This document shows, one piece after another, positions 1 through 64,000 of a stretch of DNA of 64,000 nt. The position numbers were made by a program, and so were the translations under genes. Under the pieces are notes generated by a model. That model saw only the letters and a list, made by a program, of their open reading frames with translations. It was not told the origin of the DNA and searched no databases. Positions within the stretch are counted from its first letter, which is position 1. Each line of letters opens with the position of its first letter. Source of the stretch: Buxus sempervirens (taxonomy: Eukaryota; Streptophyta; Magnoliopsida; Buxales; Buxaceae); contig OX387192.1 of the NCBI GenBank assembly GCA_947561395.2, positions 16,590,221 to 16,654,220 of the forward strand. The letters are read 5' to 3'.

Positions 1-822
1 GGTGGGCTTGGTTGAGCCCACGTGTCCCTGGGTGGGCCTCGGTCTAGCCTGAGAGGCCCTTTGGGCTTTGTGTAAGCACCTCATTTTTGCACCTCCCAAA
101 ATGCAAAAAATGATATTTTAATTGAAAAGTCAAACTTGAGAAAGTCAAAAAGTTGACTTTTTCTCTGGTGCAAATCAGTTGCCATGCTTCCTACCATTGG
201 AAAGAGGATTCCGATACGATTCTAATGGAACAAAGTTTGCTCAAATCAGAGTCCAGATGAAGAAGTTATGGGCTGATCAAATCTGAGAAAAGCAGAAATT
301 GACTTTCTGCTAAACCCCAGATCAGCTACCTCATTAGATATCAGCAGAAAGAGCCTCTCGACACGATCCCAACGCAACTGAGTTTGCTGGAATCGGAGTC
401 CCGGATAAGGAAATATGAGCAAAACCGGCTCCCGGACGCGGCCCGGCACTTCTGCTAAAAAACTCGAATTTGCTGCTAAACTGAAATTCAGTGGATTGGG
501 AATCTCGCACTGATTCCAACGCCACTAAGTTTGCTGAAATCGGATATCAGATGAGTGAGTTGTGGGCAGTTGAAGTTTCTGAAAATCTGCACACGTGGCA
601 AATAGTGAAGAAAGAGCAGCAAAATGAAAAGTTTTGAATTAAAAAATAATATTTTTGCTAAAAATCTAATTAAAGTATTTAAAATAAAAGAAAAAGAAAA
701 GAAATTAAGAGATGCATGTGCATCCCAAAACTTGAAACAAAAAAATCCTAATATAATAACAATAAAAGTACATGAGAAAAAAAAAAGAAAATAAAAAAGA
801 AATAATATAATAAGTATGTGGT

Positions 823-921
823 TGGACGAATTCTCCATGTGGAGAATTCGTCCAAGCAAGACTTGGCCTCCAAGTTTACTTGGAGGCTAAGTCTTGAAGC
901 AATGATTATGAATCATTGCTT
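823..921 (+). repeat. U3 hairpin array of F1 LTR (three hairpins)
   Basis: Three tandem inverted repeats: 823-837/840-854 (15-bp perfect arms, 2-nt loop), 857-874/879-896 (18-bp arms with one G-T pair, 4-nt loop), and 897-907/911-921 (11-bp perfect arms, 3-nt loop). They sit about 80 bp before the TATA box. The three stem sequences are unrelated to one another and to the hairpins at the same place in other F1 copies. Confidence 0.85.
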
Positions 922-1002
922 ATATTTAAAAAGGGGCACAAATAACAAAGGATGAGTGTTTTGGTGAAAAAGCATGAAAATAATTGGATTTTGGTCATTC
1001 CC

Positions 1003-1010
1003 TATAAAAA
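1003..1010 (+). promoter_or_regulatory. TATA box of F1 solo LTR
   Basis: TATAAAAA follows the hairpin array and precedes a pyrimidine-rich leader. A donor-like CAAG/GTATC lies about 290 bp downstream at 1298. The same order of hairpins, TATA and donor is seen in the other F1 copies. Confidence 0.6.
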
Positions 1011-2259
1011 GAAGAAACCCTAGCAAAGGGGGGAGGTCGGCTGATTTTTGTTTGGGGTTCTCCCATCTCTCCCAAGCTCCTCCATTCTCTCCCCCATGCT
1101 CCTCCACCTCTCCTTGCTCCCTAGTCCCAAGGAGACCACCTAGAAACCTTCTTTCTTCTTCTTGATCTTCTTCTCCTTCACTTAAGCCAAAGAGGAAGGT
1201 GAAGGTGTTGCTTTTGGTGCGTGAAGGTGCTGCCCCAGCACTTCGGTTGGCTTCAAGAGGACCTCTACGCACAAGAAGAAGGGTCTTCCACGCCAAGGTA
1301 TCATTCCTTGTTCCCTTTTACACTACATATGTGAAAATGGAGGCATTTCATGATGTTTCATAAGTATCGTTCCTCCCATGCTCTCAATCGGTTTCTTTGT
1401 TCTTTTTTGAAATGTCTTATATGTGTTCTTGTTTTATTTTCATGGCTGTTGGGTGTGCTTTGCTTTAGTTTAGAAGGGAGCATGTTCCCTCTCGATTAAT
1501 CGTCTAATGTACCCCCCGAGTAACCCCCCTCTTCCCTTCTTCAAGTGCTTCCTTTCTAAGATGAATGGGTGATGTATGTGGGTAGGATGATGAATGTAGC
1601 ACCTGATGCATGCTAAGTCTATCCTCTATTGGTTTATTCACATAAGGCCTAGTTGTTGTCGTACACAGGCACGGATTGATTATTGTCCAAAATATAGGTT
1701 TTGCCCTCTTTAGGATCATGTGAGTATCCCATCTTATTTGCTGTTTTGTATGTGTTAGTCATTGTTTTGGGTCATGAAAAACCAGCCCATTCGGCCTTGT
1801 GCCGGCTTCGTAAGCATGCTTACTTGTTCATTCATTAGAAGCATATCTAGGTACCATACATGTGCTACTACTTAATATGATTTGAATGCATGGAAAACTT
1901 GCTTTTTTTTCAACTCTTAATGGCCTATCTTGTTCTTCAGTTTGGTTGTAACTTGAACATGTTTATGGATGATTCGTGTTGTTTTTTTATATAAAGTAAT
2001 GGTGGGTTCTTAGAAGAAGGAAGGGAATCAAAACAGGGACACTTGAGTCCCTGTTTGTGTGTGGATTTGGTTTAGAGAGAGGAGGCAAACCCCTAACCTC
2101 CTCCCATCCTCTTAGTTTTCCCTAAAGAGAAGCTCATTCTTCTCTATTTTGGAACCACTGTGGGCCCACCCAGGGGCCCACACAATCACTGGAACTCCCC
2201 AAGAAGCCTAAAAAAAAAACCCAACCCCAGTGGAAAAATCCAAAAAATAGGTTCTGTAT

Positions 2260-2405
2260 GTTGATCCGGCAACTCAGGCCGGATCAACAGAGATTTATGT
2301 GTAGCCGGCATTAGATGCCGGATACACTCAAATCAAGGTGTAGCCGGCTAAAGATGCCGGATACACAGAGACTTGTGTGTAACCGGCATCTCAGGCCGGC
2401 TACAC
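2260..2405 (+). repeat. Second hairpin array of F1 LTR (GTAGCCGGC type)
   Basis: Four tandem hairpins of about 29 nt. The first has 11-bp perfect arms (GTTGATCCGGC) around AACTCAG. The others have arms of the form GTGTARCCGGC. The inverted outer copy carries three homologous hairpins at 4036-4145. Confidence 0.8.
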
Positions 2406-4035
2406 TGCCAGAGTTCTTCCTTTGCTATTTTTGTGATTTTGTGCAATATTTTGAACTGTTTGATCAAATCCGGGCGAACCAGAAGGGTTTCCGGGTGACC
2501 CGGAAACCCAAAATGGGCCATGGACCGACCCGATCCAAACTGATTCCAGGTGGGCCTTCCAACGGGGCCCACCAAGCCCAACCAACTCATTCATGCTTAA
2601 ATAAGATAAATAAGAGATTTGAGTGGGCCAGACCAATTGAGGCCCACCCAAGCCCTAATTGGGCCATGCATGATTAAAGTAGGATGTGGTTTGGCCGAGA
2701 CCAAGGGTAGGGCCTATCGGGCCCACCAAGCCCATTAACCAACCAAGGTTAGGGTTCCAAAACCCTAATTCGGGAAGTCTTGGGCTTTCAAGCCCAAGCC
2801 CAGGTAAAGGGCCCCAAGCCCAATGCTTGGCCCATCTTTGCAAAGGCTAATCAAGATAATCTGAAACCACTTGGCAACCAATTGTGTGGCCCACGAACAA
2901 TCCCGGCCCACTTGTGCATAGAAATCAAATTTAATCAAACTTGGAATTTAAATGAAATCAATTTACTTAAACCAAAGCCCAAAGGGCCTCTCGGGTTTAG
3001 ACTGAGGCCCACCAGGGGCATGTGGGCTCAACCAAGCCCACCAAGGAATCCGCGGGCCTTCCAATAGGGCCCGCCCAATCAGACTCACATCACTTTAATA
3101 ATAAGAAAATAAAATCAAGTAAAGGGACCCACACCACTTTGGCGATCCCGCCAGACTTAACCAAAATTGAATGCTGGATTAGACATCGGGTGAGTGAGAG
3201 ACCAACTGAGTTGACTCAAAACCAGGGAAACTTATGGGACCCGTCACTTGACGGGGTGGACTGGGGTGTCTACGGACTTCCCCAGACCGCAACCGAGCCC
3301 CTACTTAGAATCTCAAAGCCGCAGACCAAAAGCCTTAGTAGAAGAACTTAGGCACCCAGGTGTCTGCCTGCACCCCATCAGGCAGTGGCGACTCCAAACT
3401 AATCCCGAGGCACGCATAGTTTTGCGTGCGCCTCGTCGTGCGACCGAAATCGGGTGCGCACACTTTGGTTCAAGTGAATTGATTTTACTTTAAAGTTTAA
3501 GTTGAATTTAAAGTGATTTCTATGCAAAAGCGGGCCAGGATTGCTTCGTGGGCCCTTGAGTGGGCCGCACAATTGGTTGCCAAGTGATTTCGATTTATCT
3601 TTCTTATCTGTGCCAAAATGGGCCAAGCATTGGGCTTGGGGCCCTTTACCTGGGCTTGGGCTTGAAAACCCAAGTCTTCATGAGTTAGGGTTTGGAAACC
3701 CTAAAATTAGTTCGAGTTAATGGGCTTTAGCGGGCCCGATCGGCCCTACCCACAGTCTCGGCCAAACCAAACCTAGATCCAAACATGCATGTTGCCCCAG
3801 TGGGCTTTGGTGGGCCTCAATGGGTTTGGCCCACTCAATCAATTTGATTATCTTCATTTAACAAAAATAAGTTTATCAGGCTTAGTGGGCCCCGTTGGAA
3901 GGCCCACTGGAATCGAGTTGGACCGGGTCGGTCCAAGGCCCGCCTCGGCCCGGAAACCCTACTGGTTCACCCGGATTGATCAAACGAACCAAAATCATCA
4001 CAAGATTACAAAAATGGCAAAAAATAACATTCTGG

Positions 4036-4145
4036 CAGTGTAGCCGGCCTGAGATGTCGGTTACACACAGGGTTCTGTGTATCCGGCATCTTTAGCCGAC
4101 TACACATGGGCTTCAGTTGATCCGGCCTGAGTTGCCAGATCAACA
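4036..4145 (-). repeat. Second hairpin array of outer F1 LTR
   Basis: Three hairpins with CCGGC-centred stems, the inverted counterpart of the array at 2260-2405. They lie downstream of the TATA box and donor-like site on the minus strand. Confidence 0.75.
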
Positions 4146-5143
4146 CACAGAATCCATTTTTTTGGATTTTTCCAATGGGGTTGGTTTCTTGGGTCTCCTA
4201 GGGTGTTCTAGCATTTGTGTGGGCTCCTGTGTGAGCCCACAGTGGTTCTGGAGATGAGGAATCACCTCATTTTGATCTCTTTTGAGGTTTCTTACAGCAA
4301 AGAAAAGGGGGAAGATGCATGGTTCCCATAGTGTGTGAAGGCATGCATGCGTGCATGTGCTAGAGAGAGAATAACATCGTGTTATCCATAACACTAGCTA
4401 GGGGATATAACAAAAGGGGCATGGGGAACATACTTTCCAAGAAACATGCATGACATACATGACCTAGATACTCTAATCTACGCTCATGCATTAAACCACT
4501 AACTTCATGCTCAGCACACATGCAAGATCATTCGAATAAGACCATTCAAAGAAGGGAATGAGGGGGTTACATTAGACGAGGTGGGAGAGGAACATGCTCC
4601 CCTTAGAAATGCTGGAAACCAACCCAAAACAATAACTTATGAACTTAGAGAGAAGTGTGTGAGGACAAGGTTCATATGCTCTTATGAAACCAGACGTGGA
4701 CCTCTTGCTTTTAGTGGCTGTTATGCCATGAAAAAGACAGCAAAACATGCTCAAGTCACCAAGGAAGAGAGCTCATACCAAAGAAGAAGAAGAGCTTGGT
4801 AACCCCTTTAGAAAAATCTCATTTTAATATATATGTAACAAAACTTGATAAGAAACCTTACCTTGGAGTCTTGTAACCTTCCTGAGGTGTGTAGAGATCT
4901 CCTTGAAGTAGAGATGAGGGCTGGAGCAGCTCCTTTGGCTACCAACAGCAGGCAGCCTCCTCCTTGCTTAGGCACAATGGAGAGAAAGAAGAGAGGAGAT
5001 GATAGGAGGGCCTTGGAGAAAATCCCTTGGGTTTGGGGAGCAAGGTGGAGTGAAAAGGAAGGGATTTCGGAGCAGTAGCCAAGGGGAGATGGGGTGGAAA
5101 CCAGCCAAAATCAAGCCAACCTCGGAAATGAGTTGCTGGTTTG

Positions 5144-5409
5144 CTATTTATAGAAAACTTAATCTATCCGGCAACTCAGGCCGGATACACTAAGTCCTCC
5201 CCTTATCCGGCCCTCATGGCCGGATACACTAAGGCTCCTTTGTATCCGGTGTTTAAGTCCGGATACAAAACATAATCATTTGAAAATTAAATGCCGCCGC
5301 GAATTTATCGGGCGATCGGCGCAAATCTCGCGCGAAAATCTCCTTTCATCCGGCCTTTAAGTCCGGTCATGAAGGGGAGCTAGTGTATCCGGTATATCTG
5401 ACCGGATAC
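5144..5409 (-). promoter_or_regulatory. U3 hairpin array and TATA box of outer F1 LTR
   Basis: Five hairpins with TATCCGG-type stems lie at 5165-5409. Examples are 5165-5172/5180-5187 with loop AACTCAG, and 5385-5393/5401-5409 with 9-bp perfect arms. On the minus strand they run directly into the TATA box CTATAAATAG (5144-5153) and a leader with a donor-like site near 4860. Confidence 0.8.
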
Positions 5410-5940
5410 AAATCGAAAAATTACGGATTTGCCCTTCGACTTGACCGATTCAACCGATTTGACACTTTTGGATATCTACGGATTGGCCCGTATGAATTTT
5501 GATATTTAAGATTTAGTCCCTGAGATATTTTGCTGCGTTGGCTGCCACGTGTGCAGTTTCTGGTTTTGCTGCTCGGAAACTTCGACAGCTTATATCTCCT
5601 TCATCCGAACTCCGATTTGAGCAAACTCAATTGCATTAGACTTGTATCGGAGCTCTCTACTCAATGACATAGGGCTAAGCGCTTGGCAAGGGGTTCGAGG
5701 AAAAGTCAACTTTCGTCTCATCCTCAAGTTTGACTGCCCGCAGAACCTTAATCCGGACTCCGATTCCAACAAACTCAGTTGCGTTGGAACCACGTCGAGA
5801 TTCTCTATCCATTGAGATAAATTAAGGTGACCAATTATCACTTGATCAAAAGGTCAAATTTCGACCCCTCAGGTGTTGACTTTTTAGCCGGGTTTTGCAT
5901 TTCTGGCTTTTCCGGAGTTCAAAAATGAGGTGCTTACACT

Positions 5941-7381
5941 TATTTGCTGCTTCCACTGCCCCATTCATCTTTGGTCTATACGGAGCTGACTTGTGGTGGG
6001 TAATCTGAAACTGTTCACACATCTTTCTCATGTCCTTGTTCTTAAGGTTTGAAGCATTGTCTGATACTATGGCACTTGGCAAACCGTAGCGACAAATGAT
6101 ATTGTGCTTCAAGAATTTCAAAGTGTGGCTATTTGTAATGTTTGCATATGAAGCTGACTCTACCCACTTGGTGAAGTAATCAATTGCTACAAGTATAAAC
6201 CTGTGTCCATTTGATGCCTTTGGAGAAATCATTCCAATGATGTCTATACCCCACATGGAGAAGGGCCATGGAGATGTCATGTTGTGCAATTCACTTGAGG
6301 GTGCATTTTTATTATCAGCATACACTTGGCATAAATGACACCTTTTGACATGTATATAGCAATCGTGCTCCATAGTCGACCAGTAATATCCTAATCGCAT
6401 AATCTTCTTGGCAAGCATGTGCCCGTTCATATGGGGTCCACACACTCCTCCATGTACAGTTTCAACTAACCTTTCTGACTCGATCTTGGCAACACATCTA
6501 AGTAGTATATCATTGTGTGATCTTTTGTACAACTTTCCACCACTTAGTAAGAACTGTCCTTCCAACCTCTGAATTGTTCTTTTCTCTATAGAAGTGATAT
6601 TTTTTGGCAAACTCCGATCATTTATGAAGTTCTTAATATCTTGAAACCATGGTACTTCTTCTTCTGGGGTTTCTTCTAGAACAAGGCAATAAGCTGGTTT
6701 ATCTCTAACTTCAATTTCCAGTGGTCTAATATCAACACCTTCTGGCATACTGACCATTGAAGCCAATGTTGCTAGAGCATCCGAAAACTGATTTTTGGCC
6801 CTTGGCATATAATTGAAGGAAATTTGAGTGAATTTGGTGCTTATTTCTTCCAAATACTGGTGATAGGGGATCAATTTGTGATCCTTGGTTATCCATTCAC
6901 CAATTGTTTGGAAGATGATAAGACTCGAATCCCCATATACGTCAAGTTTCTCTAATTCATGGTCTAAGGCAGCTTGCAATCCAATTATGCATGCTTCATA
7001 CTCTGCTATATTGTTTGTGCATTGGAACCTTAACTTCACTGGGATTGGGATGTGTGCCCCATCTGGCTTGATCAAAACAGCCCCTATTCCATTTTCATTC
7101 ATATTGGCGGCCCCTTCAAAAAACATTTGCCAAGAGCTTTCCCCTTCTTCTTCTTCAGTAAACAGGATTGCCTCATCAGGAAAATTAGTCTTCAAAGGTT
7201 GGTATTCTGGTAAAGGGTGTGCGGCTAAGTGATCAGCAATGGCTTGACCCTTAATGGCTTTCTGCGTGATATAGGTGAGGTCAAATTCAGAGAGTAACAA
7301 CTGCCACTTTGTTGTTCTGCCAGTTAAAGCTGGTTTCTCGAATAGGTCTGAAATTAAAGCTGCCACTTTGCTGAAATTCAA
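5941..7381 (-). pseudogene. Tat polyprotein remnant: RNase H end, second RNase H, integrase
   Basis: The conceptual protein starts with the tail of the first RNase H (KPALTGRTTKWQLLLSEFD), followed by the additional RNase H domain typical of Tat elements (NNIAEYEACIIGLQAAL, VYGDSSLI, DALATLASM). An integrase follows, with an HHCC zinc-binding region (RCHLCQVYAD) and the core (WGIDIIG, AIDYFTKWVE, GLPSAIVSDN). In the family these domains process the replication intermediate and insert the cDNA. The domain order assigns the element to Tat rather than to chromoviruses. Part of a broken element. Confidence 0.88.
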
Positions 7382-7668
7382 AGGCTTTCAGAGGCCCAAA
7401 AGAAAAAGGTCTGAAATTCAAAGGCTTTCAGAGGCCCAAAAGATCTGAAATTTAAAGGCTTTCAAAGGCCCAAAAGAAAAAAGTCTGAAATTCAAAGGCT
7501 TTCAGAGGCCCGGGGATTTTTGAGAAAAAGTCTGAAATTCAAAGGCTTTCAGAGGCCCAAGGAGTTTTTGAGAAAAAGTCTGAAATTCAAAGGCTTTCAG
7601 AGACCCAAGGAGTTTTTGAGAAAAAGTCTGAAATTCAAAGGCTTTCAGAATCCCAAAGGATTTTCTCT
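7372..7668. repeat. Tandem repeat, about seven units of 34-47 bp
   Basis: The phrase CTGAAATTCAAAGGCTTTCA recurs seven times with spacers such as AGGCCCAAAAGAAAAAG or GGAGTTTTTGAGAAAAAG. It abuts the coding remnant of Tat-1 exactly where upstream polyprotein sequence would be expected. A TTTA microsatellite and T tract follow (7677-7712). Confidence 0.9.
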
Positions 7669-9158
7669 TCACACTTTTTATTTATTTATTTATTTATTAT
7701 TTTTTTTTGAAGCATTTTATTCAAACCTATTTCCTTTTATCATTATTTAAAGGTTAAAGGAATAAGATTTAGTGGGAAAAAGCTGATTAAAATTGAATTT
7801 TTCGCGAAAACCGTATACACAGTACGGTCCAGCCCTGCCCGTATTCAAATTACGAGCGAGCCGTGACCGTATGACATTCACGAGCGAACCCCGCCCGTAT
7901 AACTAATACGGACGAACCCAGCCCGTGTATCAAATACGGTTTTACGGAGCTCCTTTATGTTTTCTCAGTTTTTTTCACGGTTTGATCACTTTAATTGCTC
8001 ATCCAAACATACGGTTCACCCAGTGTAGGGCTTCTGAACTGTCCCAAAGTGGACTTTGACCTTTTTGCTAAAATACATGTTTAGGAAGGCACATGTACCC
8101 TCCAAATTGACACCATACTCAATAATTTGGTACCCTTTTGTTGCCTCTTATATGAACATTGGGTAGGATTGATTCTAAACAGAGTTAGAAACTCTTCCTA
8201 TGGGCTGCACCAATTTTGGAAACATGCATATTTTGGGACCAATTTTATCCCAAACCAATGGGCACCATGACTCCCCTATGACATGAAAATAATATAGAAG
8301 AATAGGATTAACTTGTTTACCTTGAATATGGCATCCACATTATGCCCTGGTTTGTAAGCCATGCAAACGGCCTTCCCACAATTACAAACCCATATTCCCA
8401 CGTAATTGTGTATTTTAGCCAAAAACGTGTAACTCCACCTTCAAGCGTAGGGGTTTTGGGTTTTGGCTTAATGGCAACTTAGCACTCAAGCCTAGTGATG
8501 ACCAGAATCCCAGATCCACGTTATCATTACATCATTGGCCCAAAGTTCTAAGGTAAATGTTTTCACTTTCGCTTTCCGAAGTATCGACCTCGTTGCGCCA
8601 AGCTACACACATTCAGGTTCAACTTCCTATAGGTTAAGGGTAGGCTGTGTAAAAAATAAAATGTGCACAGTGCATTGTAAAGATAGGGCGCATTCACAAC
8701 GTCCCAAACCCTTGCCACTCTTTTCGTAGCCATGCATAAACAAACCAAGGCATAATAGGAAAGCATATTTAAAATAAACAAGTAAATACAGCAATCCTAT
8801 AGCACCTAAAACATGCTCATAAAAAAATCATTTAATCATGCAAACATATGATCATGTTATACACCAAAAATCATCATGGAGATCATGCTGAAAATTAAAA
8901 CATGCTATCATAAAAATATAGCAAGAAATAAACATGGTTCAGCAAAACGAACCTCCCCTACGCATGTTTGTAGAAACAATCCTATAAATCAAAATTAAAC
9001 ATGTTTCTACCCCCATGAATTCTTAAGTAATAATTCAGATTTAAAACATACCCAACATGCTTAAGAACACAAAATAGCAAGCAAATAAAAAAATCAAAAA
9101 CATGAACTAAAACACCAAAAGGCTCAAATCCTCAAGTCCCTAGCAAAGTCGCCAGTTA
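7669..9158 (-). other. Tat-1 leader region
   Basis: AT-rich noncoding stretch between the coding remnant and the LTR. It holds short CCGTAT/ATACGG inverted repeats at 7805-7945 similar in type to those in the LTR U3, then unstructured leader. A primer-binding-like site, TGGCGACTTTGCTAGGGA on the minus strand (9137-9154), stands four bases after the LTR end. No open frame here is convincing. Confidence 0.6.
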
Positions 9159-10954
9159 TGAGACATGGAAAAAATCAAATCCCTTTGACTTCCTCTATCA
9201 TCACACGGGATTAAATTAAACAAAGAGTCGCCACCATTCAATTTAGGTGTGAATGGACACCAAAATATTAAATAAGCACAAAAGGCAAATTTAGGGTAAA
9301 AATAACCCTCCTTAAATAAACAACCAGAGATGGGTAAGGGGATTAGGTTATGAACAGGGGAAGGTGTTAGGCACCCCTATTCACCCACACAAGGTGGTTG
9401 CCAGGTATTGTTTATGTTTTTCAAAGAAAAAAAAGGCTTGCTATAAAATTCATGAAAAATCACAAAAAGACAAAAATATATGGTTTTTTCATACGAATAG
9501 TCTAATTGATCCAGAACTTTCAAATATGATCATACCATTCCTAGGGTTTCATGATCAAAATAAAATTGAGATAAAATCAAATAAAATCAATTTAAAGTGA
9601 AAAATCCAAAAATCTGGCTTCAAGCTAAATTCTAGAAATCTAGAAAAATATGATTTTTATAAAATATTTCAAAATTGAACTTGAATAGTCCAGGATATAG
9701 GTAGAGCCCATATTTCACATTAAATCCAAAAATAAAAACCAAAAATACCCACGTTGATGAAGAACATCAAAAGGGGAGAACTTAGACCGTAGGGTCTTCT
9801 CTCAATAATGAAAAAGGACTCAAAAACCATCTCATGAAACCCTAGAATTTATTTTCAGGCTTCTAGATTCAAATCTATCATATTGATCATGATAAATCCA
9901 AGATCTTAGCCTAAAATCACGAAAACAGTGCTGTAGGTGCAAAAGTGGTGAAAATCCAAATTTTATCAAAAAGTGGGGATCTCATGTTATAAACATCATA
10001 GATTCATGTTATTCATTCAGATTCATCATAAAAACCATTAAAACATGATCAAGATATCCAAAGCAGCCACATCTCACAGATTTGAGCATATGGGGGTCTA
10101 CCCTACGGATCCACCTGTTCTCTTTTCCCCTAGCTCTCTCTTCACGTTTTACGGCTAGAGAGACTCTTCAGGTACTTGGAGATAGGTTTGGGTACACAAA
10201 CACAATCAAAGGCTTTATTCTAGAAAAAAGGAGAAAAACAGATATGGGGTTCTATTCTAGGGATCCACCTGTTCTCTTTTCCTCTAGCTCTCTCTTCACG
10301 TTTTACGGCTAGAGAGACTCTTGAGGTACTTAGAGACAAGCTTAGGAATACAAGTACAAAAGATGGCCTTATTCTACAGCAATAGAGATGATCCTATTAC
10401 TTCTAGAATTGAAAATATGAAATAAAAGGGAAAAGGGACTTACCTGGATTGAGCAAGCAGAGCAGCAGAGATTCCTTTCTTCTCTTGGAGCTTTTTAGAC
10501 TTCAAATTTTCGTGGCCCTCAGCTTGAGAATCTCACCTCTATTTATAGGCAAGCACAGGGGCAAGGCTGGTCCAGAAGGATATATCCTGATCCTCAGGAT
10601 AGAGTGAAAGACAGAGATAATGCCCATCCATAGCCAACCAAGGTGGCTTCAGCGAATAAAAGACGTAATTCGCTCATTTAAAGATATATTGGACTAAAGA
10701 TAAAGCTCGTAAATCGAGAGAAGAATAAAACTCACACGAGTCTTTAGTGACCGTAAATGAATTCGGTCCAACGGTGACCGCATTTTCAATACGGGCGCGC
10801 CTGACCGTAGAGCGATCTCGGACGCGACCGGCCCGTGAATGAAATACGGGCAAAGCCTGCTTTGTCAATTTTTATGCATTTTTTACCTGTTTTAAGTTCT
10901 AATTACATGTTTTTATTACTTTCTCATTCTGTAGTGCAATTTGGGGTGTCTACA
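9159..10954 (-). mobile_element. LTR of Tat-1
   Basis: On the minus strand it starts TGTAGACACCCCAAATTGCA at 10954 and ends ATGTCTCA at 9159 (1796 bp). It holds short CCGTAT-type inverted repeats (10745-10850), a TATA box CTATAAATAG (10539-10549), a strong donor-like CCAG/GTAAGT near 10443, a tandem duplication (10107-10372) and the conserved TGGCGACTC (9225-9233) 66 bp before its end. The homologous LTR of Tat-2 (29023-31510) has the same ends and order. Confidence 0.85.
10107..10372. repeat. Tandem duplication inside Tat-1 LTR, period 154
   Basis: A segment with GGATCCACCTGTTCTCTTTT and TTCACGTTTTACGGCTAGAG occurs twice, starting at 10107 and 10261. The Tat-2 LTR has an independent duplication of the related segment. 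Confidence 0.85.
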
Positions 10955-12922
10955 GGTGGGCAGGTGCTGGTAGCGTTGGTGGGGTGGTAGTGATGGCGGC
11001 AGCAGTGATGGTGGTGGTGGGCGGTGGTGCCAAGCAATAGCTGGTGGTGGTGGTGGGCAGTGGCAGAGGCGGGAGTGAGGGAAAAATCCCGGCTGCTTAG
11101 AATTTTTACCGCCAGTAAAATTAAAATTAAATAGTAGGCTAAATGCAAAACCCGGAAAAGTCCCACTAGGAATTTTATAGGCGGTTTTTTTTTTCTACTG
11201 TCGGTAAATATTTCATAATTATTGGGGGTCAAAACTGTCGTTGTTTTTGTTTTTTTTCCACAAAAAAAAAAAAAAAGTTTTGTTTTTTTTGGCATATACA
11301 TTAAAACATCAGTAAAAAATTTATATTTATCGGCGGTAAAAAAACCGCTGGATTTTTTAAATATTTTCAATGGTGGTAAGTTATTACTGGTGATACAAAC
11401 CAGTGTTTAAAAACCCGGATAGGCCTAGTAACTTGGTAGCGTACCTATCCTTGTAACTCGGTAACTCGGACCTAGTTACTAACTTGTTATTACAAAATTA
11501 ATATTAATAATTTTAATAAAGAAAAAAATTTAATAATTATGTAAACTCACAAAAAATTATGCACCTATAAAAGATAACATAATATAATTAATGAAAGAAT
11601 TTCTCATCAACATAATAAATAACCCATCATAAGTCACAAATTAAAAACATAAAGATAATAAAAATAAAAATAAAAAAGAAAAAAATACTCACAACATGAA
11701 AGCAACTTTGAATCTATTTTTCATGGATATAATATTCAAACCAAAGATAATAAAAATAAATATTAAAGAAGAGATAATAAAAACACAAAAAAAAAAAAGA
11801 AAAAGAAAAAAGAAAACATACATTGACGTTTTCTCATAAGATGATAATCATGTGGGTCTCTTGTGATTAAAAACTCAAAAAAAAAAAAAATGGAAAACAC
11901 ATTGACGTGTGCTTACATGAATTAATGTGGGTCTCTTGTGATTTACATGATTTACTTGTAAGAATAAAATACTTCAAAAGAGATAAGTTTTACTTGGGGA
12001 GTTCATGGATTTGTAGAATTCTTTTTATCTTTGATCTCCTTTCCACCAATGAAGACAAGAGCTTTCCACCAATCAAACATAGAATTCTTCTCTCCACGTT
12101 TTTTCTTGATTTTCTTCAATAACCAAATATCCAAAAGTTCTAAGAGATATCTTTTATCAAACTTATCTTTTGAAACTTATTAGTTAGACTAAGATTTATC
12201 TTTTAGATTTGAGGATTAGGAAACCTTCTATTGTTCAACGTCCAATAAAGATAGGAATAAGATTTTTTTAAGAAAATTATATAATTAAGATAGAAACAAT
12301 CAAACAATAGATATACATAAACAATTCTGATTACATAAGAAATAGAAACAATCAAACAATAACTAGTTAATTGGACGATTCTATTGAAAACTTGGATGAG
12401 TTTTTCTAGTTAATCGTTCAATTAATCTGGTGACTAGTTGGTAAAACTTCCCCTATTTTTTAGGGCGAGTTTACCAGCAAAGTTACCGATCCTGGTTACT
12501 CAGCCGTGTATTCTGAGTAACCAGCGAGTTTTTAAACACTGATACAAACCGCTGGTAAAAGTTCATTCATGGTGGCAACTTGTCCTGCTAATTTTTTTCC
12601 TCTTTCCTTAATTATTACTGGCGGTAATTGTCTTAGCGCGGGTAAAAATACCTTTTAAAGGCTCTAAAACGCCATTGAAAAGTTTTCTTTTGGCGGGAAA
12701 GTGTCGCCAAATTATCAGTGGCAGTGTGGCCTTATCGTTTTATTGATGAGAGTTATTTCCCGTTGGTAAAGTATTTTTCACACCACAACAACTAGTCCCT
12801 CGGTTTTTTTTGTGTAAAAATATTTCGCACCGACTTTTAGGGGCGAGAATGGCTTATACTACCGGTAAAGGACTTTTGTAGGCGGTAAAAGTCCGCCCCC
12901 TATTCCTCTGCATTTTGTAGTG
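10955..12922 (-). mobile_element. CACTA (En/Spm) transposon remnant, one end
   Basis: The right end reads CACTACAAAATGCAGAGG on the minus strand (ends at 12922), matching the CACTACAAAA terminus of this superfamily. Subterminal DNA is rich in GGCGGTAAAA/TTTTACCGCC motifs in both orientations (for example 11100-11120, 11330-11345, 12610-12625, 12880-12895), typical of CACTA subterminal repeats. No transposase is visible. The other terminus is not found: Tat-1 abuts it at 10954, so the left part is either beyond Tat-1 or lost. A GGT/GGC-rich stretch opens the remnant (10955-11080). Confidence 0.7.
11401..12541. mobile_element. Non-autonomous hAT element, TSD ATACAAAC
   Basis: Terminal inverted repeats CAGTGTTTAAAAACCCG (left) and CAGTGTTTAAAAACTCG (right, inverted) are flanked by the 8-bp duplication ATACAAAC at 11393-11400 and 12542-12549, as expected for hAT. 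The interior is AT-rich with AACTCGGTAACTCGG near the left end and no transposase frame. It is inserted inside the CACTA remnant, so it is the younger of the two. Confidence 0.9.
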
Positions 12923-13104
12923 GATCAACTAAATTAATCAAGTCAGCACATGAAGTTAAGCTATAATAATAAGGAAATGACAATAAAGCTCATTTTCTAT
13001 AATCAAGTTGGTAATTGGGTTGATGGATTCAACTACACATTATCATGTTACTTAGCTTAATCAGTTATAATCAAGTGGTTTTAACTCTTATGAGATTCAA
13101 CAGA
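12923..13104. other. Unassigned AT-rich DNA
   Basis: No coding frame or repeat recognised between the CACTA end and the Mutator-type MITE. Confidence 0.5.
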
Positions 13105-13461
13105 GGGAAAATTTGTTTTTAGTGATATTTTTTAAAAATAATCTAGATTCAGTCGGTCAATTCTTGAAAATTGGGAATTAGTGATACTTTTTCAAATAAT
13201 TGGGATTTAGTGTCATTTTATTATTCACGAAATTTTTTTCCAAAAATACCCTAAAAAGACTTGCAAACCTCACTTGTACCTAAATGAGTGAAAATGTTTT
13301 CAAAGTCTTCTTAGAGTATTTTTGGAAAAAATTCTTGATGAATAGTAAAATGATACTAAATCTCAATTATATGAAAACAAATCACTAAGTCTCAATTTTC
13401 AAAAATTGACTGACTAAATCTGGATTATGTTGAAAAAGTATCACTAAAAAACAATTTCTCC
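13105..13461. mobile_element. Foldback MITE of Mutator type, TSD TTCAACAGA
   Basis: Two arms of about 165 bp are inverted copies of each other, with ends GGGAAAATTTGTTTTTAGTG and GGAGAAATTGTTTTTTAGTG. The 9-bp duplication TTCAACAGA at 13096-13104 and 13462-13470 fits Mutator-like elements. Total 357 bp, no coding capacity. Confidence 0.88.
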
Positions 13462-13470
13462 TTCAACAGA

Positions 13471-13633
13471 AGGTCAACGGTGTAATATAAAATATGAACT
13501 CAACCAATACGAGATTATGTCTGTGTTTGCGGATCCACATCATTGGTCACGGAAGGATGTCTACTTGCCCAGTGATGGCACTAGTGTGGATTAAATGGGT
13601 CACCTACTTTGATCAGCCTTTAATGGGTACGCT
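13471..13633. other. Unique-looking DNA and LINE target site
   Basis: No gene recognised. It ends with TTAATGGGTACGCT (13620-13633), the left copy of the LINE target duplication; the sequence resumes after 19850. Confidence 0.6.
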
Positions 13634-13659
13634 CTCTTTTTTTTTGGTAGTAACAACGC

Positions 13660-14334
13660 AGCAACGCCATTTCATTACCTTCTAACACTTCTTACATGAG
13701 TACAACCCAAAAAAATCAAAGAATAGAAATGGGGAGAGGAAGACAGGAGGGTGGTTCAACCAACAACAAGAGAAGTCATCCAAGGCGAAGTTTGCAAGAG
13801 CGTCAGCGGTTCCATTAGCTTCCCTGTAGATGTGCGAGATAGATATAAACTCAAAGCCCTTGCAAAGGTGTTTTGCTTCCTCTATGATATAGATATAAAC
13901 TGGGGGGGTGCTGGGTCTGTTGTCTTCATGAACTGAGCAAGGCTCTTAGAATCACATTCAAATTCCACATGTTTTATTGTCAATGCCCGAGCAAGTTTTA
14001 ACCCCTCCAGCAACCCATAAGCTTCAGCTACTAATGCAGACGTGAAGCCCAGGTCATGAGCAATTGCTGTCACGAATTGGCCTTCAGCACCTCTGATTAT
14101 GGTTCCATAAGCCGCCCGACCAGGAGCTCCTCTCGCTGCTCCATCAGAGTTGATCTTGAAGTTACCTCCTCTAGGTCTGATCCACTTTACATAAACGTCC
14201 TCCTTCATATGGCTCTTTGGTCTAGCATCCATCAATCTTCTCGAATCCACCTGGAGAGCAAAGAAAGAAGAGATACTAAGAAGCAGATTTGGTTTAATAC
14301 CCTCGAAGATTACCTGATTTCTCATTTTCCACAC
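13660..14334 (-). pseudogene. LINE ORF2 C-terminal RNase H
   Basis: Frame 13882-14334 has KINSDGAARGAPGRAAYG, LVAEAYGLLEGLKLAR and VEFECDSKSLAQ, giving the Asp, Glu and Asp of RNase H type I. After a frame change near 13900 a second stretch reads YREANGTADALANFA, which supplies the last acidic residue and closes the domain. The 3' untranslated part is very short. Confidence 0.85.
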
Positions 14335-14364
14335 CGTCCAGCAAATGCTAGCCCAATCTGCCTG

Positions 14365-14811
14365 TCATGCTGGATCATCAATGTTATCCCTCAAAATCTG
14401 GAACCACCAGTCCCTATTGGTCTCTTGAATTGGCATGCTATCCAGACGACCCCCTGTTGTAGCAAAGAGGAGGGCTCGGGTGAAAGAGCATTCCGAGAAA
14501 AGGTGGAGAGCCGATTCCTCTATATTATTGCATAAAACACAGTCTTGAATGGGGGCATGAAGCCTTCTAATGAGAAGATCACTGGTGGTAAGGCCATCTT
14601 GAATTAATTTCCAGATTAACAAGTGAATTTTTTGTGAGACATGAAGCTTCCATACCTTCTTCCACCACCTGTTAGTCACAAGACAATCACTGTTATTGGC
14701 AATTTTATAGGTTGATGCAACAGAATAGATACCATTTGAAGCTTTCTTCCAGATGAGGAGGTCATGCTCGAGGTTATGGCTGATATGGATTGTTCTTATG
14801 ATGTTCACCAT
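14365..14811 (-). pseudogene. LINE ORF2 zinc-binding (zf-RVT) region
   Basis: The conceptual protein has WWKKVWKLHVSQKIHLLIWK, LHAPIQDCVLCNNIEESALH and LFSECSFTRALLF, matching the CX2C...H...C zf-RVT domain between RT and RNase H of plant L1 elements. It lies in a different frame from both neighbours. Confidence 0.85.
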
Positions 14812-15062
14812 GTCCCAATGCCAGAGCTTGTGAAGGATTTCCAGATTCCATTACCTTGTCATAGGAGATATCAAGTCTGCAACTGTACGCAAGTGGAACA
14901 AAGATGGTTGGTTCGGCCTCATGGATTGGTTGTCCTGACTAGGGATCTAGCTTGTATCCTCAATAGCTATAGATTGGCCATCAGCAATTCTCCAGCCCAT
15001 TCCTCAGCTGATGAAGTTCTTGGTACTGCTAATGTGCTTCCAAATCTGAGAATCAGACTGCT

Positions 15063-16915
15063 TTATGGGGCAGTTAAGGAACCGGTTGTTGTACAGATAC
15101 TTAGCCCTGAAGAACCTTGTCCAATACACTCCATTATCCACCATGAGCTCCCAAGCCTTTTTTTTCCCAAAAGAGCTTCGTTAAAAGCTCTTAGATTTTT
15201 AAAATTAAGGCCTCCAGCATCAAGGGGCTTGCACAATCTATCCCAACCGATGGTGTGAAGAGTCCTGTCTTTCTTAGGTTTAACCCCAAAAAAAGCTCTA
15301 GACTCTTTTTCAATGAAATCTAAGGTCTTGCAAGGGAGTTTTGTACAGGACACGAGGTGAATGGGCATTCCCATGATTACAGAGTTAATAAGGGTGGCTT
15401 TCCCAGCTTGAGTGAGGAGTCTAGATTTCCAAGCCGCCAATCTGTTGCTAATCCTAGCAGTAATCTCAGAGAAAAGTTTATTAGTGATCCTTCCATCAGC
15501 AAGGGGAATGCCAAGATACTTTTTGAATTTGATGTCAGCCTTAACACCAAATATCCTACTGATATTCCCACAAGCTCTCCCTTTGATGGAGGGACTAATT
15601 ATTAATTCAGATTTACCCATGTTTATTTCATGGCTTGCAAGACTACAGAAGTTATGCAAGAGTTTAAGCATGAGAATACCTTCCCTTTGGGTAGCCTTTC
15701 CAAAGATGAGGAGGTCGTCTGCAAACATGAGATGAGTGATATGAGGGCTTGATCTGCTGATCTTAACACCATGAATAGCTTGGTTCAGCTTGGCCTCAAG
15801 GAGAGATTTGGAGAGCACCTGTTGTGTCAGGATAAAGTGATAGGGGTACAGAGGGTCCCCTTGCCTGATGCCTCTGGAGGGAGTGATGAAACCAGCAGGG
15901 GTGCCATTCACCAGAATCGAGTAAGTGGCCGAGGTGACACATTGCATTATTAGATAAGTCCAGTGATGGGAGAACCCCGCAGCAATCAAAGCCTTTCTAA
16001 TAAGGTTCCAGTTGAGCCTGTCATAGGCTTTTGATAAATCGAATTTAAGAGCAAAGCACCCAGTCTTATCAGTTTTCCTACCTTTAATGCGATGCATGAC
16101 TTCTTGAGCTAGGATAATGTTGTCATGGATAGACCTTTTGGCAAGAAACACACTTTGGATAGGGGAAATGATTTTTCCCATTAGAGGTCTCATGCGGTTG
16201 ACAATTATCCTAGAGATGATCTTGTAGCAGAAATTACACAGGCTAATGGGACGGAAGTCAACAATTCTAGTAGGGTGTTCAACTTTAGGAACAAGAGCAA
16301 TAAAAGTGTGATTTATACCTTTGTCCATAAAGCCAAACCTGAAAAATTCCTTTACCATGGTGCAGATTTGAGGGCCAACGATGCTCCAATACCTTTGGTA
16401 GAATAAACCCTGGAACCCGTCAGGTCTAGGGCTCTTCCTCAGCCCCATCACATTGACCGTGTGGAGAATCTCCTCATTGGTGACAGATCTGAGGAGCTGT
16501 CTATTGTCATCATCATAACCACTGGGTCAATCAGATTTGAATCTTGCTGGTTCCTGTGCACATCATTCTCATGGAACAGATTAGTGTAATAATCAACAAA
16601 ACACTTCTCAATATCTTCCTGCTCATGAAAAGTTTCATTGTTTTCATCTTTTACAGAAGTGATCTTGTTCCTTTGCCTCCATTTCAGAGTGGAGACGTGG
16701 AAAAATTTCGTATTTAGATTCCCTTCTCTAAGCCAGCTAATCCTAGATTTTTGGGCCCAAAGGATCTCTTGTTGATTTATGACATGGAAGTATTCTCTCC
16801 TAAGGGACTGTTCTTTAAATTTCAGGTACTGGTCATTGGAGGTTTCAAGGCTTTGCTGGATATCTTTGAGCTCAAGGAATAATTTGGAAGCTTTGTTATG
16901 CAGGTTCCCTATCAA
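15063..16915 (-). pseudogene. LINE ORF2 middle: reverse transcriptase
   Basis: Two frames in register order. 16448-16915 is the linker before RT (NLHNKASKLFLELKDIQQSL, RISWLREGNLNTKFFH). 15063-16451 is the RT itself: KSPRPDGFQGLFYQRYW, FRPISLCNFCYKIISRI, FDLSKAYDRLNWNLI, RGIRQGDPLYPYHF, and the catalytic box LMFADDLLIFGKA. The thumb region follows (KYLGIPLADGRITNKLFSEI, LINSVIMGMPIHLVSC). A shift separates the two frames near 16450 and another separates this block from the endonuclease. Catalytic aspartates of the ADD box are present. Confidence 0.92.
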
Positions 16916-17181
16916 CTTTCTATTCCAGTGGGAGAGCTTGCGGCCAAGGGCGGTTAATCTGTCAGTTAAAGACCAATAGTTGTCAAGCCTCTAGTTCCAA
17001 TTTTTTCAATGAGATCTTCACATTCATGTTCCTCCATCCAAAAGAATTCGAATCTAAAGGGTTTCTGGATATTTTGTTTCTTTGGGTTTGTTCGGATAAG
17101 CGAAGGACTATGATCGGAACCCAAGATGGGCTCCTGGGAGATGGTAGAATTGGGGAATTTTAAAATCCACTCATGGTTGCA

Positions 17182-17769
17182 TTAGGCCCGGTCAAGACGC
17201 TCTCTAATCCTAGCACTTCCAGCATGCCCATTGTCCCACGTATATTTTAATCCTTTAGCATGAAGTTCCAATAGAAGACAATCAGCAATGAGATGACGAA
17301 GATTATTGGCTTGATTGACCTTGTACTTATTACCTCCCTGTTTTTCATTTTGATCCAGAACTATGTTAAAGTCGCCGAGGAGCATCCATGGGTTAGCCTG
17401 ATTCTCCGCAATCGCTCTAAGCAGGTTCCACTGACGTCTTTGAATTTCTGCATTGTGATCAGCATGGATGAACGTGACATTTGCCTCCTTGGATGTGTTC
17501 TTGTTGAGAAGAAGATGTACAATCCAAGAGTCGTGAAAAATCACCTCAACAGAGATATTAGTGTCCCAAAGAATCCAAAAGCCTCCAGAGGCAACCCAAT
17601 GGCAATTTTTAAAACCAGATTTTCCAATATGTTTTTCAGAACTTCTATCTGATGCCATGGTTTCAGATAGAAGGATGAGATTGGGCTTCAGGTTCCTGCA
17701 AAGGAACCTCAAGTACTGTTTTGTCAAGGGTTGCCCAATCCCTCGACAATTCCAGGCAATGATATTCAT
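17182..17769 (-). pseudogene. LINE ORF2 start: AP-type endonuclease
   Basis: Starts MNIIAWNCRGIG, the standard opening of plant L1 ORF2 endonucleases. It continues with LNLILLSET-like residues (NLILLSETMA), HADHNAEIQRRQW, the catalytic motif LLGDFNIVLDQNEK, and FKYTWDNGHAG-like residues (LKYTWDNGHAGSARIRERLDRA). The domain nicks target DNA for primed reverse transcription. The frame closes with a TAA just after ERLDRA. The same frame would go on with CNHEWILKFPNS and the histidine motif GSDHSPSLIR, so this is a point break within ORF2. Confidence 0.88.
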
Positions 17770-18101
17770 GCAGGTGCTTTAGGCCAATGATTGCCAATGG
17801 CCTGCCTTGAGTCTTCAATTTGATTGCCAGAAGCTGGATACGGCAATTCTTCACAAATGATATTAGAGGAGAAGGAGAAATGCTGATCTTCAGTCCTTCT
17901 TCTTTTGTTGGTGGAGCAAACTTCCTTCCCTTTTCCCCTTGGATGAGAGGTTCTACCCTTGCTCGGCCCTGCTTCAGACATGAGATCAGTCTACTGCCTC
18001 GAGAATTTAGAAGGAGACCTGGAAGGCCTGGATTGCCTAGAGAAAGAAATGGGATGGGACTTATTGAGTTTCTCGGAGATCAGGCTTAAGGTGAGATGGG
18101 C

Positions 18102-19793
18102 CTAATTAGGGACTTTAAGAGAGTTGATTTGAGAGGAATAGTTACGGGGTTTGGGCTTGGCCAGATGGGCTCCAAAGGTAAACACACTAAGGAGATTAGA
18201 CGAGTTAAAAGAGTTGGGGGTTGAGGGGTCGGGGTCACCAGGGGGCTCGGTTGTGAAGCTAGAGAGCAAATTGGACTTCAAGATAAGGTAAGGGCGGGGT
18301 TTCATGCTTGTGAATGGGTCTGAGTTCATGAAAGGGTACGGGTTGGGGTCCATGCAGGGGAATGGGTCAGGGTTCATGCTTGGGTAAGGCTCGGAGGCCA
18401 TGCTAGGGTGCGAGTCAGAGCTCAAGCTGGGGCACGGGTCGGAGTTCAAGCAAGGCTGTGGGTCGGGCACAAAGGTGTTAGACAAGGGAGGAGAGGTACG
18501 GTTCGGGTTGAAAGAAAGGAGACTTGGGTGTTGGAGATTTGGGTCTAGAGATGGGTTTAGATTAACCCAGATTTGGTGAAGGACAGGGTCAGACGAAATC
18601 CTGGGTGAGCTGCTCGAGGCAGCCCTTTCGACCGTTGACAGAGGGGAGGGCGGTGGGCTTGAGGCACCACTGTAACGTTTGGTGGAGATGGCAGTGAGTT
18701 GACTCGTTGAGATGGGCTTCGTGTTGGGCGCTTCCTGACTCGGAAGCTTCGGAATCGCTCTGAGCAGGGGGTTTCTTCTTCTCACGGGAGCAGCATGAAT
18801 ATCCAGACTGTAGAATCTATCACCCGACTCAGACGTCGTGTCCATGATTTCAGAAAGGAAAGGGTTGGAACAATCAACCAAGTTATGATCAATGAATCCA
18901 CAGTAAAAACAAATAGGAGGCAGATATTCGAATTTAAATTCTATCCAGACTTTTTTACCTGCATCTTCCTCAAAAAATAGACCAGAAGGGATGGGTTTAT
19001 CTATAGGGATAGAAATACGAACCGAAGGGAAGCTGTCGATGGAGTCACCGGAGAACTCAATCTCCCAAACCTTACCTATGTTCAAAACCATCTGTTCTAT
19101 AATGTCTCTCTCCTTGTATTTAAGGGGAATGTTGTGGATCTGCATCCATAAAGTGATGGAATCAATCTTGGCAGAGGCGGCTTCCTTGTCATCATCAATC
19201 TCCTTCAATCTCATTAGTTTCCCATTGATAGTCCAAGGCTGAGCAGAAGAGATGCAAGTTCTTTCTTGTCTGTTTTTGAAACTGAGGAGGAAGCGAACCC
19301 CAGATATCTGGGTGATGGATATTAGATCAATGGGTTTCCAAACCTTCTTAGCGAAATTCCTTAAGGTGTTGATGTGAAGGAGAGTCCCAGGAATTTCGCA
19401 AATGAGGAGGGCTCCCCACTTTTTCTCCACTCTCGCCTTATCAGCAGCAGAAGGTTTGAACGTGATTGTGGGACGAGGGGGTATAATAAGGTTTTTGAGT
19501 TTTTTGGAAAGGTCTTCTATAGAGATAGAATACCAGGCTACAAGCAAGGAAACCCAAGGAAAAGGGAACGAGGACAAAGGAAGTAAGGGACACGAGCAGC
19601 AGAGACAAAGAGAGAAGGAACTAATGGAAAGCACGCACACAACCCAACAGATGGGGAGAGTGGTGAAGGACCATGCGAGGGAACGAGCAGATGACCACAA
19701 AAAGGAGCAGAAACTGAATAGGGCGAACCTCAACCAGGGGAAAAAGGAAGGAAGTTCAAGGGTTTTTAGCCAGCCATTAGCGGAGGAAAGCAA
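18102..19793 (-). CDS. LINE ORF1, DUF4283-like protein with CCHC zinc knuckle
   Basis: An uninterrupted frame of 563 codons. Residues about 1-90 are a hydrophobic, Cys/Ser-rich stretch that is more likely translated leader than protein; the real start is probably later but no methionine is decisive. A DUF4283-type RNA-binding region follows (about 105-320, with KWGALLICEIPGTLLHINTL, VWKPIDLISI and SITLWMQIHNIPL). The zinc knuckle CFYCGFIDHNLVDC (CX2CX4HX4C) comes next. The C-terminal third is low-complexity, rich in Pro, Ser and Asp-Pro repeats (FPCMDPNPYPFMNSDPF). In this family ORF1 protein binds the element RNA. It ends about 330 bp before ORF2. Confidence 0.85.
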   Translation of the reverse strand: MLSSANGWLKTLELPSFFPWLRFALFSFCSFLWSSARSLAWSFTTLPICWVVCVLSISSFSLCLCCSCPLLPLSSFPFPWVSLLVAWYSISIEDLSKKLKNLIIPPRPTITFKPSAADKARVEKKWGALLICEIPGTLLHINTLRNFAKKVWKPIDLISITQISGVRFLLSFKNRQERTCISSAQPWTINGKLMRLKEIDDDKEAASAKIDSITLWMQIHNIPLKYKERDIIEQMVLNIGKVWEIEFSGDSIDSFPSVRISIPIDKPIPSGLFFEEDAGKKVWIEFKFEYLPPICFYCGFIDHNLVDCSNPFLSEIMDTTSESGDRFYSLDIHAAPVRRRNPLLRAIPKLPSQEAPNTKPISTSQLTAISTKRYSGASSPPPSPLSTVERAASSSSPRISSDPVLHQIWVNLNPSLDPNLQHPSLLSFNPNRTSPPLSNTFVPDPQPCLNSDPCPSLSSDSHPSMASEPYPSMNPDPFPCMDPNPYPFMNSDPFTSMKPRPYLILKSNLLSSFTTEPPGDPDPSTPNSFNSSNLLSVFTFGAHLAKPKPRNYSSQINSLKVPN

Positions 19794-19850
19794 TCGTCAG
19801 TCTCGGGGATGCGCAAATCACCCAAATCTGAATTGATTAATGGGTACGCT

Positions 19851-20191
19851 TTCTTAGGCGATATATTCTAGAGAAACTATAAATGTTTTTTTTAATATAC
19901 ATTTATATTAAAAAGCGTACTGGGTACGCTCTTTAATATATATATATAATACTCGCACGAACGGGTCATCTAAAGCTGATTAAACACTAGACAAATTGGG
20001 TTAGCAGCATGTTTGGTTTAGAATGTACTCATGCCTTGCTTTAGTGTGAACAATTGAAATCTTCTTCTAGCCAAGTTATTTAAACCCAATTAATTAGAAT
20101 CAAGTTAGATAAAATGGGACCCGGCAAAAAGAAAATTTCTCCTATTACTTCGAGTAATTGATTATAATCAAGTTGAGGACCGAGAGACTTA
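19851..20191. other. Unassigned DNA
   Basis: Continues the sequence left of 13620. Contains the palindrome AGCGTACTGGGTACGCT near 19915 and a short TA microsatellite (19941-19951). No gene seen. Confidence 0.5.
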
Positions 20192-20834
20192 GGTACCGTT
20201 TTGTAACACTTTCCAGAAGTGTTTTTTTGCTTTTGAAAGCAAAAAATTGCTTTCGAAAGCAAAAGTGCTGTTTGGTTATGCACACATGAAGCAATTTATA
20301 AGAAGCAAAAAAGCAATTTCATTGCTTTTTAAAAGAAACATAGAAATGTTGCTTCTCACTTTAACCATAAATTTGCTTTCTTGCTTCTAAAACCCTCGAT
20401 ACAAAACTAGACCGGGAAAAAATTGACCCATCATGTCCAATCCAACCCGAATAAACAAGTTCAGGTTGACCCGTGTAATAGTTGGGTCGTGTCACGCCTC
20501 GAAATCCATCACTTGTATAATGTTACAAGGTATAGGACCGGAACGCAACCTTGCTCGTAATCGATCCCCAAAACTCATTTAATCTCATTAAATACTAAGT
20601 ATAAATATTAATTTTTGCAATAATGTTTAGGGTTGCAGCGGAAAATAAAAAAAAATATCTCATGAATAAAACTAAGGATTAATATTTGAGTTTAACTAAT
20701 CTATCTGAATAACATATAACCTCCATTACAAGTTCAATACTCAACTAGAGACAAATAAAAATATTCAATGCCCAAATCAAATATGATTTTTCCGAGCTAT
20801 TCCCTTTGCTTCATTTGCACAGCCTTGTGGTTAC

Positions 20835-20869
20835 CTGAAAATAAGTAAGGGATGAGTTTTCAGGACTCA
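20835..20869 (-). promoter_or_regulatory. Stem-loop plus acceptor-like CAG in T1 left LTR
   Basis: On the minus strand TGAGT-CCTGAAA-ACTCA (20853-20869) is followed after 16 nt by TTATTTTCAG. It is the T1 member of the conserved stem-loop/acceptor set; the right LTR has the same at about 32795-32829. Confidence 0.7.
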
Positions 20870-21800
20870 GTAAGTAAGGCTAATATTCCCTACTTGACTA
20901 CATGCTTTAAAAATCAAATCCTTAGTTATATCATATATAAGCTTAGTAGAAACTAGCAAGACACCATTTCAAGAATAACATTTGCAATAGTAACACATGT
21001 CAATAAATTTAATCAATTACAAGGTAATAAAAACAAACATCAATGATATTAAGAAAGTAACTTTTAGTGATAACAAGAACACAATACAATTTTCAACTTA
21101 ATAATAGAATTATCACAAAATATCAACTATCCCAATCTGTAAACTAAGCACAGCTCCCTGGTCATAGCATTTTTGTGTGAACGCAATACAACTGGGTCGT
21201 GTCTGTCGGAGTAAACCGCTCTGATCAAGTACATGCATGTCGAGTCACTGCTCAGTTCCAGCGCATGTCTGTTGAGTCACCGCTCAGTTCCCATAACACG
21301 CCCGACCACCAAACGTATACACGATAATTTCCGAACATATCAATATTGTTAATTAAAGCAATAAAAGGTCACAACACTCACAAATAAAATGCAAGCAATC
21401 TGATTAAGGCAAACATAAAAAAAATAAAATCAAATCAAATAAATCGACTAGGAACTTTATAAAATCGAATTGCAACTGTAACGCCCCGAATCCGGGTTAC
21501 GTAATGGAACCGTAACTCGTACCCGAGGGTTAGATAACAAAACCGCAGGATCTATATCAAAGTGTAAGAAACATGACATTTCATTTATTTCATCAAACAC
21601 AACATCAGAGTTCGCTAAAATATCCCAATCACTAACACACAATGAATCGAAAGAATTACAATTCCAAAGTTACTCACTATCTCAAATGAAAATAGCAACT
21701 ACAATATATCTCAAAAGTCACTCAACAAAGAAATCCTCTCCCCTATACTCGGGGTAATCTGCGTCTGGCTGAACCCCACGTGTATCATCCTCACCAGGAT

Positions 21801-21844
21801 CTGAAAGCAAAACAAATCAAAACTGAATGAGATACGAATATCCC
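21801..21844 (-). promoter_or_regulatory. Stem-loop plus acceptor-like CAG in LTR A
   Basis: Minus strand GGGATA-TTCG-TATCTC (21829-21844) is followed by a pyrimidine-rich tract and GCTTTCAG at about 21801. CATGCATGTGCTACTTGCT precedes it. The 6-bp stem closes on a UUCG loop. Confidence 0.75.
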
Positions 21845-22109
21845 AGCAAGTAGCACATGCATGCACAAAACATTTATATTAGTTCTAAAACATGCTTCAA
21901 TAGTAAACCATACATCAGTAACGATAACCAACATTTAAGAGTAATCCGAATAATCCGATTACAACATATATATCGATAAAGAGCAATCTCCACAATCAAT
22001 GCATAACAGCGAGTCATAAATGAAAACATAAAACAAGACCACGGTGGACTCATGAAATAAGATTGCCCTTAACTAGGTAATGCCGAAGTTCACTATGCCA
22101 CCTCCCGGC

Positions 22110-22530
22110 TTAGGTGCGAAGCCGAGTACACGATCATTGTCTTATTGCGGGAGAACCCATCCAGTACAGTGATGAGTTGGCATGTACTAATCCAGTCACA
22201 GTCCGAGTACACGATAAAATGAGGGATAGCCGCAGCCAGCCGAGTACACGATCAAGCCTCACCGAGTACACGGTGGAAACGCGTGCGTGAACAACTCATT
22301 AGGACTAGCTAAGAAAACAATCTATTCCACTACCTAGCTCTTAATTTGACAAATGTGGATCCACACCGAGCTATGCCATCTAGACTCAAGCTAAAGCCAA
22401 AAACAGAAATCTCATTAATATTGAAGGTTTCCATACCCAAAACATGCTATCTCGAGCACACATCCATCTCTGAGTACACAGAGGAACCAACCCCAAGTAC
22501 ATGGGCATCTCCGAGTACACGGAGGTAAGG
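22110..22530 (-). repeat. Dispersed CCGAGTACACGG array in LTR A
   Basis: CCGAGTACACG recurs about seven times with irregular spacing. Several units fold, for example CTCCGAGTACACGGAG (near 22510) and ACCGAGTACACGGT (near 22262). The equivalent place in LTR G carries CCGTGTATCTCGG units. Confidence 0.75.
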
Positions 22531-25500
22531 TAATTATCCAACCATTAAGTTCACAAGAACATTCTCACAGTGTATAAAACTTCCAAAACTCAGATTTGTC
22601 CATAACAATTTAGTTTAGAAAGTCCTTTCCGAAGAAATGCTTAAAATCCTCTTTTATAGCCAAATTTGGTAAAACTGTCAAAACTCGGTTAAACCGGCAA
22701 ATTTGCATATAGATATCGAACTTTAGTAATAATATTAAATTCAGACTTGCCACCTTTAGTTGGAACTCAAACAGAAAGCTTTTCCCATAACATTTACTCT
22801 AACCCAATTTTTATGCAATCTCATATTCTCAACTCCATACTTAATATTAAGCATAAACCCATGATCAGCACCTATATCTCACTCCAATTCCCTTCCTTCA
22901 TCTCCCATTTATCTCGTAGATAATACTTCCTTATAAGTGTAGAAAAATCCCAAATTATAATTGCTGGAAAAATCTCAGAACTTATTAAAATACTCACTCT
23001 TAATTACTTAGATATATTGCTGATTTTTACACTAGTACCTGTAGAATTTCTCATACCAACCCCTCTTATTTTCCAGAAGTTCTTTAATTACTCTAGGTTA
23101 GATTCCCAAAGGTTTTTCCCCTTGCTGGAATTAAGGATTTGGGTTTGAATCACCCTAAACTAGAGCTGGGCTACAGGTCAACAATGGTCAGCAATGGTAA
23201 GCACTCTCTCTACTTTTCTAGATTCAAGTACAGCTGTAGAAATTTGATTAGGATTTATCTATTTTGTTGTAATCCAACTATTTCTGGTAATATTCTAACT
23301 CCCCAAACATGCCTCTATCATATATTTGAACCATTATAGCACAACTACTTACACTAGCAATCATTTTCCTTCCTTTCACATGGATTCCATAACTGAAATT
23401 TTTCACTTTGCCTAACACTAAACCACTGCCCTTCTTTCCCACTTCTTCCTCACACTTTGACCCTCTAGAGTATACCTAGTTTAACCTATTTAGCTAACCA
23501 ATGCCTAACCACCTGGTTTAGCTACTTATTCTCATATTCAAACCACTGACTAGTTGCCAATACCCTCTAATACTTCTTTTCTAAATATTCTTTGCCTAAG
23601 CTTCATTGTTTTCACACTTTATAAATGCTGAAAAGGTGCTGTGTTTTAACGATTCAGAACGAAACTAACTTTAAGTTAGTTATGAGAATAATGTCTAATT
23701 GATGGAAAAGAAACCGATTTTAATTTGTTAACACAAATCTGCAGCAACTCACTACTAATTTTATTTAGGTATCCTAGGATAGCAATTAGGATTTAAAACT
23801 TGAATTACCACTCCCTAAACTCAGCCGCACATGGCTGTAGCCAAAACAGATGGGCGCCAACCTCCTTCTAGGTCAGCCCTCCTTGGCGCTCATAAACTCT
23901 CTACAGATTTCTAAACCTTTAAATCCATTTACTCTTCATTTAATTCTCATAACCAGCTTCCTAGAAGGATCTCTAACCTAGACTTGAAACTAACCTTTTA
24001 AAGACCAAAGAAACCTGCTGGACGCTGACCTCCACAAGAGGTGGGCGATCCCCAGCAATGCTGGGCGCTCTCTATATATGCCCAGATTCAGATTTCAGTT
24101 AGGAGCCACATACACAAATTTATCATGGACTTGCATTCAACTCGTTTCCAATACAATTCTAACACTATAAGTATGCCTAAAACATTAGTACAAATTAATA
24201 TGATCGACCATAATGATGCATACAGCAACTGTTCATGTCTTCTCTTGAATTTTCGAAAACTGAACTTCAGCAACAGGAAACTTAGTTCTAACATGATTCT
24301 TACAGCAAATTTAACTAAGGATCTCCTTCCTCATGACAATATTTACATTTCTAATTATCAATCCAACCTGAAATCCGATTGATCTACTAGCCACCATGCT
24401 TTGAAATTGACGTCAAAACCAACAAGAACAGAGATCTATCTCATGCTCAATCTATCAACCAATTTCGAATTAGAAATCATGCAAATCGATTAAAGTGGTG
24501 CTACTAACTCTCAGATGCAAATTCGAGCTGTTGAAGACTGCAAATCTACAGTTTCAAATTTCTGTAGATGAATTCCACCCAACGATCACTTCTCCTCTGC
24601 AATTTATCTCAAGTTGCTTAAACTCTTGCAGATCTTACACCTGGTTTGAATCCTCAATAAATGAGAACGAAAACCTTACTTGCATTGATAACTCACTGAA
24701 AATTGATCTGAATTTTCAGAACTCACCTTCACTTGAAGAAATTGAAAATTCTGCTGCAGCACACTTCTATACTGATAAACAGAGCATCACGATCAGATCT
24801 CTCCTCTCTGATCAACTCAGCAATTCGGTTCCAGCTCCTGAACCCTAGCTCCTGGATCTCCTTCTCTATGAGATTTCCAAGTTTGCTCGATCAAAACATC
24901 AGCAAAAAGATCAGCGAGCCTGTTTACACCAAATTTATACTTGCCGCTCAACCAAATGTTTAATTCCTGCTTTGCTGCTTTGCCATACTACCCAAAGTTC
25001 CTACACTAGCAGCTCCATTAGATTTAAAAACAATTCTCTTTGCCACCTCATCCGAGCAAAATCAACTAATTTAAATTTCTGAAAAATTTCCTCATACCTT
25101 TATATTTAAATAACCCGACTAGCACAAGCCACCTTTCCGGGTTAAATCACTAACCTCGCTTCTCTGCAAAATTAATTAGCTAACATTAATTTAATCACTA
25201 GAAAATTAATTTTTAAATTTTCCAGAAAATTAGGGATTTTACAGCAACTTTATACAATTTAACTACATTAGTATAAGCGAAGGATGTTTCCTTAGACGGC
25301 ATGGTCACCAATAACCAATGAGTATTTTCTACTCAAACTACATCCAAGTAAATCAATAAATAAATTACTAATAATGATACTAAGAATACAGTAATTAATC
25401 ATGACAAAGCAAACCATTAATATAGCCACAAACATCTGTTAATAATGAAACGTTAAGCCTTCATTTCTTCCATTTCCTAATCCCCATGGAACCTTATGTG

Positions 25501-26742
25501 TGTGTATATCTTTAAAATCTTTTACAAATATACCTAACACATTTAATAAAATAATGAGTCCCAAACAAGTGAAGTGATTTGGTGTTTGATCTTAAAAGTG
25601 GTTCATTCTAGCATCACACTTCCACCGATCAAATTTTCTGGTATAACTAATAAAATATACATATATAAACAAGTAATTATAACTAGTGACATGGTTTCTA
25701 CGATGATGACTTAATTCTTAAATACATTAGAAAGAAATCAATCGTAAAATAAACCATTATCACTATTCTGCTACTATCCAATTTAAGAAGAAATGAATTT
25801 CTTCTGTAAATGGTACACTAACAAAAACAAGAGGAATCATTACACTGACATTGTAAATATTAATAAAGAAAAGAATTCACCATGAGGTCATTGCACTGAC
25901 ATTGTAGACATTAATAAGGAAAAGAATTCACCATGAGGTCAAAGGTTCACCATTTACGCCATGTGAAGATAGCCATGATCACAAAAGACAAAATTGGAAC
26001 CTTGGAAGACATCATCTTTTTCATTTTAAAATATTAATTTACTTTCATATAAGACAAAATAAGAAGATGATGTGTACATGGTTAACTTTTCACATAAATC
26101 ACAATAATATTGAGAGGTTTCCCAACGCAGAAAACTCATCATCACATTACATCAAAGAAATAAATAAAATAATTTGATAAAGATTAAATCAAGCCATTCA
26201 TATAAATCAATGATGAACCAAAAGGAATCATCACAATAACTTAAACTTAGGGTTTACTTCGACTGTTTGGCATAGTGAGCATAAATTATATTATCCCTGT
26301 AGAGATCTTGAATGTATGTACCCATGTAAAGAACATTAACCGAACTTACCTTCTCGTTGCAGATTTTGATTTGAAGAAGATAAGATTGTTCCTTGGCTTT
26401 CTCTCTTCCCCTCCTAGTTTTCTTTGCCTCCTACGATTCCATGAGAGAAAGATGGGGGTTAGGGATTTCCAACTCCCTAACTTAACAGAGAAAAGACAAA
26501 ATTAACCCCTTTCCTAATATTTGTATATGATGTGTGTGCAAGCACACTAGACCCTTCACAACACCAATCAGTAGCCCTTATTCTATAGACTTGACCGAGT
26601 CAATATCTTGACCAGGGTCAACCAATAATTTATTTTGACTGGGTCTCCACAATCTCCTGACCTTATGGAAATTTCGTCCTCGAAATTGTGGATTAACACG
26701 TAATATAAATAATCAATATACAATTAATAGATACATACCTTA

Positions 26743-26826
26743 TCAGAAAATAAAATCTGGATACTTTACTCTAATTTCTTCTTCTAATTCCCAAATTGCT
26801 TCAGACTCATTATGGTTGTTCCATAG
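26743..26826 (-). pseudogene. End of T1 polyprotein
   Basis: The minus strand encodes a tail ending EAIWELEEEIRVKYPDFIF, the characteristic C-terminus of Tekay/Del polyproteins. Beyond it the family's usual GACGAAATTTCC tract runs to the polypurine-rich AAGGTCAGGAGAT just before the LTR at 26651. The remnant stops where LTR B begins (26827). Confidence 0.85.
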
Positions 26827-28055
26827 TGTAACGCCCCGAACCCGGGTCAGTGAAAACCGGCACCCAACCCGAACCTGGTTCGCTAATGTAACAACTCGAA
26901 TTCAGTTCAACAACCAAATCTGAGGTGTTACTGGCCCATATCAAATACATCATCAATAATATATCAGACCAAAGAATTAAAATCCATTCACTTTATTATA
27001 CTATCAGAGTTGTGGAAACAAGTATGTACGGAAGTGTAGTCTAAAATCCTCAAATAAACATTTAAGTTGATCATCAATCATTAATATCAAAGTCTGGTAA
27101 AATAAAATGGTTACTATCTCTCTCATCTCTCTAGTACATCAAATCCAATGAATAATAGTCTATCAAATATGACTAAGTCTAAATCAATCATCCACCTTAA
27201 ACAAGATCCAGATAAAAGTAATCCTCCGGTGTATACTCAGCTACCTCTCCCTGGAAATCACTAAAATCCCCCTCTCGCATATCAGCTGAAAAATGAAATG
27301 AAAGTAGGGTGAGATACGAATATCCCAGTAGGTAACACATGCATGATTAAACAGTTCATATAAGTAAAATAACAGTTCATGCACGATTAAGCAATATCGA
27401 CTAAGCAGGCTCGTATAATCATTCGTATCATTCATGAATACAAAACAGTATGATAAACAGTTCTAGAGATGAATTTCAGCAAGTTCTATTATAAGAATCC
27501 AATATCAAAATCCATAACATAATTCATACTTTGCTAGGATGCACTAAACAGTCACATCCAATCAATATCTCAATCACATGCTTCCAGCATGTATACAATA
27601 ATAATAACAAGTGTTGTGATTTCAGTGTCATTTGTAGGACTCACAAAGATAAATAAACCTTTTGAGATGATTCTCAACCAATTGCTATACCATCGTGCGG
27701 CTTAGGAGCAATGCTACTAATGATACTCAAGTCCCATGTAGCGCAGCTTAGACAAAAGCCGTAGTCACTAACTTATTGCACACGTACCCATCAGAGTTGG
27801 CATGTACCACCAGCATGCAGCACCAGAATCAATACATGGAGATGGTCGCTTATCCACATGTACAGGGAATCACCAGCGGCTCACCGGGGTGTCCCTCCAG
27901 ACATAGGACCTTCCCAGACAAACTAACTTGCAAAGGAAGCGCGTCGCACAAGAGAGAAACTCAACCCAAATGACATATCCCTCAGCTATCTAGCAACAAC
28001 TATGGATCCATAACCAGCTATGCCCGCTAGACTCCAAAATTCCCTAAAATATAAT
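26827..28055 (-). mobile_element. LTR B, group F2, 5' part missing
   Basis: Starts on the plus strand TGTAACGCCCCGAACCCGGG and aligns in reverse with solo LTR C (38030-38965) and, further in, with LTR A. Similarity stops near 28050, where Tat-2 leader begins. Stem-loop and acceptor lie at 27296-27326. It sits between the end of T1 pol and Tat-2. Confidence 0.75.
27296..27326 (-). promoter_or_regulatory. Stem-loop plus acceptor-like CAG in LTR B
   Basis: Minus strand GGGATA-TTCG-TATCTC (27311-27326) precedes a pyrimidine-rich tract and TTTTTCAG. It is preceded by CATGCATGTGTTACCTACT. Confidence 0.75.
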
Positions 28056-28139
28056 ATTTCTATAAGGATTGGTGCCTAGCGGCATATAAAGGTTAAATCT
28101 GTCAATTACTTCAATATTCGGTCATCTGAGTTCTGAATT

Positions 28140-28800
28140 CTTTTGTACAATACATCATGCTCAAAGTGTATCATTTACCCTCCAAATTAAAGGCCTAAAA
28201 ATATAGCACCTACATGCATTGTACAAGAAGCTTTTAACCGGGGAACATGCTTGAAAAACCCCTCAAAACCTTTACCAAATTCTAGGTTTTATGGTCTCTT
28301 TTCCATGATTAAAGTGTCTTGTTTATGCCCAAATGTAAGCCTAAACATACAGCCACTAGATGTATTGTACAAAAGTGTTTCTATCCAAGAAAGCTTGAAA
28401 ACCCCCCAAAATTCACACTAGATTTCCAGATTTTATATCCTTCATTTTTGGTGCTCAACATGCATTATTCCTACTCAAATTGAAGCCTAAAATACAGCAA
28501 CTAACAATTTGGTACAAGAGGTGTTTTAATTAGGGAGAACATGCTTGAAAAGCTCCAAAATAGTCACTGAATTTCCAGATTTTTGCTCATTGTTTGCATG
28601 CTCAAATCATGTCCCCCTATACCCCAAATCAAAGGCATGGCATAAAAAATATTAAGCACAAGAAAGCATTGTTTATGGGAATCATGTTTGAATACACAAA
28701 AAATTCTGAACTCCTAGATTTCATGCTCCTCATTTTTATGTTCAAACCATGGCATTAAAAATTCAAATTAGAGCATGTTATCACCAAATGCATCAAAATC
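28140..28800. repeat. Diverged tandem repeat, about 145-bp units, in Tat-2 leader
   Basis: Four to five units share phrases such as CCTAAAAATAYAGCA, TTGTACAAGA, GGGAACATGCTTGAAAA and CTAGATTTCCAGATTTT. The units drift strongly, so the array is old relative to the LTR duplication. Confidence 0.65.
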
Positions 28801-30489
28801 ATGCTTCAAGATAGGCTTCTCTTAAATCAATCTCTAGGCAACATCAAGCAACACATACATGTCTTGATCCATATAAATTTCAAAGCATCCCAATCTAATT
28901 TGAAATACAACAATATGCACAAATAAAGTAAGCGAAATAGCAAGCATTCAAAAGTAAAGAAAAGCATGAACAAATACACAAAATGGCTTAAATCCACAAG
29001 TCCCCAGCGAAGTCACCAGTTGTGAGACATGGAAAAATCACTGGGATGATTCCCCCTCCGTCAACACACGGGCTCAACGTAAAAATGGGAGAGTCGCCAC
29101 CATTCAGGTTTTGGGGTGTGAATGGACACCAAAAGATTCGAAAATAATCAAAAGAGTTAAAAGACAAATTCTAGAGTAAAACTAACTCTACTTGAAAATC
29201 AAATCCATAGATGGGTAAGGGGATTAGATTATGAACAGGGGAAGGTGTTAGGCACCCCCATTCACCCACACAAGGTGGTTGCCAAGTGTTTGTTCATGCA
29301 AAAAAGATAAGAAAGCTTGCTAAAAATCATTAAAAACCTTGAAAAAGGACAAATGTATGATATCTTTACATGAAGATCCAAATGGATTCCAGATCCTCTT
29401 TTATGTCAATATCATTTTTGGAATATCAACAATAAATGAAAATCAAAGCAAAAATTGCACAAAACCAAGTTGAGTCAAATCTGGAAAATTCGGTAAAAGA
29501 TAATGCCATTTGTCTTGAAATCATTCAAATCCAATTTAAATTGAATCAAACCAAATCCATTTGAAAGATTATGATACATAGAAGACTCATGCAAAATTTC
29601 AATCCATTCCGATTAAAATCCTAGGAGTTATGCTCCTTTAAAATCTGTTGCTGGAGATAATTAAAAGTGATAAGTGGGCAACTTTGGAAAATTATCTAGA
29701 CAAATCGGCTCCATATAAATTCATGAAATTTGGTGTGAGTGAAGTTTGTATGGTCATATTTCAGATGAAACTAGTCTCATACAAAAATTCATTCGGATGT
29801 GCCTTGGGTGGTCTCCCGAACAGGCCCCGAAGATCACAGATTTACCCAGAAAAATGCTATTGAGCAGCTCTGGGTAAATCTATTGCTCACGACACAAATG
29901 GAGTCAAAAAAATATGAAACCAACTGGATTTGAAACTAGACTTCCAAAGGAAAACATAGAAATAATAATCACTCGAATCGGACTTAAAACGAACACATGG
30001 CGCTCAGTCGAAGTGACAGGTTCCATATTCAGATCAGAACTGACCTATCAACTTCGACAGAGAGGTGTCAAAAATCCGCTTGATGGAAATTCATGAAATT
30101 TTACAGGCATAAACTAGAGAGCCCCACCTTTTCCATGGCTGTATAATCACTCCAAAATTCATCCGGGCGATGAAGTTACGAGTGTCCAAAGTTGGGGTAC
30201 AGTTGCTGTCAAGTTAAGCCTTTTTAAAGAAAATCAATTCAAAACAGTGCTTGAGTATGTGGAATCCGTGCAAGATAAATCAAAATCTTTTCAAAATCAT
30301 TTCAAAGACATCCCAGAATTGCTTGGGGCTATTTATTTTAGATTTTATCACAACAAATGCAATAAATCCGAAATATGAGCCTATCCCGCCAAAAGCACGT
30401 GCTATGTGTGTGTAAGTGTAAAAACCATTCCAACAACATAGCAAAGATAGCATGCATTCATATCAATCAAAATAGGGTTCTAAAAACAA

Positions 30490-30828
30490 CCTAGGGTTCG
30501 GTTCCATTATCGTTTCCCTTAGTTCTCTCTCCCCGTTAAACACGGTTCTTCAAGATAATCTTGGGGTACTTTGAACATGGAATGGTTTTCATAGAATCAC
30601 AAGGCTTATGATAACACATAGCATGCATTTAGATTAATCAAAAGGGTTCTAGAACAACCTAGGGTTCCGTTCCATTATCGTTTCCCTTAGTTCTCTCTCC
30701 CCGTTAAACACGGTTCTTCAAGATAATCTTGGGGTACTTTGAACATGGAACAATTTACATAGAATCACAAGGCTTATTCCAATAGGCTCTAATACTAGGA
30801 TCAATCCCCAGTCTCGTTTCACCTAGAT
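30490..30828. repeat. Tandem duplication inside Tat-2 LTR, period about 169
   Basis: CCTAGGGTT...CCATTATCGTTTCCCTTAG occurs at 30490 and 30659 in nearly identical copies. A third, diverged unit with TTCACGTTTTACGGCTAGGG follows to about 30870. Confidence 0.85.
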
Positions 30829-31091
30829 CCCGCCTTCACGTTTTACGGCTAGGGGGAGTCTTGAGATACTTTGAGTAGGGGAAGGGTTTTCACACACACA
30901 TCATAGGCCTTAATCTACAGAAAGGTAGAAGAAGAGATCTAGAATGTAGAAAACATAAAAGTAAAGAGAGGTTTGAGGCTTACCTGGGCTTCTGGAAGCA
31001 AGACTGCAGCGGTTCCCCTCTTCACTCGGAGCTCTTTGATCTCAAGAGTTAATGACAAGAATCAATGGCCATTTGCTTAAGGAGGAGCCTC

Positions 31092-31410
31092 CTATTTATA
31101 GGCAAAGGCTAGGGTTAGGGTTGGTGAGATGGTAGACACAACATAAGGTCTATAGCCCACCAACCTTAACCCTAAGGCTATTTCCGGGATTTCCACTCAT
31201 TTAATGAGGGATATGATGGTAAAAGGTGAAAGCTCTCGGAAAACCCTAATTTCGAGCAAAAAGCATGTATCCGACATGTCAGGTCGGATACACTAGCGCC
31301 TTAATGTATCCGGCATATGATGTCGGATACACTAAAGGCTACTTGTATCCGACAACTTATGTCGGATATGAAGAAGAGTGCTTGTATCCGACTTGAGCTG
31401 TCGGATACAA
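31092..31410 (-). promoter_or_regulatory. U3 hairpin array and TATA box of Tat-2
   Basis: Four hairpins with GTATCCGAC/GTCGGATAC stems. The outermost (31382-31392/31400-31410) has 11 perfect pairs, the first (31267-31275/31283-31291) nine. The TATA box is at 31092-31100. Stem word and the loop ending in TCAG resemble the F1 array at 5165-5409. Confidence 0.85.
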
Positions 31411-31556
31411 GGAAAAAGCTTGTTTTCTCAAATTCTGTGCTGGCTTCAAAGGAGATAATGATTTTTGCTAATCATTGATCATTTTTACTGTGCAATTTGG
31501 GGTGTCTACAGTGGTGACAACTTCTTAAATTTCTCTAATAGTGTACCCGGTGCTGT

Positions 31557-31871
31557 CTACACCACCTGAGGCATTGGATCAATGGGAGCTCTAATTTGTT
31601 GCTGTTGCTGGAACTGTTGTTGCTGGTCTATTGTCCTTTGCAGGACTCCAGCCATATCACTGATCATTCTCATGATATCCTCCGGGCAAGGTGTTTGGCC
31701 CTCTCCCAAAGGTCCAGCTCCATTTCCCGTAGTCTGGTTTCTCCTTCCAACCATCAACGTTTGAGTGGAAAACTTATGAGGAAACGAAACTTTAAATTTA
31801 TAATACAAAGATACAACAAATGTCACAACAAACACACTATAACTATATTTCAATTTATCATTCAACCACAA
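31557..31871 (-). pseudogene. Start of T1 gag
   Basis: From MVGRRNQTTGNGAGPLGE (start near 31762) the frame reads PEDIMRMISDMAGVLQRT and a glutamine run, like the N-terminus of Tekay/Del Gag. Residues before MVGRRN are leader. Tat-2 meets the frame just after PMPQVV. Fossil fragment. Confidence 0.7.
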
Positions 31872-32133
31872 TCAACCAATACATTCAGCAATTTGCACAT
31901 CATTAACGATTCATACACCACCAACTTTCAGCAAACATACAATCACCAATACACACTTGATCTATCATATCAAGGAACCAATAAGTCAGTTTCACATTTC
32001 ATTAAATAACAAAGCGTTCGTTCAAAATCAAGAAAATTTAGCATCACAACCTAACACTTCAAGATATTTCCTAAATCTTAGTCTCAATTATGATTAAGTC
32101 TACCCTAAATTAAATTAGGGCTCTGATATCATT

Positions 32134-32434
32134 TGTAACGACCCAACCCAGCGAGGTATTGTCCCATTTGGGCCTAAGCCCATACGGTTTTGTCCACAAA
32201 AGGCACCTCGCTTGGTTAAGTGTTTTCCCTGACTCTTATACCATACCGGGTATTCATCCATTTCTAATGTGGGATTGGGATATCACAATATCCCCCCTCA
32301 GGGCTGCATGTCTCCGTGCAGTAGCCACCTAAAAGCCTGCCAACCCCTCATGGGCCCACCCTCATCGGTCCAACCACCTTTCCCGGGCAACGCCAGGACC
32401 CACACTAGCCACGGACTACTAAACCCGGAACCTA
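32134..32434 (-). mobile_element. TRIM-like insert: short internal part plus 154-bp LTR
   Basis: Minus-strand order after the T1 primer site: about 145 bp of GC-rich spacer, polypurine GAGGGGGGATAT, then a 154-bp LTR (32134-32287) starting TGTGATATCCC and ending GGGTCGTTACA, followed by a second tRNA-Met-type primer site TGATATCAGAGCCC. This has the layout of the 3' half of a terminal-repeat-in-miniature element. It sits between the T1 primer site and the T1 leader. Confidence 0.6.
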
Positions 32435-32446
32435 GCTCTGATACCA
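32435..32446 (-). other. T1 primer-binding site (tRNA-Met type)
   Basis: TGGTATCAGAGC on the minus strand, three bases after the LTR end GGCGTGACA, complementary to the 3' end of initiator tRNA-Met as used by most plant chromoviruses. Confidence 0.85.
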
Positions 32447-32449
32447 CTT

Positions 32450-34878
32450 TGTCACGCCAAGAAATCCATCACTTGTATAATGTTACGAGGTATAGGACCG
32501 GAACGCAACCTTGCTCGTAAGCGATCCCCAAGACTCATTTAATCTCATTAAATACTAAGTATAAATATTAATTTTTGCAATAATATTCAGGGTTGCAACG
32601 GAAAATAAAAAAAATATCTCATGAATAAAACTAAGGATTAATATTTGAGTTTAACTAATCTATCTGAATAACATATAACCTCCATTACAAGTTCAATGCT
32701 CAACTAGAGACAAATAAAAATATTCAATGCCCAAATCAAATATGATTTTTCCGAGCTATTCCCTTTGCTTCATTTGCACAGCCTTGTGGTTACCTGAAAA
32801 TAAGTAAGGGATGAGTTTTCAGGACTCAGTAAGTAAGGCTAATATTCCCTACTTGACTACATGCTTTAAAAATCAAATCCTTAGTTATGTCATATATAAG
32901 CTTAGTAGAAACTAGCAAGACACCATTTCAAGAATAACATTTGCAATAGTAACACATGTCAATAAATTTAATCAATTACAAGGTAATAAAAACAAACATC
33001 AATGATATTAAGAAAGTAATTCTTAGTGATAACAAGAACACAATACAATTTTCCACTTAATAATAGAATTATCACAAAATATCAACTATGCCAATCTATA
33101 AACTAAGCACAACTCCCTGGTCTTAGCATTTTTGTGTAAACGCAATACAACTGGGTCGTGTCTATCGGAGTAAACCGCTCTGATCCAATACATGCCTGTC
33201 GAGTCACTGCTCAGTTCCAGCGCATGTCTGTCGAGTCACCACTCAGTTCCCATAACACGCCCGACCACCAAACGTATACACGACAATTTCCGAACATATC
33301 GATATTGTTAATTAAAGCAATAAAAGGTCACAAAACTCACAAATAAAATGCAAGCAATCTGATTAAGGCTAACATAAAAAAAATTAAAATCAAATCAAAT
33401 AAATTGACTAGGAACTTTATAAAATCGAACCCCAACTTTATACAATTTAACTACATCAGTATAAGCGAAGGATGTTTCCTTAGACTGCATGGTCACCAAT
33501 AACCAATGAGTATTTTCTACTCAAACTACATCCAAGTAAATCAATAAATAAATTACTAATAATTATACTAATAATACAGTAATTAATCATGACAAAGCAA
33601 ACCATTAATATAGCCACAAACATCTATTAATAATGAAACGTTAAGCCTTCATTTCTTCCATTTCATAATCCCCATGGAACCTTACATGTGTGTGTATATC
33701 TTTAAAATCTTTTACAAATATACCTAACACATTTAATAAAATAATGAGTCCCAAACAAGTGAAGTGATTTGGTGTTTGATCTTAAAAGTGGTTCATTCTA
33801 GCATCACACTTCCACCGATCAAATTTTTGGGTATAACTAATAAAATATACATATATATAAGCAAGTATTTATAACTAGTGTTATGGTTTCTACGATGATG
33901 ACTTAATTCTTAAATACATTAGAAAGAAATCAATCGTAAAATAAACCATTATCACTGTACTGCTACTATCCAATTTAAGACGAAATGAACTTCTGTAAAT
34001 GGTACACTCACAAAAACAAGAGGAATCATTACACTGACATTGTAAATATTAAAAAAGAAAAGAATTCACTTTTTTTTTGGTGGAATGAAAAGAATTCACC
34101 ATGAGGCCATTGCACTGACATTGTAGACATTAATAAGAAGAAGAATTCACCATGAGGTCAAAGGTTCACCATTTACGCCATGTGAAGATAGCCATGATCA
34201 CAAAAGACAAAATTGGAACCGCGGAAGACATCAACTTTTTCATTTGAAAATATTAATTTGCTTTCATATAAGACAAAATAAGAAGATGATGCGTACATGG
34301 TTAACTTTTCACATATATTAGAATAACATTGAGACGTTTCCCAACACAGAATACTCATCATCACGTTACATCAAAGAAATAAATAAAATAATTTGATAAA
34401 GATCAAATCAAGCCACTGATATAAAATTTCAAAATCAATGATGAACCAAAGGAGTCATCACAATAACTTAAACTTAGGGTTTATGCCGACTGTTTGGCAT
34501 AGCGAGCATAAATTATATTATCCCTGTAGAGATCTTGACTGTATGTACCCATGGAAAGAACATTAACCGAACTTACCTTCTCATTGCAGATTTTGATTTG
34601 AGGAAGATAAGATAGTTCCTTGGCTTTCTCTCTTACCCTCCTAGTCCTCTTTGCCTCCTACGATTCCATGAGAGAAAGATGGGGGTTAGGGTTTTCCAAC
34701 TCCCTAACTTAACAGAGAAAAGACAAAATTAACCCCTTTCCTAATATTTGTATATGGTGTTTGTGCAGGCACACTAGACCCTGCACATCACCAATCAGTA
34801 GCCCCTATTCTATAGACTTGACCGAGTTAATGTCTTGTCCAGGGTCAACCAATAATTTATTTTGATTGGATCTCCACA
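32450..34878 (-). mobile_element. 5' LTR of T1, uninterrupted
   Basis: 2429 bp, start TGTGGAGATCC at 34878, end GGCGTGACA at 32450. Aligns end to end with the split left LTR. Donor-like GAAG/GTAAGTTCG lies near 34574, stem-loop and acceptor at about 32795-32829. A short tandem duplication around AAGAATTCACCATGAGG (34025-34160) is longer here than in the left LTR. Confidence 0.92.
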
Positions 34879-34940
34879 GGTCGTCTTCAGGTTGGGGATT
34901 TAGTAACCCATTCGTATTCAGGTCAACTAGAATCTAGTCC

Positions 34941-35220
34941 AATAATGATCCGTTTAACCCGATAATGACCTGTTTAACACGATAATGACCCGTTTAACCT
35001 GATAATGAGCTGCTTAACTCGATAATGATCCGTTCAACCCGATAATGACCCGTTCAACCCGATAATGACCCGTTTAACACAATAATGGCCCGTTTAACTT
35101 GATAATGACCCGCTTAACTCAATAATGATTCGTTTAATCCGATAATGACCCGTTTAACTCTGTAATGGCCCGTTTAACTCAATAATGACCCATTTAACTT
35201 GATAATGACCGTTTAACCCT
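34941..35220. repeat. Minisatellite, 14 units of 20 bp
   Basis: Unit ATAATGACCCGTTTAACYCG repeats head to tail for 280 bp with scattered substitutions. It lies in the right half of the PIF/Harbinger-like MITE. Confidence 0.95.
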
Positions 35221-35643
35221 AAATTGTATCACTAATTCACCTTATTTTCTATTGGTGCATTTTTTATAATTAAAAAATATAAAATTTTAATTGGGTTGGT
35301 GGGTTAAACTCGATTATTGGCGAGTTGGGTTTGGTTTTGGGTTTTCCCAACCCACCAATAAACAGATTCAACTTGAACCGACCCGATTATTGCTCAACCC
35401 GTTACAATATACGTCAAGTATATTTTTAAGTAGAATGCATTAACTGTTTATGGTAGTTTTATATGATAACATAAAAGCAATTTATATGCTATTATAGTTA
35501 CCAAACATGTTTTTTTGCTTCTTAACAGCAAAACAAAAGTTTACCAAATAGCTTTGCTTCAACAAAATATCTTCTGAAAAGTAGAAAATTACTTTTTTGC
35601 TTTTGAAAGCAAGAAAGCAAAAGCGTTACCAAACAAAGCCTTA

Positions 35644-35853
35644 ATTAGCGCTTAAATTTAAGTTTTGAAATAAGAAGCTTCAACAAATATAGGATTACTG
35701 AAAATAATTAGGTATTAACTAATCCTTTTGATCCAACAATCGTCGACTTTAGCAACCATTATGGTTGAGAGTCTTGCATATGTTTAGTTATGGCGTTTAA
35801 AGTAAAAATCAAATCATCATTAGATGAGATTTGAAGAATTAAATTGTGTAGAA
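35644..35853 (+). other. Upstream flank of the NLR remnant
   Basis: AT-rich, no frame. Probably the former promoter and leader of the NLR gene, but no clear TATA box is seen. Confidence 0.4.
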
Positions 35854-35972
35854 ATGGCAAAGAAAGCTATAATGATCGTCATCGAGAAGCTTTTTCCTTT
35901 GCTTGAAGAGGAATTGAAAACTTTGAGTGGAGTAAGTGGAGATGTTTGATACATTAGAGGTGAATTGGAGCA

Positions 35973-38965
35973 TGTAAAACCCCGATTTTTCACCTAATAA
36001 ATAATAAATAAAAGAAAATATGAGTTAAGTCCTAATTAAAATAAAAAGTGAAGATTTAGAGGATAATTAATCCCAATAAGTTCTAAGTTGAAAATAAAGA
36101 AATAATTTTAATGAAATTAGCCTAAAAGAATAAAAAGGGTATTTTGGTAATTTCCAGAAAAGGGTAATTAGTAAATAGATCATCAAATAATAACTAGAAT
36201 TAGAAAATAGAAGAAAACAAATTATTTTGACAAGTTAGAAATTAAAAGAAATTAATAAAAGCCTAAAATAGGGAAAAAGGGTAATTAGGAGATTTCACGT
36301 CTTAATTTGGAGAAAATAAGGTTTTAAGTGATATAAATGTTTAATTAAATATTTTGCACGAAATTAGGTTATTTTCATGAGTTTAGATAATAAGAAACTT
36401 AATTAGTATTATTTAAGTTGAAAATAGAAAGTGGAGAAAAAGTAGGAATTAAATTAGAAAGGATTAGATATTAACTAGACCATGGTTGGGTTAGCTCAAA
36501 TTAAGTTAGCCAATTAGGGTTTGTTTAGGATTTCTAAAGCTTAGTATAAATAGGAGACTAAGGTTAGAAGAGAGGGGATTTTCGTGGGTTTCTTATGGAG
36601 AGAAAAGAGGGAGAGAAAGGAAGGAGGTCTCTAATGGAGGTGTCTGACCAGCCACCATCAAAACGCGATTGGCGAAAATCCGTACGGTGGATCGCCTTCA
36701 AATTTGGAGGTTTTATTCGTGATTGATAAAACTACATTGTGAATGGTGGAGATTTGAATTGGAAGAGTCTAGCTTGGTACAGTTGGGAGCAACATTCTGG
36801 TCCAGAATTAGAAGGTGCAATAGAAGAAGGATTTAGCGTATAAGGCAAGTAGTAACCCTTGAAAAACGTGAGGAATTGCATGATTTTGATTTCTGTGATT
36901 TCATATGGATTGAACGGATTAGTCGGAATAGTATTTACATGGAATCAAACAATTTACATGTTAGTGATTTGTATTCTTGAAGGATTTATTGAATTAAGGA
37001 AGGAAACTTAGTTTGATTATGTAAATAAAGGTAGGAGGGTATTTAATTAACAAGAATTAATCTGGAAGGCTTTAGGAATGTTTTAGAATGTTATTAGATT
37101 AATTTAGACCAAAGAAACATATGGCAAAGGCATAAAAATCAGAACTTTAGAAATCTGGAAAATTCTGTTAAAAATTGCACGAGCGCCTAGGATCGCCCAG
37201 CACAGTAGAGGTAGGTGCTCTAAGTAAAATTTGTAGATTTTGGGGATTTTATAATTCGAATAAATATCCAATAATTCTTATGATTAGTTAAGCATGTTAA
37301 CATCTTTATAGGGACCTAATTAAGCTATAAAAATTATAAAATTAATTTGGAAAGATTAAGCAATAAATTGAAGGTTATGATGAAAGGATTGTTTATAAAA
37401 GAGTCAAAGGGCATGGATATTGCTAGAAATAATACTACTGAAATTTATAGCTTATAAACATCTTTTAAACTTCATTCTAGGTCTGTAGAACGTGCTGGAA
37501 AAATAAAATACAGAAAATTCAAATAGAAACTAGCTTAGGTGCTAAGGTAGGAAATTGGATTCTAATAAAAGGGATTAATAAAGAAAACTCTAAGTAAGAT
37601 TGGATTTACTTTATGTTGAGCTTTAAATAGGAATATTGGCTACTGGAATTGCATAAACTCAGATTTTATCGGATTTATGATACTTGAGTTTTATTTTGAA
37701 TATAATTGGAAGAATTGCATATGTTATTCTGAAAATGCCTATAATTGGATTTGTTATGATTGAATCATGATTTTCACATGGAATGGAATACTTGGGTATG
37801 GATTGGTATGTGGTATGATGTTGTTCTCTTTAATTTTACGGTTGGGTGATACGGCTTCTGTGGTTGAGTTGATACCAACTTTTACGGCAGAGATGGGTAA
37901 TCCTCTGGTAGAGATGTGTAATCCTTTACGGGTAAAAGTGTGTATGCCTCCTACATTAGTGTGTCCTCCCGTATGTGGTTTTATCGTGGTTTGTGTCAGT
38001 GGGCTTAGCTGTATATGGATCCATAGTTTTGGCTGGTTAGCTAAGTGGTATTTAGTTTGGATTGATTTACTCCTATATTGCGAGCGCGCTTCCCTTTGCA
38101 AGTTAGTTTGCTCTGGGAGGGTCCTATGTCTGGAGGGACACCCCGGTGAGCCGCTGGTGATTCCCTGTACATGTGGATAAGCGACCACACTCCATGTATT
38201 GATTCTGGTGCTGCATGCTGGTGGTTCGTCCAACTCTGCGGGGTTCGTGCGCAATAAGCCGGTGACTACGGCTCTTGCCTAAGCTGCGCTGCATGGGGCT
38301 TGAGTATCATCAAGTAGCACTGCCCCTAAGCCGCACGGTGGAACAGCATTTAGTTGAGTGTCATCTCAAATACTTATCATCTTTGTGAGTCCTGCAATGG
38401 CACGTGTTTTGTCGCTTTTGTCGGTTTTACCCCGTTAACATCAAGCTACTGGTATTTATACATGATCATCTGTTTTATCGCTTTATTTGGAATTGCCATG
38501 AATAACTTGGATTTCTCGTCTTATCGTTGATTAATCGAATACCTCATGACTATTTGCTTATATTGGACTGTTTCAAATTGCATACACCTGCTACTTGCTG
38601 AGATGTAAATCTCACTCCGTTTTCCCCTATATTTTTCAGGTTGCTTGGAGAGATCGCGAAGATGGGGTTTTAATTTGATGGGTAGAATTATAATTGGTAT
38701 TAATGTCACATGTTGATTAGATAAACTTAATTGTAAATTGAATTGAATATATTGATTAAAGAATTGTTTATTTTATTTGGCCACCATAACTCTGATGTAA
38801 TTGATTTATAAAAATTAAAATTATTGTGAATCTTGGTATGTATCTGACCCCAGCTTCGTGGTAACATCTCAAGTTTGATTGTTGAATCGGACTTGGGTTG
38901 TTACAGTAGCGAACCGGGTTCGGGTTGGGTGCCGGTTTGCACTGACCCGGGTTCGAGGCGTTACA
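35973..38965 (+). mobile_element. Solo LTR C, Tekay-like group F2, TSD GAGCA
   Basis: TGTAAAACCCCGATTTTTC to GGTTCGAGGCGTTACA, 2993 bp, flanked by GAGCA at 35968-35972 and 38966-38970. TATA box 36544-36552, degenerate donor GCAAGTAGTAACCC near 36846, short foldable units near 37880-37940 (CTCTGGTAGAG, TTTACGGGTAAA), stem-loop and acceptor 38599-38639. It sits in the coiled-coil codons of the NLR remnant. Confidence 0.93.
38599..38639 (+). promoter_or_regulatory. Stem-loop plus acceptor-like CAG in LTR C
   Basis: TGAGAT-GTAA-ATCTCA (38599-38614), a 6-bp perfect stem on a GNRA-type loop, is followed by a pyrimidine tract and TTTTTCAG (CAG at 38637-38639). Confidence 0.75.
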
Positions 38966-39249
38966 GAGCACATGCAAGTCTTTGTTACGAGCAGCGGATG
39001 CAAAAGACGAGTTCGAGGAAAGAGTTCAGGTCTGTATTGAGCAAGTAAGGGATGTGGCCTATGACACTTAAGATGTTCTTGAAGAATTCATGCTTCATCT
39101 TGCACAAGATCACGAGGATAGGTGCTTGGGTCTTCTTTGTCAAATGATTGGTTGGGTTACAAACCTTCAAGCATGCCATCAGATAGCCTAAAGGATCAAG
39201 GATCTAAAGAGGATGATCCAAGATTGTTATTCAATGGTTCAATTAAGTG

Positions 39250-40108
39250 CCCATTAATGAGAACTTAGTGCACACATTTATGAAGACATTTCTTTGTGCA
39301 ATTTTCAAAGTGAGAAAACAGGAGAGTTTAAACTCCCATTTACATTCTCCTTTAGTGACCATTATGAGGTGTTAAACGCCCTTTTAATTAATTCTCTCCT
39401 TTGCTCCCCTATGAATAGGACTCTTTGAGTCCAAAGGAGGGTGGGTCTACTCCTAAGATAGTTCAATTGTGAAAGAAAGAGAGGCTCTTGTAATAGTGCT
39501 TTCCTGCTTCATGCTGGAAACCCAATTTACAGAGATCATGTGGTGACTGAGATCTTCTGGAACCCATCCATCTATTGGATAAGACTTATGTTGTGGAAAG
39601 GGAGATTGCACATCCAATTCTCTGACTTGGGTGTAATCAATAGATGACAATCCGCTATGACCCAAGGTATGCTTTATATTTCCAAGATTGGTATTGGAGT
39701 CAACATGATTACACCCCATCTTTGAGAGAATTATTTGTGAAATTTGGTGTAATCTTTCTTTATTTAGGTGTTTTGGTTGAACAAGTACAAAAGATACAAA
39801 AATTGGCTCAAAATAGCATATTGTGGGTTGTTGGAACAAATCCCAAAGTTCCAGCTTGCAAAGCAAATAATTTTTGATTTAAACAAAAGAGAAAAATTAG
39901 ATGGCAAGAACTATGATATATGCATAGCAAGATTTAGTTTATTCTCGAAGAGCAGGATGTGCTTAGAACTACCCATATTTTGACTTGACTTCAAGAGTTT
40001 AGGGGAGTTTCAACAGCACAGCATAGATGTAATGAAGAGGCATTCTATGCTTCGGCTAAGAAAGATCGTTGTGCTCGATTTATTGTGCTAAGTAACATGA
40101 ACAACGAT
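39250..40108 (+). mobile_element. Ty1/copia fragment, 5' end with start of gag
   Basis: The downstream part shows phrases of copia Gag: EKLDGKNYDI near 39895 and, in another frame, KKDRCARFIVLSNMNND near 40065. Upstream DNA with CTATGAATAGG near 39410 would be the LTR and leader, but LTR ends are not clear. It stops where F1 LTR sequence begins (about 40109). Fossil fragment. Confidence 0.5.
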
Positions 40109-40757
40109 GGTGCGCACCTTGGGTGCATGAAAGCATGTAGTTTATGGAATCGCCACTACTTGAAAGGGTGCAGGTAGACACCTGGTCCTAGAGGTCTTTC
40201 TAGGGCTTGGTTTGCGTTTAGAGTTCTAGGTAGGGCCCAATTATGGTTCGTGGAAATCCGTAGACACCCTTATCCGCCCTGTCAAAAAACGGGTCCCATA
40301 GGCTATCCCTGGTTAGATTTGATCGAGTCAACTTACTTCTTTCTCACCCGTTCTATGCCTGCATGCTTACAATTTCAGTCTGTGCAGGAACGCAAATCTA
40401 GTTTGGTCCCTTTGATTCAATTATGTCCAAATGTATCAAGTGAATTTGACTGATGCGGTGGGCCCATTTGGAAAACCCACTGTGTCCATGGTAGGTTGTG
40501 TGAGACCCCAGATTCTTGACCTCTTGCTTAAGTGCTAATCAAGAGATAATTAGCAAGTCCTAACAAATAGTATTTTAAATTGTAAAGGTGAAGTGGGAGG
40601 AGCCCAGACTTGAAGCCAACCAAGTGGCTAATCCACGGCTTGTCCAAAAATGCAACAAGTAGAGGGAGAATGGCAAGAAGGTAATTATTGGTGTTTCATA
40701 AGGAGAAGGGCAAAGTGGGAAGGTGACTAGAAGAGTTGGGGGAAAAAATTCCACTAA

Positions 40758-41463
40758 GGCTCCGTTTGTTTTGATGTAAAACGTTTTCCCCATTTACATC
40801 GGAAAATATTTTCAAAGAAAATCAAAGTTTTTCAATTGTTTGGATGGACATTGGAAAATAGAGTTAGAAAATGAGAATTTTTCATTTTCTTATGATAGAT
40901 ATTAGGGGTGCAATTTGGTCTGGTTCAAACCGAACTCAAACCAATCAACTTCGGTTTGGTTTGGTTTTTTAGTTTTTCAGTTCAGTATTGGTCCAAAAAT
41001 CCATAAACCGAACTAAGTCGGTTCGGTTTTGGGCTAAATACTCAGTTAAACTGAACTAAATTCATTATTCACCTAAACCAAATTGAGTTGATCACTTATA
41101 ATTCTGTTGGGTTCGGTTTTTTAATTTAATTTTGGTTCGATTTTTGGTTTTATATTTTTGGTTTTTGAATGCAGTTCGGTTCGGTTTGGGTTGATTGCAA
41201 ATATTTCGGTTTGGTTTTGGGTTGACCTCAACTTGAATCAAACTAACCTAAGTTATACTTTTGTTAGATATCGTGCATGATCCATTTTTTGGAAAATGAC
41301 ATACGGCATTATTAGTGGTATGTAATTTTCCGGAAAATAGCTATCTTTTAAGAAAATCTTCTTACATCGTATTGTATTTTACATTGAAACAAACACGTGA
41401 AAACCATCATTTTTCCCAGAAAACATTTTCCATATGAGATTTTACATCAAAACAAACGGAGCC
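40758..41463. mobile_element. Tourist/PIF-Harbinger-like MITE, TSD TAA
   Basis: Terminal inverted repeats of over 20 bp begin GGCTCCGTTTGTTTTGATGT at both ends and are identical there. TAA flanks at 40755-40757 and 41464-41466. Subterminal GGAAAATATTTTC-type palindromes. No coding capacity. Inserted in LTR D, with another small element inside it. Confidence 0.88.
40903..41264. mobile_element. hAT-like small element inside the Tourist-like MITE
   Basis: Starts TAGGGGTGCAATTTGG and is rich in GGTTCGGTTTGG/CCAAACCGAACC. The direct repeat TAGATAT flanks it (40896-40902, 41265-41271), seven matching bases of what would be an 8-bp duplication. Class is inferred from the TAGGGGTG start and duplication size. 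Confidence 0.5.
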
Positions 41464-41772
41464 TAAGTGTCAAAAGAATGGTTGCCCCATACGTATAACC
41501 CCAAAGTAAGCATACCTTCTTCCCATCTTTTCTTCTTCCACTCTCTCTTCTCCTCTCATTCTCTACTCTCTTCACTTCTTCACACTCTTCCTATTCCCTT
41601 GTTAAGTTACTTGAAGGAACCCTTATAAGAAAGGAAGAAGAGGAACACAAGTTGGTGATTTTCATTTGGAGGTTTGTTGGGAGATTTGTGAAGAAAGCAA
41701 CCAAAGAGGCAAAGAGGTGCTACTCTTGGCTTGTTATAGGAGCAAGAGATCTTGCTTGGTTGATTACTAGAG

Positions 41773-41784
41773 GTAAGCAACACC
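41773..41784 (+). other. Putative splice donor in LTR D
   Basis: AG/GTAAGCAACACC. The extended donor GTAAGYARCACC recurs in LTRs A, E, G and, weaker, C and H, each before the stem-loop/acceptor. Here the implied intron would be about 1.6 kb. Confidence 0.5.
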
Positions 41785-43312
41785 CTCCCAACCCAAGATT
41801 TTTGTTTTTCTCATTTTGGACAAAAATGTGGAAATTTGGGGGTTCCATATAATTTGATTATCTTTGCAAATAGGAGAAGGATTTGTTAGGGGTTTGATGA
41901 GTAATAGGTAACCACACATCCTAGAGACAATTTAGAGACCAAAAACCATAGAAACGAGTGAGATTTGAAAAAACCCTAGAAATTTGCGAAATTTGGATTT
42001 TTCGCAACCTGAGAAATTTCCAAGGAGCCCGACAGAGTGCTTGAGCGCGATGTCGAGCGCTCGTTCAAAAAATTTAGTTAATACGAGGCTACTCGTTAGC
42101 GCTCGAGCGCCCCACCTGTGTTTTTTTTTAAACTCAGAACCCGAGAGTTGAGTTTTTGGCCTAAGCTGAGCGCCCAAACCAACACTCGAGCGAGCACTCA
42201 GGCGCCCATGCCCAGATTTGAGTATTTTTGGATTTTAGCACAAATCCAACTATGGATTATTTTTATTTGAATCCAACCAATGTACAAATAGGATTTAGGT
42301 GTCTAGGACGTGTATACACTAGAATCAACTCAAAATTCCAAATAACCAAGATTTTGGGTATATTCTACTGAAATAGGTTTCCTGGGAAGTTTCTGTCCCA
42401 GATTGCTATAGAAGTAGGGCAATTTAATTCTACCACTTGGAACACCTTACAAATGATTCTTGGAAGTAGAAAACCAAATCCAAATTCAAGTTGTACCTGT
42501 TTCCAAAGAGTTGGGGCCTAGGTTACCCAAGTAAGGTATGAAATGCAAGCTTTAATACTAAGAATATATTTTACTGTTATTGATTACTCTTATAAGCATG
42601 TGATATATTGTAGGGCATTGGCCCATTTGTTTGGCATGATATGAAAGGGGGGTCGGCCCGCTATTGATGTTATATATATGGAGGGCAATGGCCCAGGTTC
42701 CATGAGATATTGAAAAGGGCTCGGCCCAAGATTGACTCGGGTAAGGCCATGAGCTACCCTTGAGATTATACATGCCTATTGGCATGGTTTGACACATGAA
42801 ATTGATTGAATGAACACTTACATAATGAACAATCTTAAATTATGGATCCATAAATTTAAGTAGTGTGTTTGTATATAATGCTATGACCAAGTTATTGTTG
42901 TTCTTGTTGCACTGCATTGTTATATCATCCCGGCACCAAGCAACATCGGTGGCCAATGCCCATTGCTACGGGGAATCGGCATGGATGCCTGTACATCAAG
43001 GATAATTGGAATATGGATGCTTAACGTCAAGGGTAATCAACGTTGGATGCCTAGCCACCATGAGGAATCAATGAAGCTAGATGATGTCATGTGCAGTATG
43101 TATTAACACCCTAAATAATAACAAAGAGATAAGAATAAATGTATGATTGGTTGTTAATGGTTGACTTGTACACTTAAGCACAAATTTGCATTATATGTCT
43201 TGCACTAATTTGTTGACACTTTAACTAGTATTTCAACTACCCGCATGTCATAGTTTTACCAAGTGATAGTGACATCAACTCTATTTTCACCGAGCATGCA
43301 TGTATTGCTTAC

Positions 43313-43356
43313 TGAGACATTTGTCTCATAAGTTGTTTTTATTGTTTTGCTTTCAG
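43313..43356 (+). promoter_or_regulatory. Stem-loop plus acceptor-like CAG in LTR D
   Basis: TGAGAC-ATTT-GTCTCA gives a 10-12 nt separated perfect 6-bp stem (43313-43318/43323-43328), followed by a long U-rich tract and GCTTTCAG. Stem bases differ from LTRs A, B, C and G but still pair. Confidence 0.75.
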
Positions 43357-44235
43357 AGCCATCGACGTCCGGTGTGAAGGACCGGATTGGGGACAGCGGA
43401 AAGGACAAGACACTAGGGTATAGAGAGGAGGATCTTTACTGACCTACTTAGGACTTTACTTGTGTTGTGCGTGATAGTCGTATATTTATTTTGGACTTGT
43501 AAACCTTCTAACTGAGAGGAATGTGTCAGCACCTCATTTTTGCACCTCCCAAAAAATGCAGAAAATAAAAATCTTAACTAAAAAGTCAAACCCGGAGGGG
43601 TCAAAAAGTTGACCTTTTGATCCAGTGCAAGTTGATCACCAAACTTATTTCCATTGGAAAAATGAATTTGACACAAGTCTAACGCAACTAAGTTTGCTCA
43701 AATCGGAGTTTGGACGAAGAAGTTATGAGCTGGTCAAACCTGGGGGGAGCAGAAATTGCCTTTCTGCTCGAGCCCAATTCAACTGCCCAACTTGATCCCA
43801 AAAGATAGAGGGTCTCGACACGATTCCGACGCAACTGAGTTTGTCGAAATCAGGGTCCCGGATAAGAAGGTATGAGCAAAACTGATTTTCAGGGAGCAGT
43901 TTTGCACTTCTGCTAAAAACTTGTATTTGTTGTCAAACTTTAGCCTAGTAGATAGAGAATCTCGATTTAATTCCAACACCACTCAATTTTCTGAAATCGG
44001 ACATCAGATGAAAAAGTTATGGCAAGTCAAAGTTTCAGAAAAACTGCCCATGTGGCAAAAAGGCAGAAAAGGAGAAAACAAATGAAAATCTTTGAATAAA
44101 ATAATAATGTTTATTAAAATATCTTATTTTTGTAATTAAAATAAATGAAAAATAAAAAGAAATTCAGATGAAAAAATCTGAAATTAGCCAAATTGGAGAA
44201 GGATTTGAATTCCAACATTTAAAAAACGTGCATGC

Positions 44236-44354
44236 CCGCACTATAAGTGCGGACACGCCTTGTCCGCACTTATAATGCGGACCTGATCTTATCCGATCGG
44301 ACAGCTGGCGACAGCTGTCCGATTCACAAAGATTTGGGCACGTTTTAAACGTGC
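44236..44354 (+). repeat. U3 hairpin array (first part) of F1 plus copy
   Basis: Four hairpins: 44236-44252 (CCGCACT arms), 44262-44282 (GTCCGCA arms, 7-nt loop), 44296-44307/44312-44323 (12 perfect pairs on a GCGA loop) and 44338-44354 (GCACGTTT arms). The array continues after the nested insertion at 48098. Confidence 0.85.
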
Positions 44355-45639
44355 ACACATTTTATATGCAGACAGAGTGTGCGCGCGTGGGAAACGCGGC
44401 ACGTGGGAAATTGGGAGTCGCCACCGCCTGATGGGGTGCAGGCGGACACCTGGGTGCCTAATTTTGCCTATTAGGGCTTTTTTGGTCTGCGGCTTGAGAT
44501 TCTAAGTCTGTTCTCGGTTGTGGTTCGGGGAAGTCCGTAGACACCCCGGTCCACCCCGTCGGATGACGGGTCCCGTGGGTTCCCTGGTTTGAGTCAGCTT
44601 ACATTGGTCTCACCTGATTCCTAATCCGATATGCAATTTGGTTAAGTCTTGCGGGACCACCTGAGTGGTGTGGGTCCCTTTAGTTGCTTTTATCTTGATT
44701 ACTTAGGTGATCTGAGTCTGGTTGGGTGGGCCCCGTTGGAAGGCCCACGGTATCCTTGGTGGGCTTAGTCAAGCCCGTGTACCCTTGTGGACCTCAGTCT
44801 AGCCTGAGAGGTCCTTTGGGCTTTGGTTAGTTCAATTGATTTTACTTTAAGTTCAGATTTGAAGATTAAGTGTTTTTCATGCACAAGTGGGCCGGACCGG
44901 TTTGTGGGCCCCTAAGGTGGGCCCACATGGTGTCCAAGTATTTTTTATCGGATTTATCTTTTTAATCTTGCCAAAGTGATTTGGACACTGGGCTTGGGGC
45001 CCGTAGTCCAAATCTGGGCTTGTAAGCCCAAGTTACCGAAAGTTAGGGTTTGCACCCTTCCTTGGTTCGGTTGGTGGGCTTTGGCGGGCCCGGTAGGCCC
45101 TTGCCCTTGGTGTCGGCCAAACCATGCAATTCATGCATCAATTTCACATAACAAGGCTCGGGTGTGCCGCATTGGGTTTGGCCTGCCCGATTCAAATTGT
45201 TCATTTTACTTAAGTTATTTTAATGGCATGCTTTGGTGTTTATTGGGCTTGGTGGGCCCCGTTGGAAGGCCCACTGGAAGTCAAGTTGGACCGGGAGTCC
45301 AAGTCCTATGGCGGGTTTCCGGGTGACCCAGAAACCCTATTGGTTTATCCGGTTCGGTTCAGAAATATCATTCACATCTAACAATAATCACACAAAAAGA
45401 CACAAGATAGACACTCTGTCAGAAAAAAAAACTGGCTCATTGTGCTAGGTCCAAGGGGAGGTACTCGAGGGCCCTATGGGCGAAGTGAAGCGGAGCCCAC
45501 GGGGTGGGGTACCTCCCCGTACCAAGGTACGAGTTGGATGCGCAACGAACAAAAGGGGTGGGGGGTGCCCCCCGCGGTACAGTAAAGGGCATTTTTGGAA
45601 TTTTTCAAAAATATATCAATTTGGCATTTTTTAGGGGTA

Positions 45640-45830
45640 TGCGCCGACCTCGGGCACTATGCGCGAGGTCGGCGTTGCCCGAGGTCGGCGCGGGCCGGGC
45701 GGACCGAAAACGCGAAAAACACAAAAAAAAAGGTGGGCGCGAGGTTCGCGCGAGCCTCGCGCGAGCTTCGCGCAAGCTTCACGAGCTTCGCGCGAGCTTC
45801 GCGGATGCTCGACGCTCTCGGTTTTCTTTC
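45640..45830. repeat. CpG-dense palindrome block in F1 LTR
   Basis: GCGCCGACCTCGG and CCGAGGTCGGCGC alternate at 45650-45700. Then GCGCGAGCTTCGCGC-type palindromes run to about 45805. The block takes the place held by the CCGGC hairpins in the F1 copy at 2260-2405. Arg/Ala-rich frames here are by-products of the GC repeat. Confidence 0.8.
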
Positions 45831-47090
45831 AAACTCCATTTCTGAGCTGATTTTGAGCTCTGTAACACTTCCCAGTGCTCCCACCACTCTCCAGAAGACC
45901 TTTAAACCCACATTGAAACTAATCTAAATACAAGTCAAAGCACGCTAGCAGTCTGAGCTGGGAGGAAATAAGTTCGAAAGAAAGAAAGAAGAAAAAACCT
46001 GCCACCCGCCATGGCAGCAGCTACACAAAGAGGGAAGACACTAAATGACAGTGGTTAAATGAGCAGCATGCTGTCACTCAGAAAGAAAAGGAACACAACA
46101 AATAGCAACTGGCCTGTCATCACCAAAGAACACAATTCATGCTAAAAATACTCGTACACCTTAAGCATGGTCGCAGAGACTGTCTTTTGCGATTAGAAAA
46201 CGGTAGCTTGCATGCAAAAGAAGTCGATCAAATATATGAGGACAGCAGGGGATAAATGCTCAAAAGACCCTAGCATGCACGACACTATATCAAAAAGGCC
46301 TCATGCACAAGCACAACTACAACTGTACGTGCATAAAAGCCATGCAAAGAAAGTCTAGCATGCCTCACCCGAAACCTCCGGCAAAATCTGATCACAAACC
46401 TCATGCTCAAACAAACAATAAAAAAACATTTAGAGAAGGGGAAGGAGAGGGGGTTTACTTGGGGATACAAGGGATTTAATCAAGAGGGAACACACTCCCT
46501 TGAAAATAATCAAATAACAACCCCAAAATAGCAGGGTGGAGGACCCCAAATGAGTGTGAACGTGACTCTCATTCTCTCACGAAGTTGCACACGCGGTCTC
46601 TCTTAACTTGAGAGTCTTCCATGCTCATAGAAATGGGACATTAGCACATGCGAACTACTAAGACAGTAAATCTAAGCAGGGGAGAAACTTAACTTTCTAA
46701 ACATGGCAACGTCTATCCATTTTTATATATGTGAACAAGAAAGTCTCAAGGAGTGATACCTGGTGTGCTTGAGACTCTCTTGAGGTACGTAGACTTCCCC
46801 TGGAGCTCCTACGGCAGCTGGAAAGCTCCTTTGCTCCACCAACAGCAGCCAAACTTCTTCTTGCTTGAGTGAAGATGGAGAAGATAGGAGGGAGGAGGGG
46901 TGAGAATAACTTCGGATGGTCCAAGGAGGTAATGGGGGCAAGGAGGGCTGAGGAGAGAAGGGTCCGGACCAAAACAGATGGGGAAGAAGACTTGAGAACA
47001 GCAAAGGGAGCCAATCAAAAAAGCCAACCTGAAAATCCTCCAACCTCCAGAAAAAAAATCCCGAACCCCCTGCGTGAACTTCGCGCGGCC

Positions 47091-47179
47091 TTATATAGGC
47101 CAGAAAAAAGGGGGTGCCGCTCACCTTGGCGCCCAGCTCAAGGTGAGCGCAAGCCCGCTCGCCACGTCCGGGCGAGCGG
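47091..47179 (-). promoter_or_regulatory. U3 hairpins and TATA box of F1 minus copy
   Basis: Hairpins 47119-47128/47139-47148 (10 perfect pairs, GCTCACCTTG) and 47155-47163/47171-47179 (9 perfect pairs, CCGCTCGCC) stand directly before CCTATATAAG (about 47091-47100) on the minus strand. Confidence 0.8.
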
Positions 47180-47439
47180 CATAATTATTACAAAACAATA
47201 AATGCCGCCGCTCGTTTGTCTTAAAAATCTGAAAATTAGGATATGGTCCCTGGGATATTTAGGTTTAATATTATTTTATTCAGATATTTTCAGATACTTT
47301 CAGATTGGTCCCTGGGATATTTTGAAAGTTTGGATATTTACGGATTTGATCCCTGAGATATTTTCTTGCGCAATTCGCCACGTGTGCGGCTTTTTGCCAC
47401 GTGCGCAGATTGCCGGTTTTGCTGCTCGGTAATTTCATC

Positions 47440-47960
47440 AGCTCATATTTTCTTCACCCGGGCTCCGATCTGGGCAAACTCAGTTGCGTTAGAATTGTAT
47501 CGGCGCCCTCTATCCAATGACCTAGGGGTAGGCCTCCGGATCGGATTTTAGCAGAAAGTCAACTTTTGGCTGTGCTCAAGTTTGACCGCCCGCAGAACCT
47601 TCATCCGGACCCCGATTCCTGCAAACTCAATTGCGTTGGAACCGTGTCGAGATTCTCTATCCAATGACCTAGGGGTAGGCCTCCGGATCGGATTTTAGCA
47701 GAAAGTCAACTTTTGGCTCTTCTCAAGTTTGACCGCCTGCAGAACCTTCATCCAGACCCCGATTCCTGCAAACTCAGTTGCTTTGGAACCGTGTCGAGAT
47801 TCTTTATCCAATGATATAAAGCAAGGTACTTGGCACGGAATTCGAGGAAAAGTCAACTCTCGGCTTTTCCTTAAGTTTGACCGCCCGCAGAACCTTCATC
47901 CGGACCCCGATTCCTGCAAACCCAGTTGCGTTGGACTCGTGTTGGGATTCTCTATTCATT
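47440..47960 (-). repeat. Four F1 core repeats, two in a 147-bp tandem duplication
   Basis: The core around CAACGCAACTGAGTTTG and TCGGGGTCCGGATGAAG recurs near 47447, 47590, 47750 and 47890. TATCCAATGACCTAGGGGTA occurs at 47511 and 47658, giving a near-identical 147-bp tandem unit. Confidence 0.85.
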
Positions 47961-48097
47961 GAGATAAAGCAAGGTGGCCAATTTCATTTGATGAAAAAAA
48001 GTCAACTTTTCACCCCTTAGGGTTGAATTTCTGTCCAGGGTTTGCATTTTTGGTTTTTTTTTCTGGGAGCGCAAAAATGAGGTGCTTACACAGAGCC

Positions 48098-48170
48098 AAA
48101 CCGCATACCATGTGCGGTTTAGCCATGACCGCACTGTATGTGCGGTCACGGAAAATCTGCCTATAAAAGG
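48098..48170 (+). promoter_or_regulatory. U3 hairpin array (second part) and TATA box of F1 plus copy
   Basis: Hairpins 48098-48105/48113-48120 (AAACCGCA) and 48126-48134/48140-48148 (TGACCGCAC), both perfect, lead into CTATAAAAGG at 48161. A downstream array with AACCGCA/TGCGGTT and CTGACCGCA/TGTGGTCAG stems lies at 49457-49570. Confidence 0.85.
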
Positions 48171-50542
48171 GGGCCCCCAACCCCCATTTCTAAGGTTGTT
48201 GTTCGCCCCCATCCGTCGCCTCCTTATCTTCCAAAACCAGTGAACTTCAAGCTATTTTCCCGTCCCTAAACCTAGTTAAATCCCCAATTTATCCTTGTGA
48301 TCCCCCTTTTTTCTACTCTCTTTCCTTCCTATCCCTTTCAAGGAGTCAAAATAAGGATCTTTTGGAGTTGAAGAAGACTCCCAAAGTTGCTGTCCACATT
48401 ACTTGAGAGGTCATCACAGTTCTAAAGACAAAGGTAATCTTGACGTAAAATTTGTATTAATCTTTTATTTGATATATGTCAAAGTCATTTTGATACAAGT
48501 TTTCTTACATATACTAATATTATTTGTCAATATTTGCTGCTCACTACTTTGATCTCACCACTTCTTCTTTGTGCATATTATTGAGATTCCTTTGGTAAGA
48601 ATGGAAATCTTCATACGAAGCTATGGGAGGAGGAGAGTAACTTTCACAACATGAGGTCTTTTGTTTAAATATAGTCTTCACCTTTTTATATGAATACATG
48701 TTAAGAGGGGTTTGTCCTCTTCGTAGCCTTATTTGTATCCCTAAATTTTCTTCTCCCTCTTTCCTTTCACTATATATGTGATTATGAATGGTGTGATTGT
48801 TAAGTTTCATGTGTAACCATGCATATTTAGGAGCACCTTTCCACACACACATTTAAGTTGTTTTCATCAACTTTTCTTCAATGTTTTTTTAACAAATATC
48901 ACATGCATACATAGGGAGTGTTCATAATTTGTCTTGGTTTATTTCACTCACTTGTAGGTGTTACAAAAGGCTTCATTTCTTTTGGTTTATAGGAGTTCAT
49001 CTTTATTATTTGGGGTTTTTTAGCTTGGTTTTAAGAATCTTTCTTTTTCTAGTCTCGCGGTTTGCATAGTGGTTCACATGCACATCTTTTCTTTCTTGAT
49101 TTCATCTAGCATGTATGCCTATTTGCAATGACCGAATGTATATATAAGGATGGTCATTCAGTTGGATTGAGAGTTAAGACCTTTTTGCCTTTTCTTAAAT
49201 CCCTTTAAGATAAAGGGGAAAGAGATCAAATTTGACTCTTAATAGAGGCCCCTAGAGTCTCTATTTCAAGACCCAAGAGATTGATCAAAAGCAAGAATCC
49301 TCTCTCGTTTGAAAGCTCCATGGAAGAAGCCTTTTTAGCAAAAAATCGAGTATTCGAATTACTGTTAGTGCATTTTGGAGCCTGCAGAAGATGGCGGACG
49401 TCCCATGGAAGCCGGCGAGCAAGTTCCATGCAGAGATTTCGGTCATTTTCAAAATTTGAGCCGAACCGCATACTCGGTGCGGTTTAGGCCTGACCGCATA
49501 ATATATGTGGTCAGACCTGAATTGCATTCATTCTGCGGTTCTGCCCGATCCACAGTGTATATGCAGTCAGGTTCTGTAAATAAGCCAAACAATCAAATTT
49601 CTTTGACTCGGATCCCTTTGACCCAACCCGATTTTGATGAATTTGAACCGCTTGGGTCTTTAGGTTATCCCAGATCCATTTTTCAGACTTGTACCCACCT
49701 GGGTCCAATCGGGCTTTGTGGGCCTTCCAACAGGGCCCCCACCCAGTCTGGCCCATACCCGGGTCTATTTGATAATGGACCCTAGGCCATTTGATTAATT
49801 TCCCTCGGGCCACTCCCAAGGCCATTGGGCCTTTAAAATCACGACCCATTTAATCTTGTAAATTTAATTAATCAATCCAAAACCTAATAACCCAAACAGG
49901 CCTTGGGCTCAACTATAGCCCAATTTGGCAACCAATGGGCCTTCCAACGGGGCTCATATCCGACCCACTTCACTAAAAGAGCTAAAAAGATAAAATCAAT
50001 TAAAATAAGGGGGACCTACATCTTCGGTTGTCCCCACCCAGACCAGACAAAAGTACCTACTGGATTAGGAACAGGGTGAGACTAAGTTTACTAAAACCAG
50101 GGAGACCCGAGGGACCCGTCAAATCGATGGGGCGGGCCGGAGTGTCTTCGGACTTCCCTGAACGTAACCGAGAACTTACCCAAATCTCTAAATGTAATGC
50201 CCCGAATTCGGGTCTTTTTTTCTCATTTTTTTTTGGCTCGGTTCAAGGCATTAACTTGTGGTACATTACAATTAGCCCAAAAGATAAAAAGATAAAGAAC
50301 TAAGATTTATTAGAGTGCTAGGAAGCTTAAATTATTCATTAGAAACTGAATCTTCCTATTATATCAATTAATCAAATGAAAGGCAACTAACAATTAACTA
50401 ACTCTTAATATCCTACCAAATCATCTATTAGGATTCCAATAAAACAAATACAACTATATAAAATTGTCCTACTCTTTTCATCTGGATTTTCTAGATTTCA
50501 ACCCATTACCAGTCTAACCCGTGACGTCCTCTCCAAGATGAC

Positions 50543-50586
50543 CTGAAAAATAGAATATAAAGTAGGGGTGAGATACGAAAATCTCA
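50543..50586 (-). promoter_or_regulatory. Stem-loop plus acceptor-like CAG in LTR E
   Basis: Minus strand TGAGAT-TTTCGT-ATCTCA (50569-50586) precedes a pyrimidine-rich tract and ATTTTTCAG. It is preceded by ATGTGTTACCTAC. Confidence 0.75.
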
Positions 50587-51345
50587 GTAGGTAACACATG
50601 CATAAGGAAAACAGTTTATATATCTAGAAAATAACAGTGGTTTCATTATCGGTAAAATAGACGAGTAATTACAATCAATAAGATAAATGAATAATCACGA
50701 TACAAACAAACATTGAATCAATGCCCGAATTAAAGGAAGTTAATCATGTGCATTTCATTTCAATTTAAAGGACCATGTATTGTAATCCACATTCCCATGG
50801 TTTCTAATTTATTTCAATTGGTGTCTTCCTATGAACAATTCTACATCTTATTCATGATCCGATAATATTCCACTTTAATAGTTCACACTTAATCATAGCA
50901 GTTCTGTTCAATTATGACATTTCCATATTTCCTTTTAACTAAACAATCTTGTCAGATCTGTCTAAGACAATCCATCAATCAGCGAATCAATCATTGTATC
51001 AGTAATAAAACCAACCTTCAGGTAGTAGCCTACCTCTACTGCAGGACGTAAACACATAGTATCCACACATGCTCCGCAGGAGAATGCACATCTCTAAGAC
51101 TACATGTACCCCCTGCAGGAAACAACATAACTCTACCGCAGGATGTGAACACTTAGCATCTACCTCTACCGTAGGAGATAGCTTCCTCACCTTCCAGTAG
51201 TAACTCACACACCCATCCTCCATGTGGGATGCAATCACGTATAATCACATCTTCCCCTCATGAGGTACCTCTCCTGTAGGATGCAATCCATCGAAAATAC
51301 ATCTGCCCCACAGGAGGTAATAAATCTCTCTCGTAGGAGGTGATG

Positions 51346-51601
51346 TCTCTGCCACCAAGTGGGTAATCTCTGCCACCAAGCAGGTTGGGTCTCCGCCAGC
51401 AAGCGAGTTATCTTTGCCACCAAGCAGGTTGGGTCTCCACCACCAAGCGGGTTAGGGTCTCCGCCACCAAGTGGGTTATATCTCCGCCACCAAGCGGGTA
51501 ATGTCTCCGCCACCAAGCGGGTAATAAACTCTGCCACCAAGCAGGTAATATACAATACATCTCAACCACCGAGCAGGTTATTAATAAAACTGGCCACCAA
51601 G
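51346..51601 (-). repeat. GCCACCAAGCGGGT tandem array in LTR E
   Basis: About eleven units of 21-30 bp share GCCACCAAGYRGGT. On the sense (minus) strand CCGCTTGGTGGCGG can fold. Tryptophan/glycine-rich frames over this block are translations of the repeat. Confidence 0.9.
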
Positions 51602-53749
51602 CCATTGTATCAGGAATCTGTATTTCATTGTTGTTTATATCATTGTTGATTCATGTTTCAATCATTAATCCAAAGTCTTGTTCCAAATTCAATTCATTAG
51701 TTTGTAATCACAATGGCCCGGTCTAGTTATGTGATAATTAAAGGTTATGTAGAGTTATAAGGTAATTTAGAGAATAAAGTTTAGGGGTAACAAGATACTT
51801 GCTATTTACGTAAGTTTAGGGATAATATGGTTCTTGCTATTTAATAAGAAGTTCAGGTAGAATTTAGGGGTGGGGACATAGTATAATAAGGTATGTGCTA
51901 TTTTAGTAGAGAAACTTAAAGTAGCCCAATTCAATTAACTAATGTGGCCTACAGGTATATAGGGTCCTTTCTCCAATGCTGATAAATTAGTTTCTGGTTT
52001 AAAGTCTTACCAGTAAGGCTTAATAGTCCTGATACTTAAAATTTATCAAAGTTAGTTCAACTAGGTTGGGTTTCTGATATAAGGTCTCTATTTGTAGAAA
52101 TCTGGTTGCTGATATATAAATTAATGTCTCTTAATTAATTAGTCTAATCTATAAAGGTTTATCTGCATTAAACTTAGAATTTCTTATTTAAGATCAAGTT
52201 TAGGCAACTAATTTCCCAAAATAATTCCCTATTTATTTTTCTGCCAAAACAGGGTATTTGATAATTTATTTTGGTCCTAAAACACCTTATGTAATGATTA
52301 AAATTTATTAAAAATGGTTTAGAATTGCAATAGGGATTAAAATACGAAAAATTGGATTTTTTGTTTAGAGCGCTCAAGACCGCTCAGGCGGTCTAGGGTT
52401 AGCGGTAGTTCAAAATCGATCGCCAACCTTCTGTCAGTTAGCGGTCTATGGTGTTCAAATTTATTGAACGAGCGTTGAGGAACGCTTAGGAGCGCTGAGA
52501 GGTCGGCGCTCAACCAAAAATAGCTACTCGACTGTGTAAAATCTGATTTTTCGTGTTCTAAGTGATTCTAACATACATATAAGGTGATTAACAAACTAAA
52601 GATATATAGATACATCATAAAAACATGCAAACGATTCGATCAATCTCAAGAACACAAAACGAACGTTAAAACTTGGTGCTACCTACCTGATTGTGCGAGT
52701 TCTTCTTCTTCCTCTGAACATAAAGCCTTCTTCTCTTCTCAAACACAGAATAAAACTTTTAAGGCGATGAAGAACCCAAGACAGATGTTCCTTCTTCTCC
52801 TTCTTCTCTTCTTCTTCTTCGGTCTTTCTCTCCCTTTCGTTTTTCTCCTTCAGCTGTCTAATACCCAAACCAAATACAATATGATGGAATATATGCTTAT
52901 CATTACTCTAGGGTATAAACCCTATTCTTTTATACTCCACGATCCTACACAACACACATGCATCACCCATTAGACAACCATCCAATTAGAACACATTTTT
53001 GGATTTACTTAATTCTTACCTCAATCTACCACGATCCAACGGTCAGATTTGCGTAAAACCCCGGATCTCCTCTATCAGTGCGATCATCTATAATTATAAT
53101 TAATATCCTTCAATAAAATTCCCGTCTCCTTAACTTAAGACTCCAAATCGACTATATTTATCATTATGCCCTTATTCCACTTATCAAGCTATAAATATCA
53201 TTATTAATTGGCAATCTAAACCCAACTTAAATCTATCATTATTTCTCAAGTCTAATAATAACTTAATTTATGTATTTAATTATTTACCAATTAATATGAA
53301 TTGGCCAAAATACCATTCCCTTGATAATTTACATCTATGCACTCGATTTCTTCCGAGATTTCTAAGTTTATTCTCTAATTTATTTTGAAAAATTTATTGA
53401 CATACCAAATATTCATATTTAGTTATTATTTATTTATTTGTTGAAAATTCTGGGTTTTACACTAAATAAGCTACAGACCAGCAAAGTTAGACCCTGTTAG
53501 GCATCATTGTGTCTGCCTGCACCACATCAGGTATTGGTGACTCCGAATGTCCCGAGGCACACATCGTACATGCGCCTCATCGTGCAAAAACCACGTGCGC
53601 ACAAAGTGAGTAGAACCCATCTTTTGAAATAAACTTAGTAGTCTTGTATTTAACCTTGAAGTCCTTGGGACTTGTTATATTTCTTATATATATATATACA
53701 CTTTTGATATGCACAAGCATGAACTGTTCTTCCACTATCACTTGTTAGG

Positions 53750-54113
53750 CAAGGTTTACAGTTTCGGTGCCGGTAGGCCATAAGCTAAAACGAAATTTCG
53801 ACGACACGCCGCGAAACGGTGGAAAAATAAAAAGGCGAAAAATAAGCAAAAATTGGGCAAATTTTGGTATTTTCAGATTTTGGGGAAATTTCGTCGACAC
53901 GCCACCTCGTTTCGCCAATAAAAAATAAATTTTTTTCTATTTCGACCATTTCGCTCGACACGCCGCCCCGTTTCGCTAACAAATCGTCTAAATTTCGCTA
54001 AAGTCACTAGCGATGCACCCCTGACGATTTCCCTAGTGAAACGCATCACTGGAGGGCAAAAAACTGAAATTTTAGTGGCACGCCGCAACGTGCCGCCAAA
54101 ACTGTAAACCTTG
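53750..54113. mobile_element. hAT MITE, TSD TTGTTAGG
   Basis: Terminal inverted repeats CAAGGTTTACAGTTTCGG and CAAGGTTTACAGTTTTGG, with the 8-bp duplication TTGTTAGG at 53742-53749 and 54114-54121. The interior repeats CGACACGCCGC and TTTCGC motifs. 364 bp, no coding capacity. Inserted in the tail of LTR D. Confidence 0.92.
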
Positions 54114-55485
54114 TTGTTAGGAAAAATTTTAAATTATCCGCATTTTTATTTGGTCGAAAGACCAACCCGTGATGACTGGGGACCAGTGAGTGCCTTGGAG
54201 AGGCAAACCTGGTTCTAGGTCGTTACAGGTTGGATGTAACCTTTGTGTCCAATTTGGGCTTAACTGAACCTAGAAGCCCTTTTGGAGTTTGGTTGTTTTG
54301 ATTGATTTTAGCCATTTGTTCTCTTTTGAGATTGTCTTAATCTTTTTGGTGGGTTTGCAGTGGTCTGTGGGCCTTTTGGTGGGCCTCCACAGTGGTTCCC
54401 TTTTGATTGATTTATCTTGCTTAAATTTGATGCCAAAAGTGATCTAGGGATTGGCATGGGGCCTTCCCTAGGCTTAGATTTAGAAATCTAAGTCTTGTGA
54501 GGTGAGGGGATAGAGCCCCCTAATCTTGCATTGCTTTTGGTGAGTTACTTCTCTTTTGAAAAGGAAAAGACTGTGGCTCAGTACGCCTTACCTTCGGTCC
54601 ACAGCCACACCACCTAATCCTACAAACATGCTTGCCTTTTTGGGCTTTCAATGTGGGCCTCTGAGAGTGTGGCCCTTTAGTTACATTTTTCTCTTATTTA
54701 TTTAGCCTTAATTAAATGAGTACGCATGGGTGGGCCCTGTTGGAAGGCCCATCGGAATCTCATTTCGGCCTTTGAGAGGCCCAATCCCAATTAGGGTTCT
54801 AGGAAGACCAAGAATCCTTCTGGAATGCCTTGGATTGATTTAAATGGATTTTAAGGCTTTATTGATAAAAAAAATCTCATTTTTGTATTTGTTTTTGGGT
54901 TGAATTGGGGACACAGACCGATCAACCCACATTTCTTTTTATGACCGAGATAAGATATCAATTAACACAGAATAAACTGTATAGTGTATATAGTTATGCA
55001 CGATCTCCTCAATTTTTTGAAGATCAGCCCTTGACAGATATGAATAGTGACAAGGCATCATAAATATTGATTTTATGATTTTCTCTAATTTTATATTTAT
55101 TTTATTGGATTTTCTAAAGATATTTATGGATTTAATGTTATTTTATTCAAGATATTTTGTTTTTGTACATTATTCATGTCCTTTTGCAACCTATTTTTCC
55201 ACTTGGCAATGTGCCTTGCATGTTTTGTCATTTGGCAAGGCTTTCTGCATTTAATTACAGTTTCACACTTTCAAGTGTTTTGACCATATTTCTCTCATCT
55301 GGACTCCGATTTGCGCAAACTCAGTTGCGTTGAAACCGTGTCGGGATTTCTTGTCCATTGGAATGGCATAGGATGGTCAGTTCAAGCTTGAATAAGGCAT
55401 CAATTTCTACTCCTCAGTTTTAGCCTGTCTTTTAGGGTTTCTTCTCTTAGCTTTTTAAAGGGGGTGCAAAAATTGGGTGCTTACA

Positions 55486-56745
55486 TTAAGCATTGCAGAC
55501 AATTACATCCCTCTCATTTATATCTCTAACTATTCTAATGGCTCAAGGGTGACACGTGCAGCATCCCACATTTGGTCTTTTTTCAAGTTTGTAATTGGTC
55601 ATTGCATTGTTACGGTCTGCTACATTGGTCAATGGTCATTGTTGTGGGTGCAGGACATTTGTTGTATTTTCTAGTTTGTAATTGTTTTATGTGAGGCCCA
55701 CTTGAAAAACACTAACGGTGGGATGCTACACGTCACGACATCCCATTCCCACAGCAGTGACGAATGCAATAAAACACTGTAACAGATTTCATTCTGACCG
55801 GGGTCAATTGGGACGTCAACTACTCAAGTTGACACAATAGTACAAGTACAGATTAGACCTGGGCTTTGGCTTTTTGTTAGCATGATCTAAGCTTGCACTC
55901 ACTGAGTAGACGGAAGAGCTGAATCTGAGCTTGGGGAACAATGATTGAGGAAAAGCTCATTTCCTTAATTAGTTGTGTTTTATGGAAAGTAAAGGAAAAT
56001 GAACTTTGCATATGTTTTGTTCATTAGAAAACGTAGGCCCATCGGAAAGTAATTTTTTAAAAGATCCTATTTTTCCACTAAAAGACCTATAATGTTTTCC
56101 TCTCAAAAGATGGGGAGATAAAGTAAAAAGAAAGTTATATACACTTTATCTTTCCTTTCCACTACTTTCCACCTAATCAAATATAGCCTTAACAAGCTTA
56201 AATTGTGCTTAGGTGGGCTCGAGGTTCAGTTCATTTATTTTATAATAAAATGCATTTATAGAAATAAAAACAAAATAATTTCTATAAGTTCTACAATAAA
56301 ATATTATTATTTATAGTGTTTTAATTTGGTCCTCGCATCTACATAATACCAAATCAATTTGCCACTGTGGACTTCAGCCCTCATAGTCCAATCAAAGTTT
56401 TCTCCTTTAGTTTTTTTCTCAATCCTTACATACTTGAGCTATACATATACTAGGGGAATATAGCGTGTAGCAAATATGAAAGAGAATTGAGGAAGTTCGG
56501 GTATTAAAATGTTAGGCGGTTAGTTATTGATACACATGACATTAAAAAATGGGTATAGGAGTTAATTTGATAAAAAAAAAATTGAGGGTTCTTTTGGTAT
56601 CAAATGTTAGCCAGAAAACAAGGTGTTCGATTTATATATACATACAACCTCCAGCCAAGTTGATCATGCATGGCGTGTGTCAAGGGGTATTTATAAAGGG
56701 AAAGTGTGGTGTAGCATTTATGTTGTTTTGAGCTTAAAGCAATTT
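55486..56745. other. Mostly unassigned DNA with a possible small foldback element
   Basis: No gene seen. 55549-55738 has inverted ends GTGACACGTGCAGCATCCCA and (inverted) GTGACGTGTAGCATCCCAC, with partial pairing continuing inward, which may be an unclassified MITE; no clear duplication is visible. About 56000-56200 has GGAAAGTAAAGGAAAA and an inverted TTTCCTTTCC-type partner, also MITE-like but without clear ends. Confidence 0.4.
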
Positions 56746-59700
56746 TGTAAAATCCCAAATTTTTAATGAAATTAAAAATTATTGGTTTAGTAATTAAGTT
56801 ATGGTTAATTAGTAATTTTGTGGAGGAAGGAGACCAAGAAGTTAACCGGGGACTTTTGATCAAAACTGGAAAGGAAAATTTTCAATTAATAGGTCGGAGC
56901 TAATGCTAAGGTTTGATTTTGGTTGGTTGGTGAGGGTTTGCTGATGTGGCATGCAAGAGATAATAGCAAATTTAGCATGCTGGTGTGGGGATTTTGGTGG
57001 AGTGTAAAAGTAGGTGATCCTATTTTAATTCAACAGTGGACGGCAACTATAAATACCAATGAATTGGGTTCGTTGGTTTATTTTGTCCTTTGAGCGATTT
57101 CTGCTGGAGAGATCAAAGAGAGAAGAGGGAGTCGATCTAGGGGTTTGGAGAGTCTGATTCGAAAAATTCTGGAGATTAGAGGAATTTTCTTGTGGTCGTT
57201 TGGTTCTTTCCCAATGGAGTTGAAATCTCTTGCGGCAGCAACTCCAGTTTCATTCAGAAGCTGTCATTCCTGCAGAAATTGAGATCCATCAGGTAAGATC
57301 AGTTCAATTAAAGTGTAGTTCGTGAAAGTTCACCCCTATTTGAGGAAGAGATTCTAATTTGGATAGATCTGATTCAGTTATAGAAGTCTCTGCAGATTTG
57401 TGTAGTTCGGTGGAATCTGGAATGTGATTTCAGAATTTCCTTTGTGTAGATGAGGGTGCAGCAATTTGAAATTGTAGCCTAGAGGTAAGTAGCACCTATG
57501 AATTCATTTTTGGATTGAGTTGAATTAAATTAATGAATTGAATGAATGTTTGGGTTGCTGGAAAAAAAAATTCTGTGGGAATGATGAGGTGCGGCTAATT
57601 CATTAGGGAATATTTCTTGCATGAATTAAATTCATAATTGTGTTTATAGATTATTTAGATGATGAGAAATGTGCTGGAGATGGAATAAAGAAAGGAGAAT
57701 TGTTCAGTGAAGGTAGATTTGCTGCTGCCGTAAGTCACCTTTTTGTTCATGGCTGGGCGCCCAGGGCTGCTAATCTGCCCAGGGTTGGCGCCCATGCCAA
57801 TTTGACTCTTTTTTCTTTAGCTAGCGTCAAGGGCAACCTAGGTCACTGGTGGTTGGCGCCCAGGTAAAATCCAACACATAAATCAGGTAAAATCCAACAT
57901 ATAACCAGGGTAAAGTCCAGCATATACATTAACAAATAAATCAGTACCTAAACTAGCACATAAATCAGCTCTTATAGTGTTCAGTTGGTTTATTAAATTT
58001 GGAATTTACTTGGGTGATTTAGCTATATATGAATAAGGGATTGTGGGTGAATAATAAGATGCAGAAATTAAGGTTATAGAATTATTCTTTAAAGAGCAAT
58101 ATCGTGTCTGATTTTTCATTGGAGGCATTGGAGAATAATTTCAGAAGTTAAGAAATCTAAGATGAGGAGTGATCGTGAGTTGGAGTTTTGCTACAGAAAT
58201 TCTGATTTGCTGAAATGGAGTTTTAACAAACTGAAATTACACCTAAGAAGTAAGTAGCACACCTTTTCTCTGATTTGCAACCGGAAATTCGATTAGAAGC
58301 ATGATTTAATGAGCTGCACCTGAGTTTAATTGGCAGTGAGCTTTTATTCATGAGTTTTTCTGTTATGCGTATGAAATTCTGATTTGGTAATTCAATTGAT
58401 GTTAAACTAGGTTGCTAGAAGGGGTAAAGGAAGAATTACCTCATTGGTTAAGGGGAATCCTAGTTCAGATATGTGGGAATTAGAGTTGCAGGAGATTAAA
58501 AGTTTATTCGGCATGTTTTTTTTTTGTCATGGTGCTGAGTGGGGCTGACTTGCAAGAGGTCAGCACCCACTCTAATTTTTAAGAACAGAGTGTTGGTGCT
58601 GGTTACATACATTGAATAGAAGTCAAAGCTCAGTTTTTCCACATTAGCCTAGTACGGCTGTAACACCAGTAGGAAGTTTCATTTGTTTTAAAGTGAAGGA
58701 AGGCTTGGACTGACTCTTTCAATTGTTCATTGAGGTCAGGACCAATCTTATTCACATGAGTCAAACATGGTTGCTACACCAGCAGAAATTTCAGTGGACA
58801 AAAGGTCAAAACATTTATTCTATGAATCAAAATAAATGTTAGCATCAGATTATTGTGATTTGAAGTTAAGGATTGTACACAATAAAATTTTAGAAACCTG
58901 GAGAATGTTGGAGAGGGGGGGGGCGGGGGGGCGCCAACCTCTGTAGGTCAGCGCTAGCTCCTCTTTTCTTCTACCCTAGTGCAGCTAATTTAGCTGAGGA
59001 ATTCCCACTAGTAAGATGCAGAAAAATTGAACAGTTAAATTGGAAAAGCATTGGCTGAAATCTGCAGCTATAGAAGTGGGCGACTGATTTAGTATAATTA
59101 ACAGTTGCTGGTTTAGAATTATAGTTGCTATTCTATAAGATCTAGTTATGTGTTAGTAAATAAGTTGGATGAATAAGAACTGATGATATTGTATAAACCT
59201 AAGGGTAGTTGGAAATCCATAAAGCCTTAATAGGAATTATATAAATTCTGAAGTGATTTTGATAATAAAATTCTTACAATTACAATAGTATGAGTATGGG
59301 AGTAATGAATGATGCTTTAACCCCTTAGACACTAATACATAGGGCCTAAATAGGAGTAAAACAAGTTCTGAGTTGGTTAGTTATAATAATGACTATATCC
59401 TACAAGGATAAGGAAAGGAAATATTAATAAAGAATGTGAATACATGTAAAGTGGAAACTTCAGTTTATATTGTTATAAGTAAATGGGTTATGATCTTTAC
59501 TGAATTAGTGTATTCGGCAGCCATGTTTTACCACTGGAATTTCAGTTTTGGGTGTTATTTTTGAGCTGGAAATTGAAGTATTATAAACAGCCAAACATTA
59601 GTATATTTTATTGTTAAGCTTATGGTTTTCCTATATTTTTGTAACTGCTTTTAATTTTCATTGTGGGAGTCATTAGGGAATTTATTTAGAAGTATTTAGA

Positions 59701-60114
59701 GGACCTTTAAAGGTTGTGGCACATTGGAAATAGGATCACAATTAAGATTTTAATTATTGAAAACGATGTGGGGAATTTTAGAAGAAATATGACGGTTAAG
59801 TAAGGAATTGGGGATTTAGGCTAAATGAGAGTGTTATGAGTATAAATGTTAATTGTAAACTATTGTTTAGGTTTTAAGCAAGTAATACAAGACAAAATTA
59901 AGTAACATAGTTAAATTTTGGTTTCAATACTCGGATTTGCCGGTTTAACCGAAATTGAGCAATTTCACCAAACTTTGACTATAAAAAGAGAAATTTATGC
60001 AATACTTTGAAAAAGGACTTAAAATCAAATTATTTTGGATAAATGTGATTATTTGGTTTTCTCATTGTACTCGAATGATGTTTTGGGACTTTTGATGGAT
60101 TGATGGTTATCTTA

Positions 60115-60500
60115 CCTCCATGTATCTTGGGGATGCCCCGTGTATCTCGGAATGCTGTTGCCTCCGTGTATCTCGGAGATGCCCCGTGTAGCTCGGGATG
60201 ATATGATTGAGATTGAGATGGGTTGTGCTTATTGGAGTTCTCTGTTGGTTTTGGTTTTAAAGTCTAGTGGGCATAGCTCGATATGGATCCTTGTTAGGAG
60301 CTAAATAGTGGAAAGGATTGTTCTTTGCTAGTTGTAACACCTTGTTCACGCACGCGTTTCCATCGTGTATCTCGATGAGGCCTTCTCTGTATCTGGTTGG
60401 CTGCGGCTATGATAGGATAGTACATGCCAACCCATTACTGTATCTGAATGGGTTCTTCCACAATAAGTCGATGACCGTGTAGCTCGGCTTCGCTCATAAG
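60115..60500 (+). repeat. CCGTGTATCTCGG array in LTR G
   Basis: Five or more units; CTCCGTGTATCTCGGAG (near 60162) and CATCGTGTATCTCGATG (near 60362) are perfect 5-bp hairpins on the same 7-nt loop TGTATCT with different stems. Confidence 0.8.
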
Positions 60501-60770
60501 CCGGGAGGTGGCATAGTGAGCATGGTTTTACACTAGTTAAAGGCAGTCTTATTTCATGAGTCCTGCAGTGACTTATCGTCTGTTGATTTGATATTACATA
60601 TATGTTTGCTAAACTGGATTATTCTTATATCTCATACTAATCGATGAATTACTGTTGAATTACTTGGGTTTTTTCGGAACTGATGTGTTAGTGCCACTGT
60701 TGCATTATTTACAACTGTATCATATTTTAGAACTGATAAACTGTACTTGAGCATGCATGTGCTGCTTACT

Positions 60771-60814
60771 GGGATATTCGTATCTCATTCTTTTCCGTTT
60801 TGTTTTGTTTTCAG
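60771..60814 (+). promoter_or_regulatory. Stem-loop plus acceptor-like CAG in LTR G
   Basis: GGGATA-TTCG-TATCTC (60771-60786) is followed by a U-rich tract and TTTTCAG (CAG at 60812-60814). GCATGCATGTGCTGCTTACT precedes it. Confidence 0.75.
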
Positions 60815-61040
60815 ATTCTAGTAAGGACGGCACCAGCGGGTATATACTTGGTTCATGTGAGTTAGCCTCGGTTATGGTATTTTATATTGGAGCTTGGGTT
60901 ATAGTGCACTCTAATTTTATAGTTATTGTTTAATTGATGTTTTTCCTTCACTCTGATTTGCTATCCTGGGTTATATAATAACCCTCGGAGATAAGTTACG
61001 GTTTTATCTACGTAACTTGGATCCGGGGCGTTACAAATTT

Positions 61041-61216
61041 GACAATAAGGTAACATTTTGCCAATTAGATGACGTACACAAGGAAATGCATTCCTTAATG
61101 TTGTGTTTTTGTAATTTTGAATGGGTTCAAAATTTTGTCTTTTGTAGGGACAGTAGTCTTACATTGAAATTTTATCAAAACTTCTTTGTGTTTATTAATA
61201 TTGATATGCACTAAAG
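61041..61216. other. Unassigned DNA
   Basis: AT-rich sequence right of LTR G, no gene or repeat recognised. Confidence 0.5.
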
Positions 61217-61715
61217 TAGGGGTGCTTATCCGGCCGCCTAGGGCCACAGCACGTCGGCACGCGTGTCGGCCCAGGCCCACGTGCCTGCTGTTGGCCCAGG
61301 CAGGCTGGCCAGCTTAGCTCGCCATAGAGCTAGCTCTCTTCCCTCCAAAAAGTTGGTTTTCAACCACTTTTTTGCCCATTTTACCCCCCTCCCCCAACAG
61401 CTATATAATAGCCATATTGGGGGGGGGGGGGGTATGGTTGTAATTGATTATTAAAAGACCTTTTCTACCCTTCCAACTACAAAATAACAGTCATATTGGA
61501 GGGTAGAGGTGGTAAAAAGCCACTTTTAATTTTCTATAAATAGGCTTATCCTTTCCCACTCCAAACCACACCTCTTCTACAATCTCCTACTCTCTTCTAA
61601 TTGATTATCAAGAAATAGTTGCTTTGCTAATTGTTCTAATTGGAAATTGGTGATACTCTCTTTTAATTGTTCAATCATCAGAAGTGGGAAATTGGACACT
61701 GGAGGTTGAAAGCTT
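61217..61715 (+). mobile_element. Possible hAT 5' end with promoter, cut by LTR H
   Basis: Starts TAGGGGTGCTTATCC followed by GGCCCAGGC/GCCTGG-rich subterminal DNA, as in plant hAT elements, then a TATA box CTATAAATAGG (about 61536) and a CT-rich leader. A G run at 61419-61432 interrupts it. No transposase is present before LTR H begins. Class is an inference from the start and subterminal motifs. Confidence 0.35.
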
Positions 61716-64000
61716 CGTAAAACCCCGAATTTTCCTTAAATAATATAATAAATTAATAAATAATATCTTTGGGAATTTTAATTAATAGAAATATTTTATT
61801 AATGTAGGGGATGATATAATTAGTGGAGATCCAGAGTTGGACGCAAATCCGACTGTCTGATCAAGAAATATCAAGGTATGATTAACACTTTAATTTTTAA
61901 GAGATATGATTGGGCAGTGTGTATAGGAAAATTTGTAAATGAGCTACATAGGATCAGAGAGTATATATAATAGTTTAATACCCTAATCGTATACGATTGG
62001 AATACTTGCTCGTATTCAACAGCCGCAAGAGACAAACGGTGACCGAGAGCAACTGAAGAAGAAGAAAGAGGAGAAAGGCCACTGTTCTTGAGGCTCTCTT
62101 CATCCCAGAGTTGATTTGCATCCTTGAAGAGGTGTGGAGTGTTGCTAGTTAGAGGAAGAAGAGGAAGAACGCACGATAAGAGGTAGGTGACACAATTTTC
62201 TGTTTGTTTTTGGATTTACGATTGATTAAACTCCAAAGCATTTTTTATATGATATATTCATGTATTTAGTTTGATAACAATGTTATATGTATGTTAGAAT
62301 GATCTTAGACGTGAAAAATCACATTTTTAAACTGTTTCTGAACGTTTTCGAGTGACCGCCGCCCTTGACTGTGCTCGGCGATCCTCGACGCTCTTAGGCG
62401 CTAGTGTAAAACTTGAGACCGCCCGAGATCGTGAGACGACTTATTGTCGGCGATCTAAATTCAACTACCGCCGACCTTTGACCGCCCAGGCGATCCTGAG
62501 TGATCCTAGGTGCTCTAGCCAGAAAATATAATTTTGAAAATTTTTCATCCCCTTTTCTTCTCCAACCCTTTTCCAAATAACCCGAGCCTCTCCAACCCTT
62601 TTCCAAATAAACCGAGCCTCCTACACAGCACCCTTATTTACCTGAAAGACATTTAAGTAAATGTCATGTGTATTTATTGCTCTATTTACTTAAGTCTTTA
62701 TATGTAAATAAGGTTTTACCCCCCATTTGGAGCCAATAAAAATACTCCCAATGCCCAATTCCCAACCAATAAAAAGTCAACTTTTCAGTTTATGCTTAAA
62801 TTTCCAGTTTTCCTGATTTTTATCAAAAATCCCGTTTTGAGTTTGGTACCCAGATGAATGATTTAAAAGCCTATAAAATTCTAGAAGATTTGTTTACCCC
62901 TAACTAGAATATAACCAGAATTTGAGCCGAAAACTCCTCGTGGATTGGTCTAGAAAAATTATATACCCAAAAGTCAATGTTTTTAACCGGACTTAGAATA
63001 TTTTTTGGGTCCGAAACTTTTGGGTTCGGAATTGATTGATTTTTGGTATAGTGACCTTATTGGGAATCCTAAGACTATTCCACTCATCAAAAATGTATTT
63101 TGAGAATTTTATGACATTCTTAGTCCCAAATCATTATAAAATAGGTTATTTGGATTTCCACCCCTTGTAACACTTCTCTAAGATTATTCTTAAGGTGTCT
63201 CTGAAGGCCAATTATACTAAAAAGTTCATATTAGATATTTAACCACTTTGTTCTATGATTTAGTACAATTTGGGGTTTAAAGAGGATCAAATTCACTTGA
63301 AATGATTACAAGGATTCTATATAGGTAATTTCCTTCTCAAAATATAATTGGACTGTGGACTGAATGCCATGATGGCTATAAGAGATTCGTACCATCTGCG
63401 GATGAGATATGTGACTACCTGCGGGTGAGATGAGACCTCATGTTGGGGGAGATGTGATCCTGATTGGATTGCATTTTATCCCACAGGGGAGATATGTGAC
63501 CACCTGCGGGAGAGATGTGACCTTTTATGGGGGAAATGTAAGTGATTGCATCCCATAAGGGAGATATATGTGATTACCACCTGCGGGTGAGATGTGACCA
63601 CCTGCGGGTGAGATATGATGACTCCTGCGGGAGAGACCTCATGTAGGGTAGATGTGATTACTACGTGATTGCATCCTATATGGGAGAATGTTGTTATCAG
63701 ATTGAGATTCACTATTAATTAGGAATGACATGATTTACATTTGAATAAAAAGAGTTTGATTAAACGGTTTAGCTGTGACTTGATTTGAATGACTCTAAAA
63801 TAGAATATAAATGAGCCATGAACTAATTATAGAATTATTTTAGGAAAACAATACCAACAGTGAATTGGAAAATCCTTTAGATGTGATTTATATTACATTG
63901 TCTTTCTAATTGAAACGAAGGTTACATAATAAACTCTCTTTATTCCAAACACTGATTAGATGTTGGTTTCGTATGGTAATTACTTGTTCTTCTTATCGAC
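61716..64000 (+). mobile_element. LTR H, Tekay-like group F2, continues right of window
   Basis: Starts GTAAAACCCCGAATTTTCC. TATA box 61961-61970, donor-like AG/GTAGGTGACAC at 62183, GC-rich palindrome block (62345-62520), a 30-bp direct repeat CTCCAACCCTTTTCCAAATA (62565-62625), and a CACCTGCGGGTG array (63375-63690). The stem-loop/acceptor and 3' end would lie beyond the window. Confidence 0.75.
63375..63690 (+). repeat. CACCTGCGGGTGAGATGTGA array in LTR H
   Basis: Eight or more degenerate units of about 20-40 bp. CACCTGCGGGTG and CTCCTGCGGGAG fold on a TGC loop with different closing pairs. Same relative place as the arrays in LTRs A, E and G. Confidence 0.8.

Follow-up and report, generated by a model that had tools for sequence, protein, structure and literature searches.

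Covarying RNA hairpins before a candidate 3' splice site in the LTRs of Tekay-like retrotransposons of Buxus sempervirens

How one LTR-retrotransposon transcript is divided between translation and replication has been answered for few elements, BARE being an example, and LTRs of the Buxus sempervirens genome raise the question whether an RNA fold within the LTR could take part in such a division. The window analysed here is a stretch of 64,000 nucleotides (contig OX387192.1, positions 16,590,221 to 16,654,220), in which a preliminary description had noticed a stem-loop just before an acceptor-like CAG in seven divergent LTRs.

Hairpin, CAG and host LTRs

The hairpin (SL2) and a downstream CAG were confirmed on the sense strand of all seven LTRs (T1, A, B, C, D, E, and G; Table 1). 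The intervening distance is short and pyrimidine-rich as first reported, but measures 15-25 nt instead of 15-35 nt, and the CAG ends listed earlier agree with ours except that of B, which lies at 27288-27286 and not at 27296. The lead is not one common sequence as had been supposed, since T1 has TTAGCCTTACTTAC and C has CACCTGCTACTTGC. The UUCG and GNRA-type loops were found as described (UUCG, GUAA, GUGA, GCGA, and once GAAA), and these are stable RNA tetraloop types. A scan of the window with Rfam at the gathering score gave no match.

The two T1 LTR copies have identities of 96.5% over 992 bp and 92.5% over 1,450 bp, and the B LTR (L009 and L010, 99.8% alike) has 2,345 bp. Both LTR termini, TG...CA, and the primer site TGGTATCAGAGC, which we take to be that for initiator-Met tRNA, are present in B, T1, and the element f5; G has a 3' LTR end with the primer site, and A has both LTR ends with no primer site adjoining. 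When B and f5 were scanned, the integrase SH3_Tf2-1 domain was detected in both (87.6 and 97.2 bits), and a Chromo domain only in f5, at 24.9 bits, below the cut-off of 25.1. We presume the elements to be Tekay-like chromoviruses, a name adopted from the preliminary description. In BLAST against the B LTR, D and T1b had no match, and A and G matched only in pieces of 32-55 nt.

Patterns were counted in the whole 676-Mb genome, reversed patterns being used as controls. The pattern ACTGRG..CTCA..TTTTCAG, composed of hairpin, tract, and CAG with the inner stem free, had 7,992 matches (15 in the reversed control), and the leads CATGTGYTACYTRCT, GCATGTRYTGCTTACT, and CACCTGCTACTTGCT had 4,508, 1,469, and 964 matches (3, 0, and 0 in the controls, respectively). 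The T1-type lead TTAGCCTTACTTACT was at control level genome-wide (5 versus 4 matches), yet the hairpin was present in all five matches; the lead CTTACTTACT with a free interior and TTTNCAG had 11 matches, fewer than the 21 of its control, and four of the 11 had the hairpin. The T1-type lead alone is therefore not diagnostic. A pattern excluding A at stem position 5, with its partner free, had 346 matches versus 10 in the control, and gave the new arms GAGTTT/AAACTC, GGGTTTC/GAGACTC, GGGTTTC/GAAACTC, and GRGCA/TGCTC.

Table 1. Positions of LTRs, hairpin structures and candidate 5' splice sites (a slash marks the putative exon-intron border)
Element	Feature	Positions	Strand	Remarks
T1	5' LTR	32450..34878	-	2,429 bp; TGTGGAGATC...TGGCGTGACA, then TGGTATCAGAGC primer-binding site
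T1	3' LTR	about 26651-20490	-	pieces 20490-21480 and 25245-26651, separated by insertion A
A	LTR	21477..25243	-	3,767 bp; 5-bp flanking repeat GTTGC; inserted within T1 3' LTR
T1 3' LTR copy	whole structure	20835..20892	-	SL1 20892-20875; CTTAC spacer; SL2 20869-20853; pyrimidine-rich tract; CAG 20837-20835
T1 5' LTR copy	whole structure	32794..32851	-	SL1 32851-32834; spacer; SL2 32828-32812; CAG 32796-32794
A	SL2, tract, CAG	21801..21845	-	SL2 21845-21828; CAG 21803-21801
B	SL2, tract, CAG	27286..27327	-	SL2 27327-27310; CAG 27288-27286
C	SL2, tract, CAG	38599..38639	+	SL2 38599-38614 (GUAA loop); CAG 38637-38639
D	SL2, tract, CAG	43313..43356	+	SL2 43313-43328; CAG 43354-43356
E	SL2, tract, CAG	50543..50586	-	SL2 50586-50569; CAG 50545-50543
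G	SL2, tract, CAG	60770..60814	+	SL2 60770-60787; CAG 60812-60814
T1	candidate 5' splice site	34575..34578	-	GAGAAG/GTAAGTTCGG (GTAAGTTCG); G of GT 34576; LTR position 303, best-scoring
A	candidate 5' splice site	24725..24728	-	GTGAAG/GTGAGTTCT; G of GT 24726; LTR position 518, best-scoring
C	candidate GC-type donor	36836..36856	+	GCGTATAAG/GCAAGTAGTAAC (AAG/GCAAGT)
D	candidate donor	41762..41781	+	GATTACTAGAG/GTAAGCAAC (CTAGAG/GTAAGC)
E	candidate donor	52678..52696	-	GCACAATCAG/GTAGGTAGC (AATCAG/GTAGGTAGC)
B	candidate donor			ATACGAG/GTAGGTGA; putative intron, CAG ends 1,456 nt later
f5	candidate donor			GTTGAG/GTAAGTAGG; putative intron 833 nt
G	candidate donor			AAACAG/GTAGGTAGC; putative intron 2,966 nt

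Covariation of SL2 and of a second hairpin

The preliminary description had regarded the covarying stems as a selected RNA structure, and this is supported: neither chance nor plain descent withstands the simulation on a tree, the sliding of registers, and the shuffling. The following copies were used: 149 copies minus two chance matches (L124 and L125), giving 147 oriented copies, 104 of which have a distinct sequence. Among the 147 rows, 52 came from the pattern excluding A at position 5, in which pairs 1-4 were fixed, and 95 were lead-based or window rows with pairs 2-4 free. Since the MAFFT alignment A2 of mixed families placed gaps inside SL2, pairs were counted from the arm ends. The 95 rows gave G-C 92 and A-C 3 for pair 2, A-U 61, G-U 33, and C-U 1 for pair 3, and G-C 93 and G-U 2 for pair 4. 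Over the 104 distinct rows, whose counts are not natural frequencies because the search pattern excluded A at position 5, pair 3 was A-U in 66, G-U in 37, and other in 1; pair 5 was A-U in 54, U-A in 30, G-U in 11, C-G in 3, U-G in 1, and unpaired in 5; and pair 6 was U-A in 56, C-G in 16, U-G in 11, A-U in 3, and unpaired in 18.

Covariation was tested on the 104 copies by simulation, in which a tree was built from the flanks and an equal number of changes per column was placed randomly 2,000 times; independent change of the two sides was rejected. Pairs 5-6 were paired in a fraction of 0.89 versus 0.27 in the null (p=0.0005, the smallest possible value), and their sum of G was 164.6 versus 64.3 (p=0.0115). 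Pair 5 was significant by itself (pairing p=0.0005, G p=0.0075), pair 6 in pairing (p=0.0025) with G not significant (p=0.26), and position 7 in G (p=0.0425) with pairing not significant (p=0.45). Among eight slid SL2 pairs, one had a high paired fraction (p=0.0095), an invariant G being part of it, and G was significant in none. Among the 69 strings listed from the 7,992 matches there were 26 distinct hairpins, in which position 5 pairs in 25 and position 6 in 22. Of 12 stretches, 10 had a folding z-score of -1.7 or below; L009 folded no better than shuffled sequences (z -0.30), and the fold of 43295-43325 (z 0.40) is uninformative because this stretch ended 3 nt short of the stem.

A second hairpin, SL1, is found in T1-type LTRs five nucleotides upstream of SL2, and it covaries as well (31 distinct rows). 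It surfaced upstream of matches to the pattern excluding A at position 5, which had not asked for it. The group 1 set was composed of 54 of the 346 matches (14 + 20 + 20, from 100 listed), picked for different strings, plus L077-L081; for the 31-row set, rows without T at position 5 were left out, as were L127 and L133, and four of the 31 rows (L077-L080) had been found by a pattern fixing part of the SL1 3' arm. The arms include GGAGU/ACUCC, UGAGG/CCUCA, UAGGG/CCCUA, and CGAGGC/GCCUCG, and SL1 changes independently of SL2. SL1 cells were paired in 90.3%, and 28 of 186 had changed in both arms, which none of 500 shuffles equalled; when the whole structure was slid by 1-3 columns, pairing fell from 94% to 18-45%. 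Two of the five shuffle measures were without clear excess, namely double-change pairs (4 versus 2.1, reached by 31 of 500 shuffles) and pair types (9 versus 9.5, 476 of 500). In the tree-based null, SL1 was paired in a fraction of 0.90 versus 0.63 (p=0.0025) with G at p=0.0235, and slid SL1 registers were not significant (p 0.39-0.70).

The SL1-SL2 spacer has five bases in the counted register; the left-out copy L133 has the nine-base spacer CTTACTTAC, and in three other left-out copies (L087, L088, and L097) SL1 is weak or present in another register only. In group 2 (A, B, C, D, E, G, and relatives) SL1 is absent, save a different one in L094 (TAGCAT/ATGCTA). Many group 2 copies have CATGCATG at the place of SL1, and the palindromic GCATGCAT is located just upstream in group 2 families.

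Tract, YAG and candidate donors

The place of the folds is next to a pyrimidine-rich tract and a YAG, the combination known from U2-type 3' splice sites. Among 82 distinct lead-based copies, 64 are free of AG over the 15 nt that follow SL2, and the first AG of these 64 is YAG in 62 (CAG 57, TAG 5, other 2). The remaining 18 copies, mostly D-type loci with CACAG, have an early AG 3-5 nt after SL2 (14 CAG, 1 TAG, and 3 AAG) and so speak against a clean AG-free zone; in 17 of these 18 the AG that follows is YAG. Shuffled sequences have an early AG more often than the real ones (52% versus 22%), and pyrimidines make up a fraction of 0.86 of the 15 nt preceding the first AG but 0.47 of the 30 nt that follow it. 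The spacer before SL2 is CTTAC or TTTAC in group 1, D, and G, when YTNAY was sought in a stretch partly fixed by the search patterns; as CUUAC or UUUAC in the RNA it resembles a branch point and may serve as one in T1-type families. The A and C families have CTTGC, without the branch A.

A consensus-like 5' splice site, taken as a sequence match of candidate use, is also present upstream. In all four LTRs with both ends defined, the top-scoring donor is located at LTR position 303, 335, 429, or 518, although in B a second site at LTR position 162 ties with it at a score of 9.5. Scores were calculated with a weight matrix, and those of single LTRs are weak against Markov shuffles (P 0.01-0.69, A being scanned without its true 5' part), so that the donor argument rests on the repeated position. 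The best GT donor of the scanned stretch in D, E, and G is likewise far upstream, in the matching place, and CAGGTAGGTAGCAY, common to E and G, had 139 genome matches versus 0 in the control. For C, the best GT donor is elsewhere than the GC-type candidate; GTATAAGGYAAGTAGTAAC, containing this candidate, has 911 genome copies, and GC is kept in all 100 listed. As for other elements near the donors, C has TATAAATAG at 36545, and E has TATAAAAG about 250 nt upstream of its candidate donor (52934).

The order along the B LTR is TATA near position 225, a purine-rich stretch, donor, CAG, U5, primer site, and gag. The sequence supports a donor and an intron of this kind: the implied intron of about 0.8-3 kb would lie wholly inside the LTR and end at the hairpin-linked CAG. 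With exon 1 starts assumed, three of them placed manually 120 nt before the donor, putative exon 1 is purine-richer than the intron in seven of seven cases and less U-rich in six, the exception being D (32% versus 31% U); exon 2 is not U-poor (27-41% versus 31-40% U in the intron).

Intron-less copies, which would be expected if spliced RNA were reverse transcribed, were searched in the genome with exact junction patterns, which would miss diverged junctions. For B none was found, the two matches being unspliced with CAG changed to AAG, and for G there was no match, so that no genomic proof of splicing was obtained. The single match of the C junction pattern (ACAGG) is unspliced-like, and this pattern fits an exon ending in RNAG (for example at the GT donor following GTAGAG), not the GC-type donor after GTATAAG. 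The absence of such copies would fit replication of unspliced RNA only, but fits no splicing equally well.

A structured acceptor, its rivals and known systems

Observed are RNA folds under selection and their placement beside the tract and the YAG; we consider it probable that together they form a structured 3' splice site, which ends an LTR leader intron of Tekay-like chromoviruses and may limit its splicing. A role in 3' splice-site use had been suggested in the preliminary description; matching donors in several families and the second hairpin framing the spacer in T1-type LTRs speak for this role, while the early AG of D, the spacer of A and C without A, and the lack of intron-less copies speak against it. 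Transcription would start within a few hundred bases of the LTR's 5' end, and a short purine-rich leader exon would end at the 5' splice site; the intron would end at hairpin, tract, and CAG, and the next exon would hold U5, the tRNA primer-binding site, and gag. SL2 would fold just upstream of the tract, and in T1-type LTRs the fold of SL1 would end five nucleotides before SL2, with the CUUAC or UUUAC in between left single-stranded as a branch-point candidate, so that U2 could pair with the five open bases between SL1 and SL2. SL2 would shorten the distance from branch point to CAG but crowd the tract, and the folds would thus set how well U2 snRNP and U2AF use the acceptor. With a slow acceptor, part of the RNA would be spliced for translation, and unspliced genomic RNA would be kept for packaging and reverse transcription. 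We infer that the folds limit rather than promote splicing, and likewise which regulators may act on them.

A bolder form of this proposal, which we hold only tentatively, is an acceptor specific to retroelements, in which the branch point stands open between two covarying hairpins and the SL1 loop is read by a protein. The reader might be a host splicing factor or Gag, and its binding or its melting of the folds might act as a switch that makes a given transcript either a spliced mRNA or an unspliced genome. Such a device would have been kept across families whose LTRs otherwise hardly align.

Among other explanations, hairpin and U-rich CA might mark the RNA 3' end at the R-U5 border, the fold masking the 5' copy as in the retroviral poly(A) hairpin. 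A U-rich stretch ending in CA is a plausible cleavage site in plants. Stem-loops have also been noted in long R regions of retroviral LTRs, according to an excerpt of PMC3601003. We nevertheless judge this explanation unlikely: of 132 rows, 1 has AATAAA within 60 nt upstream of YAG and 3 have at least one of six variants, a signal test that is not decisive because plant signals are loose; the first TTT[CTG]A beyond 10 nt is followed by G in 68 of 82 copies and by another base in 11, while 3 copies lack such a site; and the donors would be left unexplained. It is also quite unlikely, in our estimation, that the folds have their role in the packaging or dimerisation of the genomic RNA and adjoin the YAG by chance. 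Leader hairpins are typical of packaging signals, the SL1 loop bases 9-12, ATTA, are nearly invariant while the stem varies (23, 22, 23, and 22 of 23 distinct), and the upstream GCATGCAT of group 2 families is palindromic; this would explain neither the closeness to tract and YAG in unrelated families nor the donors in a matching place.

A palindrome that acts in the DNA, as the binding site of a transcription factor and with no RNA structure, was rejected and is very improbable. TGAGAC..GTCTCA is indeed palindromic, the adjoining CATGCATG resembles the plant RY element, and the invariant 3' base of pair 3 could reflect a plain sequence constraint on CTCA. However, arms of several sequences stay paired, SL1 changes independently of SL2, and all but one of the 104 rows have A-T or G-T at pair 3, with A-C in none. 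Cells of G.U type outnumber those of A.C type in SL2 pairs 2-6 (62 versus 13) and in SL1 (27 versus 12), and since the two types would swap on the opposite strand, the sense RNA folds better, which favours RNA over a DNA palindrome; at position 7, which forms no pair in shorter hairpins, the counts are 6 versus 19, in favour of the palindrome. Common descent only, with the hairpin inherited without present constraint, would suit pairs 2 and 4, which hardly vary even where the patterns left pairs 2-4 free, but it was rejected as highly improbable because simulation with the tree and the per-column number of changes kept gives far less pairing than observed.

The structured acceptor proposed here has likenesses in several known systems. 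In retroviral leader splicing, a leader donor and weak or folded acceptors preserve unspliced genomic RNA; retroviral acceptors typically lie far downstream, whereas the whole candidate intron here would be within the LTR. In yeast introns, hairpins that fold between the branch point and the 3' splice site shorten the effective branch-to-AG distance, as SL2 would do; those hairpins belong to gene introns and these to mobile elements, and we know of no hairpin pair framing a five-nucleotide spacer in yeast introns. If the proposal is true, an abundant plant retrotransposon lineage gains a compact and testable cis element with thousands of natural variants as mutants, these LTRs carry donor, intron, and folded acceptor to every insertion site, and RNA folding may let an element control its own splicing.

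Among plant elements, a likeness is found in BARE1 of barley (Copia), in which, in the sections of PMC3735527 drawn on here, RNA pools for translation and for replication are separate and only unspliced RNA is replicated; spliced retrotransposon RNA and divided pools are likewise proposed here. The same sections give the BARE intron as 104 nt at the gag end, whereas our candidate is inside the LTR, and describe no RNA fold comparable to the covarying hairpins. Ogre, CRR, and Bagy2 are listed there as Ty3/Gypsy elements with spliced transcripts, where splicing joins ORFs, takes out rt, or yields env RNA, and is not described in those sections as that of an LTR leader intron. In the open-access literature, as represented by parts of PMC7730604, PMC2533021, PMC3601003, PMC10226581, PMC4598772, and PMC3735527, we found neither an LTR leader intron nor an acceptor hairpin of Tekay elements. 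Splicing of retrotransposon RNA and splice sites with RNA structure are already known, and what would be new is a covarying one that lies wholly inside the LTR and is so abundant.

Candidate splice sites in the leader

Besides the candidate YAG acceptor following SL2, the hairpin that precedes it, another acceptor-like site was found at the start of gag in four of the five loci in which the primer site was found. Three B-class loci have TTTTGCAG/ATGGCT here; in f5, a further LTR element, the sequence is TCTATAG/ATGTCG. Splicing from the LTR donor to the gag-start site, if used, would excise the primer site, and mRNA lacking it could not undergo reverse transcription. Since a further donor-like site lies downstream of the primer-binding site in a G-class element, the leader may contain a second intron. 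In the C family the candidate donor occurs at 911 places genome-wide, and all 100 of the matches listed have a GC-type site, which raises the possibility that a GC-AG intron is fixed in this family, in hundreds of copies.

Positions of features in individual loci, the window and a genome contig (G000 C3)
Feature	Location	Remarks
Gag-start acceptor-like site	L009, about 3119-3145	also L011, L014, L139
Donor-like AAAG/GTAAGTTATT	L082, 3636	G class
Element A	window, 21477-25243	target repeat GTTGC (5 bp)
T1-type acceptors	G000 C3, 11684269, 11691206, 11698143	same strand

Arrangement of elements

Element A is an insertion of LTR length within the 3' LTR of T1 and is accompanied by a target repeat, which makes T1 the older of the two. 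On G000 C3, three T1-type acceptors follow one another on the same strand at two successive intervals of 6,937 bp, as expected for tandem elements arranged LTR-body-LTR-body-LTR.

Sequences upstream of the spacer

In 31 T1-type rows, the loop of the upstream hairpin SL1, ATTA, is nearly invariant while its stem covaries, and this combination suggests a protein or tertiary contact. At the corresponding place, directly upstream of the five-base spacer, many copies of group 2 (the A, B, C, D, E and G families and relatives) carry CATGCATG, which is similar to the plant RY element and may also act as a palindrome for dimerisation.
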